The notes below the pieces were generated by a model, which saw only the letters and a list, made by a program, of their open reading frames with translations, searched no databases and was not told where the DNA came from. From the NCBI RefSeq assembly GCF_963675165.1, contig NC_087388.1:6109651-6173650 (forward strand): a stretch of DNA of 64,000 bases, given 5' to 3'. The position numbers were made by a program, and so were the translations under genes. This DNA is from Halichondria panicea (lineage: Eukaryota > Porifera > Demospongiae > Suberitida > Halichondriidae). Every line of letters begins with the position of its first letter. Position 1 is the stretch's first letter. This document shows, in pieces, positions 1-64,000 of the stretch.

Positions 1-61
1 TATAAAACTATTACACACACCAGGAACTTAATTGTGGAAGAACTGCACAAAATTTATCTAC

Positions 62-1829
62 CTGTTTTGAATCAGCCATTATAAGACCATCCTCGCCAAA
101 CGCTTTTAGCAGCTTCTTTGTTGAATTAACTTCTTCCTGTACATACATGCAATGCCATGGTTTAGAAGTATACAACTATAGCTGTACAAGGTACAGAACA
201 AATAAGACATGTACACTATGCACTTTAGTATTGTAAACCTAACGTGAATATACTTATCACCTTCAGTAATACTTGTTGACCAATTTTGACTTCAATGAAT
301 GCATTTTCTTTCAGGTCCTGCATCTGTTTAGGACTCAATTGGCTGTAAAAATGACTAAAATAAGCTGGAACTCGAAACACCAGCTCTGTACAGCCTTCTC
401 GAACATGCTTCAAATTCAGAACTTGGTGTGGTAGTTCTTGTTCCCAGCATTCTATAAATACTAACTTCAATTCTTGAATTTGATCGTAGGTGATTGTATG
501 AAAATCAACATCAACCTTACATGTTATCTCCACTGATTGAATGTGAGACGGCTGAGGGCCAAAGTCATCAACAAATAGAAAACATTGTCGATTAACATAT
601 TGCTGAAACCAATCCTTGTATCTCTGTAAAGCTTGGATCATTTTCCTTCACTGGGAAAAGAAATTCTTCTTTTATTGTGGAAATGAGTGAATAATTAAAC
701 CAAGAGCAGACATTATTTTGTAGGAAGTCAGATAATTCGCTAAAGCTGGTAACATCACGGAAGAGAATCTGCTCAGAAGGTCTACGATAAATTGCGTTGT
801 AATGCGATTCTTGTGGTGTGAAAAGCATCTGGACGAACTGCTTTATTTCAGGAACATCATACTTTGCTTCCAGATTCGTAATCGTGTTTTTGAGTAAGCT
901 ACAAAACTTCGTGTGCATATATTTTGTTTCTTTACGCAGGGCTGTCATGAACATACTATATGAGATTTCCGTGGCTGATACTGTACCGCTATAAGGAGTA
1001 TCACGAGTGCATCTTTTAATTTGAGGTGGCAATTCAATTCTTGGTCATTCAAAGTCATCAACAAATAGAAAACATCGTCGATTAACATAATTATTGCTGA
1101 AACAAACACTCATATTTGTGTAATGCTTCATCGTCCTCATATGGGAAAAGAAATTCTTCTCGTATTTCGGATATTCGTGAGTAATTGAACCAAGAGCAGA
1201 AATTATTCTGTAGAAACTCAATTAAATCATTAAAGCTGATAGCATCACAGAGCAAAATCTGTTCAGAAGGGCTACGATAAATTTGGCTAAAATACGAACC
1301 TTGTGGTGTTAACAACTTCTGAACGTATTGCGTGAGATCATATTGTTCTTGTTTTTCAAGATTTATAATCGTGTTTGTAAGTAAGCTACAAAATTTCGAA
1401 TGGATTTTGCGAGTTTCTTTATTTAGGGCTTTCATGAAGAAGCTTACAGAAATTTCTGTCGGTGATACTGTATCACTACAAGCAGTATCACAAGTGCATC
1501 TTTTAATTTGAGGTGGCTTGGAGCTTAAACACTTATCTCTGCCAGTGACATGACCCAAGATGGTACACTCTCCACAGCCGCATTGGAAGTTAAAAAATGT
1601 CAGATGATCAGAAGTCGTGAGTGATCCAGTTCCAGATGAGCTTGTACTGGCAGATCTTGGTATTAACTCTCCACCTGCTTAAGCGAACATTTATTGGAGG
1701 CACATGTAATTAAATCTCACTCCAAGATAATTATGTACAATTGTATGACTTTATAATTATTATCCTTTAATTTATAGTTGCACTTACTGGTTGCAACAAT
1801 CCTCTGTGGTTCTACTGGAACTTCAGTTT
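62..1829 (-). pseudogene. 5'-truncated CGCGKC-domain gene copy, frameshifted
   Basis: This is a broken paralogue of the gene at 3570-8088. Reading leftward: a 42-nt linker exon (1829-1788, phase 1-1), a CGCGKC-domain exon starting at 1674, then a second partial copy of the same domain (1032-262) and a short exon (136-62) resembling the start of the ankyrin exon at 6154 (LLKAFGEDG against LLKVFGQDG). The first domain copy breaks after FQQ near 1088, where a 4-nt insertion creates a stop. It then runs directly into a second, N-terminally cut copy, which has its own 1-nt frameshift near 640. The CARD exon is missing: the intron upstream of 1829 matches the intron at 48224-48330, but similarity stops near 1955, just where the CARD should begin. 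Joined domain copies and three lesions make a functional product unlikely. Confidence 0.72.
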
Positions 1830-2274
1830 CTGCATGCAATTGCAATACAAGTGTGTTTTTGGCTTACGGTATATGCATGCATATTTTATAGCATAAACTA
1901 CTGGTTACAGCTACTGCATGGATCACACACACATAATTATACCACAGAAAATTTTTGTTGTTAAATGCTCTGAGATTGATTCTAACGCAATCTGGCTAAA
2001 TAAATGAGGGTACTGCTTCTTTGAGGGTACTATAGTGGTTAAGCCACATCTTCATCTGAAGATGTCCTATAAAATGCATTGTTTTGAGTTGTGACAATTA
2101 AATCATGCAGCTGCTAACCAACCAGGTTCTGCTTGTGAATTAGCAGGACAGGGTGGCAAGCCACTTGCAGTTGCAGTTGCTCTGTGAACTATAGGCTCAA
2201 CTGAAAAATACTCAAAGAGTGACATGATGATGATGGTGATAGCTGCTGAACAGTCTGCAACTCTGTGGGGGACC
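1830..2274. other. Intron relic and unannotated flank
   Basis: The stretch 1830-1955 aligns in reverse orientation with the intron after the CARD exon at 47896-48223. The rest shows no gene. The last nine bases (2266-2274, tgggggacc) are the left target-site duplication of the adjacent transposon. Confidence 0.5.
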
Positions 2275-3362
2275 TAGCCTCGATCCCAGGCCGAGTTTTC
2301 GCTTTTATAACGGTTAGGCGAACAACTGGGCCTGGTACTAGTTGTCTGCGCATGCGTCAGTCGTTCGTCAGATTCTGACGAATGGATATTCTCGTTCACT
2401 TTCGTGACATTTATATTCGTGTACTATCGTGTACTAGAAGTCAGTTCCCGTTTTATCATTATTGGAATCGATTGGAATGGCTCTTAGCTGAAGCTTCTCT
2501 CTTCTCTGAAGCTTATTCTGAAGACTGAACAACAAGGGAAGAGGTATAAAGCTTTGTCAAGCTTGTTAAGGTCAGATATTTTTGTGTGGGCCCTATGGCC
2601 GGCTGTGCTATCAAGTCTTGTTCATGTTTGGCAAGAATGTAGGTAGACTATAGTTTCATCATTAATATGGTGGATCAAATGAAGAGTGTGAGCTAGAGAA
2701 CTTGGTGCTGCCATCATCAGCTCGTCGACAATGACACTATAACCGAGAAATTTAATATGTATAGATCTACACGTATTTAAAATGTCTACTTCTCTGTACA
2801 GGAGCAATGGCTAATATCCAGCTATCCCAACAGTGCTCCTCTTGGCTATACTAACGGACGAGACTGGACAGTTTGAGGTAAGGGTTTAACCGTCTTTGGT
2901 TTCTTTTAATATTGTCCTATACTCACAGACACAGGATTGGAGTATGACCTGCTCATTCGAGCGTTGCTGGGTAGCTCAGAGACATCAAGAGAATCTACGT
3001 TTTCTCAAGCAATGAGTTACGAGTTGGGGCCTAGAATCAGAGAAGTCCAGCAGCCTGCTAAATCTTTTTGAAACGTAATTTGAAGGCATTCAATCATCCT
3101 GAAGTTGCCCTGGGTCACTGTAATTGTGCTGCAGCACAACTGGCAACTCCCCAGGCCTTTGTGAAGCAGCTCCCTATGTGCATCTTTTGTGTACTCACCC
3201 TGTGCATTTTCTGTGTACAAATTTCGATTATTGATTTATTAAATATTTTTGCCGACCACAAATATACAATGAAAATTTGACACATGCGCAGACAACTAGT
3301 ACCAGGCCCAGTTGTTCGCCTAAACGTTATAAAAGCGAAAACTCGGCCTGGGATCGAGGCTA
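2275..3362. mobile_element. Non-autonomous Mutator-like DNA transposon, 1,088 bp
   Basis: Terminal inverted repeats of about 86 bp (2275-2360 and 3277-3362) match with only a few mismatches and begin TAGCCTCGATCCCAGGCC. The element is flanked by a perfect 9-bp direct repeat, tgggggacc, at 2266-2274 and 3363-3371. Long inverted repeats with a 9-bp target duplication are typical of Mutator-like elements. No transposase reading frame is visible inside, so it would depend on an enzyme supplied in trans. Its termini match small hairpins elsewhere in the window (15939, 16833, 46509). Confidence 0.85.
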
Positions 3363-3569
3363 TGGGGGACCTTGGTCTGCTCAGCAACATGGCTTTGCGC
3401 ATGTGCACTGAATGAATTATTTGGAGGTGGAGCTAGATAAGTTTTGAGTTGATCGTGCGCTCTAGTACTCTCGATCTCATATCAGCTAGCTAGCTTAGCT
3501 AGGCTCGCATAATTATTATTGACTTATACTGGTAACAACAATACGCAGTACACAGAGACTGACTAATAA

Positions 3570-6500
3570 TTATAAGACTAAAATAAGAACTATAGATAAA
3601 TAGAAAACTAGAATAAATAAAATAAAAATAAAAATAATAATACGCAACATCAATCTGTTAGATCCAGTTTTCAATTTCTTGTAGATTGGCGGGACTAAAA
3701 GCCACACAAGAAATAACGTAATCAATATTAGCCACAAAGGGAGTGAATTTTTTGATGAGAATGATGATGAATATGAATACTGGATTTCTGCTTTTCTTAC
3801 TACATCACTAGCGTTTCGTTTGGAAACAACTCCTATGATACACAATTCTGGTGTGTTCACAAAACTGTCAAAGTTGTAATTGCAAGCTGCTGTTGTAGCT
3901 GTGGATGTTATTGAGCAAAGGCTTGTGAACGAGCTAGTTGAGTTTTCCTCCTTCCAACCATTGATACGATAAGTTATGTTTCCCATGATATGAGAGATGG
4001 CTTCAAAATGGACACCAAAAAAATAATAGCTATTTGCTGCAAGTATGATACTGATTGAGAAATTGTCAGTTTTGATGCAGTACTCCATATAGGTGAACGT
4101 CCAAGATCCATTGTGCAAAAAAGATTCATATTCTTTAACATCGTCAAAAACCACCAAAACAAATGGGCATTCTAGATCTGAGCTGTTATAGTCCGCTGAT
4201 AATTGGATTTGCAACCTCAAAGAGGCGATATATTCTGTGTAGAGCTCATAAATTGGAGTATTTTCTTCTGGAGTGAGTATTCCTTCCTCGTATATTGTGG
4301 AATTTTCTTTTCTGATATCATCACAATTGCTAATGTTGAAGTAAATTGGGATAATTTGAGCATTTGGGATCTCGGTGAGTGTTAGATGTAGCACATCAGG
4401 TCTGACTAGAGCTATAGGTAGTATGGATGGCTGGAGAAGCTGAGCGATATGTAATGAGCCTTCATACACCGGGGGATTTGTTGTGATATACATAAGGAAA
4501 ACAAAAACTGCTGCAAAGGCGAGAATCCCCGTAAAGAAGTAAAGTCTAGAAAATCTTTGAGAGCTTTCTTCAGAGACGGTACGGTTACATCTATACATCT
4601 GTAGTAAATGATAGAGTATATAATAATTATAGGCTAGCTAGCTAGCATTTCAAGAAAATGGACTGCATGCATGCATCCAGTAGCTATTTTACCTTGTAAA
4701 TCACCTTCCCCCAATGATTGTCAACAAAACTGAGGAATCCGGTACACAGGGATTTTGTTGTTGAGGATACGGTATTCTGCAATGCATGTATGTACATCAA
4801 AATTATAGCTACATGCATGTTATTGATAAACAGATACATAATTAGTATATACACTGATATAATTACATGCATATAATATGTAGGTACTCATGGCATGCAC
4901 TGATCTGAAAGCATGCACGACGTCCGTAAGTGTATTGCACATACTAAATTTGGCACCTGTTTACCTGATGTTCTTCATGAGGTTGAGAATCATTAATTAT
5001 AAGGTTGTTTTGGGAGTCTGAATCATCAGGTTGTGTGTGGAGATCGTTAATAGCTTCTGAATCTTGTTGTGAGGGAGGAGGCTGCTGGTTGCTATATGCG
5101 GGAGGACGAATATCTGGTAAATTGTATCTGGGAGGACCATTTTCATTAGATTCTGAGTAACTTGGAATTGTAGGTAGCCTGGTACTTTCACTGTATCCCG
5201 GTGGATTATCGGAATCAGATTCATATACCCCATCATCATCATCATCATCAACTTCGGACTTTAAAACAGGAGGTGGTGTATAATGTTGACTGGACTCTGA
5301 AACAACACTCCGAAGATTTCTTGATCTTATGGTACTGCCATACCTTTCAGCACGACTTTGATCTGTGTACATAATATAAGCAAATGCATTACACTCAAAG
5401 TGATACATAATCATGTGTAAAAACCTACGTGATAATGTGGATATTGATGAGAGATCTTCCTTTGTAGAAGATACATCAGATACTGAATTCAAATCGTCCC
5501 CTTGAGGGCTGGTGGATTCATCTGTGAGCACAACACACGCGCATGTTTAAAATCAGTATTTTTTTACACTTTACCTGCACAGGGTGACATTGGCAATGCA
5601 TCTGAGTCACTGCTTGTTCCGTGTATGGGTTCATCTGACAGAGAAACGTCGTGAGTGCTGATTATTGGAGCGCTTATTATTGGGATGTTGGCATTGCACT
5701 CGACCAGCACTCTCAAAACTTCTTGATGCTGCTTTTGATCTGCAATGTCAAAGGAAGTTAATCCAGCGTTATTTCTAGCATTGACATCACTGAGCTCAAG
5801 AAGATATTTGGCAGCTCCTTTGTTGTTGAATCGAGCAGCTATGTGAAGAGGTGTGTCTCCATCCTCATTCACAACTGAGACATTATGGTGGTGTGTTTTG
5901 ACCAATTGGGTGACTAAGAGTCCCCACTTTGACCAGTCCCAGCGACAGGAAAGATGGAGGAGGGTCATTCCATCACTATCCCTGATTGAACTGACATCAA
6001 CTGTCGGATCAAGCCCTATCAGTAAGGCTAAGGCAGAAGTTTGGTCACCACCATCTTGGCCGAATACTTTTAGTAGCTTGTTCGCCATAGGTTCACTGAG
6101 CATTGAAGCAGTGCCTGGATAAGCATCTGCTGGGGAGATCGAGTTAGCTTCTGCCTGCAACAGTGTAATACATTGTTTAAAGAAGCGGTGTAGGGTAAAC
6201 TACAATAAGTATGATGATTTTGTAAAAGTATGAATATAGTATTACCTTTAGTAGTGTTTGTTGACCAATTTTGACCTCAATGAATCTTTTTTCTTTCAGG
6301 TGCTGCATCTGTTTAAGACTCAACTGGCCGTAAACATGCTTAAAACATGCTGGAACTCGAAACACCAGCTCTGTACAGCCTTCTCGAACATTCTTCAAAT
6401 TTAGAACTTGATGTGGTAGTAGTTGTTCCCAGCATTCTATAAATACTAACTTCAATTCTTGAATTTGATCGTAGGAGATTGCATCAAAGTCAACATCGAT

Positions 6501-8088
6501 CTTACATGTTATCTCCATTGATTCAATGTGAGACGGTTCAGGGCCAAAGTCATCAACAAATAAGAAACATCGTCGATTAACATATTGCTGAAAGAAACGC
6601 TCATAACTCTGTAAATCTTCGTCATCATTACAATTTGGGAAAAGAAATTTTTCTCGTATTGCGGAAATGAGTGAATAATTGAACCAAGAGCAGAAATTAT
6701 TCTGTAGGAAGTCAGATAATTTGCTAAAGCTGGTAACATCAGGGAACTGAATCTCTTCAGAAGGTCTAAGATAAATTGGCTTGTAATACGATTCTGTTGG
6801 TGTTAAAAGCGCCTTGACGTACTGCAATACTTTAGTAATATCATACTTTGCTTCCAGATTTGTAATTGTGTCTGTGAGTAAGCTACAAAACTTCGAATGA
6901 ATGTATCGTGTTTCTTTATGTAGGGCCGTCATGAACATACTATATGAGATTTCCGTGGCTGATACTGTACCGCTATAAGGAGTATCACGAGTGTATGTTT
7001 TAATTTGAGGTGGCTTGGAGCTTAAACACTTATCTCTGCCCTTGACATGACCCAAAATAGTACACTTTCCACAGCCGCATTGGAAGTTAAAGAATTTCCG
7101 ATCTGTATTAGAATCAGAAGCCGTGAGTGATTCAAATCCAGATGAGCTTGTACTGGCAGATCTTGGTTGTAACTCTTCACCTGCCTGACCTTTGTTATCT
7201 GCTGTGACGAAGGGACAATTTATTGGCCCACTATACGTACAATCATGCATGGGGTGGTATACAAACTAATATAGCTATAGTTTCATCAGCCATGACAAAC
7301 CTAAACGGCTGGGGAAGGGTTGTAGCAGGTTTAATGGATAGCTCTCATATCTTGTATATATATTAATCATGCAAAACCAGTTAATTTGCTTTGCACACTT
7401 AACCTCATGTGAAATGCAAGCCTTTGTAAGCCTTATTAAAGTCAACCGCTATAATTATACAGTGTGCACAGTGACATCGCTCTTCTGTCTTCGATAAATT
7501 TTTGCGGAAATGCCTTTAGAAAGGTTTTCACGGATTTAATTTTCGTGGAATAGCAGCTTTTTTTGCAGTATGATTGCATGGGATATTAAGTTCGCGGTTA
7601 TAAATGTTCGTGGTCCAGCTTAATCCGCGTAAACCACTAACATTTGCACCCTCAAAATATACCCGCTATACGATATAGTGCAATACATATGAGTTGAGTT
7701 TTCATAAAGCAATCTAGGATTTATATTTATACAACCTACCTCTCTCTTCCATTCTTTGAGTTTGATCGCACTGTTGATTTTGTCTCTGGAACGCATCATG
7801 GAGTTTTTGCACTACAGCCTTCGTAAAACTACCAGCTTTTTCAAGAGCACTAACCAATGAATTAAAAACCAGTGGATTGTTTTTTATCTGGAGCATCACA
7901 GATTCCATTATTCTTCGTGCTTTGTCACCATTATCATGAGTATCATTCTTAAGATATCCCAGATCGTCTGGTGCTAGGATCTCGAAAGGGAGTAATTGAT
8001 CACAGACATCTTTGGGAGACTGCTGAACACAAGTAAGAAGACTGCTGTGACAGTCCATGAATGCTTTGTACTCAGCTGACTCAGACAT
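3570..8088 (-). CDS. CARD / CGCGKC / ankyrin transmembrane receptor-like protein
   Basis: Five exons read on the - strand: 8088-7740, 7180-6246, 6154-5575, 5521-4965 and 4598-3570, about 1,149 residues, with every junction GT-AG and in frame. Residues 1-105 form a helical CARD-like death fold starting MSESAEYKAF. Residues 117-428 hold a domain with CGCGKC near residue 151, then CSWFNYS, RRCFLFVDDFG and EGCTELVFRVP. I know this pattern from many sponge and cnidarian proteins; its function is unknown. Residues 429-621 carry ankyrin repeats (DGMTLLHLSCR, DGDTPLHIAA). Residues 622-807 are acidic and rich in Ser and Pro, with PPGYS, PPRY and PPAYS motifs and a run of six Asp. The last exon gives a membrane helix (about 826-845), an Asn-glycosylation-rich ectodomain, a second helix near 1095-1115 and a third hydrophobic C-terminal stretch. 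CARD and ankyrin repeats would lie in the cytosol. No enzyme motif is visible. The start is the ATG that begins the CARD; a further 5' exon is possible. Confidence 0.82.
7490..7680. mobile_element. Degenerate MITE, one end recognisable
   Basis: In the first intron of the gene at 3570-8088, the text with atttttgcggaaatg, ttttcgtggaa and aatgttcgtggtccag, ending cccgctatacgat, resembles the right end of the element at 63154-63363. The left end is not recognisable, so the boundaries are approximate. Confidence 0.4.
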
Positions 8089-8479
8089 GATGCTTGACAG
8101 TAAATGAAGAATAAGCTTTAAGAATGAAACTTTGAAAGCAGTATCCCATGTCACAAAGGCACACCTACCACACTCTACCACACCTAGCATTGTGTATCAA
8201 CTATGCATGGTTGTAGAGTAATACAAATTAGTCGACAAACAAGTTCCCCAAAACTAGTTTAAGGACTGTTAGAATTGTGAGATGGCTATGTGGTACAACC
8301 ATATTCTACACTGTAGTTTTAATCAAACAATATGACTATTCTACTCATCTGATCACAAGCACTATGATTATAATTATGAACACACTGTCAGCAAAGTAAG
8401 CCATTAACCCTACACACACTGTATATACATGTAAGTATAGACAGTAAATGTACGCACACACACACACATCTCCGAGTCA

Positions 8480-8705
8480 CCTGATCATGTTAGCGTAGAG
8501 TGTGAGGAGTGCTTGTCTCAGGTGTACTGTATTGTGGGAGGTGTGAGGAGACCATTCTCCAGGAGTGTGAGGAGGGGGGTGCTCCGATGAGTGTTGTGGG
8601 ACCTCTGGAACCGTTGGACCGAGGAGAAGGTGGAGTCAGAGTAGAGTCCGTCCAATCGATGGCTACTGCTCAGATAGTTGAGGTGTTAGAGGAACAGCTA
8701 TATGT
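8480..8705 (-). other. Possible exon of an unidentified - strand gene (exon A)
   Basis: This part is conserved with 52490-52700, and both end on the - strand at GCTAACATGATCAG followed by a GT donor; the same end recurs at the right edge of the window near 63985. One - strand frame gives a Ser/Thr/Pro-rich peptide, but the 52.5-kb copy carries an indel and the differences do not clearly look coding. It could be a 5' untranslated exon of the neighbouring - strand gene. No function can be assigned. Confidence 0.3.
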
Positions 8706-9558
8706 GTGTGTGCATGGATCACTTCAATTCCTGTAAACACCACACATACCCGCCCCCCGTACCTCCTAAAAAGTAGTGTCAGCAATGACAGCCAGTTCCA
8801 ATGGAGTGGGGGAACAGGAGAGTCTGTTGAGGGAATCCCCCACTTCCCTCAGGGCATCAGTCAGGTACTCAGTGTACAGGATACTCAAGTGGTCCAGAGA
8901 AAACAGAAAAGAGTGTCATTACAGCTAATGTTGAAGTAGAGGCTAACAGGTTTGGAAGTGTATACAGTGTAACAATTTCACTGAGACAATGTGGTAAAAG
9001 AATGTACAAGGTCCTGCATGGCATGGTACATTATTTTAAGCTCAGAGTCCCCCCCTATATAAGTAGATACTTCATAGCTGTCACTGAGTTGAACAAAATG
9101 TTACTATACTTTTTCCTTCATGCACTGTTGGGTTGGAGGTGAGTCCACTGGACTGGTGGAAGCCCCCATTGAACGGGGAGTCAATCTACACCAGAGAGAG
9201 AACAAGTCAATGCTAGTAGTCACCGCCTTGCATATAAAGGTATAGTTGTGCACACACCGAGGCTGAATTGAATGTACATTGTGCTCAATAAGGAAAGTAA
9301 TAGATACTGGCCTATAGTACACACATACAGGTGCATGCATATCATTGTTATATGTACCCTGTACTGTAAATGTTAGTACCGTTATGACAATGCTAGTAGT
9401 ACCCAGGACAATGCCTTGCATAGAGTAATTGTGCACACTGAAGGCTGAGCTTCAAATGTTAGTACCCCTCTTCCCCCCTATGCAATGAGCCCCCATCATT
9501 CCTACAAAATGTGACATAATAATTATAGACAAAATTAAGACGTATAGACATAAGACGG

Positions 9559-9692
9559 CAATCTTCTATTGAAGATCCACTATCAATGAAACATTCAATC
9601 AATAATTATTATTGTGTTAAGGTTACAGAAGATTGTTAAATTATTGGGATTGATTGTTCCACTTGTAATAGTGGATTTCCAATAGAAGATTG
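9559..9692. repeat. Foldback element (MITE-like)
   Basis: Arms of about 25 bp are near-perfect inverted copies: caatcttctattgaagat on the left and, on the right, a copy ending aatagaagattg. No clear target duplication is visible. Confidence 0.6.
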
Positions 9693-10022
9693 ATCTTTAC
9701 CAAAAATGGACTAATTATTTATGCTAAAATTATTACAAGCATAATTTATCAGGGCTTATAGTCCTACTGTTGAGCGTAACGATGTAGCCGAGAAAATCGA
9801 AGACAAATATGTGAGGACATGCATGTACCGTAACTATGTAGTTGCTATGTATAGTCTATAGCAGATTAACAAATTAAAACAGTTAGAACAGTTAGAACCA
9901 TTGTGAAGAGTATGAGCATGTAACACAAGGTGACATTTCCTTGTATAAATCATTGACTCACATGGCATGAAAATCTCTACATAATATACATAATTTTTTT
10001 ATGATGTACATACAACAGTATC

Positions 10023-11721
10023 TCAGCAACTATACCAAAACATTATAAAGTTAAACATTGCACACGACAAAGCAAAGAAATTTGGAGTGCTCTGTTTGCC
10101 TTCATTAGAAAGTGGATTTACACTTAGTACAAAAGGAGATACTATAGCAACAACACACAATTCATCATTTTCCTCAGTCATAGTGATACTAGTAGATAGT
10201 GAAATGGTACATTGCTTGATGTTATTGTCATAAAAAATGACACTACATCTACTTATGGATTTCTCCGCAATCGCACGGATATTATATTGGTGAGAAATTC
10301 CAGAGATGCGTAGATTGATGGTAGTAGGTACAATAGTAGTACAGATCATCAGACCAGCGTATAAATAGGAGTTTTTATTGAGTACTATTTTTATAGACAG
10401 CTCGTCTTGATTAAAGCAAAAGTCAACGATAAAACCAGCTTGTATACCAGTTTTAAGAAACTCGGTATATATTTCCAGGTCATCATATATCACTAGAATA
10501 ACCGGGCAATCACATGAGCTGGACACAATACCTTGAGATGGGGTAATTGAATATGTTAGAATGGACCCATTCAAATAATAGCCTTTGTCAACGTGTTGTA
10601 TTGGTCTAGTTACGCTCAAGGAGATAGGTTTATTCACAGCAATACGGTCAACATCCAGTTCTTGACAATCGTTGACTGTGAAGACAATGAGAAGTTCATG
10701 AGAAAACTGGATTTTTTCGAATACAGTGAAAGTTATCGAGTCGTATGCATGCTCGATAAACGAGTTAACAAAGATTATATACCCTCCAGGCAGTTCGTAT
10801 ATGCTGTTTACAGTGATGTTTATTACAGGAAGGACTGTAGTCATGTTTGTTACAGCAATTGTAGGAAACACTAAAGAATCGTCAGGAACAGTAGTGGGCG
10901 GAGTTGACGTTGTCCATGGATATTCAGAAACAGTAGTAGTTGGAGTTGATGTTGTCCATGGAGATTCAGAAACAGTAATGTATATGATGGGTGGAGGTGA
11001 AGTTGAAGATTATTATCGTCAAGAGCCACGACCATTTGCATCGCCTTGAATGCTGATGAAAAAAGTTGAATAAATAATACATTAAATATAATGCTAGTTA
11101 AGGCTTACCGTTGTTACTAGAGACTGATCGCCAGTGCTGGATATGTCTCCATGATTGGTGTCAGCTTTGCTTGTGTGATCTGCATTCAGTGCATTCATGT
11201 TGTGAATAATTATATAGAAGTGTCTATATAGAGTTAATTTACCTTTGGTGGGATCAATGGAATTTTTCTGCTTCACTGTATTGATGCTGGTCATTTCCAT
11301 TGTGCCGCTGTCAGACCCTTAATAGAGTATAATATAATGATTGTAATTCTGAGCAGGTATAGCACTAACCATTAGTAGCCAGCTGCAGTGAAGAGGAACT
11401 CAGTCTGTACTCTGTATTTCTGGTAGCTTTAGTAAGACGTCTTTCGACCACCTTTGCGAGATCATTGTGCCCAACACTAGAACGTGAGAGAGCCTCAAAC
11501 ACGTCTGTCCAGTTTCTCTCACCACCTTTTAGCCACTCTGATAGACCCTCAAGATAGCAGTTATCAGGATCTTCACGACATCTTATATTGATAGTTTCAA
11601 TAGTAGAATTATTAACTTGCAGAGCTAACAGCATCTGCTTCCATTTGGCTCTAGCTTGAAATGTTGCTTCATAGACTGCACTAAGATCATCTAAAGTTAT
11701 TGAGAGTTTGGAGTCGGCCAT
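10023..11721 (-). pseudogene. DEATH-domain receptor-like copy, membrane segment deleted
   Basis: Exons on the - strand: 11721-11370 (DEATH), 11317-11243, 11179-11109 and 11052-10023 (ectodomain). The DEATH exon is intact: WKQMLLALQV, CYLEGLSEWLKGG, NWTDVFEALSR and GHNDLAKVVE fit a classical DEATH fold. In the last exon, after the conserved HSRRCKWSWLLTIII, about 100 nt present in paralogues at 28 and 31 kb are missing. The reading frame then enters a wrong frame and stops after 13 more residues, so the first membrane helix and the link to the ectodomain are lost. The ectodomain frame itself stays open to 10023. Its stalk has a 42-bp tandem duplication (about 10900-10983). Either this is a pseudogene, or it makes a soluble DEATH protein of about 190 residues. 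Confidence 0.72.
10900..10983 (-). repeat. Two 42-bp repeats encoding a Thr/Ser/Pro stalk
   Basis: The segment with gagttgacgttgtccatgga recurs 42 bp further on with few changes. On the - strand it encodes two 14-residue units of the type TVSE-PWTTSTPTT, a mucin-like stalk between membrane helix and ectodomain. Copies at 28 and 31 kb lack the duplication. Confidence 0.65.
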
Positions 11722-12434
11722 AACAATAATTATAGCTAAAATTAATGATTCACTGTTTCTCTCAGTATGCATGTGGTTGGCTAACTGTACACAAAGATGT
11801 ATAAAAAAGGGCATCAGATACAACACAAGCCACACCAAGGCATAACCAGTATACAGTGGCCCAGATGGTCACCCGCCACTGTTATGGCCACTGCTATGGC
11901 TACTGCCAATTGCAAAGAATCACCATGCATATGGCAGCCCGGCCCCCTTATCTCCTGGTGGTATACCAGTCATGCAGGTGTTCACATCAATCAAGTTAAT
12001 GCTGTATATACTTTTAACTTTGTTTTGCATGCTTGCCCTGCTGGGAATGTTCTGAAGCCTGCTAAGGTAGTCATATACTTGTTAATGTATATACTGCTAT
12101 ACATGCATATACTTGGTATATAGGTATCCAAGCATGTAGCCGTAACTTATGGCTACATATAATTTATGGCATAAGATAGCGTGGGAGTCAGCAAACGCGG
12201 GGAACAGCATGTAGCCATAGGATAGCGTGTGGGAGTCAGCACACGCAGGGGATGCATAGTCTATAGATAAGCAAAACAGTTCGTGAAACCACTTATAGGA
12301 GTATTAATCAGGATACTTAGACATAGTTATTTTGTTGCTCACTGACTCACATTGTAATAAAAGCAAATTGCTATAAATTATACTTACGACTATAATTATT
12401 ATACATTATAATGAGCTATACCATAATTAAATAA
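11722..12434. other. Spacer between two tandem DEATH genes
   Basis: This is the promoter side of the gene ending at 11721 and the 3' side of the next. It is almost the same as 29698-30416. It includes two copies of gatagcgtg(t)gggagtcagca near 12176 and 12220, which recur after other DEATH genes (14634, 27784, 30157, 30200). No exon is seen. Confidence 0.6.
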
Positions 12435-14236
12435 TTAAACTGTAAATAATAGCGTTATTGCAGATACTAAAACAAAGAAATTAGCAGTGCACTGTTTACC
12501 GTTGTTAGGGGGAGTACAAGTAGGAGCAAGAGGAGATAGTCTCGGAGATACCAGAGCAACAACACACAGTTCATCGTTTTCCTGGTACACATTAGAGAGC
12601 GAATTTATAGTGCAGGTGTTGATGTAGTGATGGATAACGGTGCACCTGCTCAAGGATTTCTCCGCAATCGCAAGGATATTATATTGGTGAGAAACTCCAG
12701 AAATGCGTAGATTGATGGTAGTAGGTACAATAGTAGTACAGATCACCAGACCAGCGTATAAATAGGAGTTTTTATCGACCACTATTTTTGTAGACAGCTC
12801 ATCTCGATTGAAGCAAAAGTCAACGATAAAACCAGCTTGTATACCAGTTTTCTGATTCAGAAACTCGGTATATATTTCCAGGTCATCATATATCACTAGA
12901 ATAACTGGGCAATCACATGAGCTGGACACAATATCTTGAGACGGGGTAATAGAATATGTTAAACTGGACCCATCCAAATAATAACCTTCGTTAACATGTT
13001 GTATTGGTCCAGTCACATCCAAAGACAACGACTTATTCATTACTGTACGGTCAACATCCAATTTTTGACAATCGTTGATCGTGAAGTCAATGAAAGCCCC
13101 TCGAGGCAGCCAGCTCCCTCCGAATATAGATAAAATTAAGGAATCGATTGTATGTTTGATAAATGAGTCAACGAAGATTGCTGACACTTTAGGCAGTTGA
13201 TATATGCTGTTTACATTGATGAGTAGGTCTGATGCAGGAGTCGTGCCACCTGCTACGGTGACGTCTATTGAAGCTGTATGAAATATGCTCTCTGTTGGAG
13301 TAGATTCAGAAACAGTAGTGTATATGATGGGTGCAGGTGAAGTTGATGTATCAGTATGAGATAGCTCTAGTTTGAGAACAGGCAGTAAGACTGCTAAGAC
13401 CACCACTGTTAGTACCACAAAATACGACCAATAAGATTATTATCGTCAACAGCCACGACCATTTGCAACGCCTTGAATGCTGAAGAAAGTTGAATTAAAT
13501 TCGCATTCATTCTGACACGAAAATGTATATAGCTCTGTCAATTGTCTGTCATGCATGCACAGCCACAGCCACATGCATCTGCACATGCACATGAGCACAT
13601 GACAGTAACTAGTTTAAGCTTACCATTGTCACCAGAGATTGATCGCCAATGCTGGATACTTCTTCGTGATTGGTGTCAGTTTGGTTTTCTGCATTCATGC
13701 AATGTTGTTATAAAATTAAGTGGCTCTTGATAGTTTGGAGTGTATTTATATACCTGTAGTGATATCAAGCTGACTTTTCTGTTTCACCTCACTGATGTTG
13801 GTCATTTCCATTATGCCGCTATCAGATGCTTAATGGAGTATATTATAATAATGATTGTAACTCCGAGCAGGTATATGTACTAGCACTAACCATTAGTAGC
13901 CAGTGAAGATGAACTCAGTCTGTACTCTGTATTTCCGGTAGTTTTAGTAAGACGTCTTTCGACCACCTTAGCGAGATCACTGTGCCCAACACTAGAGCGT
14001 GAGAGAGCCTTAAACACGTCTGTCCAGCTTCTCTCTTCACCTTTTAGCCACTCTGATAGACCCTCAAGATAGCAGTTATCAGGATCTTCACGACATCTTA
14101 TATTGATAGTTTCAATAGTAGTATTATTAACTTGCAGAGCTAACAACATCTGCTTCCATTTGGCTCTAGCTTGATATGTTGCTTCATAGACTGCACTAAG
14201 ATCATCTAAACTTATTGAGAGTTTGGAGTCGGCCAT
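12435..14236 (-). pseudogene. DEATH-domain receptor-like gene with +1 frameshift in TM1
   Basis: Exons: 14236-13891 (DEATH), 13828-13754, 13688-13624 and 13479-12435 (TM plus ectodomain). The first three junctions are clean. The ectodomain is almost identical to that of the intact gene at 30417-32185: DCQKLDVDRTVMNKSLSL, CDCPVILVIYDDLEIY and YLYAGLVICTTIVPTT are present. In the first membrane helix, near 13418-13430, one extra base relative to the duplicate shifts the frame and ends translation soon after the helix starts. The product would be DEATH plus linker plus a partial helix. A sequencing or assembly error is possible, because the lesion is a single base in an AT-rich run. Confidence 0.7.
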
Positions 14237-14878
14237 AACAGCTAATGTTTGAGTTACAAAAGGTTTACTGTTTCTCACATAGTTTTTTTGGAATGATTGT
14301 GGTTGGCTCACTGTACACAAAGCATGTACACAAAAGGGTATCAGGTACAACACAAGCCACACCAATTAAGGCACAACCAGTGGCAGTGGCCCAGATGGTC
14401 ATCTGCCACTGCTATGGCCACCACCAATTGTACACTATGGCAACCCCTTATTTCCTGGCGGTACCAGTCAGGTGTTGACATCAATCAAGTTAACGCTGTA
14501 TACTTTACTTTGTCTTACTTGCCATGCAGGGAATGTTCTGAAGCCTGCTAAGGTAGTCATACTTTTAAATAAATAAATCTAGTTAATGTACTACTGCTAC
14601 ATAATATGTATCCAATCACTTATTGCATAAGATAGCGTGGGAGTCAGCACACGCGGGGGGTGGGGTTATTTATATTATGTACCGGTATTATGTATTATAG
14701 TCTATAGATAAGCAAAACAGTTCGTGAAACCACTTATAGGAGTATTAATCATGAGGATATTGGATATATAACTTGAAGTTGTTGCTAAGTCACTGACTCA
14801 CATTGTTAAAAGCAAATCGCTAAAAGTTATACGTACAACTATAGTATAATTATGAGCTATATCCAATTATAACAATAA
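14237..14878. other. Spacer between tandem DEATH genes
   Basis: It is homologous to the spacers at 11722-12434 and 29698-30416 but more diverged. It contains the gatagcgtgggagtcagcac block near 14634. No gene is seen. Confidence 0.55.
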
Positions 14879-16660
14879 TTAAACTGCATGCATGTACATT
14901 ATTGCGGGTACCAAAACAAAGAAACTAGCAGTGCACTGTTTGCCGTTGTTAGGGGGAGTACAAGTAGGAGCAAGAGAAGATAGTCTCGGAGATACCAGAG
15001 CAACAACACACAGTTCATCGTTTTCCTGGTACACATCGAAGAGCGAATTTATAGTACACGTGTTAATGTAGTGATGGATAACGGTGCACCTGCTCAAGGA
15101 TTTCTCCGCAATCGCAAGGATATTATATTGGTGAGAAATTCCAGAGATGCGTAGATTGATGGTAGTAGGTACAATAGTAGTATACAGATCACCACACCAG
15201 TGTATAAATAGGAGTTTTTATCTTTGTAGACAGCTCGTCTCGATTGAAGCAAAAGTCAAAGATAAAACCAGTTTGTATACCAGTTTTCTGATTCAGAAAC
15301 TCGGTATATATTTCCAGGTAATCATATATCATATCACTATAGTAACTGGGCAATCACATGAGCTGGACACAATAGCTTGAGATGGGGTAATAGAATATGT
15401 TAGACTGGACCCATCCAAATAATAGCCTTCGTCAACGTGTTGTATGTAGGTCTAGTCACATCCAAAGATCGACTTATTCACTAATGTATGGTCAACATAT
15501 AATTTTTGACAATCGTTGACCGTGAAGTCAATGAAAGCCCCTCGAGGAAGCCAGCTCCCTCCGAATATAGATAAAATTAAGGAATCAAAGGTATGTTTGA
15601 TAAATGAGTCAACGAAGATTGCTGACACTTTAGGCAGTTGATATATGCTGTTTAAATTGATGGGTAGGTCTGATGCAGGATTAATTAGAGTTGTGCCACC
15701 TGCTACGGTAACGTCTATTGTATAATATAGCTGTACGAAATGTGCTCTCTGAATTAATTGTCCATGGGTATTCAGAAAAAGTAGTGGGCGGAGAGTTGAT
15801 GTTGGCAATATAATTATATATGATGGGTGGAGGTGAAGTTGATGTATCAGTATGAGATAGCTCTAGTTTGAGAACAGGCAGTAAGACTGCTAAGACCACC
15901 ACTGTTAGTACCACAATGATGACCAATAAGATTATTACTAGCCTCGATTCCAGGCCGCTGAGAAAGGCAAGGGGCTGGAGTCGAGGCTAGATTATTACCA
16001 TCACCAGCCACGACCATTTGCAACGCCTTGAATGCTGATGAAGAAAGTGAATTTCGCATTCACACGAAAATGTATAGCTCAGTCAATTGGCTGTCCTACA
16101 TGCACAGCCACATGCATGAGAGTAACTTACTATTGTCACCAGATATTGATTGTCAATGCTGGTGTGCATGCATGTCAGCTTGTTTTCATGATCTGCGATA
16201 ATAATAGAGTTAACTTATGTTTTTTGTATTACTTGTAGTGATATCAAGCTGACTTCTCTGATCCACCTCACTGATGTTGGTCATTTCCATTATGCCGCTA
16301 TCAGATCCTGAGATATAATTGCATGCAGGTGTATATAATACATACATCCATGGACTAACCATTAGTTGCCAGTGAAGATGAACTCAGTCTGTACTCTGTA
16401 TTTCCGGTAGCTTTAGTAAGACGTCTTTCGACCACCTTAGTGAGATTACTGTGCCCAACGCTAGAGCGTGAGAGAGCCTCAAACACGTCTGTCCAGCTTC
16501 TCTCACAACCTCTTAACCACTCTGATAGACCCTCAAGATAGCAGTTATCAGGATCTTCACGACATCTTATATTGATAGTTTCAAATAGTAGCATTGTTAA
16601 CTTGCAGAGCTAAGAACATCTGCTTCCATTTGGCTCTAGCTTGAAATGTTACTTCATAGG
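14879..16660 (-). pseudogene. Heavily damaged DEATH-domain receptor-like copy
   Basis: Homology to the genes at 28-32 kb runs through DEATH exon remains (about 16660-16360), linker exons (about 16307-16130) and the ectodomain exon (about 16030-14879), but lesions are many. The DEATH exon has lost its N-terminus beyond the EATFQARAK region and has an extra base in the run after ATAGTTTC. The ectodomain carries several indels (near 15220, 15330, 15450 and 15720), so only short frames remain (14879-15097, 15452-15808). A 51-bp hairpin transposon sits in the first membrane helix at 15939. It is clearly non-functional as a receptor. Confidence 0.85.
15939..15989. mobile_element. 51-bp hairpin mini-transposon with 9-bp target duplication
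   Basis: An almost perfect hairpin starting TAGCCTCGATTCCAGGCC and ending gtcgaggcta is flanked by the 9-bp direct repeat gattattac (15930-15938 and 15990-15998). Paralogues at 31400 and 28990 give the empty site (aataagattattat). Its ends match those of the 1,088-bp element at 2275, so it looks like an extreme deletion derivative moved by the same transposase. Confidence 0.88.
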
Positions 16661-16832
16661 ATTATTGGTGATTATTTATATCTATAGCTACAAACTGATC
16701 CTTTGCATGTGAATGCATGTGTTGCAATTGACCCAGTATAAACAGAGCCCTAATTAAAGACACAACACAACCATCATGCAAATCATTTTGCCCCCAGCGG
16801 TGGGAGTTAGCTTCGATTACAGGCCACCGGCG

Positions 16833-16882
16833 TAGCCTCGAATCCAGGCTGATTATTTTTAATCGGCCTGGATTCGAGGCTA
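16833..16882. mobile_element. 50-bp hairpin mini-transposon
   Basis: A hairpin starting TAGCCTCGAATCCAGGCT and ending with its inverted copy belongs to the same family as 15939 and 46509. It lies in the short interval between the DEATH remnant and the CARD gene at 17009. A target duplication is not clear here. Confidence 0.75.
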
Positions 16883-16946
16883 GCGCGACAACTCCATTAT
16901 TTCACACGCCCAAAGGTCTCTGGCCCCCCCCCCTTCTCTACTGCAG

Positions 16947-16969
16947 CACGAGCCCCACCTCCAAAAGTT
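16947..16969 (+). promoter_or_regulatory. Conserved upstream box of the CARD gene
   Basis: The string cacgagccccacctccaaaa is shared with 25061-25082 and 32431-32451, each 40-51 bp before the CARD start codon. A second shared block (gcttcgattacaggcc) lies near 16810-16826. These are candidate core promoter or 5' leader elements; binding factors are unknown. Confidence 0.5.
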
Positions 16970-17008
16970 AAATGTTTGTTTGTCTAAGTTGATCTAATAC
17001 CACAATTT

Positions 17009-20000
17009 ATGGCCGAATTGAACAAAGGTTATGAAGCTCTTGTGAGCTGTCATGAAATGCTGGTCTCTGAAATTGCTCAAGACCCAAAGCAGATGGCTGT
17101 CTCATTATTCCAGCATCGCTTTATATTAGAAGATACGAAAGCTAAAATCAATGAGCTAGACCGAACCAGAAAAGATAAAGCGATATTGCTAGTGGACGAC
17201 ATTGAAAACAAAGTTAAGTCTCATCCAGAGTTCTACGAAACATTTCTACTGATTCTCGGTGAAAACGAATTACTATATTGCGACCTTGTAGAGTCACTCC
17301 TACAGCAGTATGAAAAGTATGGAAGGATTGAACCTGAGTCAAAGCATGGTAATGTGTAAACTAAGGCTCTGCTTAATATTATAACCCGCAGCAACTCGGG
17401 TATAGTAGTTGTATATTCTGAATCTGTTCACCTGAATGCGATAGCGCTGCGTTTGTACCATGGATATAGCCTCAACACAAAAGGTAGTTTTTAATTTGGC
17501 AGATTTTGCTTTTTTGTCAAAAAAGTGAGCAAATGCTAAGAAGTTAAGAAGCTAAGAAGCTTGAATCTGCACGGTTGGCCTAAATGTACATACGGCTTTG
17601 ACTCGAGGCTAGCTATGGACTTACACTAAATCCCAAATTAACACGAGGGTTGTACTTTAGTGGTTTAGTTATTGATATCAGTATGTGCAAAGCTATTAAT
17701 TTTGAATCTATATAACAATCATAACCAGCTCCAATATTGATAATCATGTAGGCAGGGCCCGAGGGAATTATGTCATCCAGTGCAATATATGGCATGTTGC
17801 ACGAGGGCGCCTGCAAGCAATAACTATACTGCATGACTGTATCTATTTCTACGTACAGATCCTCTAGCCTCAGGCCAGCGCAAAAGGTCATTGCCATCAG
17901 ATGTAGAAGTTGAAACTCTGTCAAAGCGTCCAAAGAATGATGTCACTGTACAAGGTATGCATGATCTATAATAATATTATATATATAGATCTCCCATTAT
18001 TAATACATGTAAGTATAGATACTTACATGTAATAACATTTAGTGCTGATCACATGATCTCCAGCCAATCAGCTTATCTGAAAGTAGTCAGGTGACCATGG
18101 ATTAAATAACTTAATCCACACTTAAGTGTGCTTTAAGTTGGTTTGTTTATGCACACTTTTTATCAAACAATCATAATACAAGCAGATTGAATCTGAATGT
18201 CATTATAATTATAATAATAATACAAGCAGATTAAATAAGTACACAAGCAAAGCTGAAAGTATGAATGTTATTGTTTCGACTTGTTTCATGTGTAGTAAGT
18301 GTACCGAAGTGCTGACTTGACCATAGCACCGCTTTTTCGTCTGGAGAAATAGGCTCAGCTTGCTTCGGAGATGTACATACCTGTACCTAAGCCAGATCCA
18401 TATAATTGGTTCATCAAAGATGCTTCGAATATCATAGCTTTCCAAAAGAGCAAACCAGATACTCATTGCCATATAGTTTGCGCACAAAGTTTCCCATCCA
18501 GTAAGCCAGATCAGCTGGAGGCATATCCAGTAGTGGGATCGGGACTGTTGGTCAGCAGGAGAAATAAGTCGAGAACATGCCCAGTCAGTCCAGATAGCTT
18601 TAGATCGTATCCTTCTTCTTTGCACCAGTTACTGGATCTACAAACCTACTAAAACTTGCTATTACGTCTAGCTAGCTAGCTAGCCACCAGCAACTGATTT
18701 AAAATGTAGCTAGATCTAGCTGCCATGAGGCTAGAGCTCACGTGACAGCACTAAATCCTTTAGAACACACCTAGCCAAGTCACGTGTTTTAATGCTGGTG
18801 CACTCGGATGGCCTCTCGGTTACGTAATGCACTCGGCTGCGCCTCGAGCACCACGTTAACCTCAAGGCCATCCTCGGCATGCAGATTAAAACACTTAATC
18901 TTGGCTAGGTGTGTTCTAAATAATACATAGATACTTACATGTATTGTGTACACAGTGTTTACTTCCTCTGCCCCACAATGACAACAGAACTCTTACAACT
19001 GCCCAATTCTATTTACCATACATTTTTTAGTGTGTAACTTGTTGCCCAATGACGTCAAACTCTTCTGATTGGTCAAGCTTTTCCCTATAAATTGTAATGA
19101 AGTGTTTTGAGTGAATCTTAGTGAATTCATTAGTTTGCTGAATTTTAGGTTTTTCTTCCCACAACTAGGTAGTGACCAATTAATGAGTATTGGGCGGGAG
19201 GGTGGACCATAAGTCCCAAAAGCAGATTTCTTCCACTGCATTTACACACAGTCAAGAGTAGATAAGAGTAAGAGTGTTGAACTCCTGTAGTAATCGTGGA
19301 ACCGCATTTGCCTTAAATTGCGTCATTACTGTCGTCACTATTCAATTAATGAGGCCGCAATCAACATGTGCAATAAGTGTTGCCAGGAGTACATGTGCTC
19401 CTGGTGTCTAACATAACAAATTAGACTATCAAGTGATGACGCAATTTAAGGCAAATGCTGTTACTAGCAGTTCAACACTCTTACTCTTATCTACTCTTGA
19501 CACAGTAGTGCAAATGCCATATTATATTGCACTGCATGGTATGGTTGCTATGGTAGTGATGCAACATGCCATATACAGAGCACTGTATACTATTGCTTTG
19601 ATCTGCCCACTCACTGGGCAACATATTATGCAATTACAGTTGATACATTTGAAGAACGATTGCTAAAAACCTTTCGAAGTGGAGAATTTGGACAAGCTAT
19701 TGAGATTCTATCCCAGGCTGAAAGTCAGTCCATTGATCTGAGAGACGTGTCTGATGCAGACGGCAAAACTCTCCTTCATCTTGCATGTCGCGAAAACTGG
19801 GTAGACTGGTATCACATCGTGTGTAGCCTCGTCGATAAACACCATTGCAATGTTGCAGCAGTGGATGAAGATGGGAACACACTCCTTCATGAGGCATATC
19901 AATGCGGCAATCTTCCATGCATAGATTACCTGCTTACCTTACCAACTTGTAATCCTGATGCAATTAACAAGCACGAGCAAACAGTACTGAGAATGGCCCT

Positions 20001-20244
20001 GGAGGTAAATGATGAACTAACTGTAAGAAAACTTCTAGAAACTGGGCGAGTCGATCTTGGACAAAGTAGGTCATACGTTCAAAAGTTGCTTGCAAAGAAT
20101 CCCCAATCACAACCACAAAGTCACGATGGCTCAGCTCCTCTTCAGGGAAGCATTCAAGTTGGATCATCATCCCTTACTCGCTCTATCCTCCAATTAGCGG
20201 AAGCATTTATTGATGAAGTGGTAAAGTACAATCCTTCTAGCTAA
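17009..20244 (+). CDS. CARD-ankyrin protein without membrane part
   Basis: Proposed exons are 17009-17348 (CARD, phase 0-1) and 19640-20244 (ankyrin, phase 1 to stop), giving about 314 residues. The CARD starts accATGGcc and contains YEALVSCHEMLVSEIAQDP and KAILLVDDIENKV. The ankyrin part has GKTLLHLACRENWVDW and DGNTLLHEAYQCGNLP. The two linker exons of the complete genes are absent from the 2.3-kb intron, but because both flanking phases are 1 a direct splice keeps the frame. After GRVDLGQS the sequence departs from paralogues, and a stop comes before the conserved helical post-ankyrin region and before any membrane exon. The product would be a soluble CARD-ankyrin protein. It may also be a decayed copy; the splice across 2.3 kb is inferred. 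Confidence 0.6.
18759..18920. repeat. Foldback element (MITE-like)
   Basis: The left arm tttagaacacacctagccaa has an inverted copy at the right end, ttggctaggtgtgttctaaa. The inner arms continue through cacgtgttttaat and attaaaaca. No coding content. Confidence 0.75.
19251..19501. repeat. 251-bp foldback element
   Basis: The arms gtcaagagtagataagagta and tactcttatctactcttgac are exact inverted copies. A second inverted pair inside (gcatttgccttaaattgcgt and its complement) extends the stem. It sits just before the ankyrin exon at 19640. Confidence 0.8.
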
Positions 20245-20372
20245 TGTTTGTTCTAGGAACTGCATGCAGCTGAGCTTTGATATTGGAGAACTGGGTCTAG
20301 ATTATGTTTTCTGTTTCTGTATATATACGAGAGTGTGCAATGTTGAGTATTATACACGTTACAAGTTACAAG

Positions 20373-20378
20373 AATAAA
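20373..20378 (+). terminator. Candidate polyadenylation signal
   Basis: An aataaa hexamer lies about 130 bp after the stop codon at 20244 and is followed by a gt-containing stretch. Plausible position for the end of the CARD-ankyrin transcript. Confidence 0.4.
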
Positions 20379-20597
20379 GTGTCTACGAAGTATGACTGTA
20401 TCGTTAACGGTGAAATTTGCGGATTTCCACAAGAAATTATATCATTTGTGTTTCCATAGTTATTATCATATCAAGATCAAAAATAATATATGTATATACT
20501 TCCACGATGGTCTCCATAATTATATATAGGAAAAACATAGAGCTAATAGCTGTGTCTGAGTTGGCAGCAGTGTAATTACTATATCTATGTACCAGTA

Positions 20598-20948
20598 TTA
20601 TGTCTGTCTGTTACAGCTTCTAACTCCTTGTACTTGATCCACAGCTTCGTACTTATCTGTAAGCACTGATAAGAGGAGGTCATCATGTCGCTCATTCCTT
20701 TCCCGAAGTATTGCAATGAATTTATCATAAATTCCTGGAAAACTTTTGACTTTTGCCTGCAATTCTAGCACTAAAATCCTGGCTTTTGCCGTGTTTGTTT
20801 TGTCAAGCTGGATTTCCTGATTCGTTTCTTCTGATATCAAATGGTTTTGGAACAAAACTCCAGCGTATCCTCCCGGATCTGAAGCGAAGTCAGCAGCTAG
20901 CTGCTCGTTGCAACTCACCAATACATCATAACCAACATTTGTTGTCAT
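20598..20948 (-). CDS. Isolated CARD of the second subtype, possibly a pseudogene
   Basis: A 116-residue frame starts ATGACAACAAAT and encodes a CARD close to that at 47896-48223 (LVSCNEQL, ADFASDP, FQNHLIS, LQAKVKSFPG, ERNERHDDLL). In that copy the exon ends with a GT donor after GTAACAGCAG. Here the donor position reads acagacagac, with no GT, and a 16-nt repeat sits just before it, so the frame runs to a nearby stop. No ankyrin or membrane exons follow leftward. It is either a stand-alone CARD adaptor or an orphan exon. The 5' flank (catggcaggtct) is conserved with 47867. Confidence 0.5.
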   Translation of the reverse strand: MTTNVGYDVLVSCNEQLAADFASDPGGYAGVLFQNHLISEETNQEIQLDKTNTAKARILVLELQAKVKSFPGIYDKFIAILRERNERHDDLLLSVLTDKYEAVDQVQGVRSCNRQT

Positions 20949-21169
20949 ATTGCACCTCTCATAGACCTGCCATGCAAGTGAAGCAATTCATTATAATAAT
21001 TATGTTGTCTCAATAGATTAATGACGTACCTTATGCAGTTTTGTCTGAATATAGAATTTTTAAGCGGTTTTGCAGCTAGTCTAATGCTATATACATGCAC
21101 AAATTCTTAAGTGTATCCCCCATGCAAAAAGAGCTCATAATTATAGTATTCATCAGGGAGTTATAAGGT

Positions 21170-21463
21170 TACGTGTCATGCAGCTCATGAGATTGAGTGG
21201 CTGGATTGAGTGTGAGAGCTTACTCACTGCCATGTCACACATGCACTGCACATACACGAAAGGCTCCTGGAACACACAAATAATAAAGACATTTCTCAGC
21301 CTATCAGCAGTATCACTACACAATATTCTTAGCTGACAACGTCCAATCAGATTGTTCGATTCTTGAAACTTCTGTACATACACTATAGATCCACATATCT
21401 GACGTCAGTTGAAGTATAGGGTTAAAGTTCACTCCGAGCCTGATGCTTGTCAAAGCCAAGTCT
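21170..21463 (-). other. Exon-B relic (recurrent unknown exon)
   Basis: It is similar to the - strand segment at 62935-63137: an acceptor followed by ACTTGGCTTTGACAAGCA and, further on, STDVRY and QKFQESNNLIG peptides. Here the frame is broken near 21430 and the downstream part is rearranged. Confidence 0.5.
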
Positions 21464-22930
21464 GTATATAGAGAAACACAGTGTGTGCATGACAATACTT
21501 TACAGTTGGTACAAGCAATTACACTACACAAAGAAATGCTCCAACACAAACATTTGTAGACTCCTCCATGCCGGCATAGATCATGCACTCATCATGAATA
21601 TGATTTAAGATTACCGTGGGCACACTAACATTTAACAGGGGAGGAAATGTGATATCCTTACCATATGGAACTAACATTAAGATAAAGACTGTGATTCCGT
21701 AAATACTGTGTTGTGTAGTCCATAATTATAATTATTCGATTTTAAAAACCTGACAAGTATAATGTCTAAACCATGCATTAGTCCTACAAGGCCTACAGAA
21801 TTTTTAGCAGGAAGTTATTATACATACATAAATTATAGTATACATGTGTATACACACACACATGCATATCTGCATGTGCATTAGCTGAATTACCAGATCA
21901 CTGATGGTATGCAGATATACAGTTTTGAAAGTTCTTTCTTTGATGCTTTTGCTTCTCACTGTTCTCAGATTACATGGAGCCGGGAGTGGCTCATAAAGTA
22001 ACACGATACTGGAGTGCATACATGTCTGTGCATAGTTTCGAAGCCTAATATTAACGTACTTTAAGTATTATGCCTGTTAATTAAGCAGCAGCCTGGAGCT
22101 AGTGCATGAATACACTCTTCATACCACTCTCCTGAAACCACATGCCTTAGAGTGCATGCATGTGTATACCTAGAGCACTAAAGTGCAAACCCTCGGCTGG
22201 TGACATGACATGATTATAAAGAAACCAGAAGAGTGATATAATACAGCAATGTAGTGATGAATATCATGTATGGCTTAACTGTCTAGCACAGCAATTCAGG
22301 AGCTAAACTAGACTGGAGGCATGCTAAAACATTTGAGAACAGGGTTTTAGTGGCACATATATAGATATATGCACTGTGGACTAGGGTCACAGCAAAGAAG
22401 CGTGGAGTCTCATGCAGAGAAGTATGGCTCCTGGAATAGGATCCCGGAGTCAGCTCAACCAGACACAATTCTAGCTTTCTATTGTATGGACCCTGTTCCA
22501 CATAAAAATAATGAGTTCATAATGCTACTGCGTAACAAGCCAGAACAAAACTGTACATGTAGATTAGTCTCATGGGGGGGCTGATCCATGAAACTACATG
22601 TAGATAGGCAGAGGAGCAATAATTACGTCGTATGTTTTTGCTGAGAGTAATCAGAGGCTAATTACTTGAGCTGCACCACACCTGTTGTACCTCCTCTGGG
22701 TAAATATAGGCTTGGTTCCCGTCCTCCTTCAGGGAGGGCAGCGATGCCCGTCTAGGTTTAGCCATAGATACGGTTTAGCTCGCCTTTTCTGCAAAACAAA
22801 GACTTATTTGCAAAATCTGCCAAATTTTAAGCCTTAGATTTAATACTACAAGTTTCCCTACATACAAATTGTGATGCCTAAATCACCAGGTAAGCCAAAC
22901 TGAGCAGTGACAGACACAGACACAGACACA
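21464..22930. other. No gene recognised
   Basis: AT-rich sequence with short tgca and acac repeats. Open frames are under 95 codons, have no paralogue in the window and no splice context. I see nothing that supports a gene. Confidence 0.5.
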
Positions 22931-23345
22931 CAGCGGCGTGAGAGAGCCTTAAACACGTCTGTCCAGCTTCTCTCTTCACCTTTAGCCACTCTGATAGACC
23001 CTCAAGATAGCATGCAGTTATCAGGATCTTCACGACATCTTCATGATGTTGATAGTTTCTAGTACAGTGGAACCTCCGTTAACCACCTCCGAATAAAGGC
23101 CAGCTGCTATATAACAGCCAGGCACCCAGGTCCCAAATGAACAGTTTGTGTACAAAACAACCCCTCAACAAAGGCCACCTCTGTATAAAGGCCAAAACAT
23201 TGTTCCCCAAAGGCGTCCGTTATAGAGAGGTTCTACTGTATTATTAACTTGCAGAGCTAACAACATCTGCTTCCATTTGGCTCTAACTTGAAATGTTGCT
23301 TCATAGACTGCACTAAGATCATCTAATTTTGCTAATTTTTGAATA
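22931..23345 (-). pseudogene. DEATH-exon fragment split by a MITE
   Basis: DEATH-exon homology, LDDLSAVYEATFQVRAKWKQ at the N-terminal side (about 23330-23241) and the CYLEGL to VFKAL part (about 23060-22931), is interrupted by the 174-bp element at 23065-23238. Both ends are also truncated, the C-terminal side near VFKAL. No ectodomain exon remains to the left. Confidence 0.85.
23065..23238. mobile_element. 174-bp pogo/Tigger-like MITE
   Basis: The ends CAGTGGAACCTC and GAGGTTCTACTG form terminal inverted repeats, flanked by TA on both sides (23063-23064 and 23239-23240). CAGT-GAACCTC termini with a TA target are typical of pogo/Tigger-family MITEs. Intact DEATH exons at 29580 and 32070 give the empty site. 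Confidence 0.88.
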
Positions 23346-23437
23346 TTGTCTAGAGCTACATGGTTCACTGATTCTCTGTATGCGTTGACCCAGTGTACAC
23401 AGAGCCCTAATCAACACAAACATCGCCGGTGCATATA

Positions 23438-24959
23438 ATCATAGATGATACAGTACTGACGTGGATGTGAAACGTTTCCGGATTCCGGTATTCTGCTTGA
23501 AGCTATCATAGTAACGGGCATATCCGAGGTAATTTACTAGTTTCCGTAAATTAGGCAATTTGTTCCAAATAAACGCCGAGGGAATTATCGAGGTTATACC
23601 AAGCAGCTGTGTAAGTGAGTTGGCAGAACTGGCCAGAGACAGATAAAAGAGAATCTATGCATTAACAGAGAGGATATTGATGCTGCAAGTGTATTAAGCG
23701 AAGACAGTAGTAGTGACTGTGAGGAGGTAGAATGAGTAGAGGAAGTACAGTCCAGTGCAAGATGATATTAAAAGTCTATAATTATTATTTTATAGTAGAT
23801 CTACCCCTGTACCCATGTAATTATATCCAAAAGCAAGTCACTCAATGTTGGTAGCATGCATGTAGATCAAAAGAAGTGTGGCTGACTCATAACACTAGCA
23901 TGAGATAAGCAAACGGGTGAAAATTGTTGATGATCTGTACGTGTACATGCATGATATGATAATAGAATTTTATAATAGTCTGAGAGTATTAATTTATAGT
24001 ACACGATAAACTGTTTCTTGATCGTTTACGAAGTGGTTGTGAGAGAGACACATTCCAACTTGCCAGTTCAAAATTCCTATACAAGTGTAGATACACGGCA
24101 CTTGAAAAGAGATACAGGTTGGACGTTAATTGCTGTCTTCACCGATGGTGTTGCCTAGAGAAGTAGCACTCGAGTAGGTCCTGGGATAAATTTCACTTGA
24201 TAGTATAATTAGCTAACATTTGGCAATTGATATCTTAGCTCAGCGAAAGACAACACTGCAATTTGGAAAGTTAATGACATGTACATGTACGTGTGAACTT
24301 ATTGATAGAAATCATATAATTGTAGGAACGTAGCATTAATTTTTGTTTAACATGTACATGGATTTTACATATTTTTCTTGAGGCTGTATTTTTCCAATAA
24401 CTTTACTGTATGCTTAGTTAATAGATTCTCCTGCTGCATCAATACACGAAGGTTTTCATCAGCTAAATATGCAAAACGTAGGCTCAACAGGTTTAGAAAT
24501 AATCTCACGCAAAAAGTGCAACCAAGTCATGCTTTTAGGCCTTTGTACAGCACTTAAACTTTCATAACAGTTGTCAAACATAGATTCTCCTCGTAGTTTA
24601 CAGTGTACTTCAAGTATTTCTACTGAATGGTAACCTGAATATTTACTGTCCAAGCAAAAAATCTCACACAAAGTATTTTTACAGGAAAATTTATGCTAAA
24701 ATATGATATTCTCCCATGAGCTTAGAGAAACTAGTCTTACCTACAAGCCCACTGCAAGTATCAATGTGTGCCGGTCATTTTCACCAGTTTTCAGACACAG
24801 AACACTGTTTACTACGCTCTGGTTGCTATATAAACATGACAGTTGCAGGGTTTCTGACAAAATCTGCTCGTTACTATATGATAGCTTCAGACAATTCCCG
24901 TGGACCCCTCCGGATACTAGGCCGTTTCACATCCACGTCAGTACTGTATCATCTATGAT
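23438..24959. mobile_element. 1.5-kb DNA transposon with inverted termini
   Basis: The first and last 37 bp are inverted copies, starting atcatagatgatacagtact, and similarity continues less well to about 55 bp. Flanking sequence on either side (agagccctaat on the left, attgttttgcccct on the right) is contiguous at 32276-32345, showing insertion into the DEATH/CARD intergenic region. The short open frames inside (24459-24671, 24716-24958) are not recognised, so the superfamily is unassigned. Confidence 0.7.
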
Positions 24960-25060
24960 ATAATATTATTATCATTGTTTTGCCCCTATTAAATGCTTGT
25001 TTGCTTCGATTTAAGGCCGCCAAAACGACCGTATTTTCATTGCACGTGCCGTTTTTGCAA

Positions 25061-25082
25061 CACGAGCCCCACCCCCAAAGTT
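25061..25082 (+). promoter_or_regulatory. Conserved upstream box of the CARD gene
   Basis: The string cacgagccccacccccaaag is shared with 16947 and 32431. Upstream, gcttcgatttaaggccgcc (about 25003-25021) and an E-box-like gcacgtgc (about 25042) are also shared with the 32-kb promoter. Confidence 0.5.
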
Positions 25083-25132
25083 ATTGTTTGCTTGGCTTTA
25101 GGTCAGAGGTGCAGCTATGTTGATTTAATACC

Positions 25133-26852
25133 ATGGCCGAAAATTGAACATAGGTTATGAAGCTCTTGTGAGCTGTCATGAAAAGCTGGTTTCTGAAATT
25201 GCTCAAGACCCAAAGCAGATGGCTGTCACATTATTCCAGCATCGCTTCATATTTGAGGATACAAAAGCTAAAATCAATGAGCTAGACAGAACCAGAAGAG
25301 ATAAAGCTATATTGCTAGTGGATGACATTGAAAGCAAAGTCAAGTGTTATCCAGAGTTCTATGAAAAATTCCTGTTCATTCTCGGTGAAAACAAATTGCT
25401 GTATTGTGACCTTTTGAAATCGCTCCAAGAGGAGAATGAAACTGAGTTTAAAGAAGGTAATTTGATTGCATAGACTAGGACTTGTCGATCCTGTAGACTA
25501 TGTATCTACTTAATGCATAGCTACTAAAAAGTGTGTGCACAAGCTACTAGATTATGTACAGTCATGTGATCACTCCTTTAGCCCCAGTTTATATTTTATT
25601 TTGTGCAGGATATGAGAGCAATCCATTAAACCTGCTACAACCATTTTCTATGCCATTTTGATTGTGGTTTTCACAATAATTATAAACTTACAGCATAGGC
25701 TTTGGGGAGCTGTTGTAAGATATTACATTAGTATACAGTGCTGAAATTGTGTGTTCTTGTATATAGAAGTACCTACCATGAACGATGGAGGAACACTACC
25801 TGATCCATTAGAGCACCCTCCTGATGACACTGAAGTAGGAGCGGACCTCAGAGCAAAAAACCAACAAAAGCTTGAAAAGAAGGAAATCAAAAGGACCACT
25901 CTATGGCTCATCTGGGGTAACCTTATTGGGTGCAATGAGCACTTTTGGTTTAGTACTGCATTACAACAATCGGTATTTGCTCGTTGGTACTACCAGTGTG
26001 GCACAAATTCACCGGCAATCTGTACCACTGATTGGAACACTTGACAATCCATCAACTTTTGATAGTGTTAGGTTCTCAGAACCAACCAACGGAACAGACT
26101 TTGTCCCCATTAGCTTCTATACATTGAGGAATTGCTCTTCTTCAGCTGCATTTATAGACGTCGAGATCAACGAGATGGTGATTGTAAACTTTGGCTCCTC
26201 AACTGACAAGAGCAAAGCTGTTACTGAGTTGTATCTGGCGAGAAATACTACAATTATTGTAGGTGTCATCACTGACATCATCCCAACCTATGCGACCAAT
26301 CACTGTGTTGCATTTCTCCTTGTTTATGACGATTTTACCAACTATATAAACTTTGTTTCCAATTCTGAAGAATTGGAAAATAATTTTTATCACAAAGAAT
26401 GTATTGTTAATGAAGATTCACAAACGATGAATATATCATTCAACACCCCATCGTACTACTATATTGGTGTTTATACAGATATTCCGACTGAAGCTAATAC
26501 TTTCTCTTTACACTTTCTTGGAACATTTTTTCAATATAACATTTCAAACAGGAACGCTGGTTGCTCTATAGACTCTATTGTTGCTTTTTTAAGCTGTGAA
26601 TTTTCTCCAAATACTAACTCCATGTCCAAGGAAACTTGTATTGTTGGTTCTGTACCACCTAGTATTACATCATTAGGAATAAAAGGATCAAATGTAAACT
26701 TTTACACTGCTGTCGTTTCAGCCACAAAAAGTGTGATCTATTCTAGTCTTCCTATAATTATTGTTGTTTGCATTATTTGCATTGTGAGTTCCACCTATTG
26801 TTGTTGCTGGTGTTATCAAACGAAGACCAAAGACCGTTATTTTCTACACTAG
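25133..26852 (+). pseudogene. CARD-TM-ectodomain copy lacking ankyrin, several lesions
   Basis: The CARD exon (25133-25456) has two extra bases right after ATGGCCGAA, giving a stop at the fifth codon; the rest of the CARD reads in another frame. The second exon (from 25609) keeps the LLQPF motif but hits TGA instead of reaching its donor. The third exon (from 25767, VPTMNDGGTLPDPLEHPPDD) runs without an intron into the start of an ectodomain exon, so the ankyrin exon is deleted. One more frameshift near 25910-25925 separates this from the ectodomain frame. The ectodomain (GTTSVAQIHRQSVPLIG to CIVGSVPPS) and the final membrane helix are otherwise open to 26852. Four independent lesions argue for a pseudogene. 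Confidence 0.78.
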
Positions 26853-28004
26853 TTAACATTATTATGCATTGTATATTGCTTATGTTGAATTGGTTCATGA
26901 ATGTAATTGTATTCTTCAATTGGTAACTTATGACATGAATTAGTATTAAATCAAGTTATCTAGTGACGGTTAATTCTCAAAGCATATGTCTCATCTTGTC
27001 TATACAGTAGGCCTATCACTACATTTCAGAGTCATATAGTGATAGTGAAATAGTCAGCAGCAACTGGAATTTTGTGGACTAATCTAAGTTTCTGGCTCGT
27101 GACTATGCTACTCACTTTCTAGTGTCACTGAGATTGTTAGCATCACTTCGGCTATGATAAAACAGTAACTTATGCTACCCTCAAAAGCAGTACAAATTAT
27201 TCATACAAGATCACTAATTATAGTATCAGCAAACTAAACCCTTAATTAACCCTGATATAGCTATATATAGAAGTTGCATCATCATGCAGTGTTTCCGGAC
27301 ATGACAAGTAATGAAGGGTATATAATATACATAGATATAATATCATTGATATCCTAGACACTCTACCTCTGGTTAACAATAACGGGTGCATCACTGCCTT
27401 GTTGCTATATATGTATAATTATTACTCAGCACATGGCCTAGTGCATAGGTTATATGTAAGCAAGTAATAAGACTAAATCTACATGAAATGTGGAGTTGAT
27501 TTCCACATGCACACACAGTGACACAAGCCCAATAATATATTATTACGCTTACTTGCAGACCATAATTGCATGCATTTAGGGGGGGGATTATTAAGAGGGT
27601 AGTGGGGCCATTTCTTTTGTTGCTTTCTTCGTATAGGGAATGTTCTGAAGGCAAAGGTAGTCATGCCTTGAGGCTTATATGGGTTATATGTGACCAAGAG
27701 GCATTCAGTGTTTTAGATTAGTAATTTAATAACCATCTGGTATCTGGTTTATGAATTACCATATTCAGCATGTAGCCACATAAGATAGCGTGGGAGTCAG
27801 TAGATGCAGTGATTCATGTGCTACTGCATATCCGCCATGTATATGTGTGTATAGTCTAGATCTAAGCAAAACGATTCAAGCATAGTGACATCATGCATGC
27901 ATGCACTCAGTTTTGTTTGTATAAGAGTAATTGATTCACATTGTATAAGCAATCACAATCATCATGCATATATACAATAATTATATGATAAACTACACGA
28001 CTGT
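26853..28004. other. Intergenic; dispersed repeat and 3' flank of the DEATH gene
   Basis: The part 27020-27240 is an inverted copy of about 44420-44670. The part 27600-27860 matches 3' flanks of other DEATH genes (gggaatgttctgaag, gatagcgtgggagtcag). No gene is supported. Confidence 0.55.
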
Positions 28005-29697
28005 TTATCCTGAAACTGAAAATAATAATGTTATTGCACATAACAAAATAAAGAAATTAGAAGTGCACTGTTTGCCATGGTTACCAGTAGTAGTAGCACT
28101 AGAAGTAGGAGGAGCACTAGTAGTTGGTCTCGGAGGTACTATGGCAACAACACACAGTTCATCTTTTTCATCAGTCATACTAGTAGATAGTGAAATGGTA
28201 CAGCGGACGATGTCCTGATAAAAAATGACAGTGCACGTACTCAAAGATTTCTCCCCAATCTCATGAATATTATATTGGTGAGAAATTCCAGAGATGCGTA
28301 GATTGATGGTAGTAGGTACAATAGTAGTACAGATCACCAGACCAGCGTATAAATAGGAGTTTTTATTGAGCACTATCTTCGCAGACAACCGACTTCGGTT
28401 TAAGCAACATTTGAACAGAAAACCAGTTTGTACACCAGTCTTCTCATTCAGAAACTCGGTATATATTTCCTGGTTATCATATATCACTAGAATAACTGGG
28501 CAATCACATGAGCTGGACACAATAGCTTGAGATGGGGTAATTGAATATGTTAGAATGGACCCATTCAAATAATAGCCTTCGTCAACGTGTTGTATTGGTC
28601 TAGTTACGCTCAAGGAGATCGGTTTATTCACAGCAACACGGTCAACATCCAGTTCTTGACAATCGTTGACTGTAAAGTCAATGAGAAATCCTCGAGAAAT
28701 CCGGTTCTTTTCAATTACACTGAAACTTCTCGAGTCATGGGTACTCTTGATAAACGAGCTAACAAAGATTGCTGACATTTCAGGAAGTTGATATATGCTG
28801 TTTACATTGATGTTTAGGGGTGATGCAGGAAGAACAGTAGTATTCATGTCTGTTGTAGAAAATATAGTCTCTTCAAAACCAGTAGTACCAGTAGTGGGCG
28901 GAATTGACGTATCAGAATGAGATAGTTCTAGTTTGAGAACAGGCAGTAAGACTGCTAAGACCACCACTGTTAGTACCACAATGACGACCAATAAGATTAT
29001 TATCGTCAACAGCCACGACCATTTGCAACGCCTTGAATGCTGATGAAAAAAGTTGAATAAACAATGTAATGCTACTTTAGGCTTACCGTTGTTACTAGAG
29101 ACTGATCGCCAGTGCTGGATATTTCTCCATGATTGGTGTCAGCTTGGCTTGTGTGATCTGTATTCAGTGCATTCATGTTGTGAATAATTATATAGAAGTG
29201 TGTATAGAGTTAATATACCTTTGGTGGGCTCAATGGAACTTCTCTGCTTCACTGAATTGATGTTGGTCATTTCCATTATGCCGCTATCAGACCCTTAATA
29301 GAGTATAATATAATGATTGTAATTGCGAGCAGGTATAGCACTAACCATTAGTTGCCAGCTGCAGTGAAGAGGAACTCAGTCTGTACTCTGTATTTCCGGT
29401 AGCTTTAGTAAGACGTTTTTCGACCACCTTTGCGAGATCATTGTGCCCAACACTAGAGCGTGAGAGAGCCTCAAACACGTCTGCCCAGTTTCTCTCACCA
29501 CCTTTTAGCCACTCTGATAGACCCTCAAGATAGCAGTTATCAGGATCTTCACGACATCTTATATTGATAGTTTCAATAGTAGTATTATTAACTTGCAGAG
29601 CTAACAACATCTGCTTCCATTTGGCTCTAGCTTGATATGTTGCTTCATAGACTGCACTAAGATCATCTAAAGTTATTGAGAGTTTGGAGTCGGCCAT
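28005..29697 (-). CDS. DEATH-domain transmembrane receptor-like protein
   Basis: Four exons, 29697-29346, 29293-29219, 29157-29087 and 29039-28005, give about 510 residues with all junctions in frame. Residues 1-118 hold a DEATH domain (WKQMLLALQV, CYLEGLSEWLKGG, VFEALSRSSVGH, LAKVVE). Residues 119-166 are short polar linkers. The last exon begins HSRRCKWSWL followed by a strong membrane helix rich in Ile, Val and Leu (about 177-202). A Thr/Ser stalk follows, then an ectodomain with DCQELDVDRVAVNKP, CDCPVILVIYDNQEIY and YLYAGLVICTTIVPTT. The C-terminus (FFILLCAITLLFSVSG) is hydrophobic with no cytosolic tail, so it could be a second helix or a GPI-attachment signal. The DEATH domain should be cytosolic. 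It apparently has no lesion. Its start context cggccATGG-type and the exon sizes match the neighbour at 30417-32185. Confidence 0.82.
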
Positions 29698-30416
29698 AAC
29701 AATGATTATAGCTAAAATTAATGATTCACTGTTTCTCTCAGTATGCATGTGGTTGGCTAACTGTACACAAAGATGTATAAAAAAGGGCATGCATCAGATA
29801 CAACACAAGCCACACCAAGGCATAACCAGTATACAGTGGCCCAGATGGTCACCCGCCACTGCTATGGCCACTGCTATGGCTACTGCCAATTGCAAAGAAT
29901 CACCATGCATATGGCAGCCCGGCCCCCTTATCTCCTGGCGGTATACCAGTCATGCAGGTGTTCACATCAATCAAGTTAACGCTGTATATACTTTTAACTT
30001 TGTTTTGCATGCTTGCCCTGCTGGGAATGTTCTGAAGCCTGCTAAGGTAGTCATATACTTGTTAATGTATATACTGCTATACATGCATATACTTGGTATA
30101 TAGGTATCCAAGCATGTAGCCGTAACTTATGGCTACATATAATTTATGGCATAAGATAGCGTGGGAGTCAGCAAACGCGGGGAACAGCATGTAGCCATAG
30201 GATAGCGTGTGGGAGTCAGCACACGCAGGGGATGCATAGTCTATAGATAAGCAAAACAGTTTGTGAAACCACTTATAGGAGTATTATAATCAGGATACTT
30301 AGACATAGTTATTTTGTTGCTCACTGACTCACATTGTAATAAAAGCAAATTGCTATAAATTATACTTACAACTATAATTATTATACATTATAATGAGCTA
30401 TACCATAATTAATTAA
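29698..30416. other. Spacer between two tandem DEATH genes
   Basis: Nearly identical to 11722-12434. It serves as 5' flank of the gene ending at 29697 and 3' flank of the gene starting at 32185. No exon is seen. Confidence 0.6.
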
Positions 30417-32185
30417 TTAAACTGTAAATAATAGCGTTATTGCGGGTACTAAAACAAAGAAATTAGCAGTGCACTGTTTGCCGTTGTTAGGGGGAGTACA
30501 AGTAGGAGCAAGAGGAGATAGTCTCGGAGATACCAGAGCAACAACACACAGTTCATCGTTTTCCTGGTACACATTAGAGAGCGAATTTATAGTACACGTG
30601 TTGATGTAGTGATGGATAACGGTGCACCTGCTCAAGGATTTCTCCGCAATCGCAAGGATATTATATTGGTGAGAAATTCCAGAGATGCGTAGATTGATGG
30701 TAGCAGGTACAATAGTGGTACAGATCACCAGACCAGCGTATAAATAGGAGTTTTTATCGACCACTATTTTTGTAGACAGCTCATCTCGATTGAAGCAAAA
30801 GTCAACGATAAAACCAGCTTGTATACCAGTTTTCTGATTCAGAAACTCGGTATATATTTCCAGGTCATCATATATCACTAGAATAACTGGGCAATCACAT
30901 GAGCTGGACACAATATCTTGAGACGGGGTAATAGAATATGTTAGACTGGACCCATCCAAATAATAACCTTCGTTAACATGTTGTATTGGTCCAGTCACAT
31001 CCAAAGACAACGACTTATTCATTACTGTACGGTCAACATCCAATTTTTGACAATCGTTGATCGTGAAGTCAATGAAAGCCCCTCGAGGCAGCCAGCTCCC
31101 TCCGAATATAGATAAAATTAAGGAATCGATTGTATGTTTGATAAATGAGTCAACGAAGATTGCTGACACTTTAGGCAGTTGATATATGCTGTTTACATTG
31201 ATGAGTAGGTCTGATGCAGGAGTCGTGCCACCTGCTACGGTGACGTCTATTGAAGCTGTATGAAATATGCTCTCTGTTGGAGTAGATTCAGAAACAGTAG
31301 TGTATATGATGGGTGCAGGTGAAGTTGATGTATCAGTATGAGATAGCTCTAGTTTGAGAACAGGCAGTAAGACTGCTAAGACCACCACTATTAGTACCAC
31401 AATGACGACCAATAAGATTATTATCGTCACCAGCCACGACCATTTGCAACGCCTTGAATGCTGAAGAAAGTTGAATTAAATTTGCATTCATTCTGACACG
31501 AAAATGTATATAGCTCTGTCAATTGTCTGTCATGCATGCACAGCCACAGCCACAGCCACAGCCACATGCATATGAAAGTAACTAGTTTAAGCTTACCATT
31601 GTCACCAGGGATTGATCGCCAATGCTGGATACTTCTTCGTGATTGGTGTCAGCTTGGTTTTCTGCATTCATGCAATGTTGTTATATAATTAAGTGGCTCT
31701 TGATAGTTCGGAGTGTATTTATATACCTGTAAGCTGACTGTTCTGTTTCACCTCACTGATGTTGGTCATTTCCATTATGCCGCTATCAGCTTAATGGTAT
31801 AATAATGATTGTAATTCCGAGCAGGTATGTACTAGCACTAACCATTAGTTGCCAGTGAAGATGAACTCAGTCTATACTCTGTATTTTCGGTAGCTTTAGT
31901 AAGACGTCTTTCGACCACCTTAGCGAGATCACTGTGCCCTACACTAGAGCGTGAGAGAGCCTTAAACACGTCTGTCCAGCTTCTCTCTTCACCTTTTAGC
32001 CACTCTGATAGACCCTCAAGATAGCAGTTATCAGGATCTTCACGACATCTTATATTGATAGTTTCAATAGTAGTATTATTAACTTGCAGAGCTAACAACA
32101 TCTGCTTCCATTTAGCTCTAGCTTGAAATGTTGCTTCATAGACTGCACTAAGATCATCTAAGTTTATTGAGAGTTTGGAGTCCAT
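30417..32185 (-). CDS. DEATH-domain transmembrane receptor-like protein
   Basis: Four exons, 32185-31843, 31789-31727, 31661-31597 and 31460-30417, give about 504 residues, all in frame. The DEATH domain (residues about 20-95) starts MDSKLSINLDDL; WKQMLLALQV, CYLEGLSEWLKGEE and VFKALSR follow. Linkers are short, then HSRRCKWSWLVT leads into a long Ile/Val/Leu helix. The ectodomain has six or more Cys, including a CDC motif, and conserved VILVIYDD and YLYAGLVICTT. The end NNGKQCTANFF plus a hydrophobic tail is compatible with a second helix or a GPI signal. Only about 315 bp separate its start from the CARD gene on the other strand. It is the intact counterpart of 12435-14236, and its second exon is 12 nt shorter than there, still in frame. 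Confidence 0.83.
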
Positions 32186-32499
32186 TTAACCAAAATACTT
32201 TGATTATTGTTTAGCTACAATGGTTCACTGATTCTGTGCACATGAATGCCAGTGTGTTGACCCAGTGTACACAGAGCCCTAATGCAAAAGGGCAATAGAC
32301 ACAACACAAGCCACACACACATCATGCACATCATTGTTTTGCCCCTCATGTTGCTTCGATTTAAGGCCGCCAAAGATCGACGCGTATTACTTGCACGTGC
32401 TGTGTAAATCCCGTGACTCAAAACCATCAAACGAGCCCCACCCCCAAAGTTGACGATTGTGCCTGCAGTTGTCTAGCTAGCTCAAGTTAATCTTATACC
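32186..32499. promoter_or_regulatory. Bidirectional promoter region, DEATH (-) / CARD (+)
   Basis: Head-to-head genes share this 314-bp interval. It contains cagagccctaat (about 32272), gcttcgatttaaggccgcc (about 32352-32370), gcacgtgc (E-box-like, about 32392) and acgagccccacccccaaagt (32431-32450). The same order is seen at 16740-17008, and at 23400-25132 where a transposon splits it. Shared regulation of both receptor types is an inference. Confidence 0.55.
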
Positions 32500-35400
32500 A
32501 TGGCCGAATTGAACATAGGTTATGAAGCTCTTGTTAGCTGTCATGACAAGCTGGTCTCTGAAATTGCTAAAGATCCAAAGCAGATGGCTGTTTCATTATT
32601 CCAACATCGATTCATATTCGAAGATACAAAAGCTAAAATCAATGAGCTTGACAGAATTAAAAGAGATAAAGCTATATTACTGGTGGATGACATTGAAAGC
32701 AAAGTCAAGTGTTATCCAGAGTTCTATGAAAAATTTCTGCTGATTCTCGGTGAAAACGAATTGCTGTATTGCGACCTTGTGAAGTCGCTCCAAGAGGAGT
32801 ATGAAAAGATCGAAGCAGAGTCTAAAGACGGTAATTTGAAAGCATACTAGTACATGCCTGTATAGACTATACCTCTGTTTAGTATGTATAGGCAATGTGT
32901 GTATTTACAAGGTTTCTGCTAACTAAATATTGTATTATACTATTTAGTTGCAGCAAGATACAAGAATGGTCAACTGAGCCTGCTACAACCAATTCCTATG
33001 TCATCTTGGGTTGCCATGACTGATGAAACTGATTCAGGTAATCCCTTAGTATAATTATATAGACTTTGTAGTGAACTGTTATTATTATACATTCATGCAA
33101 TACCAAACTCTCTTTTCTTCTTGTGTAGTTCTTGAGTTACCTACCGTAGACGATGGAGGGACACTACTTGATCCATTAGAACACCCTCCTGATAACGCTG
33201 AAGTGGGGGCAGACCTCAGAGCAGCTGCAACAAGCCGACAGGAAGCCCCTACTGGTATGTAATTGGATTTATAATCCATGCACTGGTGCGATATGACAGT
33301 TATATTTACACAATTGCAGTTGGTACATTCGAAGGACGATTACTACAAGCTTTCCAAAGTGGAGAATTCGAAAAAACCATTGAGCTTCTATCCCAGGCTG
33401 AAAGTCAGTCCATTGATCTGAGAGACGTGTCTGATGCAGATGGCAAAACTCTTCTTCATCTCGCATGTCGCAAAAACTGGGTGGACTGGCATGGCATTGT
33501 GCGTAGCCTGGTTGAAAAGCACCATTGTGATGTTGCAGCAGTGGATGAAGATTGGAACACACCCCTTCATGAGGCATATCAATGCGGCAATCTCCCAATA
33601 GTAGCCTACCTGCTTAGCTTACCATCTTGTAATCCTGATGCAATCAACAAGCACGAGTACACTGTACTGAGAATGGCCCTTGAGACAACTGACAAACCAA
33701 CTGTCAGAGATCTTCTAGCGACAGGACGAGTTGATCCTAGAAAAGGTAGCCCACGTGGTCATACTTACTCAGAATTGCTTGCAATGAATCAGCTCCAACC
33801 ACAAGATTACGATGGCTCAGCTCTTCAAATGGTGACCCAGTTTGCAGAGTGCATGGAGGGTAACAATCACGTTCGCCAACCGTTCACTTCTTATTGTTTG
33901 TTAACAGTACTCCACAAGGTCTTGAAGAACCGTACTCAACTTTCAATCACTGGAATAGTAGATCGTATTAAAGAGAACATGTTACCTCTTCCAGAGAAAC
34001 CAGACGCGATTCATGATTTGCTTATTGATATTCATAGATTGTCAGACGAGTTTGACCTAAGTGGGGAGCCCAATGTTGCGGATATTCAAGTAAGAAAGAA
34101 AGGTAAGTGAGTAGCTATACTGTTCTATGCATCTTTACAAGCATATTTCTCCACATGCAGATGATACGTCTGGGACAGAATTCTGTCAACATGATATTCA
34201 ACTGAAGAGTAGTACGAGAAACGCCCCTCAGAATGTTACAGTTCCAGCTGATATTGATGATCAGGAAATACTTGACTACTCTATTGCAAGCGAAGTACTA
34301 CCAATTTTGCAACCTTCTCATACTGAGGTATAATCGTATAGTATATGTGCATTATGGAATAAGACTGAGTGTTTTATGAAATATATAGGCAACTCGCCCT
34401 CATGCTTGTGGCTGTCTTTATAAAACACTAGCTATAGGATTCTCATACTATATAAGGTGGCATTTTTTGCGGGTATTATTTCTGCTTTATTTCTGCGAAT
34501 GAGAGTAAAAATCGCAAAATGTGTACTTGCAAATAGTGGAAAATGCAATGAATCTCGTTAATCTTTAATTTTAATTACAAACGCTATGAATTTCACAACT
34601 TGAGAGCAGAATTAAATACCAGCAACGAGCTATAATAGCATACAAATCTACCTGCGAAAATATATCACCTTTAGATCAGACAATCCCTTACTAAATCATA
34701 CCTTAAGGCTATATACACGGCCATGTAATAAAAACGGAAGGGACTGTATGATTTTAGTACACACTTTTTACCTTGACAACGTGCTATTAGTAATAATGAT
34801 TGATATTCTTCAACAGGAGAGTATGGTGAACACCTTTCATGATCGTGATTTTGTGATTGCAGCAGATAATGAAGAACAGGAAACACCTGACTACTACTCT
34901 AATGAAAGCGATGGACTACCGATTTTGCAACCTTCGCAAGAAGAGGTATAATACATGCACATATAATTATGAATGATTAGATGTTATGTGCGCTATATTC
35001 ATTTTAGTAGTATACCGTATTTACTTGATTAAACGCCCATCTCGTTTAAACGCCCATGGTAAAAGCTGTCTTTGTCAATAAACGCCCCTCTTAAATAATC
35101 GCCCATGTATGGGGCGTGGCACTGTGGGTGGAGCTGAATTAGCACATGGAACCAGCTGAAACAATGGCAGCATAGATACTTGAGGAAACAGAGGGAGAAA
35201 CACCACTCCTACGACTTAACATTGAAGCTGAGAGCTGTGGCAGCAGCCAAAAGAGCATAATAACTGCTGATGAGCAAGAGTTTGAAGTAGACAAAGCAAT
35301 AAACGCCCGTTTCGAATAAGCGCCCATCTCGTTTAAACGCCCCCTCTACATATGCTGCTAGGAAATAAACGGCCAGGCGTTTCATCAAGTAAATACTGTA

Positions 35401-36448
35401 TATTGTTTGTAATCCAAATGAAATTACGTAAGCTAACATTTTGCATTTACTGGCACTATGATCTTAGGAGCAGAAAACAACACAAAATAATGAAGCTCTC
35501 GGGATTTTGGATAGTGCATATGCAGTATGCTGTTGTTGTTTCTGTTGTTGGTTTGGTGTCTTCTTACTCCTCGGAGTATGCGGTGCAGTATTGTACGATG
35601 GCTATTCACTCGTTGGTACCACTAGTGTGGTGCAAATTCACAGGGAATCCGTACCACTGATTGTAAAACATGATCCATCAACTAAATATAGGCTTTCGGA
35701 AATTAGCGGAACAGACGTAGTCCCCATTGTCTTCTATACACTAAGCGATTGCTTTTCTGATGGTTCATTTACAGACGTTAAGATCAATGAGATAATGACT
35801 GTAAACTTTGACTCCCCGACTGACTATGGCAAGGCTGTTACTGAGTGGTATCTCCTTGGAAATACTACAATTAGTATCAATATTACCACTGAGGTTCTCC
35901 CTCAACATTCCTCAGATTCTTGTTTTACAGCTATCGTTATTTTTGACGATCTTAACAACTATTTAAACTTCCTTTCAAGTTCTTTTTTACTAAGCAGTTA
36001 CTATTACCTAGAATGCATTGCTAATGAACAATCACAAACGAGGATTCTCACTTTCAACAAAACATCATACTACTACATTGGTGTGTATACAGACATTCCC
36101 ACTGAAGTTGCTGCTTACACTCTACACTTTGTTGGAACGTATCTTCAATACGACATTTTAAAAGGGAACGCTATCTGCTTTATAAGCTCTCGTGATGCTC
36201 TAAGTTGTGATTTTTCTACCAACCAACCAGTTTGTATTGTTGGTTTTGTACAACCTACTGATCTGCTATCAGGAATAAGATTAGCAAATGTAGAATATGA
36301 CACTGCTGCCTACTCTGACACAGTAGTAAATACTTTTTTCTTCACTCCTCTCATGTGCTCTGTTTTTTTGGTGTGTTTTGTGAGCTGTTTATATGTTATT
36401 ATTTCACCGTGTACACCAGACAAACATCAGGAAGCACAAATTACTTAA
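32500..36448 (+). CDS. CARD-ankyrin transmembrane receptor-like protein
   Basis: Seven exons, 32500-32830, 32954-33037, 33129-33254, 33320-34102, 34161-34327, 34817-34945 and 35474-36448, give about 864 residues, all in frame. The CARD (residues 1-105) has YEALVSCHDKLVSEIAKDP. Two linkers follow, with LLQPIPM and PDPLEHPPD-type motifs. The ankyrin region (about 181-350) has SDADGKTLLHLACR, VDEDWNTPLHEAYQ and YLLSLPSCNPDA, then a helical region of unknown fold (ALQMVTQFAECMEG to LIDIHRLSDEF). Two similar acidic exons (QPSHTEV, QPSQEEV) precede a Cys-rich membrane helix (CCCCFCCWFG, about 555-580). The ectodomain contains VPIVFYTLSDC, FDDLNNYLNFL, YYYIGVYTDIPTE and CIVGFVQP; a second helix lies near 825-852 with a short tail. 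Both ends should be cytosolic. A candidate poly(A) signal caataaa lies near 36468. It appears intact. Confidence 0.85.
35013..35400. mobile_element. 388-bp MITE with 25-bp termini
   Basis: Ends TACCGTATTTACTTGATTAA and its near-exact inverted copy (terminating atcaagtaaatactgta) bound an insert with repeated aaacgcccat units. It lies in the last intron of the CARD gene at 32500-36448. No coding content. Confidence 0.85.
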
Positions 36449-37390
36449 TCATGTTTAATTGTTATTTCAATAAAGCAATACATGCAGTATTATATAAAAG
36501 TATCTATTATCTCTTTATTTGTTCTCTCAATAAGTGTCACTATAAGCTGACAGCATCCATACAGTCAATTGTAAATCTTGAAACTTCTACACTGAATAAT
36601 GACATCAGTTGAGGTCAAAGTTCACTCTGAGGGGTTGTTAGTGAACCAAGTCTGCATGGGATCCATGTGAAAAATGTACATGTCATGAACATGTACAGCT
36701 AAGTGTTGATACATCACATTAGCATCACAATTATAGGAGATGTCATGCAGTCGTGCAGTATACGGACTGTATATATGTACTTCCATCCACAACATCATCA
36801 CTTCCATGTTTTAATGGATGGATGGATTGTGTATGCATGCTCAACACGGATAATCATCACAAAACTCAACATTAAAAAACATTTTCGTAAAAAAATATAC
36901 ATGTGAATGACGTTGTAATGGATTGGAGTCATGCTCTCACCATTTCTTGTTTTTCTACCCTTTTTGGTGGTTCCCCCGGCCGATCCTAGCAACTTTTCAC
37001 ATTTTGTGGTACTTTAAAACAGAGTATTCCATTAGTGATTTTGTAATAAGCCCAATGGTGTTGATTGTAATTTGTTGCTGCTTTCAAATCAACTCCGCTA
37101 ATTGATATAATTTATGTGTTTATTTGTACCTCTATATAATTATGCTCTAGTTACAAACTCTCCTCTGTTATAGCAGTGCGGTAAAAATGGGCGTAATGCA
37201 TAGGAGCATGTACAGTGTATATCCTTTGTTTGTAGATAGTCATGGTGATCATTGTGACCATGCATTATCCATGATATGGTTTCCTCATGCACACTGCATG
37301 CCTTATATGTATAAATAATCTAGATATCTAGACTGAGTTGAATTGTGCTTGCAGTGCTATATAGCATCATAATTAGTATAATCTAATACC
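36449..37390. other. Intergenic with an exon-B relic
   Basis: The part 36560-36655 resembles the recurrent exon B on the - strand (tcagttgaggtcaaagttca, then an acceptor-like ctgc near 36655). The rest shows no recognised gene and lacks the gagccccaccccc promoter box seen before other CARD genes. Confidence 0.45.
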
Positions 37391-39549
37391 ATGGCCAAAT
37401 TGAACATAGGTTATGAAGCTCTTGTTAGCTGTCATGAAAAGCTGGTCTCTGAAATTGCTCAGGACCCTGAGCAAATGGCTATCACATTATTCCAGCATCG
37501 CTTCATATTCGAAGATACAAAAGCTAAAATCAATGAGCTAGACAGAACCAGAAGATATAAAGCGATATTGCTAGTGGACGACATTGAAAACAAAGTCAAG
37601 TGTTATCCAGAGTTCTATGAAAAATTCCTGTTCATTCTCGGTGAAAACAATTACAAATGGCTGTATTGTGACCTTTTGAAGTTACTTCAAGAGGAGTATG
37701 AAAAGATTGAACACAAGTCTAAAGACGGTAATTTGAATACATACTATCACATCACGCCTGTACGTAGACTATGCCTCTACTAAATACATACTATCATAGT
37801 AGAATATATTGTGTACAAAGCCACTAGATTAAAATTTTAGTAGGATATACTAAACTTTGTATCTGTATATATATATATATACACGCATATATAAGTATTT
37901 TCCTGTAATCACTCATTTTCCGTTGTTTATGCAGGATACGAGAGCTATCCATTGAGCCTGCTACAACCATTCCCTATACCATCACGGATTGCAATGGCTG
38001 ATGAAACTGATTTAGGTATAATTATTCTTACAATAGGTATAGCCGGCTATAGTGATAACTATGAGCTATATAATAATATTATATCCCCCAAAATTAAGTT
38101 TTAGAGTTGGCCTGGTGCTGTATTTACATTAACTATGATATAGCTTTGTTGTTGAAACCTAAGATCAAAGAAAACATGAAATTACACAGGTGTACATTGG
38201 ATTGATCAGATATCAGGATAGTGGTATAAGGGTTTTCACACATGAGTAAACACTTGACCATTGCATGGCTACATCACCACAGGATACCATATACATGCAT
38301 GGTAACAAAGTATACGATGTGCACACAATTATAGGCCTGGGTCGATGTCACTACTAAGCAAATATGTATCCCATGTGGTACTCGTGCCGTGCAATAATTA
38401 TTACATACAATGTTAATTGCTTTCATTCAATTGAACTCTATTTTCTTGTAGACATTCTTGAGTTACCTACCATGGACGATGGAGATGGAGGGACACTACC
38501 TGATCCATTAGAGCACCCTCCTGATGACACTGAAGTGGGAGCAGACCTCAGAGTAGCTGCAACACATCGACAGAAAGCACCTACTGGTATGTGATGATAA
38601 TTAAATCAGACAGAGAAATGATTCAATAATTATTATGCTAACACGATTGCAGTTGATTCATTTGAAGGATGATTGCTACAAGCCTTCCAAAGTGGAGAGT
38701 TTGAACAAGTCATTGAGCTTCTATCCCAGGCTGAAAGTCAGTCCATTGATCTGAGAGGCGTGTCTGATGCAGACGGAAAAACTCTTCTTCACCTTGCTTG
38801 TCGCGAATACTGGGTGAACTCATACCAAATTGTGTGCAGCCTTGTTGATAAACACCATTGCGATGTTGCAGCAGTGGATGAAGATGGGAACACACCCCTT
38901 CATGAGGCATATCAATGCGGCAATCTCCCAATAGTAGCATACTTACTTAGCTTACCGACTTGTAATCCTGATGCAATCAACAAGTACGAGTACACTGTAC
39001 TAAGAATGGCCCTTGAGACAACTGACAAACCAACTGCGAGAGATCTTCTAGCGACAGGACGAGTTGATCCTAGAAAAGGTAGCTCACGCGGTCATAGTTA
39101 CTCAGAATTGCTTGCAATGAATCATCTTCAACCACAACCACAAGATTACGATGGCTCAGCTCTTCAAATGGTGATCCAGTTTGCAGAATGCATAGAGGGT
39201 AGCAATCATGTTCGCCAACCGTTCACTTCTTATTGCTTGCGTGACACACTCCATAAAATCTTAAAGAATCGTGACCAAATTTCAATCGGTGGAATAGTAG
39301 ATCGCATTAAGGAGAACATGTTACCTCTTCCAGCAAACCCAGACGAGATTCATGCTTTGCTCATTGATATTCAAAGATTGTCTGACGAGTTTGACGTACA
39401 TGGGGAGTATACTAATGAAGTTCAAGTTCGTTATATGCCATTAAGTAAGTATAGCTATTATTATGTGTTTAGTGTGATTGAGGCGAGCAAAGCGAGTCCG
39501 GCTTACCTAGTGTTCAGCGTTATTTGTATATGTGTTATGTGCATGTGTA

Positions 39550-39770
39550 CAGTAGAACCGCAATTATCCGGCTTGGCAATTTTCTTTGAAAATGGGTGTG
39601 TCCCTTTAATGTGCATGTGCAGTTACCATGGACATAGGCATGTGCAGACACCCACATGCACTGCTGTTAATAAATTAAGTGGGTGGATCAAGGCGTAGTT
39701 TATTTATTCAGTCTGCCTCTGCATGGAACCAAGGTGTTCGGACCAAGGTGTTCGGATAACTGATCGACTG
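39550..39770. mobile_element. 221-bp pogo/Tigger-like MITE
   Basis: It starts CAGTAGAACCGCAATTATCC and ends with a diverged inverted copy (ttcggataactgatcgactg), flanked by TA on both sides. It lies in the 3-kb intron of the gene at 37391. Confidence 0.7.
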
Positions 39771-40034
39771 TACTGTCTTTGTTTTATACAGCACCAAAGC
39801 AATTAATTCATGGTCTACATTTGGAACTACAAAAGAAATTATTGACAGTTCGTTCTTAGAATATAATGATTAGCATTATACATGTGACATGGTTACATGG
39901 ACGCTGCCTTAATCCTATAGTGCCAGAACTAACAAACTAAGTGTTTGCTGCGCTTCCCTTTGCTTCTTTGGCTTCCCTTATCGTGCAGTGTGCAACGTAT
40001 ATGTAACCTATAATAATTATGTATGTGTGTACCT

Positions 40035-40190
40035 TATAGCTGGTAATTTCCGGGGGACAAAATATTCGTGGTTTTTGTGGTTAGAGCTCTGACCACGAAT
40101 ATTTACCCACGAATGAAGCAACCTTACCTACCTTTACTTGCAGTGTAAGCAGCAACCACGAAAATATTATCCACGAAGTGACTAATATTG
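40035..40190. mobile_element. MITE related to 63154-63363
   Basis: It shares gggacaaaatattcgtgg, caaccacgaaaatatt and ccacgaa with that element in the same mirrored layout. The outer ends are worn. Confidence 0.6.
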
Positions 40191-40815
40191 CTCAGTTAAC
40201 AAAACTTCTGGGCACTTAGATCGATTTAAGTGCACGCAGTTAATTATGCCTCGAGGCGTAGCCGCAGGAGGGATACGGTAAAGCTGACTGTGTGTGTGTG
40301 TGTGTATTCCAGCAGTAACTGCTCAACGGTTGCAATGCGACGAAAACTAACAGCTTCTATAGGCTTCTAGCCACGTTCTCTTGGATTTTGATTCGTGGAT
40401 TAGCAAACTAAAGCTTCTTTCTCTAGTTATGCTTATGGCTAGTTTGACTCACATTGAAGGCTGTTGCAGTCTCTTCAGAATCTTTTATAGCATCATCTGT
40501 TCGCACAAACTTTCTATTCAACATATGAGTTAGCCTTGCACTAAAGCGCTAGCTTTTTGTTAGCTACAAGACTCAGAAAATATCTGTTAAAACAGCTAGC
40601 TAGCAGTAGCCATTTGTGAAATTGATCTCTTTGGACACACCCCTTTAATTATTCCTGTGGATGTAATTGTTTGTTTTGTTTGTTTTGTTTTTTTCTTGTT
40701 TTGTTTTGTTCCAGCTGCCCCTGAAAAGGGGTAAGTCTGTCAGCATTAGGATGTATGCCTGCTAGACCTTACTACCTTACTCTATTTTCTGTAATGTCAT
40801 ATGCTGTAAAGCTCT

Positions 40816-40816
40816 C

Positions 40817-40852
<36 letters not shown>
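40816..40852. repeat. ATA trinucleotide microsatellite
   Basis: About twelve uninterrupted ataata units occur in the long intron of the gene at 37391. Confidence 0.95.
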
Positions 40853-41319
40853 CGCATGCGCGCTCATTCCCCATGTGTGAGAAAATAATATCCAAGATCC
40901 AGATCCTCCTGGCAGAATCATCTTTGTCTTGAGGGCCTGGTAAGCCACAAAACACTACCATATAACAATATAGATAACAATATGCATGTACACAGGTCTT
41001 TTCTTCTTAGATAGTATTATATACACTGAACTACAGATCCTGGAAGAATCAATTTTCTTCTTTCTTGAGGTCCTGGTAAGCCACATAATACAACAATAGA
41101 TGCATGTAGACTAAATAACTTCTCAGTGACTTTATATAGATAAGCTAACTTTAATATAAAATTCATTATAGAAACTAATATATAACACTCTAATACTTTT
41201 GAGCGAAAGCAAAACATGGCGGGAGGCATTAGCACAGCGCCAGCTTGAACACTAGTTGGGGCAGTAGGCGGAAGCGGGTGACTCTTCTTGGCCACTGTAA
41301 CAACCTATCATCCACTGAC

Positions 41320-41820
41320 CAGGGGCGTAGCTACCATTGTTTCCTGGTTCCCAGGAGCTGCCCTGCCCATCTTTTCATGCACGTGGCTGCAAATCAATCA
41401 TCAGAGCTAGAGATGGCACCATGAAGCGTTTCACTTTGGCTTTGTCTCAGCTAGTCTCAGCTAGCTAGCTACCTCAAATAAAGAAGACCAAGACTTAAGT
41501 TCTAGTATCAATCCCAGTATTCTCAGACTCAGCTCTAAGCACAACTTTATTCAGGAAGTATAAGTTTAGAACAATCTCAGCCACATGAAACCTCTCAGGT
41601 AAATGACATTTAATTGTGCTCAGCTAGACTAGCAATACACAATTAATTAACACCTGCCTTTTAGTATGTCTATAGCTAGCTAGCTAGCTTCTCACAAACA
41701 TGTAAAAAAAGTCAATGAGCAGTAGGTGTGCCCCAATCAAGAGGGTGTGGCACCGGAAGTGGCGTGGTCAAAAATTTCGCGGCGCGGAACCCCTGTCTCA
41801 AAAGTCTGGCTACGCCCCTG
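41320..41820. mobile_element. 501-bp hAT-like non-autonomous element
   Basis: It starts CAGGGGCGTAGC and ends GCTACGCCCCTG, an exact 12-bp inverted terminus typical of hAT-type MITEs. An 8-bp target duplication is not clear, so the family is tentative. A solitary ataccgtatagc terminus of another MITE family lies close by, at about 41907. Confidence 0.7.
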
Positions 41821-44159
41821 AGTCACCTCACACCATGCAGCAAAAAATTAATTAATGTAAAAATATTCATTCATGATATAAGCTATTGCGAATACATACA
41901 TACATATACCGTATAGCCTGTAATTTTCGGGGGGGGCAAAACATTTGGAAGTTTTATTAACCGCATGCATGCACTTAAATCTAATCGCTCGTGGTAGGCA
42001 CATTAAATGCGCCCAGTTATTCCTAATGCCTGCGCGGGGAGATAGATAATGAACCGCCAACGAATTGTCAGGTCAATCTGCACAGGGTCAAAGGTCAGTG
42101 AATCATGTCTGCATTATAATTAGCACACATACAGTTGTATAATTATTATTACTTATATAATTATTATTACTTATATAATTATTATTATACTTGTTGAAAT
42201 GGCCATTTGATGCAGGTAAGTTAATTGGCCCACTATCCTCTATGAATCTTTGAGACACTGTTCAAGAGTAGCTCTAGGACCGATATCTAACTCACTGCAT
42301 CCTACATAGCCATTTCAAAAAGTAATTCGACTCTATAGACACTACAGACTCGAACGCTTTCGCTCGCCCCATGACACCTCCTTGTGTCACTCTATAGTAA
42401 TTATTTTATAATTATGCAGACTATGGAAGCTATCCAGAGAGCCTGCTTCAACCATTTCCTATGCCAGCTTCGACTGTCACTGCTGATGAACCTGATTCAG
42501 GTATTTCCTATAGAATGCATGCATGCTCTAGAGAGCTGTACTGATTATATCCTGCCAAATATATAGAGTCAGTCATTTTTTATACTAAACTTCTAGCAGG
42601 AATTCCTGGGTTCTCTACCGTGGACAACAGAGGTACACTATCGAACCCATTAGTGCACCCTCCTGATTACGCTGAAGTAGTGGGAGTGAACCTCAGAGCA
42701 GCTGCAACAAGTCGACAGGAAGCACCTACTGGTATGTATAATATTATTTTATGTGAGTAGCCAATTATAATGGACGAGGCATCTTCACACAAAATCTTTC
42801 ACAGGAGAGGAGTATGTATCTCGAAACTCGCTGTCAGCTGATAGCACCATTGAAGATCAGGAAACACCTGACCACTACTCCTACGCAAGCGATGAACTAC
42901 CACCCTCACGTCGCCGTGCACTCACTCAGGTAGCTAAAATATATAGCTATAGATGTTAGTGGTAGTAATCATTACGGTAAACGGCCTATATATATATACA
43001 AGACTAAACTATATCTACATCTTCTTGTAGTAGGCTTTATAAAGTTGTGGCATTTTAATGTTTGTCTGCTCTTTAAACAGAGGCTGAGACGAGATGAAAC
43101 AAAGCCGAAGTATATTAAGTTTGGAATTCTCTTTATCAGTTTCTGTTGTGGGTTTGTTGTATTCTTAATTCTCGGAATATGCGGTGTAGTATTGTATGAC
43201 GGCTATTCATTCATCAGTACTACCAGTGTGGTGCAAATTGATCGGCAATCCGTACCACTGATTGTAATTCATGACTTACCAACTGATTTAGTTCGGCTCA
43301 CAGAGTTTGGAACAGACTTTGTTCCCATTAGCTTCTATACATTGAGGGATTGCTCTTCTAATGATTCATTCATAAACGTTGAGATCAATGAGACGATAAC
43401 TGTAAACTTTAGCTCTCCGACTGACAAAAGCAAGCCTGTTACTGAGTTGTATCTGGCGAGAAACACTACAGTTACTGTAGCTATCACCACTGTTGTCCTC
43501 TCAAACTATGAAACTAATCATTGTGTTGCATTTCTCTTTGTTTTTGACAACTTTGACAAGTTCTTAAGCTTCACTTCAAGCTCATTTTTAGTCAAAGAAT
43601 TCTATTACAAAGAATGTATTGTTAATGAACAATTACAGAATATGAATATAACTTTCGACAAACCATCGTACTACTATATCGGTGTGTACACGGACATTCC
43701 CACTGAAGCTACTACTTTCTCTTTACACTTTGTTGGAACGTATCTTCAATACGACATTTCTAATAAAGATGCTGTCTGCACTATAGACTCTCGTGATGAT
43801 TTAAATTGTGATTTTTTCCCGGATTATAACAACCAGCAAACCTGTATTGTTGGTTTTGTTCCACCTATATCTACTGATACACCATCTGAAGTAACTGTAA
43901 GCTTTTACATGTACGTTGGTAAATACTGGGAGACATCCATAGATTCATCATTTTTTACTCCTCTAGTTCTATTTATTATGTTATTTCTTGTGTTGGCTTA
44001 TTGCTTGTGTACACGTAAAACAGAATAACTTTGCATGTTGTTTCATGGTCACGTTTTGTTTCTAATCTGTATTGACTGACATTGAGTACATGTATTCCCA
44101 AAACATTAAAGTAATCTCTAAATTGAATTGTTTATCTGTTCTCAAAACATGTCTCACAG

Positions 44160-44310
44160 TGTCACTACATAATACTCCTAGCTGATAATGTCCAATCAGC
44201 GATTGTTCAATTCTTGGAACTTCTGTACACACTTAATAGATCCACATATCCGACGTCAGTTGAGGTGGGGTCAAAGTTCACTCCGAAGTGCTTGTCAAAA
44301 CCAAGTCTGT
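44160..44310 (-). other. Exon-B relic (recurrent unknown exon)
   Basis: On the - strand ctctacag|ACTTGGTTTTGAC leads into LGFDKHFGVNFDPTSTDV. The frame then breaks at a small indel (near 44230). It lies after the ectodomain gene, as in four other units. Confidence 0.55.
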
Positions 44311-45660
44311 AGAGAAGCAATTAAATAAGTAGATGAACATTTAAGGGCACTATAATGGTTGCTTAGAGAAGCAGTATCCCGTGCATACAAAAGTACCGTA
44401 ATTATAGTATAATAATTATGAAGGGTTTAGTTTGCTGATACTATAATTAGTGATCTTGTATGCATGACTAATTTGTACTGCTTTTGAGGGTAGCATAAGT
44501 TACTGTTTTATCATAGCCTATAGTAGGAAATTATGCTAACAATCTCAGTGACACTAGAAAGTGAGTAGCATAGTCACTCGAAGCAATGAGCCAGAAACTT
44601 AGATTACAATAGTCACAAACTTCCAGTTGTTGCTGACTATTTCACTATCACGTCACTATACGACTCAGGAAACCGATGAACTGTATATTGTTGCTCGGAT
44701 CCGAGATCAACTATTTTATTGCTTCTGAACCTATATGCTCATAAAACATGGCAAACAGTACTGTCATAATGTGCTGTATGCATGCATGTACGAATATCAA
44801 GGCTAGTGAACCCTCACTACGTTCGGGATACTATACAACCAGCCCTTTGATGGGCTTCTAAATCATAGAAACTTCCTAAACAGTGTCTAACTATTATAGA
44901 GACTTGGTGCACTTCCTGGAAACTTGTATAGGCATTCAACTATGAAATTAATGCTCCCCTTCAGCAAAGTACAAATATGTAATTAAAATAATTATGTATG
45001 CCAACGACTAAATTGTATAGTTCTTGTCATGATGCATGCACAATGCTAAGATATAATTATTGTTGCAGTAATTTTGAACTGTTCTTCCAAAGTTTGGGCA
45101 TGCATATCCTTAAATCATGAGCACGGAGCAAATGACCAGAATCACGATAGCGTTATTGTAGTGACTGGTTTTCCTCCATGCACTGTTGCATTGTTGAGGC
45201 AGCACAGAACTAGATCTGAAATTTAGTAATAGGCCTACTATGGGGTATGGGGTGCCATTTGTGTCAAAATTAATACAAATTGCACATACATCATAAATGA
45301 ATACATTATATAAATGCAGGTGCCCCATATGTAAATGCAGCATGTGCATATAGCAAATGAAGTGGTTGCATCACAAATGCCACAGGGAAAATATTTAAAT
45401 TTCCTGCTACAGTGCTGCTACATTGCAGCCCATAAAATCTGCACATTTCCTGAAAAATGGCAGGTGTCCTGCAAGTGTCCTGCAACCTACTTACAAAGGA
45501 TAGTGCAACGTTTCCTGTATAGTTTCCTTTACTATTCCTGAAGAAGTTCAGGACATGTGTAAGATTCATAAAGGAAAGTCTACAGGAAATTTTGTACTAT
45601 CCTGAAAGTATAGGAAATTTAGATATTTTTCCTGTGTGCAGCACGTACATTTGTATATGT
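44311..45660. other. Dispersed repeat, no gene recognised
   Basis: The part 44420-44670 is an inverted relative of 27020-27240. The remaining sequence has only short open frames with no homologue in the window. Confidence 0.5.
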
Positions 45661-45671
45661 ACCTGATATAT

Positions 45672-45985
45672 ATAATTATATGCAGCAGTTGCATATAATA
45701 AATGCAGCAGCGTCATATAATAAATGCAGCAGCCTCATATAATAAATGCAGCAGTCCCATATAATAATTATATGTAGCAGTCGCATATAATAAATGCAGC
45801 AGCGTCATATAATAAATGCAGCAGCCTCATATAATAAATGCAGCAGTCCCATATAATAATTATATGTAGCAGTCGCATATAATAAATGCAGCAGCCTCAT
45901 ATAATATATGTAGCAGTCGCATATAATAAATGCAGCAGCGTAATATAATATATGCAGCAGCCTCATATATTATATGCAGCAGCAC
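45672..45985. repeat. About 22-bp tandem repeat array
   Basis: Units of the type gcagcagcctcatataataa repeat about fourteen times with variants (gtcgc, gtccc, cgtca). A longer unit of about 112 bp that includes ataattatatgtagcag is itself repeated, showing higher-order structure. Confidence 0.9.
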
Positions 45986-46006
45986 CGTTTTTTCTGGCGG
46001 CCTGTA

Positions 46007-46289
46007 AGGCCAGGCAAAGTAGATTAGTAGTTTCTCGGGTTTTTGAAAATTGATGAGGCCATGAGGTCATTATTCATTATTCATTATGCTGACAGTGCAA
46101 TATTTTAATGATATTCATGCACAAACAAACATCACATCATCAGTAATTGCAGTTTCTATTTTGTCATGTGGCTGGGTGTAACTCATTAATTGTAGACCAC
46201 ACCCTGATATACAACGGGTGTGGCTCATTAATTTAGGCCACACCCCCAAAATAATTAATAATGAACTACTAATCTACTTTGCCTGGCCT
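46007..46289. mobile_element. 283-bp foldback element (MITE)
   Basis: The left end aggccaggcaaagtagatta and the inverted right end aatctactttgcctggcct form arms of about 26 bp. Inside are two related copies of ccacaccc-containing text. No coding content. Confidence 0.8.
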
Positions 46290-46319
46290 AATTGAAGCTA
46301 TATAACTCCCACCGCTCAA

Positions 46320-46440
46320 AAAATGATTTGCATTATATTGTGTGGCTTGTGTTGTCGACTGTCTTTACATTATATTAGGGCTCTGTGTATACTGGGTCAA
46401 CACAGGCATTCACGTGTAGAGAATCAGTTTTATAGGGTTA
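46320..46440 (-). repeat. Inverted relic of the DEATH/CARD promoter region
   Basis: On the - strand this reads tgacccagtatacacagagc followed by cctaat, and a cacaagccacac block, matching 32240-32320. It is an orphan promoter fragment with no gene attached. Confidence 0.55.
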
Positions 46441-46508
46441 TAGGGATAATGGTGTAGACAAGTTGACCTTGTCATGGTTCTTTATTAAGATCGTAGTAGC
46501 ATGCATGG

Positions 46509-46547
46509 TAGCCTCGAATCCAGTTAATCGGCCTGGTCTCGAGGCTA
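46509..46547. mobile_element. 39-bp hairpin mini-transposon with 9-bp target duplication
   Basis: It starts TAGCCTCGAATCCAG and ends TCTCGAGGCTA, flanked by catgcatgg on both sides (46500-46508 and 46548-46556). It belongs to the same family as 15939-15989 and the 1,088-bp element at 2275. Confidence 0.82.
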
Positions 46548-46691
46548 CATGCATGGTGGTCCTGTGAATAATATTATAGTGGCTCTGGGGGAGTTGTGTT
46601 TGTGTTCAATCATCCCAGGTATGGCATCTGGTACATTGCTGCAGCAACTATTTATTATCTGCACAGTCATGCATACATCGTGTTTCCGGTC

Positions 46692-46800
46692 TTGACAAGC
46701 ACAAAAGCACCTCGGAGTGCCACCTCAACCGACGTCTTTATTCAAAGAGTATGTACAGAACTTCCAATTAAGGATTTAACAATCAGATTGGACGTTAATT
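46692..46800 (+). other. Inverted exon-B relic
   Basis: The + strand text ttgacaagcac ... ccacctcaaccgacgtc ... acagaacttccaa ... cagattggacg is a diverged copy of exon B, here in the opposite orientation to the other copies. Its frame is not conserved. Confidence 0.45.
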
Positions 46801-47895
46801 GTTAGCTATATAGTGATACTGTTGATAGGCTTAGATATGTCTTAACTGATTATCCATTAGTGGGAGTGAATTAGCCTCTACACAGGCTCTCCTTTTTCTG
46901 TTCTTTATTGTTCAATAAGATAAAATACTGTCTTAATCGTTCAATGAGATAAAATACGGTATTAATTGGAGGAATAAAGAAAGAAATAGACGTAGAGTTA
47001 GGAAAAAGGAGAGCCTGTATCGGGAAGTCGCGTGAGGGTAGAAGGGTGGTAGAAGGGTGAAAATGAGCGTGGGCATGCTGAGCTAGAGATGTTGGACTGC
47101 CCACGCAGATATCTATGACTAATAAAACTTTGCCTGCAGCAAGCTGGACATGGACTTGGAACTGGAAGTTTGCAAGCACTATAGCTAGCTATATACCTTA
47201 GGCTTAGCTAGATGATCTACTAGTCTAGATTGTGTGTTCAGATTCTATCAGACTATTACCTTTTCTTGTGTCTTTCTACATGCTAGTATAGATCAAGAAT
47301 AGCTTAGTCATCATTATCATATAGCAGGTAGCTACTGCCACCAGAGCTGGCCACGCTGGTTCTCTGATCTGACTTGCAGCACAGCTTGGGTGTTTGTCTC
47401 AGTACAGTTTTATTAACTCTGAATGCGTGGGAGAATACCTTACGTCACGATTGTGGGCTACATTATTGCCCACGTTCATAAAAATCCTTGTGGATCACGC
47501 GATTTCCCAAACCAGGCCTTACTTTTCTTAATTAACTGTACGCCCATTTCTTTCTTTGCTGCCTCACTATGTCTTTCTTGGATGAACAGTGACAACAGCA
47601 AGAAAAAGTAAGGCCTGGGAACGAGGCTAGGAGTGAATAAGCTCCCACACTCAATCTCATGCATGATTGACATGTGACAGACCTTATACCTGTAACCCTT
47701 TTGAGATATTATACTTTGATGCCAGTGTGCATGAAGCATTAGAGATCAGCTGCAACTTACTTCAATTAGAATCTCAGAGTCTCTATATCAATCTACATTC
47801 TGGCAAAGACTGTATGCATAAGTAAGTTGCTTATTGAGACAACATTGGTATAAGAATGCTTATTGCATGGCAGGTCTGTGAGTGGTGCAATAACT
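46801..47895. other. Intergenic with degenerate TAGCCTC-type elements
   Basis: Two imperfect inverted-repeat structures are visible: about 46872-47030 (left end TAGCCTC, arms ggctctcctttttc and gaaaaaggagagcc) and about 47497-47629 (arms ccaggccttacttttctt and aagaaaaagtaaggcctgg, right end gaacgaggcta). Both resemble worn members of the family at 2275. No gene is supported. Confidence 0.45.
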
Positions 47896-50800
47896 ATGAC
47901 AACAAATATTGGTTACAATGTATTGGTGAGTTGCAACGAGCAGCTAGTTGCTGACTTTGCTTCAGATCCGGAAGGAAACGCTGGAGTTATGTTCCAAAAC
48001 CATCTGATATCAGTCCAAACAAATCAGAAAATCAATCAGCTTGACAAGATAAACACGGATAAGGCCAGGATGCTAGTGGTAGAATTGCAGGCAAAAGTCA
48101 AAAGTTTTCCGGGAACTTATGATGAATTCATTAAAGTACTTCGGGAAAGGAATGAGCGACATGATGACCTCCTCTTCTCAGTGCTTACAGATAAGTACAA
48201 GGAGTTAGAAGCTGTAACAGCAGGTATATATATATATATGTGTGTGATCCATGCAGTAGCTGTAACCATGCAGTAGTTTACGCTATAAACTGTGCATGCA
48301 TATAAGACAATAAATTGCAATTGCATGCAGAAACTGAAGTTCCTAAAAACCCAGTAGAACCACAGAGGATTGTTGCAACCAGTAAGTACAGCTATATAAT
48401 TATAATGAAAGCACCACGGGTGCTGATGCCTGCGGAGGTGCCAAAGCTACATAACATAAAGCTAGCTTACATTACACATTGATCATGATAATTTTGCTGC
48501 ATGCAGACTGAGAATTAAAGAGTGAGTGGGTAATGATCGACGATGATTGTTGTTAAAAACGATGGATGCCAAAGTTCAAGTCTAGAGCCTTGCAGCTCTC
48601 TTTGATCTTTCAGCTACCAATAGCTAGCGTTCTAGTGCAGAGAACACTTGGTGAACAAGTTTTGCTACGGACTCTTCTGAAAAGGCTGCAATGGCAATTC
48701 TAAATAGGCATAACTCGAGAACGAAGCATTATTTTGCAAATCCACGAATTAAAATCCAAGTAAACACGACTAAGAAGCCTATAGAAACTCTTACTTGCAC
48801 TTGATTCATCCTTGAGCAGCTGTAGCGGTCTACACACACAAACATACAGACACACAAACACACTACCGTATACCTCGCTTGCGCATGCGCACCGAGGCAT
48901 AATAATAAGTCATACAATGCAATCAACACTCTTACTCTTGTCAATTAATAGGCTTTGTAGTTATTATATTTACATTAATACATGCAATGCCAAACTCTCT
49001 TTTCTGCGTGGTGTAGTTCTTGAGTTACCTACCGTGGACGATGGAGGGACACTACCTGATCCATTAGAGTACCCTCCTGATGACGCTGAAGTAGGAGCGG
49101 ACCTCAGAGCAGCTGCAACAAGACGACAGGAAGCCCCCACAGGTATGTATGTGAATGGATAAATTCTTTGCAATAACTATACATGTCAATTGTAGTTGAT
49201 ACATTCAAAGGACGATTGCTACAAGCCTTCCAAAGTGGAGAAAGTGAACAAGTCATTGAGCTTCTATCCCAGGCTGAAAGTCAGTCCATTGATCTGAGAG
49301 GTGTATCTGATGCAGACAGCAAAACTCTTCTTCATTTTGCATGTCGCAAAAACTGGGTGGACTGGCATGGCATCGTGCGAAGCCTCATCGATAAACACTA
49401 TTGCGATGTTGCAGCAGTGGATGAAGATGGGAACACACCCCTTCATGAGGCTTATCAATGCGGTAATTTCCCATCCGTAGAGTACCTGCTTAGCTTACCG
49501 ACTTGTAATCCCGATGCAATCAACAAGCACGACTACACAGTACTGAGAATGGCCCTTGAGGTAAACGACAAAAAAACTGCGAGAAATCTTTTAGCAACAG
49601 GACGAGTCGATCCTAGAAAAGGTAGCCCACGCGGTCATACTTACTCAGAATTGCTTGAAAGAAATCAGCTTCAACCACAAAAACAAGATGGCTCAGCTCT
49701 TGAAATGGTGACCCAGTTTGCGGAGTGCATGGAGGGTAACAATCACGTTCGTCCACCATTCACTTCTTATTGCTTGCGTGATACACTCAACAAGATCTTG
49801 AAGAATTGTGATCAAGTTTCAATCACTGGAATAGTAGATCGCATTAAACAGAACATGTTACCTCTTCCAGAAAAACCTGATGAGATTCATGATCTGCTTA
49901 TTGATATTCAGGGATTCTCAGACGAGTTTGTCATGCACAGACACAGACCTAGTAATGATTTGGGGAAACTTAAAGTTCGAAAAAAAGGTACGATTTTAAG
50001 TACGTATACATACAGCATAAGTTTTATGCCTGTTTTCCGCAGTAGATCGAATTACAGTAGTTATTGATGAAAGTGACGAGAGTATTGAGCCAGTACCAGA
50101 ACCCTCTAAACCTCCTGAGGTAGGGTTTTTGCCACCCTACTCATCTACTCAGGTATGATAGATATCTCTACTAACTGATGACAATCCTGTATTTTGTATA
50201 TCCCTGTATTTACTCTATACGTTCACAGAAAGTTCAACGTCCAACCAAACGTGAAATTAAGAAGCTAAACAAAAATCAAACCAAGCGTAAAAATAAAGAG
50301 CCAGAAGAAAGCATAACACGCATATGTCTCTATTATTGTTTCTTTGGATTTGTTATATTGTTTGTACTAGGCATTTTCGGTGCATTATTGTACGATGGCT
50401 ATTCACTCGTTGGTACTACCAGTGTGGTACAAATTCATCTGCAATCTGTGCCACTAATTGGAATACTTGATAATCCATCCACTTTTGATCGTCTTAGATT
50501 CTCAGAACCAACCAACGGAACAGACTTAGTCCCCATTAGCTTCTATACATTGAGGAATTGCTCTTTTGAAGATTCACTTACAAATGTTAAGATCAATGAG
50601 ACAATAACTGTAAACTTTGGCTTCCCGAATGACAAAAGCAAAGCTGTTACTGAATTGTATCTTCTTGGAAACACCACCCTGACTTTACATGTTACCACTG
50701 AAGTCATCCCTAACTATTTAACCGGTCACTGTATTGCATTTCTTCTTGTTTTTGATGATTTTAATAAGTTCTTGAACTTCACCTCAAACTATTTTTTAGC

Positions 50801-51257
50801 CGAAGAATTCTATTACAAAGAATGTATTGCTAACGAAAAATCACAAACGATGAATATAACATTCGACAAACCATCGTACTACTATATTGGTGTGTACACA
50901 GACATTCCGACTGAAGTTGATATGTTTTTTTTACACTTTCTCGGAACGTATTTGCAATACGACATTTCAAATGGGAACACTGGTTGCTCTATAAGCTCTC
51001 TGGGTGCTTTAAGTTGTGATTTTTCTCTGAATACCAACCAGCAATTGCAAACCTGTATTGTTGGTTTCGTACCACCTAGTACTGTGTTATCTGGAATAAA
51101 AACAACAACTGTAAACTTTTACACTGATGTCAACTCGCGAGCAAATATAACAATATATTTCTTTCTTCCTCTATTATTTTTCATGATTATTATGATTTTT
51201 ATTTCTTGTAATTATTGTATACTACATAGATATAGAAGGGGAAAGAAGCCTGCGTAA
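47896..51257 (+). CDS. CARD (subtype 2)-ankyrin transmembrane receptor-like protein
   Basis: Six exons, 47896-48223, 48331-48381, 49017-49142, 49196-49987, 50043-50152 and 50229-51257, give about 811 residues, all in frame. The CARD is of the subtype seen at 20598-20948 (LVSCNEQLVADFASDP, ERNERHDDLLFSVL). The 51-nt second exon (ETEVPKNPVEPQRIVAT) is related to that at 1788-1829. Next come the LELPTVDDGGTLPDPLE linker, ankyrin repeats (SDADSKTLLHFACR, DGNTPLHEAYQCGN), the helical post-ankyrin region, and an acidic Pro linker (SIEPVPEPSKPPEVG). A very basic stretch (KREIKKLNKNQTKRKNK) lies just before the first membrane helix, as expected for a cytosolic side. The ectodomain has LRNCSFEDS, FLLVFDDFNKFLNF, YYYIGVYTDIPTE and CIVGFVPPS; a second helix and a short basic tail end it. 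It appears intact. The start ATG is chosen because the CARD begins there. Confidence 0.84.
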
Positions 51258-51309
51258 GTTTTTATTGAGTTAGGTTCACACAATTTTGATGTTTAAGTTA
51301 AGTTTTTAT

Positions 51310-51807
51310 CTGTTCTCAACTGTGTTGCATTTCTCCTTGTTTTTGACAAGTTCTTAAGTTTCACTTTAAGCTCATCTTTAGTCGAAGAATTTTATTACGA
51401 AGCATGTATACTTGTTAATGAACAATTACAGATGAATATTCAACAAACCATCGTACTACTACATTGGTTTGTACACAGACATTCCCACTGAAGCTACTAC
51501 TTTCTCTTTACACTTTCTCGGAATATATCTTCAATACGACATTTCTAACAAAGATGCTGTCTGCACTATAGACTCTCGTGATGATTTAAGTTGTGAATTT
51601 GCAACCAGCAAACTTGTATTGTTGGTTCTGTTCCACCTATATACTGATACACCATTTAGAGTAACTGTAAGCTCTTACATGTACATTGGTAAATACTCAG
51701 AGACATACGTAGACACATTGTTTTTTAGTCCTCTAGTTATATTGTTTCTGTTATTTTTTGGGTTGGTTTATTGTTTTTTTAAGTGTTGTATACCTAAAAC
51801 AGAATAA
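51310..51807 (+). pseudogene. 3' fragment of an ectodomain exon
   Basis: It starts abruptly inside the conserved CVAFLLVFD region and continues to a final membrane helix (VILFLLFFGLVYCFFKC). It is closest to the exons at 43081 and 61604 rather than to its immediate neighbour at 50229. The frame is broken near 51435 and again around the CIVG region, where the Cys-containing motif is lost. It looks like a partial tandem duplicate. Confidence 0.75.
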
Positions 51808-52910
51808 TAATTATTGTTGTTACATGGTCATGTTTTTGTGACTTGTATTGACTGACATTGAGTATTAGAAAACATTAAAGCGATCTCTAAATTGAATTGT
51901 TTCTCTGTTCTCAAGTTAGCAGTGTCACTACATAATAATACTCCTTGTCCAATCAGATTGTTCGATGCTTGAAACTTCTGTACACACTTTTTAAATATAT
52001 CCACATATCTGACGTCAGTTGAGGTGGGGTCAAAGTTCACTCCGAAGTGCTTGTCAAAGCCAAGTCTGTAGAGAAGTAATTAAATAAGTAGATGAACATT
52101 TAAGGGAACTATAATGGTTGCTTAGAAGCAGTATATATCCCATGCATACAAAAGTACCATAATTATAGTACGGTATCAACTATGTATACGTCTGGATGGT
52201 TGCAGTAGTACAGATCAGTCGACAAACAACCACACTATAATACCAGTTTAAGGACTATCGACTATTGTGAGATGCATGGTGCTATCTTTCAACCATGTGC
52301 ATGAGTACGTGTGTGGTACGTACCATAGAAGAGCCACATCCAGTATAGGTTTAACCCTCATTTTCTAATAATTATGATTATATTTTGGAACACATGTACA
52401 TTAATACAGTTGTTGCTGAACTACACACTGCATGCATGTACATGTAAATATAGACAGTAAATGTACTCACACATACAGTGCTATCTGAGTCACCTGATCA
52501 TGTTAGCGTATAGTGTGAGGAGTACTTGTCTCAGGTACTGCATTGTGGGAGGAGTGAGGAGACCATTCTCCGGGAGTGTGAGGAGGGGGGTGCTCCGATG
52601 AGTGTTGTGGGACCTCTGGAACCTTTGAATCGAGGAAAGGGTGGAGTCAGAGTAAAGTCCGTCCAATCGATGGCTACTGCTGAGCAGCTCAAATAGTTGA
52701 GGTGTTGGAGAACACCTGTGTGTGCGTGTGTATGGGGGGGGGGGGTCAGTTAATTACCAAATCCAGCAGAGATACATTGTACTGTCAGTACAAACACGCT
52801 TAATTCCCCAAACTCTGCAAGATTTTGCAGTGAAAGTGAAACTGAAAGTAGGGGAAGGGTCGTCTATTGTATTTATATTGACGACCCTTCCCCTAACTTT
52901 CTGCCGTGTG
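51808..52910. other. Repeated flank with exon-B and exon-A relics
   Basis: Exon B on the - strand lies at about 52076-51920 (acceptor then LGFDKHFGVNFDPTSTDV, FQASNNLIG). Exon A, similar to 8480-8705, lies at about 52490-52700, its donor GCTAACATGATCAG|GT pointing left. A hairpin (aggggaagggtcgtc and its inverse) sits at 52849-52896. The segment is homologous to 8190-8720 and 63650-64000. Confidence 0.5.
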
Positions 52911-53115
52911 TTGAGCCCCATCCCCCCCAAAGTTGCCACAAGTAAAGTCATGCAGCTTTTGTGAGTGTCATGAAGCTGGTCTCTCAAAACCCAAAGCTAT
53001 TCCAGCATCAATTACTTGTGAGATTCTTGCAAAAAAGAATAATTATAATAATTATTATGGTGAGTTTGTGCAAGAGCTCCAAGACGAGCACGGAAAGATA
53101 AGAAGAGTCTAAAGT
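52911..53115 (+). pseudogene. CARD-exon relic
   Basis: The promoter-box relative gagccccatcccccccaaag is followed by pieces matching the CARD exon in order: gtgagtgtcatgaagctggt, ctctcaaaacccaaagc, tattccagcatca, then gagctccaagacgagca and agagtctaaag. Large internal deletions remove most of the domain. It is the 5' end of a dead gene whose ectodomain exon may be the one at 55615. Confidence 0.75.
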
Positions 53116-53351
53116 ATCTGCTAGTGTAAGCTGATGGGTAAGTGGGTAACTGAATGCTCTTATTTTTCTTACTATAATTATACACATGAGCTTGTTAGCG
53201 TTGTTCCACTCCAATGCACATGAATAACAATAGGTTAATTGCCTTTATAATTAATTGTTGGCATAGGTAGCCTGGAATGGTGGAGGAGTGTGTCTATATA
53301 TGGATATTTGCCATACTTCCTATAATTATACTGATGCATGAGTGCTACACA

Positions 53352-55180
53352 CAAAGTTGGCGTAACTAAATTGGAGGAATTTGTCTGTTTTAAGACTAAC
53401 TTTGAGTCGTCATAACTTGAGTTTCGATAGTGTACCAGCACAATTATAAATGCATTTTGTAGCCCTTTGTAATGTCTATCTAATGATGTGTTTAAATCAG
53501 CGATAACCTAGAGATAGAAAAAGTTATGTTCTCTGAGAAAAGCCATGGCGTAACTAAATTGTAGGAATTTGGTCTGTTTTAAGACTAACTTTGAGTCGTC
53601 GTAACTTGAGTTTCGATAGAGTACCAGCGCAATTATAAATGCCCTTTGTAATATCTATCTAATGGTGTGTTTAAATCAGCAGAGATAGAAAAAGTTATGT
53701 TCTCTGTGAAAAGCCATGGCGTAACTAAATTTGGTCTGTTTTAAGACTAACTTTGAGTCGTCATAACTTGAGTTTCGATAGAGTACCAGCGCAATTATAA
53801 ATGAATTTTGTAGCCCTTTGTAATGTCTATCTAATAGTGTGTTTAAATCAGCGATAACCTAGAGATAGAAAAAGTTATGTTCTCTGAGAAAAGCCATGGC
53901 GTAACTAAATTGTAGGAATTTGGTCTGTTTTAAGACTAACTTTGAGTCGTCGTAACTTGAGTTTCGATAGAGTACCAGCACAATTATAAATGCATTTTGT
54001 AGCCCTTTATAATGTCTATCTAATGGTGTGTTTAAATCAGTGATAAGCTAGAGATAGAAAAAGGTATGTTCTCTGAGAAAAGCCATGGCGTAACTAAATT
54101 TGGTCTGTTTTAAGACTAACTTTGAGTCGTCGTAACTTGAGTTTCGATAGAGTACCAGCACAATTATAAATGGATTTTGTAGCCCTTTGTAATGTCTATC
54201 TAATAAATCAGCGATAACCTAGAGATAGAAAAAGTTATGTTCTCTGAGAAAAGCCATGGCGTAACTAAATTGTAGGAATTTGGTCTGTTTTAAGACTAAC
54301 TTTGAGTCGTCGTAACTTGAGTTTCGATAGAGTACCAGCGCAATTATAAATACATTTTGTAGCCCTTTATAATGTCTATCTAATGGTGTGTTTAAATCAG
54401 TGATAAGCTAGAGATAGAAAAAGTTATGTTCTCTGAGAAAAGCCATGGCGTAACTAAATTTGGTCTGTTTTAAGACTAACTTTGAGTCGTCGTAACTTGA
54501 GTTTCGATAGTGTACCAGCACAATTATAAATGCATTTTGTAGCCCTTTGTAATATTTATTTAATGATGTGTTTAAATCAGCGATAACCTAGAGATAGAAA
54601 AAGTTATGTTCTCTGAGAAAAGCCATGGCGTAACTAAATTGTAGGAATTTGGTCTGTTTTAAGACTAACTTTGAGTCATCGTAACTTGAGTTTCGATAGA
54701 GTACCAGCGCAATTATAAATGCCCTTTGTAATATCTATCTAATGGTGTGTTTAAATCAGCAGAGATAGAAAAAGTTATGTTCTCTGTGAAAAGCCATGGC
54801 GTAACTAAATTTGGTCTGTTTTAAGACTAACTTTGAGTCGTCATAACTTGAGTTTCGATAGAGTACCAGCACAATTATAAATGCATTTTGTAGCCCTTTG
54901 TAATGTCGATCTATCTAATGATGTGTTTAAATCAGCGATAACCTAGAGATAGAAAAAGTTATGTTCTCTGAGAAAAGCCATGGCGTAACTAAATTTGGTC
55001 TGTTTTAAGACTAACTTTGAGTCGTCATAACTTGAGTTTCGATAGAGTACCAGCGCAATTATAAATGCATTTTGTAGCCCTTTGTAATATGTCTATCTAA
55101 TGATGTGTTTAAATCTAGAGATAGAAAAAGTTATGTTCTATGAGAAAAGCTATGGCGTAACTAAATTGTAGGAATTTGGT
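53352..55180. repeat. Satellite array, about 170-190-bp units, dimeric order
   Basis: About ten units start ggcgtaactaaatt (53359, 53549, 53718, 53898, 54088, 54259, 54446, 54627, 54799, 54983, 55153). Each contains ctttgagtcgtcgtaacttg, gtttcgatagagtaccagc, tttgtagccctttgtaat and agagatagaaaaagttatg. Long units with tgtaggaa mostly alternate with short ones lacking it, giving a repeat of about 355 bp. No coding potential. It occupies the place where linker and ankyrin exons sit in intact genes. Confidence 0.93.
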
Positions 55181-55614
55181 CATGTGTCAATGTGTTTACT
55201 TTTGCTAGCTGCTGCATTATTATATGATATCTTTAGCAACAAATACGGACTTAACTACTGCGTTAGCTATGCTGGCTTCTCTGCCTAGAGGTATAGGCTA
55301 CAATAACTCTTACTCTTCCCCCCCGCTGGATACTAGTACTGAGATGTTCATCTAGCCTTGTTTGAAGCTTGATCTTAGCATATTCTCATGGCCGCATTTG
55401 CAGTTTTCTTACTAAAACTGCCATCATGATGACGTCATCAACGGATAATTAATAGACTTTGTATCCCTGGTTGCATGTAAGAGCTAAAGAATTTAAAGCG
55501 CAAAATCAATGCACAAGAACCCAAATGAGTTTTACCTATGCATGGAGTTATAAAATTAATGAATTAATGAGTGACCTGCACTTTTTAAATTAGTTCTTCT
55601 CTTATCCCAAACAG

Positions 55615-56619
55615 CCTGAGAAGCAAGCAGTAACAAAAGAAGTGTTCGAAGCTGCCTGTGGAGCTTGCATATGTTGTTGTTGTTGTTGGTTTGGTGTCTT
55701 CTTAATCCTTGGAACAACGGGTGCAATATTTTACGATGACTATTCGCTAGTTAATACCACGAGTGTGGCACTGATTCACCGGCAATCTGTACCACTAATT
55801 GCAACACATGATCTATCGACTAAATTCTTTAGGTTTTCAGAAATTAGCGGAACAGGCGTAGTCCCCATTACCTTCTATGAGCTAAGCAATTGCTCTTCAT
55901 TCATAGATGTTGATATAGATGAGATTGTGACTGTAAGCTTTGACTCTCCGACTGACAAGACCAAGGCTGTTACTGAGTTGTATATGCTAGGAAACACTAC
56001 AATTAGTATCGATATCGCCACTGAAGTTCTCCCTCAATATTCTCCGGATTCTTGTTTGGCAGCTCTCATTGTTTTTGACGATCTTAACAACTATTTAAAT
56101 TTCATTTCAAACTCAGAGTTTTCGCCAGGTGCCAACAACTATTACCTATTCGAATGCATTGCTAACACAAAATCACAAACGAAGAGTATAACATTCGACA
56201 GGCCATTGTACTACTATATCAGTGTGTATACAGACATTCCGGCTGAAGTTACTACTTACACTTTACACTTTCTTGGAACGTATCTTCAATACGACATTTC
56301 AAACAGGGACGCTCTCTGCACTATAGACTCTCGTGATGCTCTAAGTTGTGACTTCCGTTCTCTGGATACCAACTCGTTACGGCAAGTCTGTATTGTTGGC
56401 TCTGTGCCACCTACTGATTTGCTATTTGGAATAAGACTAGTAACTTTAGGGTATTACACAGCTGATAGCTCAGATCCAGAAATAGATGTGTATTTTTTTA
56501 TTCCTCTAATATGCATGTGCTCTGTGTTTTTGGTTTGTGCTGTAATTTGTGCTTGTGTTATTCTTATATCGTGTATACGTAGGCATAGAGGCAAGCGCCA
56601 GACAGCACACATTACTTGA
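55615..56619 (+). CDS. Orphan TM-ectodomain-TM exon
   Basis: A single open exon from an acceptor (ccaaacag at 55607-55614) to TGA, 334 codons, phase 0 at its start. A Cys-rich first membrane helix (CGACICCCCCWFGVFLILG) is followed by an ectodomain with ITFYELSNCSSFIDV, LIVFDDLNNYLNFI, YYYISVYTDIPAE, CTIDSRDALSCDF and CIVGSVPPT. A second helix and a basic tail end it. No CARD or ankyrin exon lies immediately upstream: there is only the satellite array and the CARD relic at 52911. The frame is intact, so it may have been orphaned recently or be spliced from elsewhere. Without an upstream exon its start is unknown. Confidence 0.65.
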   Translation, partial: PEKQAVTKEVFEAACGACICCCCCWFGVFLILGTTGAIFYDDYSLVNTTSVALIHRQSVPLIATHDLSTKFFRFSEISGTGVVPITFYELSNCSSFIDVDIDEIVTVSFDSPTDKTKAVTELYMLGNTTISIDIATEVLPQYSPDSCLAALIVFDDLNNYLNFISNSEFSPGANNYYLFECIANTKSQTKSITFDRPLYYYISVYTDIPAEVTTYTLHFLGTYLQYDISNRDALCTIDSRDALSCDFRSLDTNSLRQVCIVGSVPPTDLLFGIRLVTLGYYTADSSDPEIDVYFFIPLICMCSVFLVCAVICACVILISCIRRHRGKRQTAHIT

Positions 56620-56699
56620 TGTTTTTTCTTGTTTGTAATTCTCGATTTTTTTATTGACAATCCAGCATTAAATCTCTATTGTCTAGTGAAGTTTTTATC

Positions 56700-56900
56700 A
56701 GTTCTCAAAGCATGTTAACAGTGTTACTATATGTAGCTGACACAGCGTCCAATCAGGTTTCTCAAAGCATGTTAACAGTGTTATTATATGTAGCTGACAC
56801 AGCGTCCAATCAGATTATTCGATTCTTGGAACTTATGTACACATTAATTTTGTTGATGTCATTTGAGGTAGGATCAAAGTTCACTCCGAATGTGCTAGTC
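56700..56900 (-). other. Exon-B relic with internal 60-bp duplication
   Basis: The segment matches exon B in reverse (ttctcaaagcatgttaacag, gcgtccaatcag, ttgaggtaggatcaaag), and its first part (tctcaaagcatgttaacagt) is repeated at 56760. The frame is not maintained. Confidence 0.45.
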
Positions 56901-57068
56901 AAATCCATGATATGGTTTCCCCATGCACACTTCCTTATATGCATAGTGTTAAATGAGCACCAGCATAAATAAACGTTTATCTATGCATCACATGACCCAT
57001 GCAAAGTTTATGTTGCAGTTTAATTTTCAATGTATTAGCTATAGCTATCATATTTAGTGAAATCTACC

Positions 57069-60000
57069 ATGGCCGAATTGAACATAGGTTATGAAGCTCT
57101 TGTGAGCTGTCATGAAAAGCTGGTTTCTGAAATTGCTCAAGACCCAAAGCAGATGGCTATCACATTATTCCAGCATCGCTTCATATTTGAAGATACAAAA
57201 GCTATAATTAATGAGCTTGACAGAACCAAAAGAGATAAAGCGATATTGCTAGTGGACGACATTGAAAGCAAAGTCAAGTGTTATCCAGAGTTCTATGAAA
57301 AATTCCTGCTAATTCTCGGTGAAAATGAATTGCTGTATTGCAACCTTGTGAAGTCGCTCCAAGAGGAGTATGAAAGGATTGAAGCCGAGTCTAAAGAGGG
57401 TAATTTGAATCAATGCATCCTATGCCTCTATGTATAATTTTTATAGCTATACTTAATAAATAATAATAGTGTGCTATAATAGCAAGAGTTCATAATAAAT
57501 TTGGAATTCAGCAAACTAATAAATTCACTCAAACACATGCCAATCAGAAGAGTTTGATAGGTCATTGGGTTAGTTATTGCAGGCGCCCTTGTGCAACATG
57601 GCAAATATTACACTGGATGACATAATGCCCCCAGGGTCTGCAGTCCTCAGGCATTATTTTGCTCCATGCAGTGAAATATTTGGCATTTTGCGCTCATGCT
57701 GGGCAATAACTAATACATTAGTCCCAGTATTATTATTTAGGATACGATATAGCTATCCATTGAGCCTGCTACAATTGCTATGGGAGATAAAACTGATTTA
57801 GATATATAATTATTTAGGGAGCTGTTGTGTATATATAATTGCAACACTAGTTGTTGTATTTTGAGTGGGCAGATCAAAGGAAACACTGTGCTAATATCTG
57901 CCATATGGCACAGGTCAAGCCTTGAACTGTGCCACTATCTAGATACTGGCATAGTATGGCTGAAGTTACTTAAAGCTCACCCTCCACCCAGTAACCTGAA
58001 ACGGTCCCTTTTATAGTATAACACTGTTAAACAGATTCAGTGGTAGGCAGAAAATGTTTTTCATGCGTCTGGTGCATTCCACAGCCACCACAAGTAGTTG
58101 AAACTAGTTGTCCTATAAAAGGAGTGATGTGTACACGGAAAGGAATGCACAAGGAATGCAGTTGTTACACAGCTCACTTGTGCACACATGGGATATATTG
58201 GCTCAGTAGTGCCTTTGCCCTCGAGGCCTGCGGCCCTAGGGCCTAAGTCACTACTGAGCCAATATATCCCATGTGGCACTCGTGCATGTGTCACAACTAT
58301 AACATAAACACTAGCTACAGGCATTTATATAATAGATCATAAGGCACCGTAGTTACATCAACTATATACAGTGTTAGCTGTGTTGCATTTTGAAACCTAA
58401 GACATAACACAACATTTATTGGATTGAACATTCATCGCCGATATCACGATAGTGGAATATATGAGTTTTCACAAGAGGAGGTAGGACAGACGCGGTGCAG
58501 CTCAGTGTTTGATGATATAGCCCTTGGCTTGTTTCCTCTGTATATCTCACTCCATTCAACCTTATACTTATACAAGACACATTTATTGTGCTAATGAATT
58601 GCAGCAAATTCGCCAAAATTCGCATCCTAAAAACAGAGTACCGGGTTTAATAGTGACCTTTGGCACGATGTGCACACAATTGTAGGCCTGAAGGCCGTTG
58701 TCACTACTAAGCAAATAATTATGTATCCCATGTGTCACTCGTGCCATGCAATAATTATTATATATGCATGATGTTAATTGCAGTCATGCAATATTGAACT
58801 CTTGTAGATATTCTTGAGTTACCCTCCATGGATGATGGAGAGACACTACCTGATCCATTAGAGCACCCTCCTGATGACACTGAAGTGGGAGCAGACCTCA
58901 GAGCAGCTGCAACAAGCCGACAGGAAGCCCCTACAGGTATGTGCAATAATGATTAATTAAGAGAAATGAGTTAACACAATTACAGTTAATACATTCGAAG
59001 GACGGTTGCTGCAATTCTTCCAAAGTGGAGAATTTGAACAAGTCATCGAGATTCTCTCCCTGGCTGAAAGTCAATCCATTGATCTCAGGAATGTGTCTGA
59101 TGCAGACGGCAAAACACTCCTTCATCTTGCATGCCGCAAAAACTGGGTAGACTGGCATGGCATTGTGGGTAGCCTCGTCGAAAAGCACAATTGTGATGTT
59201 GCAGCAGTTGATGAAGATGGGAACACACCCCTTCATGAGGCATATCAATGTGGCAATCTCCCATCCGTAGAGTACCTGCTTAGGTTACCAACTTGTAATC
59301 CTGATGCAATTAACAAGCACGACTACACTGTACTGAGAAAGGCTCTTGAGGTAAATGACAAGAAAACTGTGACACAACTTCTAGCAACAGGACGAGTTGA
59401 TCCAAGAAAAGGTAGCTCACGCGGTCATAGTTACTCAGAATTGCTTGCAATGAATCAGCTCCAACCACAACCACAAGATTACGATGGCTCAGCTCTTCAA
59501 ATGGTGACCCAGTTTGCAGAATGCATGGAAGGTAGCAATCATGTTCGCCAACCGTTCACTTCTTATTGCTTGCGTGATACACTCCATAAGATCTTGAAGA
59601 ATCGTGATCAAGTTTCAATCACTGGAATAGTAGATCGTATTCAAGAGAACATGTTACCTCTTCCAGCAAACACAGACGAGATTCATGATCTGCTTATTGA
59701 TATTCAAACCCTGTCAAACGAGTTTGACATACGTGGGGACTATACTAATGAGTTTGGGGAAGTTCAAGTTCGAAGAAAAGATATGCCATTAAGTAAGTAC
59801 AGCTATAATAATTATTATGTGTTAGTGTTATATATAATTATAATTACGCTGGTTATGAGGGCAGGGTGTCATACAGGAGGGGAAAGGGGGATATCCCCCC
59901 TGACTCCAATTCCCCCCCCCCCTAAAATTTGCATTGGGGTCCATAGCTGGAAATTTTACATACTAACAGGATATTGAAATAAACAGTTGACCTTTTAGCA

Positions 60001-62533
60001 AACTTTTCTAGTCACTTTTCTTATTTCCCCCTCTACTTCAAAATCATATATGACACCCTGGAGGGAAATTCAGAGAGTCTGCTTCAACCATTTCCTATAT
60101 ATGCCACATTCTGTAGTCACAGCTGATGAACCTGATTCAGGTATTTTATTGTTAAGTTAGTGATATAGCCCAGGACTTTCCCATGCAATTGTATACACAA
60201 TCCAACAATCCAAAATTTGATTAATTGACCTCCTGTCCTTGCTAACCCTGTGTTCCCTCCCCCCACCACACACAGGGGTATAGAAAACTTTATAGGGAAC
60301 TGCATAATTATAAACTAGTCAGTCATAAAATAGTGCTTGTTTCTATTATTTTATCAGTACATGTATTACTTTAGTAGGTATTCCTGAGTTACCTACCATT
60401 GATGACAGAGGGATACTATTGGACCCATTAGAGGACCCTCCTGATGACACTGAAGAGAGAGACCCAGAGGACCTCAGAGCAGCTGTAACAAGTCCACAGG
60501 AGACCCCGACAGGTATATGATTGGAAATAATACTGCCTTGTGATTATCAGGAGATAAAACAATTGTAGTTGATACATTTGAGGGACGATTGCTGCAAACC
60601 TTCCAAAGTGGAGAATTTGAACAAACCATTGAGCTTCTATCTCAGGCTGAAAGTCATTCCATTGATCTGAGAGGCGTGTCTGATGCAGACGGTAAAACTC
60701 TCCTTCATCTTGCTTGTCGCAAAAACTGGATGGACTGGAAGAGTATTGTGCGTAGCCTCATTGAAAAGCACCATTGCGATGTTGCAGCAGTGGATGAAGA
60801 TGGGAACACGCCCCTTCATGAGGCATGTCAATGTGGCAATCTCCCATCCATAGAGTATCTGCTTAGCTTACCGACTTGTAATCTTGATGCAATTAACAAG
60901 CACGACTACACTGGACTGAGAATGGCCCTTAAGGTAAAGGACAAACCAACTGTAAGATATCTTCTAGCGACAGGACGAGTTGATCCTAGAAAAGGTAGCC
61001 CACGCGGTCATACATACTCAGAATTACTTGCAATGAATCAGCTCCAACCACAACCACAAGATTATGATGGCTCAGCTCTTCAAATGGTGATCCAGTTTGT
61101 AGAATGCATGGAGGGTAGCAATCATGTTCGCCAACCGTTCACTTCTTACTGCTTGCTTGACACACTCCACAAGATTTTGAGCAATCGTGATCAAGTTTCA
61201 ATCACTGCAATAGTACACCACATCAAAGATAAGATGTTACCTCTTCCAGAAAAAACGGACAAGATTTATGATCTGCTTATTGATATTCAAACCCTGTCAG
61301 ACGAGTTTGACATACGTGGGGACTATGAGTTTGGGGAAGTTCAAATCATAAAGAAAGGTATGAGTAGCTAATTATTATAATGGACACAAATCTTTACACA
61401 CAATACTTCACAGGAGAGAGGTCTGTACCTCGAAATGTTGAGGTTCTAGCTGATAGCACCAGGATTGAAGATCAGGATACACCTGACTACTACTCTGATG
61501 CAAGCGATGAAGTACCCTTTATCAGCCGTCGCCAGGTATAATTATACTGCATGAATGACATACACCTATTCTTGCGTGCATTTTTTTCTTATCTGGTCCA
61601 CAGAGCCTGAGATGTAGTGCAACAACAACAAAAAAATCAGCATATATAATATTCTGCCTTATTGGTTATAGTTTGTTTGCTCTCTTCTTAACTCTTGCAA
61701 TCAGAGAACCAATGCACTATTCAGTCGTTGGTACCACCAGTGTGGTGCAAATTCACCGGCAATCTGTGCCACTGATTTCCGGTAATGACTTATCCATTAT
61801 GAGGCTCACAGAGACCGGAGCAGACCTAGTCCCTATTACCTTCTATTCGTTAAGCAGTTGTTCGTCTCATGAATCTTTCGTAGACGTCAAGATCAATGAG
61901 ACAGTGACTGTAAACTTTGGCTCGACTAATAAGAGCAGGGCTGTTACTGAATTGTATCTGGTGAGACACACTACATTGACAGTAGATATCACCACTGACG
62001 TCATACCAACCTATGCAACCAATCATTGTGTTGCATTTCTCCTTGTTTTTGACAAGTTAGACAAGTTCTTAAGCTTCACTTTAAGCTCATTTTTAGTCGA
62101 AGAATTCTATTACAAAGAATGTATTGTTAATGAACAATTACAGATGAAGATCTTGACATTCGACAAACCATCGTACTACTATATCGGTGTGTACACGGAC
62201 ATTCCCACTGAAGCTACTACTTTCTCTTTACACTTTCTCGGAACGTATCTTCAATACGACATTTCAAAAGGGAATGCTGTGTGCTCTATAAACTCTATTG
62301 AAATTTTAAGTTGTGATTTCCCGGATTATATCAACCAGCAAACCTGTATTGTTGGTTCTGTACCACCCGCTATATCTACTGATACACCATTTGGAGTAAC
62401 TGTAAGCTCTTCCGCTATTGCAAACCCTGGTGCAGCTATAGTATATTATTTTATTTCTATAATTTCTATTTTTGTAGTTATAGTGACTAGTGTCGGTCTT
62501 TGTATTTATTTGTGTTCACTTGTTACATGTTAA
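57069..62533 (+). CDS. CARD receptor-like protein with two ankyrin modules
   Basis: Exons, all in frame: 57069-57399 (CARD), 58808-58936, 58986-59792 (ankyrin 1), 60378-60512, 60569-61357 (ankyrin 2), 61414-61535 (acidic) and 61604-62533 (TM, ectodomain, TM), about 1,080 residues. Two further linker exons have decayed: one near 57739-57800 has lost its GT donor and frame, and one near 60050-60140 is split by a MITE and has a 4-nt insertion. As they are phase 1-1 units, leaving them out keeps the frame. Both ankyrin modules have DADGKTLLHLACRKNW, DEDGNTPLHEA and the helical post-ankyrin region. The ectodomain has ITFYSLSSCSSHESF, LLVFDKLDKFLSF, YYYIGVYTDIPTE and CIVGSVPP. A poly(A)-like aataaa lies near 62754. 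It looks functional if the two decayed exons are skipped. Confidence 0.78.
58160..58305. mobile_element. Foldback element (MITE)
   Basis: The inner arms catgggatatattggctcag and ctgagccaatatatcccatg are exact inverted copies, and similarity extends outward through gttgt(t/g)acac. Worn single ends of the same family occur near 38340-38400 and 58690-58750. Confidence 0.8.
59862..60060. mobile_element. 199-bp MITE inserted in a linker exon
   Basis: It begins CAGGGTGTCATA and ends TATGACACCCTG, with the direct repeat gaggg on both sides (59857-59861 and 60061-60065). The sequence left and right of it (ggttatgaggg, aaattcagagagtctg) rejoins into a linker exon homologous to 42420-42500. Confidence 0.8.
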
Positions 62534-62934
62534 TTAATCACAACTTACACTCATCCACTCTTAATTATTGCATAACAGTCTTTGTTCACACTTTGAATTG
62601 TGGTTTAGGCCTCATCTTTGTACTGAAACTCCACCTAGGGGCTCTGCTCCTAGTATGGTTTTGGGCCTCTTTGATTAATTAATGTCAGTTCTGTTTTTGC
62701 TCTAAAAAAATGTCAGTTATTGTTACGCTATTATCTCTAAGAATTTGTTTGAAAATAAACTTCAACTTGTTTTGATAGTCTCTGCTAGTTAGTAGTAGTC
62801 CGACTTTGCCTCAGCCCTGAGCTGCAATTGTTTTTGATTAGACTCGCCTGTTTATATAGGTCTATTGTACAGGAAAGAACTCAATGCTTGAGAAAAGAAA
62901 TAACGTTGCTTTGTTAGTATTATGTTAAACTAAA
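62534..62934. other. 3' flank of the last CARD gene
   Basis: It probably contains the 3' untranslated region, with aaaataaac near 62752. Nothing else is recognised. Confidence 0.45.
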
Positions 62935-63137
62935 TTATATAGTGAATCGTTTCTCTGTTCTCAAAACATGTCTCATCTTATTAACAGTATCACTACATAA
63001 TACTCCTAGCTGACAGCGTCCAATCAGATTGTTCGATTCTTGGAACTTCTGTCCACATTTCTTGAATAGATCCACATATCTGACGTCAGTTGAGGTGGGG
63101 TCAAAGTTCACTCCAAGGTGCTTGTCAAAGCCAAGTC
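62935..63137 (-). other. Exon B: best copy of a recurrent unknown exon
   Basis: The - strand acceptor tctctacag is followed by an open frame: LGFDKHLGVNFDPTSTDVRY, then VDLFKKCGQKFQESNNLIG and VLCSDTVNKMRHVLRTEK. Six weaker copies lie at about 21170, 36560, 44160, 46692, 51920 and 56700, most of them just downstream of an ectodomain gene. The phase is 2 at its start. The domain is not recognised. It may be a 3' exon of a - strand gene whose other exon (exon A) lies near the right edge of the window. Confidence 0.45.
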
Positions 63138-63153
63138 TGTAGAGATAAATAAG

Positions 63154-63363
63154 TACCGTATAGCGGGTTATTTTCAGGGGACAAAATATTTGTGGTTCAG
63201 CAATATTGAGACATTTTGTGGGTAATATTTTCGTGGTTGGAGCTTGCACTGCAGGTAAAGGTAGGCAAGGTCGCTTCATTCGTGGGTAAAATATTCGTGG
63301 TCAGACCTCCAACCACAAAAACCACAAATATTTTTCCCCACGAAAATTACATGCTATACGGTA
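63154..63363. mobile_element. 210-bp MITE with TACCGTATAGC termini
   Basis: It begins TACCGTATAGC and ends GCTATACGGTA, exact inverted termini; internal ccacgaa and ttcgtgg motifs are also mirrored. Related copies are at 40035, 7490 (partial) and 41907 (one end). Confidence 0.85.
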
Positions 63364-64000
63364 GATGAAAAATTAACAAAGGTACCATAATTATAAGGGT
63401 TTCATCTAGTGGGAGGGGCTAGGGGGAACCTTCCCCCCCTAAAATGCTCATCTTCCCCCAAAATGTTTGTATAATAATGACATCATCACATTAGTACTGT
63501 CTATGATGTGCAATATGTAACTAGATCTACTGTGATGCACTAGCATGTAATAGGGGGTGTGGTCAACACATGTGGGAGTGGCCAAACATTTTGCAGCGTG
63601 CGTAAACCTTCCCCCCCAAACTTTTAATCCAAACCCTGATTAGAATGGTACCAACTACGACGTATGCATGGTTGTAGTAGAACAGATTGGTCGATAAACA
63701 ACGTTTCCACAAACTACATGTATGAATGGACTGTAGACTCTATTTCAACTATTATAATAAAGCCACAGGAGTGCACTCCTGATTCTACACAGTAGTTTTA
63801 ACCAATGACCATTTTACTTATCTGATCACAAGCATGCACTATGATTTATTAGGAACACACTGTCAGCAATAATCCTAATACTAGGGCTACAGTATTTGTT
63901 GAACTGAGAGTTACAGACAGCATGTATACATGCATGTATACATGCATGTACACACACGTACGTATAGACCTTCAAGTTATACCTGATCATGCATGTTAGC
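63364..64000. other. Repeated flank at window edge
   Basis: The stretch 63650-64000 is homologous to 8190-8500 and 52170-52500 and ends with gcatgttagc, the exon-A donor end. A mirrored pair of aaccttccccccc strings at about 63428 and 63606 may mark another small element. No complete gene is visible. Confidence 0.5.

Follow-up and report, generated by a model that had tools for sequence, protein, structure and literature searches.

The 64,000-nucleotide stretch of Halichondria panicea DNA analyzed here (the window) carries genes in which CARD or DEATH exons, with or without ankyrin repeats, are joined to exons of a membrane-anchored ectodomain. An earlier note had read such joins from the letters, and single open spliced models carry them; its assignment to an animal also holds, the source being a sponge. 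These genes probably encode lineage-expanded membrane receptors, mostly two-pass, with death folds, module C, and ankyrin repeats in the cytosol and an outer ectodomain whose clustering would lead to death-fold assembly. Surface location and receptor function are hereby predictions from sequence.

Genome searches confine the ectodomain copies to C12:5.87–6.18 Mb (n = 49, a hand-merged count) and one gene on C6, and the cluster reaches well past both ends of the interval 3570..62533. At least six near-complete and about eight broken genes had been proposed, which agrees with the window inventory: six genes are open and spliceable, a seventh is open only with its ankyrin exon skipped or entered 3′ of its TGA (38670-38672), and eight units—judged partly by eye—are broken or partial (Table 1). 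Besides these eight, one ectodomain exon is open but lacks a head of its own. The cluster contains duplicated blocks and many broken copies, and frame breaks are also present in several other units.

Table 1. Units of the death-fold/ectodomain family in the window.
Unit	Position	Strand	Composition and exons	Status
	228..1863	-	Module C and linker exon copies; unit continues off the window's left end	Broken/partial
GA	3570..8088	-	CARD-like type c 8088-7740; module C 7201-6246; ankyrin 6154-5575; linkers 5521-5429, 5362-4965, 4776-4705; TM-ectodomain C-TM 4598-3570	Complete, open; 1158 aa; no internal stop; canonical splice sites 12/12
	10026..11721	-	DEATH exon, ectodomain B; TM segment apparently out of frame (by eye)	Broken/partial
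	12438..14236	-	DEATH exon, ectodomain B; TM segment apparently out of frame (by eye)	Broken/partial
	14882..16609	-	DEATH, ectodomain B	Broken/partial
	17009..20241	+	CARD exon, ankyrin exon, without TM	Close to RefSeq P0110
	20601..20948	-	CARD-like type b exon, alone	Broken/partial
	22861..23410	-	Fragments of DEATH exon	Broken/partial
	25133..26852	+	CARD, linker, ectodomain A, no ankyrin; CARD exon frame breaks early	Broken/partial
M1	28005..29697	-	DEATH 29697-29346; linkers 29293-29219, 29157-29087; TM and ectodomain B 29039-28005	Complete, open; 510 aa
M2	30417..32185	-	DEATH; two linkers; TM and ectodomain B	Complete, open; 504 aa
M2/G3 gap	32186..32499		314 bases separating the coding starts of M2 (DEATH) and G3 (CARD), which lie head to head	
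G3	32500..36448	+	CARD a 32500-32830; linkers; ankyrin 33320-34102; linkers 34161-34327, 34817-34945; TM-ectodomain A-TM 35468-36448	Complete, open; 866 aa
G4	37391..44028	+	CARD a 37391-37727; linkers; ankyrin 38653-39444 with internal TGA; second linker set 42420-42929; TM-ectodomain A-TM 43081-44028	Conditionally open
G5	47896..51257	+	CARD-like type b 47896-48223; linkers; ankyrin 49196-49987; linker; TM-ectodomain A-TM 50229-51257	Complete, open; 811 aa
	51297..51804	+	Ectodomain A fragment	Broken/partial
	55594..56619	+	Ectodomain A exon; no own death-fold exon upstream	Open exon
G7	57069..62533	+	CARD a 57069-57399; two linker-plus-ankyrin cassettes (58808-59792; 60378-61357); linker 61414-61535; TM-ectodomain A-TM 61604-62533	Open whichever cassette is used, and also with the two ankyrin exons together

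The cytosolic modules had been called interchangeable, and four death-fold types with optional module C and ankyrin repeats are found. DEATH and CARD types a and b are homologous to death folds, type c weakly so. In the DEATH family, 13 of 23 chosen members match Pfam Death at E ≤ 1 (best 2.8e-8), and the family profile retrieves FADD at 2.5e-6; two window DEATH exons scanned singly gave no Pfam Death match. In the CARD family, Pfam CARD is matched at E ≤ 1 by six of the 15 members chosen. One window CARD exon, of type a, passes with 24.1 bits (cut-off 23.9), and the window type b and type c exons scanned singly have no Pfam CARD match. Type b is 41–42% identical to type a, type c only 19%; queries with types a and c share at least 11 of the distant places found. 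Module C comprises about 317 aa in its GA copy, and its last ~95 aa form a family with weak TRADD-like_N resemblance: two of 11 members match PF20694 below the cut-off (best 0.0036), the GA copy does not. Searched against the whole genome, PF20694 finds eight places, all below the cut-off and none in the cluster, three of which overlap distant module C relatives on C5. The end of module C has no match in the PDB, and a PF09034 search returned a single weak, unrelated place. This end may be TRADD-N-like. The ankyrin repeats score far above the Pfam cut-off.

The median dN/dS is 0.23 for CARD exons, 0.35 for the ankyrin exon, and 0.56 for ectodomain A (whole exon; 0.49 for residues 36-270). Purifying selection on CARD exons is strong, and the ectodomains evolve faster. 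A whole-exon dN/dS above 1 occurs in none of 117 usable ectodomain A pairs, and no diversifying selection was detected at this level. Such fast ectodomains above slower CARD and ankyrin exons, in one large cluster that contains duplicated blocks and numerous broken copies, would also suit an allorecognition system—a family marking self and non-self at sponge–sponge contact and eliciting rejection via death-fold signaling, instead of sensing microbes. Sponges do show allo-incompatibility, as a published account states (PMC8195603). However, its sequence basis is one reference genome only, and we consider this reading rather unlikely.

Ectodomains A, B, and C are mutually homologous (hhalign, probability 96–97%), span ~230–290 aa, and contain cysteines. 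The description of them as "Cys/Asn-rich" was not confirmed: Asn accounts for 3.8–8.3% and Cys for 2.2–3.2% of residues, and among ten models GA alone has N-glycosylation motifs more than 2 SD above the shuffled mean (8 vs 3.0 ± 1.6). Hydrophobic segments flank the ectodomains—in GA, a third stretch lies directly beside the second one—and K+R is lower between these segments than ahead of them in the ten models, none of which has a hydrophobic N-terminus. This pattern of hydrophobicity suggests mostly two-pass proteins with the death folds inside. The C-terminus of M1 is a short hydrophobic tail, which might be a second TM segment or a GPI signal.

Among solved structures, no recognizable relative of the ectodomain was found. 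Its topology is like that of APD1-4, P2X, or ASIC proteins, and the middle domain of plant APD1-4 sits between two TM segments. The two-pass ectodomain might be imagined in an adhesion, channel-like, or ubiquitin-linked function outside immunity, with the death folds as mere scaffolding, and it may share its source with the APD1-4 middle domain. APD1-4_M is matched at E ≤ 1 by seven of 29 ectodomain A members (best 4e-5), the scores shown for two of them being 22.3 and 20.0 bits at a cut-off of 25. However, a whole-genome search with APD1-4_M listed 12 places, none of them in the cluster, the ectodomain compared by hhalign with the C8/C17 APD1-4_M family gave a probability of 0.2% (with shallow profiles), and the usual partner of the ectodomain is a death fold. 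No RING appeared in the exons scanned (linker exons aside), and the chains end soon after the last hydrophobic segment, unlike APD1-4 E3 ligases with their C-terminal RING. A non-immune function of this kind is, to our judgment, unlikely.

Of nine spliced models, eight represent seven window loci and one an unlinked gene. None contains an internal stop, their splice sites are canonical throughout (82/82), and phases are the same from model to model at the death-fold exon and at the ectodomain exon, which are the first and last coding exons; these models had been picked to fit, and the phase fit of 9/9 is to be read accordingly. One of them includes the whole of RefSeq LOC135345411 isoform X2, identical in every letter. 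P0002 matches the G4 exons from the ankyrin exon to the 3′ end exactly and joins ankyrin to ectodomain, P0111 is 97% identical to M1 over 399 aa with identical junctions and links DEATH to TM and about two-thirds of the ectodomain, and P0112 is 92% identical to M2 over 388 aa. P0001 and P0110 are CARD-ankyrin models without a membrane exon, and the unit at 17009..20241 resembles the latter (LOC135345417). Since P0002 starts within the ankyrin exon and P0111 ends within the ectodomain, none of the five RefSeq proteins examined spans from a death fold to an intact ectodomain end. On the joining of death-fold and ectodomain exons, which the earlier note had singled out as decisive, P0002 and P0111—both annotation models—speak in favor of the note, as they join parts of the two halves.

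Exon order points the same way. A same-strand CARD/DEATH exon lies upstream of 45 of the 49 cluster ectodomains (maximum 35 in 5000 label shuffles and 38 in 5000 strand shuffles), and the strict order is kept by 40 of 49 (maximum 26 and 31 in 5000 shuffles each); these counts treat type c as a death fold, and the copies are non-independent because the cluster expanded by duplication. In the unlinked and diverged C6 gene, DEATH, module C, ankyrin, and TM-ectodomain-TM follow one another just as in the cluster, in seven stop-free exons, with identities to the cluster of 54% (DEATH), 43% (module C), 40% (ankyrin), 27–29% (ectodomains A/B), and 32% (window ectodomain C). The joins could still be artefacts of the models, soluble CARD/DEATH-ankyrin genes adjoining separate ectodomain genes with phases compatible by chance: P0001 and P0110 would fit this, as would the lack of the full layout among the annotated proteins examined. 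Yet the predicted junctions of P0002 and P0111, the C6 gene, an order beyond every shuffle, and the phases of models chosen to fit argue against it and make it very unlikely. Decay of the cluster into pseudogenes, with a few open copies as functionless relics, is highly improbable, since the broken units and frame breaks that favor it are countered by CARD and ankyrin exons under purifying selection, ectodomain dN/dS below 1, and CARD exons conserved at 84–92% identity to the G3 copy where the 300 bases upstream reach 22–50% (11 comparisons, no unrelated-DNA control).

As membrane receptors, these proteins would place an N-terminal CARD or DEATH, optionally followed by module C and ankyrin repeats, on the cytosolic side, and a hydrophobic segment would then lead to the cysteine-containing domain outside the cell. 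A second segment would re-enter (ectodomains A and C) or terminate the chain, perhaps as GPI signal (ectodomain B). Contact with a ligand or neighbor would cluster the ectodomains and pack the death folds together, which could seed assembly of FADD-like or CARD adaptors with caspase or NF-κB output; a published assay found a sponge FADD homologue to be supersaturable (PMC10055258). Ankyrin repeats and module C might choose or restrain partners, and CARD-ankyrin genes without a membrane exon, such as 17009-20241, might serve as adaptors or brakes. Cassettes matched in phase would allow inner modules to be swapped by duplication and alternative splicing beneath a common outer domain. Four DEATH/CARD pairs, M2/G3 being the one in the window, lie head to head with starts 0.3–0.4 kb apart and might be co-expressed as a sponge-specific class of paired receptors with related ectodomains, whose mixed surface complexes would set DEATH versus CARD output and whose inner modules would be exchanged through phase-matched cassettes. 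Such pairs, if real, would parallel the paired NLRs of plants at the surface of animal cells, and they could be the self/non-self system so far missing from sponges; we rate this as highly unlikely because the DEATH partner is intact in M2/G3 alone.

Should the proteins be made and placed as predicted, a sponge would tie an outer recognition domain directly to CARD and DEATH signaling, with exchangeable inner parts and without TIR, NACHT, or LRR. Halichondria panicea, already used in immune challenge experiments according to one report (PMC8242945), would then supply candidate genes by which sponges may recognize microbes and tell self from non-self. The range of early-animal links between recognition and death-fold assembly would become broader.

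TNF-receptor-type death receptors likewise couple an ectodomain to a DEATH domain, which recruits FADD-like adaptors. Here, in contrast, the topology is opposite, no signal peptide is seen, CARD occurs too, and ankyrin repeats are present; with N-terminal CARD/DEATH, no hydrophobic N-terminus in 10/10 models, and no TNFR repeats in scans of exons, this candidate was rejected. ANKDD1-type proteins, which are soluble, share ankyrin repeats plus a death domain, and ANKDD1-named matches cover 7–14% of the query among the matches listed, taken as the ankyrin part. The system had been called unlike TLRs or NLRs, and indeed TIR (TLR, sponge Ig-TIR) as well as NACHT and LRR (NLR) are absent from the Pfam results for the exons scanned, linker exons left out. 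Sponge NLRs (NLRC and NLRD of Dysidea avara) share an N-terminal CARD or DEATH and are expanded and partly clustered (PMC12909245), whereas the scanned exons here lack NACHT and LRR and a membrane ectodomain is present. An Ig-plus-CARD gene of D. avara, differentially expressed after microbial patterns, also combines a sponge CARD with ectodomain-typical domains; it differs by its Ig domains, it occupies a single table row, and the passage on it mentions no ankyrin or two-pass block (PMC6208332).

Closest are the families described by Kaur, Iyer, Burroughs, and Aravind 2021 (PMC8195603). The expanded Death-like/TRADD-N/ankyrin proteins of Amphimedon share the N-terminal death fold, a conserved middle module (here module C, whose resemblance to TRADD-like_N is weak), ankyrin repeats, and large lineage-specific expansion in a demosponge, and the C6 gene, G3, G5, G7, and GA (with a type c head) likewise have ankyrin repeats after an N-terminal death fold. 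Unlike them, many Halichondria copies lack module C or ankyrin, and a TM-ectodomain-TM block follows, where the text of section 10 mentions no membrane ectodomain. Crassostrea virginica has ~50 paralogues of Cys-rich ectodomain-TM-DED-TRADD-N proteins, which equally join a membrane ectodomain to a death fold with variable inner modules (PMC8195603). Their ectodomain is N-terminal, followed by a TM helix and variable C-terminal domains, whereas the order is reversed in nine models here, an N-terminal death fold preceding an ectodomain between hydrophobic segments. The earlier statement that no such family had been described needs qualification because these relatives in layout are published: the exact arrangement was not found in the literature searched, and the Halichondria family is a variation on published death-fold layouts.

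The gene family is real and well supported. Stop-to-stop frames and self-comparison of the window, which spans C12:6109651-6173650 in a 131 Mb assembly of the breadcrumb sponge Halichondria panicea in 39 contigs (contig C12: 6,759,720 bases), reveal a set of repeated modules. CARD-like exons come in three types (a, b and c), beside which there are exons for DEATH, ankyrin and the 317-residue module C as well as short linkers. A large exon encodes a transmembrane (TM) segment, an ectodomain of type A, B or C and then a second hydrophobic segment. Splicing by eye with a check by script gives six complete window genes; a seventh is open if its TGA-bearing ankyrin exon is skipped. Nine models—eight for these seven loci and one for an unlinked locus on contig C6—start with methionine, end in a stop codon and contain no internal stops, and all of their splice sites (82/82) are canonical, although these were chosen to fit and hence show the existence of joined frames, not their usage.

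The death-fold exon is of phase 0-1 and the ectodomain exon begins in phase 0 in 9/9 models. Most ankyrin exons, like the inner linkers, have phases 1-1; linkers adjoining the ectodomain have 1-0 or 0-0, and module C has 1-0; the ankyrin exon of GA—the gene combining CARD c, module C, ankyrin and ectodomain C—is 0-1. A 1-1 cassette keeps the frame whether added or skipped, and G7, a CARD-headed gene with ectodomain A, is open with either of two ankyrin cassettes or with both. One cytosolic linker of GA is proline-rich and acidic and bears PPxY-like motifs, potential docking sites for ubiquitin ligases with WW domains. The window also contains a tandem repeat, a short inverted element and a CARD-ankyrin gene that has no membrane exon and might encode a soluble protein that serves the receptors as adaptor or decoy (see table).

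Positions of the features discussed; bare coordinates refer to the window, others to contigs of the assembly
Feature	Position	Strand	Remark
M1	28005-29697	-	DEATH, ectodomain B
M2	30417-32185	-	DEATH, ectodomain B
Exons containing P0002	38653-39444, 42420-42500, 42600-42731, 42805-42929, 43081-44028		exact match
GA linker	5362-4965		
CARD-ankyrin gene	17009-20241		near RefSeq LOC135345417
Tandem repeat	53238-55092		unit ~170-190 bases; minus-strand open frames; 10 pieces in self-comparison
Short element	2192-2375, 3118-3432		two inverted copies, within cluster
Head-to-head gap	32186-32499	DEATH -, CARD +	window
Head-to-head gap	C12:5900863-5901147	DEATH -, CARD +	
Head-to-head gap	C12:6001759-6002126	DEATH -, CARD +	
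Head-to-head gap	C12:6126242-6126658	DEATH -, CARD +	
Copy fitting P0111	C12:6093302-6094995		ectodomain split between frames
Repeated module sets	C12:6079383-6087843, C12:6123539-6130592		
Ectodomain cluster	C12:5.87-6.18 Mb		
Unlinked locus	C6:5.879-5.883 Mb	one strand	
DEATH-type exon arrays	C1:15.49-17.36 Mb, C6:0-2.64 Mb		very large
APD1-4_M clusters	C8:5481986-5610812, C17:1898537-1915762		12 places

RefSeq annotation models bear on the joining of the two halves. P0002 (LOC135345411 isoform X2) joins ankyrin to the ectodomain and starts within the ankyrin exon, past the TGA. P0111 (LOC135345414) comprises DEATH, two linkers, the TM segment and about two-thirds of ectodomain B before it ends; its junctions are those of the M1 model (97% identity over 399 residues), and its early end fits a copy whose ectodomain is split between frames. 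P0112 joins linkers to a complete ectodomain B, and P0001 and P0110 are, by eye, CARD-ankyrin proteins without a membrane segment. Where several isoforms are annotated, reads usually underlie them.

The unlinked C6 locus is the best independent test: it carries DEATH, module C, ankyrin and ectodomain in that order, with identities to the window queries of 54%, 43%, 40% and 27-29%, respectively (32% to the window ectodomain C). Its model of seven exons is open over 1007 residues with two hydrophobic segments, and the frame breaks if a mini-exon is omitted. The claim of the earlier note that CARD or DEATH exons are joined to a membrane ectodomain is supported at the level of gene models, by nine open models, among them that of the C6 gene, and by the P0111 junctions.

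Three genome searches (two at E<=0.001, one at E<=1, every first-look candidate scored) located ectodomains only in the C12 cluster and at the C6 locus. Merging by hand the ectodomain, CARD, DEATH, ankyrin and module C searches gave 153 cluster features: 20 ectodomains A, 19 B and 10 C, 44 CARD, 19 DEATH and 30 ankyrin exons, and 11 modules C, where weak copies may be missing as 150/161, 150/549 and 147/802 candidates were scored for CARD, DEATH and ankyrin. A same-strand death-fold exon lies upstream within the unit (gaps <=9 kb) for 45/49 ectodomains, and the order death-fold, optional module C, ankyrin, ectodomain is kept in 40/49. The maxima in 5000 label shuffles were 35 and 26, and in 5000 strand shuffles 38 and 31; the copies are kin by duplication, and the observed counts are hence not independent events.

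The cytosolic modules had been called interchangeable. Exchange holds for ectodomain A, which is found with CARD a, b or c and with or without ankyrin. Free exchange does not: ectodomain B goes with DEATH in 18/19 copies (one is headless; a CARD-b exon sometimes lies farther upstream), and in 7/10 copies of ectodomain C the partners are CARD c or b, module C and ankyrin. Modules are thus genuinely exchanged, yet within limits. In 4/12 CARD-a copies, the match of an opposite-strand DEATH exon ends 286-418 bases away, an arrangement resembling the head-to-head layout of paired immune genes. The DEATH exon is broken or has no start in three of these four cases, and only the pair of M2 and the CARD-headed gene G3 is intact on both sides. 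Elsewhere in the cluster, two module sets with equal match scores are repeated ~43-44 kb apart, which suggests either that a segment was duplicated recently or that the assembly retains an uncollapsed haplotype.

On the level of single domains, one window exon of CARD type a exceeds the Pfam cut-off. Identity to type a is 41-42% for type b and only 19% for type c, and queries with a and c have at least 11 distant places in common. Against the PDB, the CARD profile gave weak matches only (ICEBERG 0.021, caspase-1 0.15), among unrelated ones. The DEATH copies scanned from the window have no Pfam match; in the wider family, 13/23 do, and a search of the PDB with the family profile picks up FADD at 2.5e-6. 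This module type is very common genome-wide (549 candidates, 150 of them scored), and very large exon arrays on C1 and C6 are kin to the window DEATH module. Module C has 50 matches across the genome and none in the PDB. Its last 95 residues match TRADD-like_N, the only family listed, in 2/11 sequences and below cut-off; a genome search with that family gave eight places, all below cut-off, three of them overlapping with remote relatives of module C and none lying in the cluster. A genome search with PF09034 gave one weak, unrelated place.

None of ten models has a hydrophobic N-terminus. Between the flanking hydrophobic segments lie 226-287 residues with six to nine cysteines, four of which all 29 ectodomain A sequences share, and K+R amounts to 4.6-7.1% there versus 9.3-12.7% before. 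An inside–outside–inside topology is predicted for ectodomains A and C. In ectodomain B, the chain ends in a hydrophobic stretch devoid of charged residues and resembling a GPI signal; in GA, a third hydrophobic stretch adjoins the second, and the C-terminus may hence lie outside. The description of the ectodomain as Cys/Asn-rich had to be given up as a defining feature, since its composition is ordinary and motif counts stand out in GA alone.

Profile comparison shows ectodomains A, B and C to be mutually related. APD1-4_M matches weakly in 7/29 ectodomain A members; its genome search listed other clusters and not that on C12, and comparison of the ectodomain profile with those clusters failed to find kinship. 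These clusters, on C8 and C17, carry above-cut-off domains, and in one such protein (L035) the domain sits between two hydrophobic segments, its exon showing by eye neither a RING nor a death fold. Membership in the APD1-4 ligases was rejected, as the scans gave no RING and the profiles no support, but the ectodomain may still be kin to the APD1-4_M domain. The best PDB match of the ectodomain had an E of 1.4. In searches for protein relatives in other sponges, the rows with a species name were all H. panicea in two cases (2/19 and 2/6 rows, two others being the window's own); in a third, 2/92 rows were H. panicea, and the remainder covered <=23% of the query and had ankyrin domains. Each search depended on 5-residue words in common and scored 7999-8000 candidates, so that relatives elsewhere may have been missed.

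Median pairwise dN/dS, with one DEATH copy and pairs of dS <0.02 left out, is 0.23 for CARD (54/55 pairs), 0.35 for the ankyrin exon (10), 0.56 for ectodomain A (117/120; 0.49 for residues 36-270), 0.60 for ectodomain B (6) and 0.61 for DEATH (3 very close pairs). Constraint is strongest on CARD, and the outer domain evolves faster. Whole-exon values never exceeded 1 among the pairs tested, and diversifying selection was thus rejected as an argument. Short segments exceed 1 in 24/75 pairs (TM1), 23/101 (residues 231-270) and 44/102 (stalk and TM2), and in 0 to 5 pairs elsewhere. Identity to the G3 copy is 84-92% for CARD exons and 22-50% for the 300 bases upstream of them (11 comparisons, no unrelated-DNA control).

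Beyond the layout, domain identities, order and selection computed here, we infer a clustering and seeding mechanism. A ligand or neighbouring cell would cluster the ectodomains and pack CARD or DEATH domains under the membrane, where they could seed adaptor assembly; ankyrin and module C might select partners, and CARD-ankyrin proteins without a membrane exon might modulate the receptors. Fragments of NLRs or TLRs were dismissed, as the exons scanned contain no NACHT, TIR or LRR—which also upholds the earlier view of a build unlike either. A retroelement or viral origin was rejected because, by their domain matches, the modules are signalling domains of animals and belong to spliced genes.

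The layout appears partly new and the receptor function is putative. It is not described in the passages covered of sponge immune receptor papers (PMC12909245, PMC8242945, PMC6208332) and was not found in the open-access literature; Figure 4D of Kaur et al. may include an Amphimedon membrane form. A FADD-type adaptor that has to overcome a nucleation barrier is reported for Amphimedon (PMC10055258). According to Kaur et al. 2021 (PMC8195603), this sponge also has 357 TRADD-N proteins; most carry one to three death folds at the N-terminus, and C-terminal ankyrin repeats are common. The H. panicea family combines an interior of this kind, with module C as a candidate counterpart of TRADD-N, with a membrane ectodomain. 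The same source describes ~50 proteins of Crassostrea virginica in which a Cys-rich ectodomain is followed by TM, DED, TRADD-N and variable ends, and already proposes external stimuli as triggers of these receptor-like forms. They are alike in bearing a membrane ectodomain, but their order is reversed in the H. panicea family.
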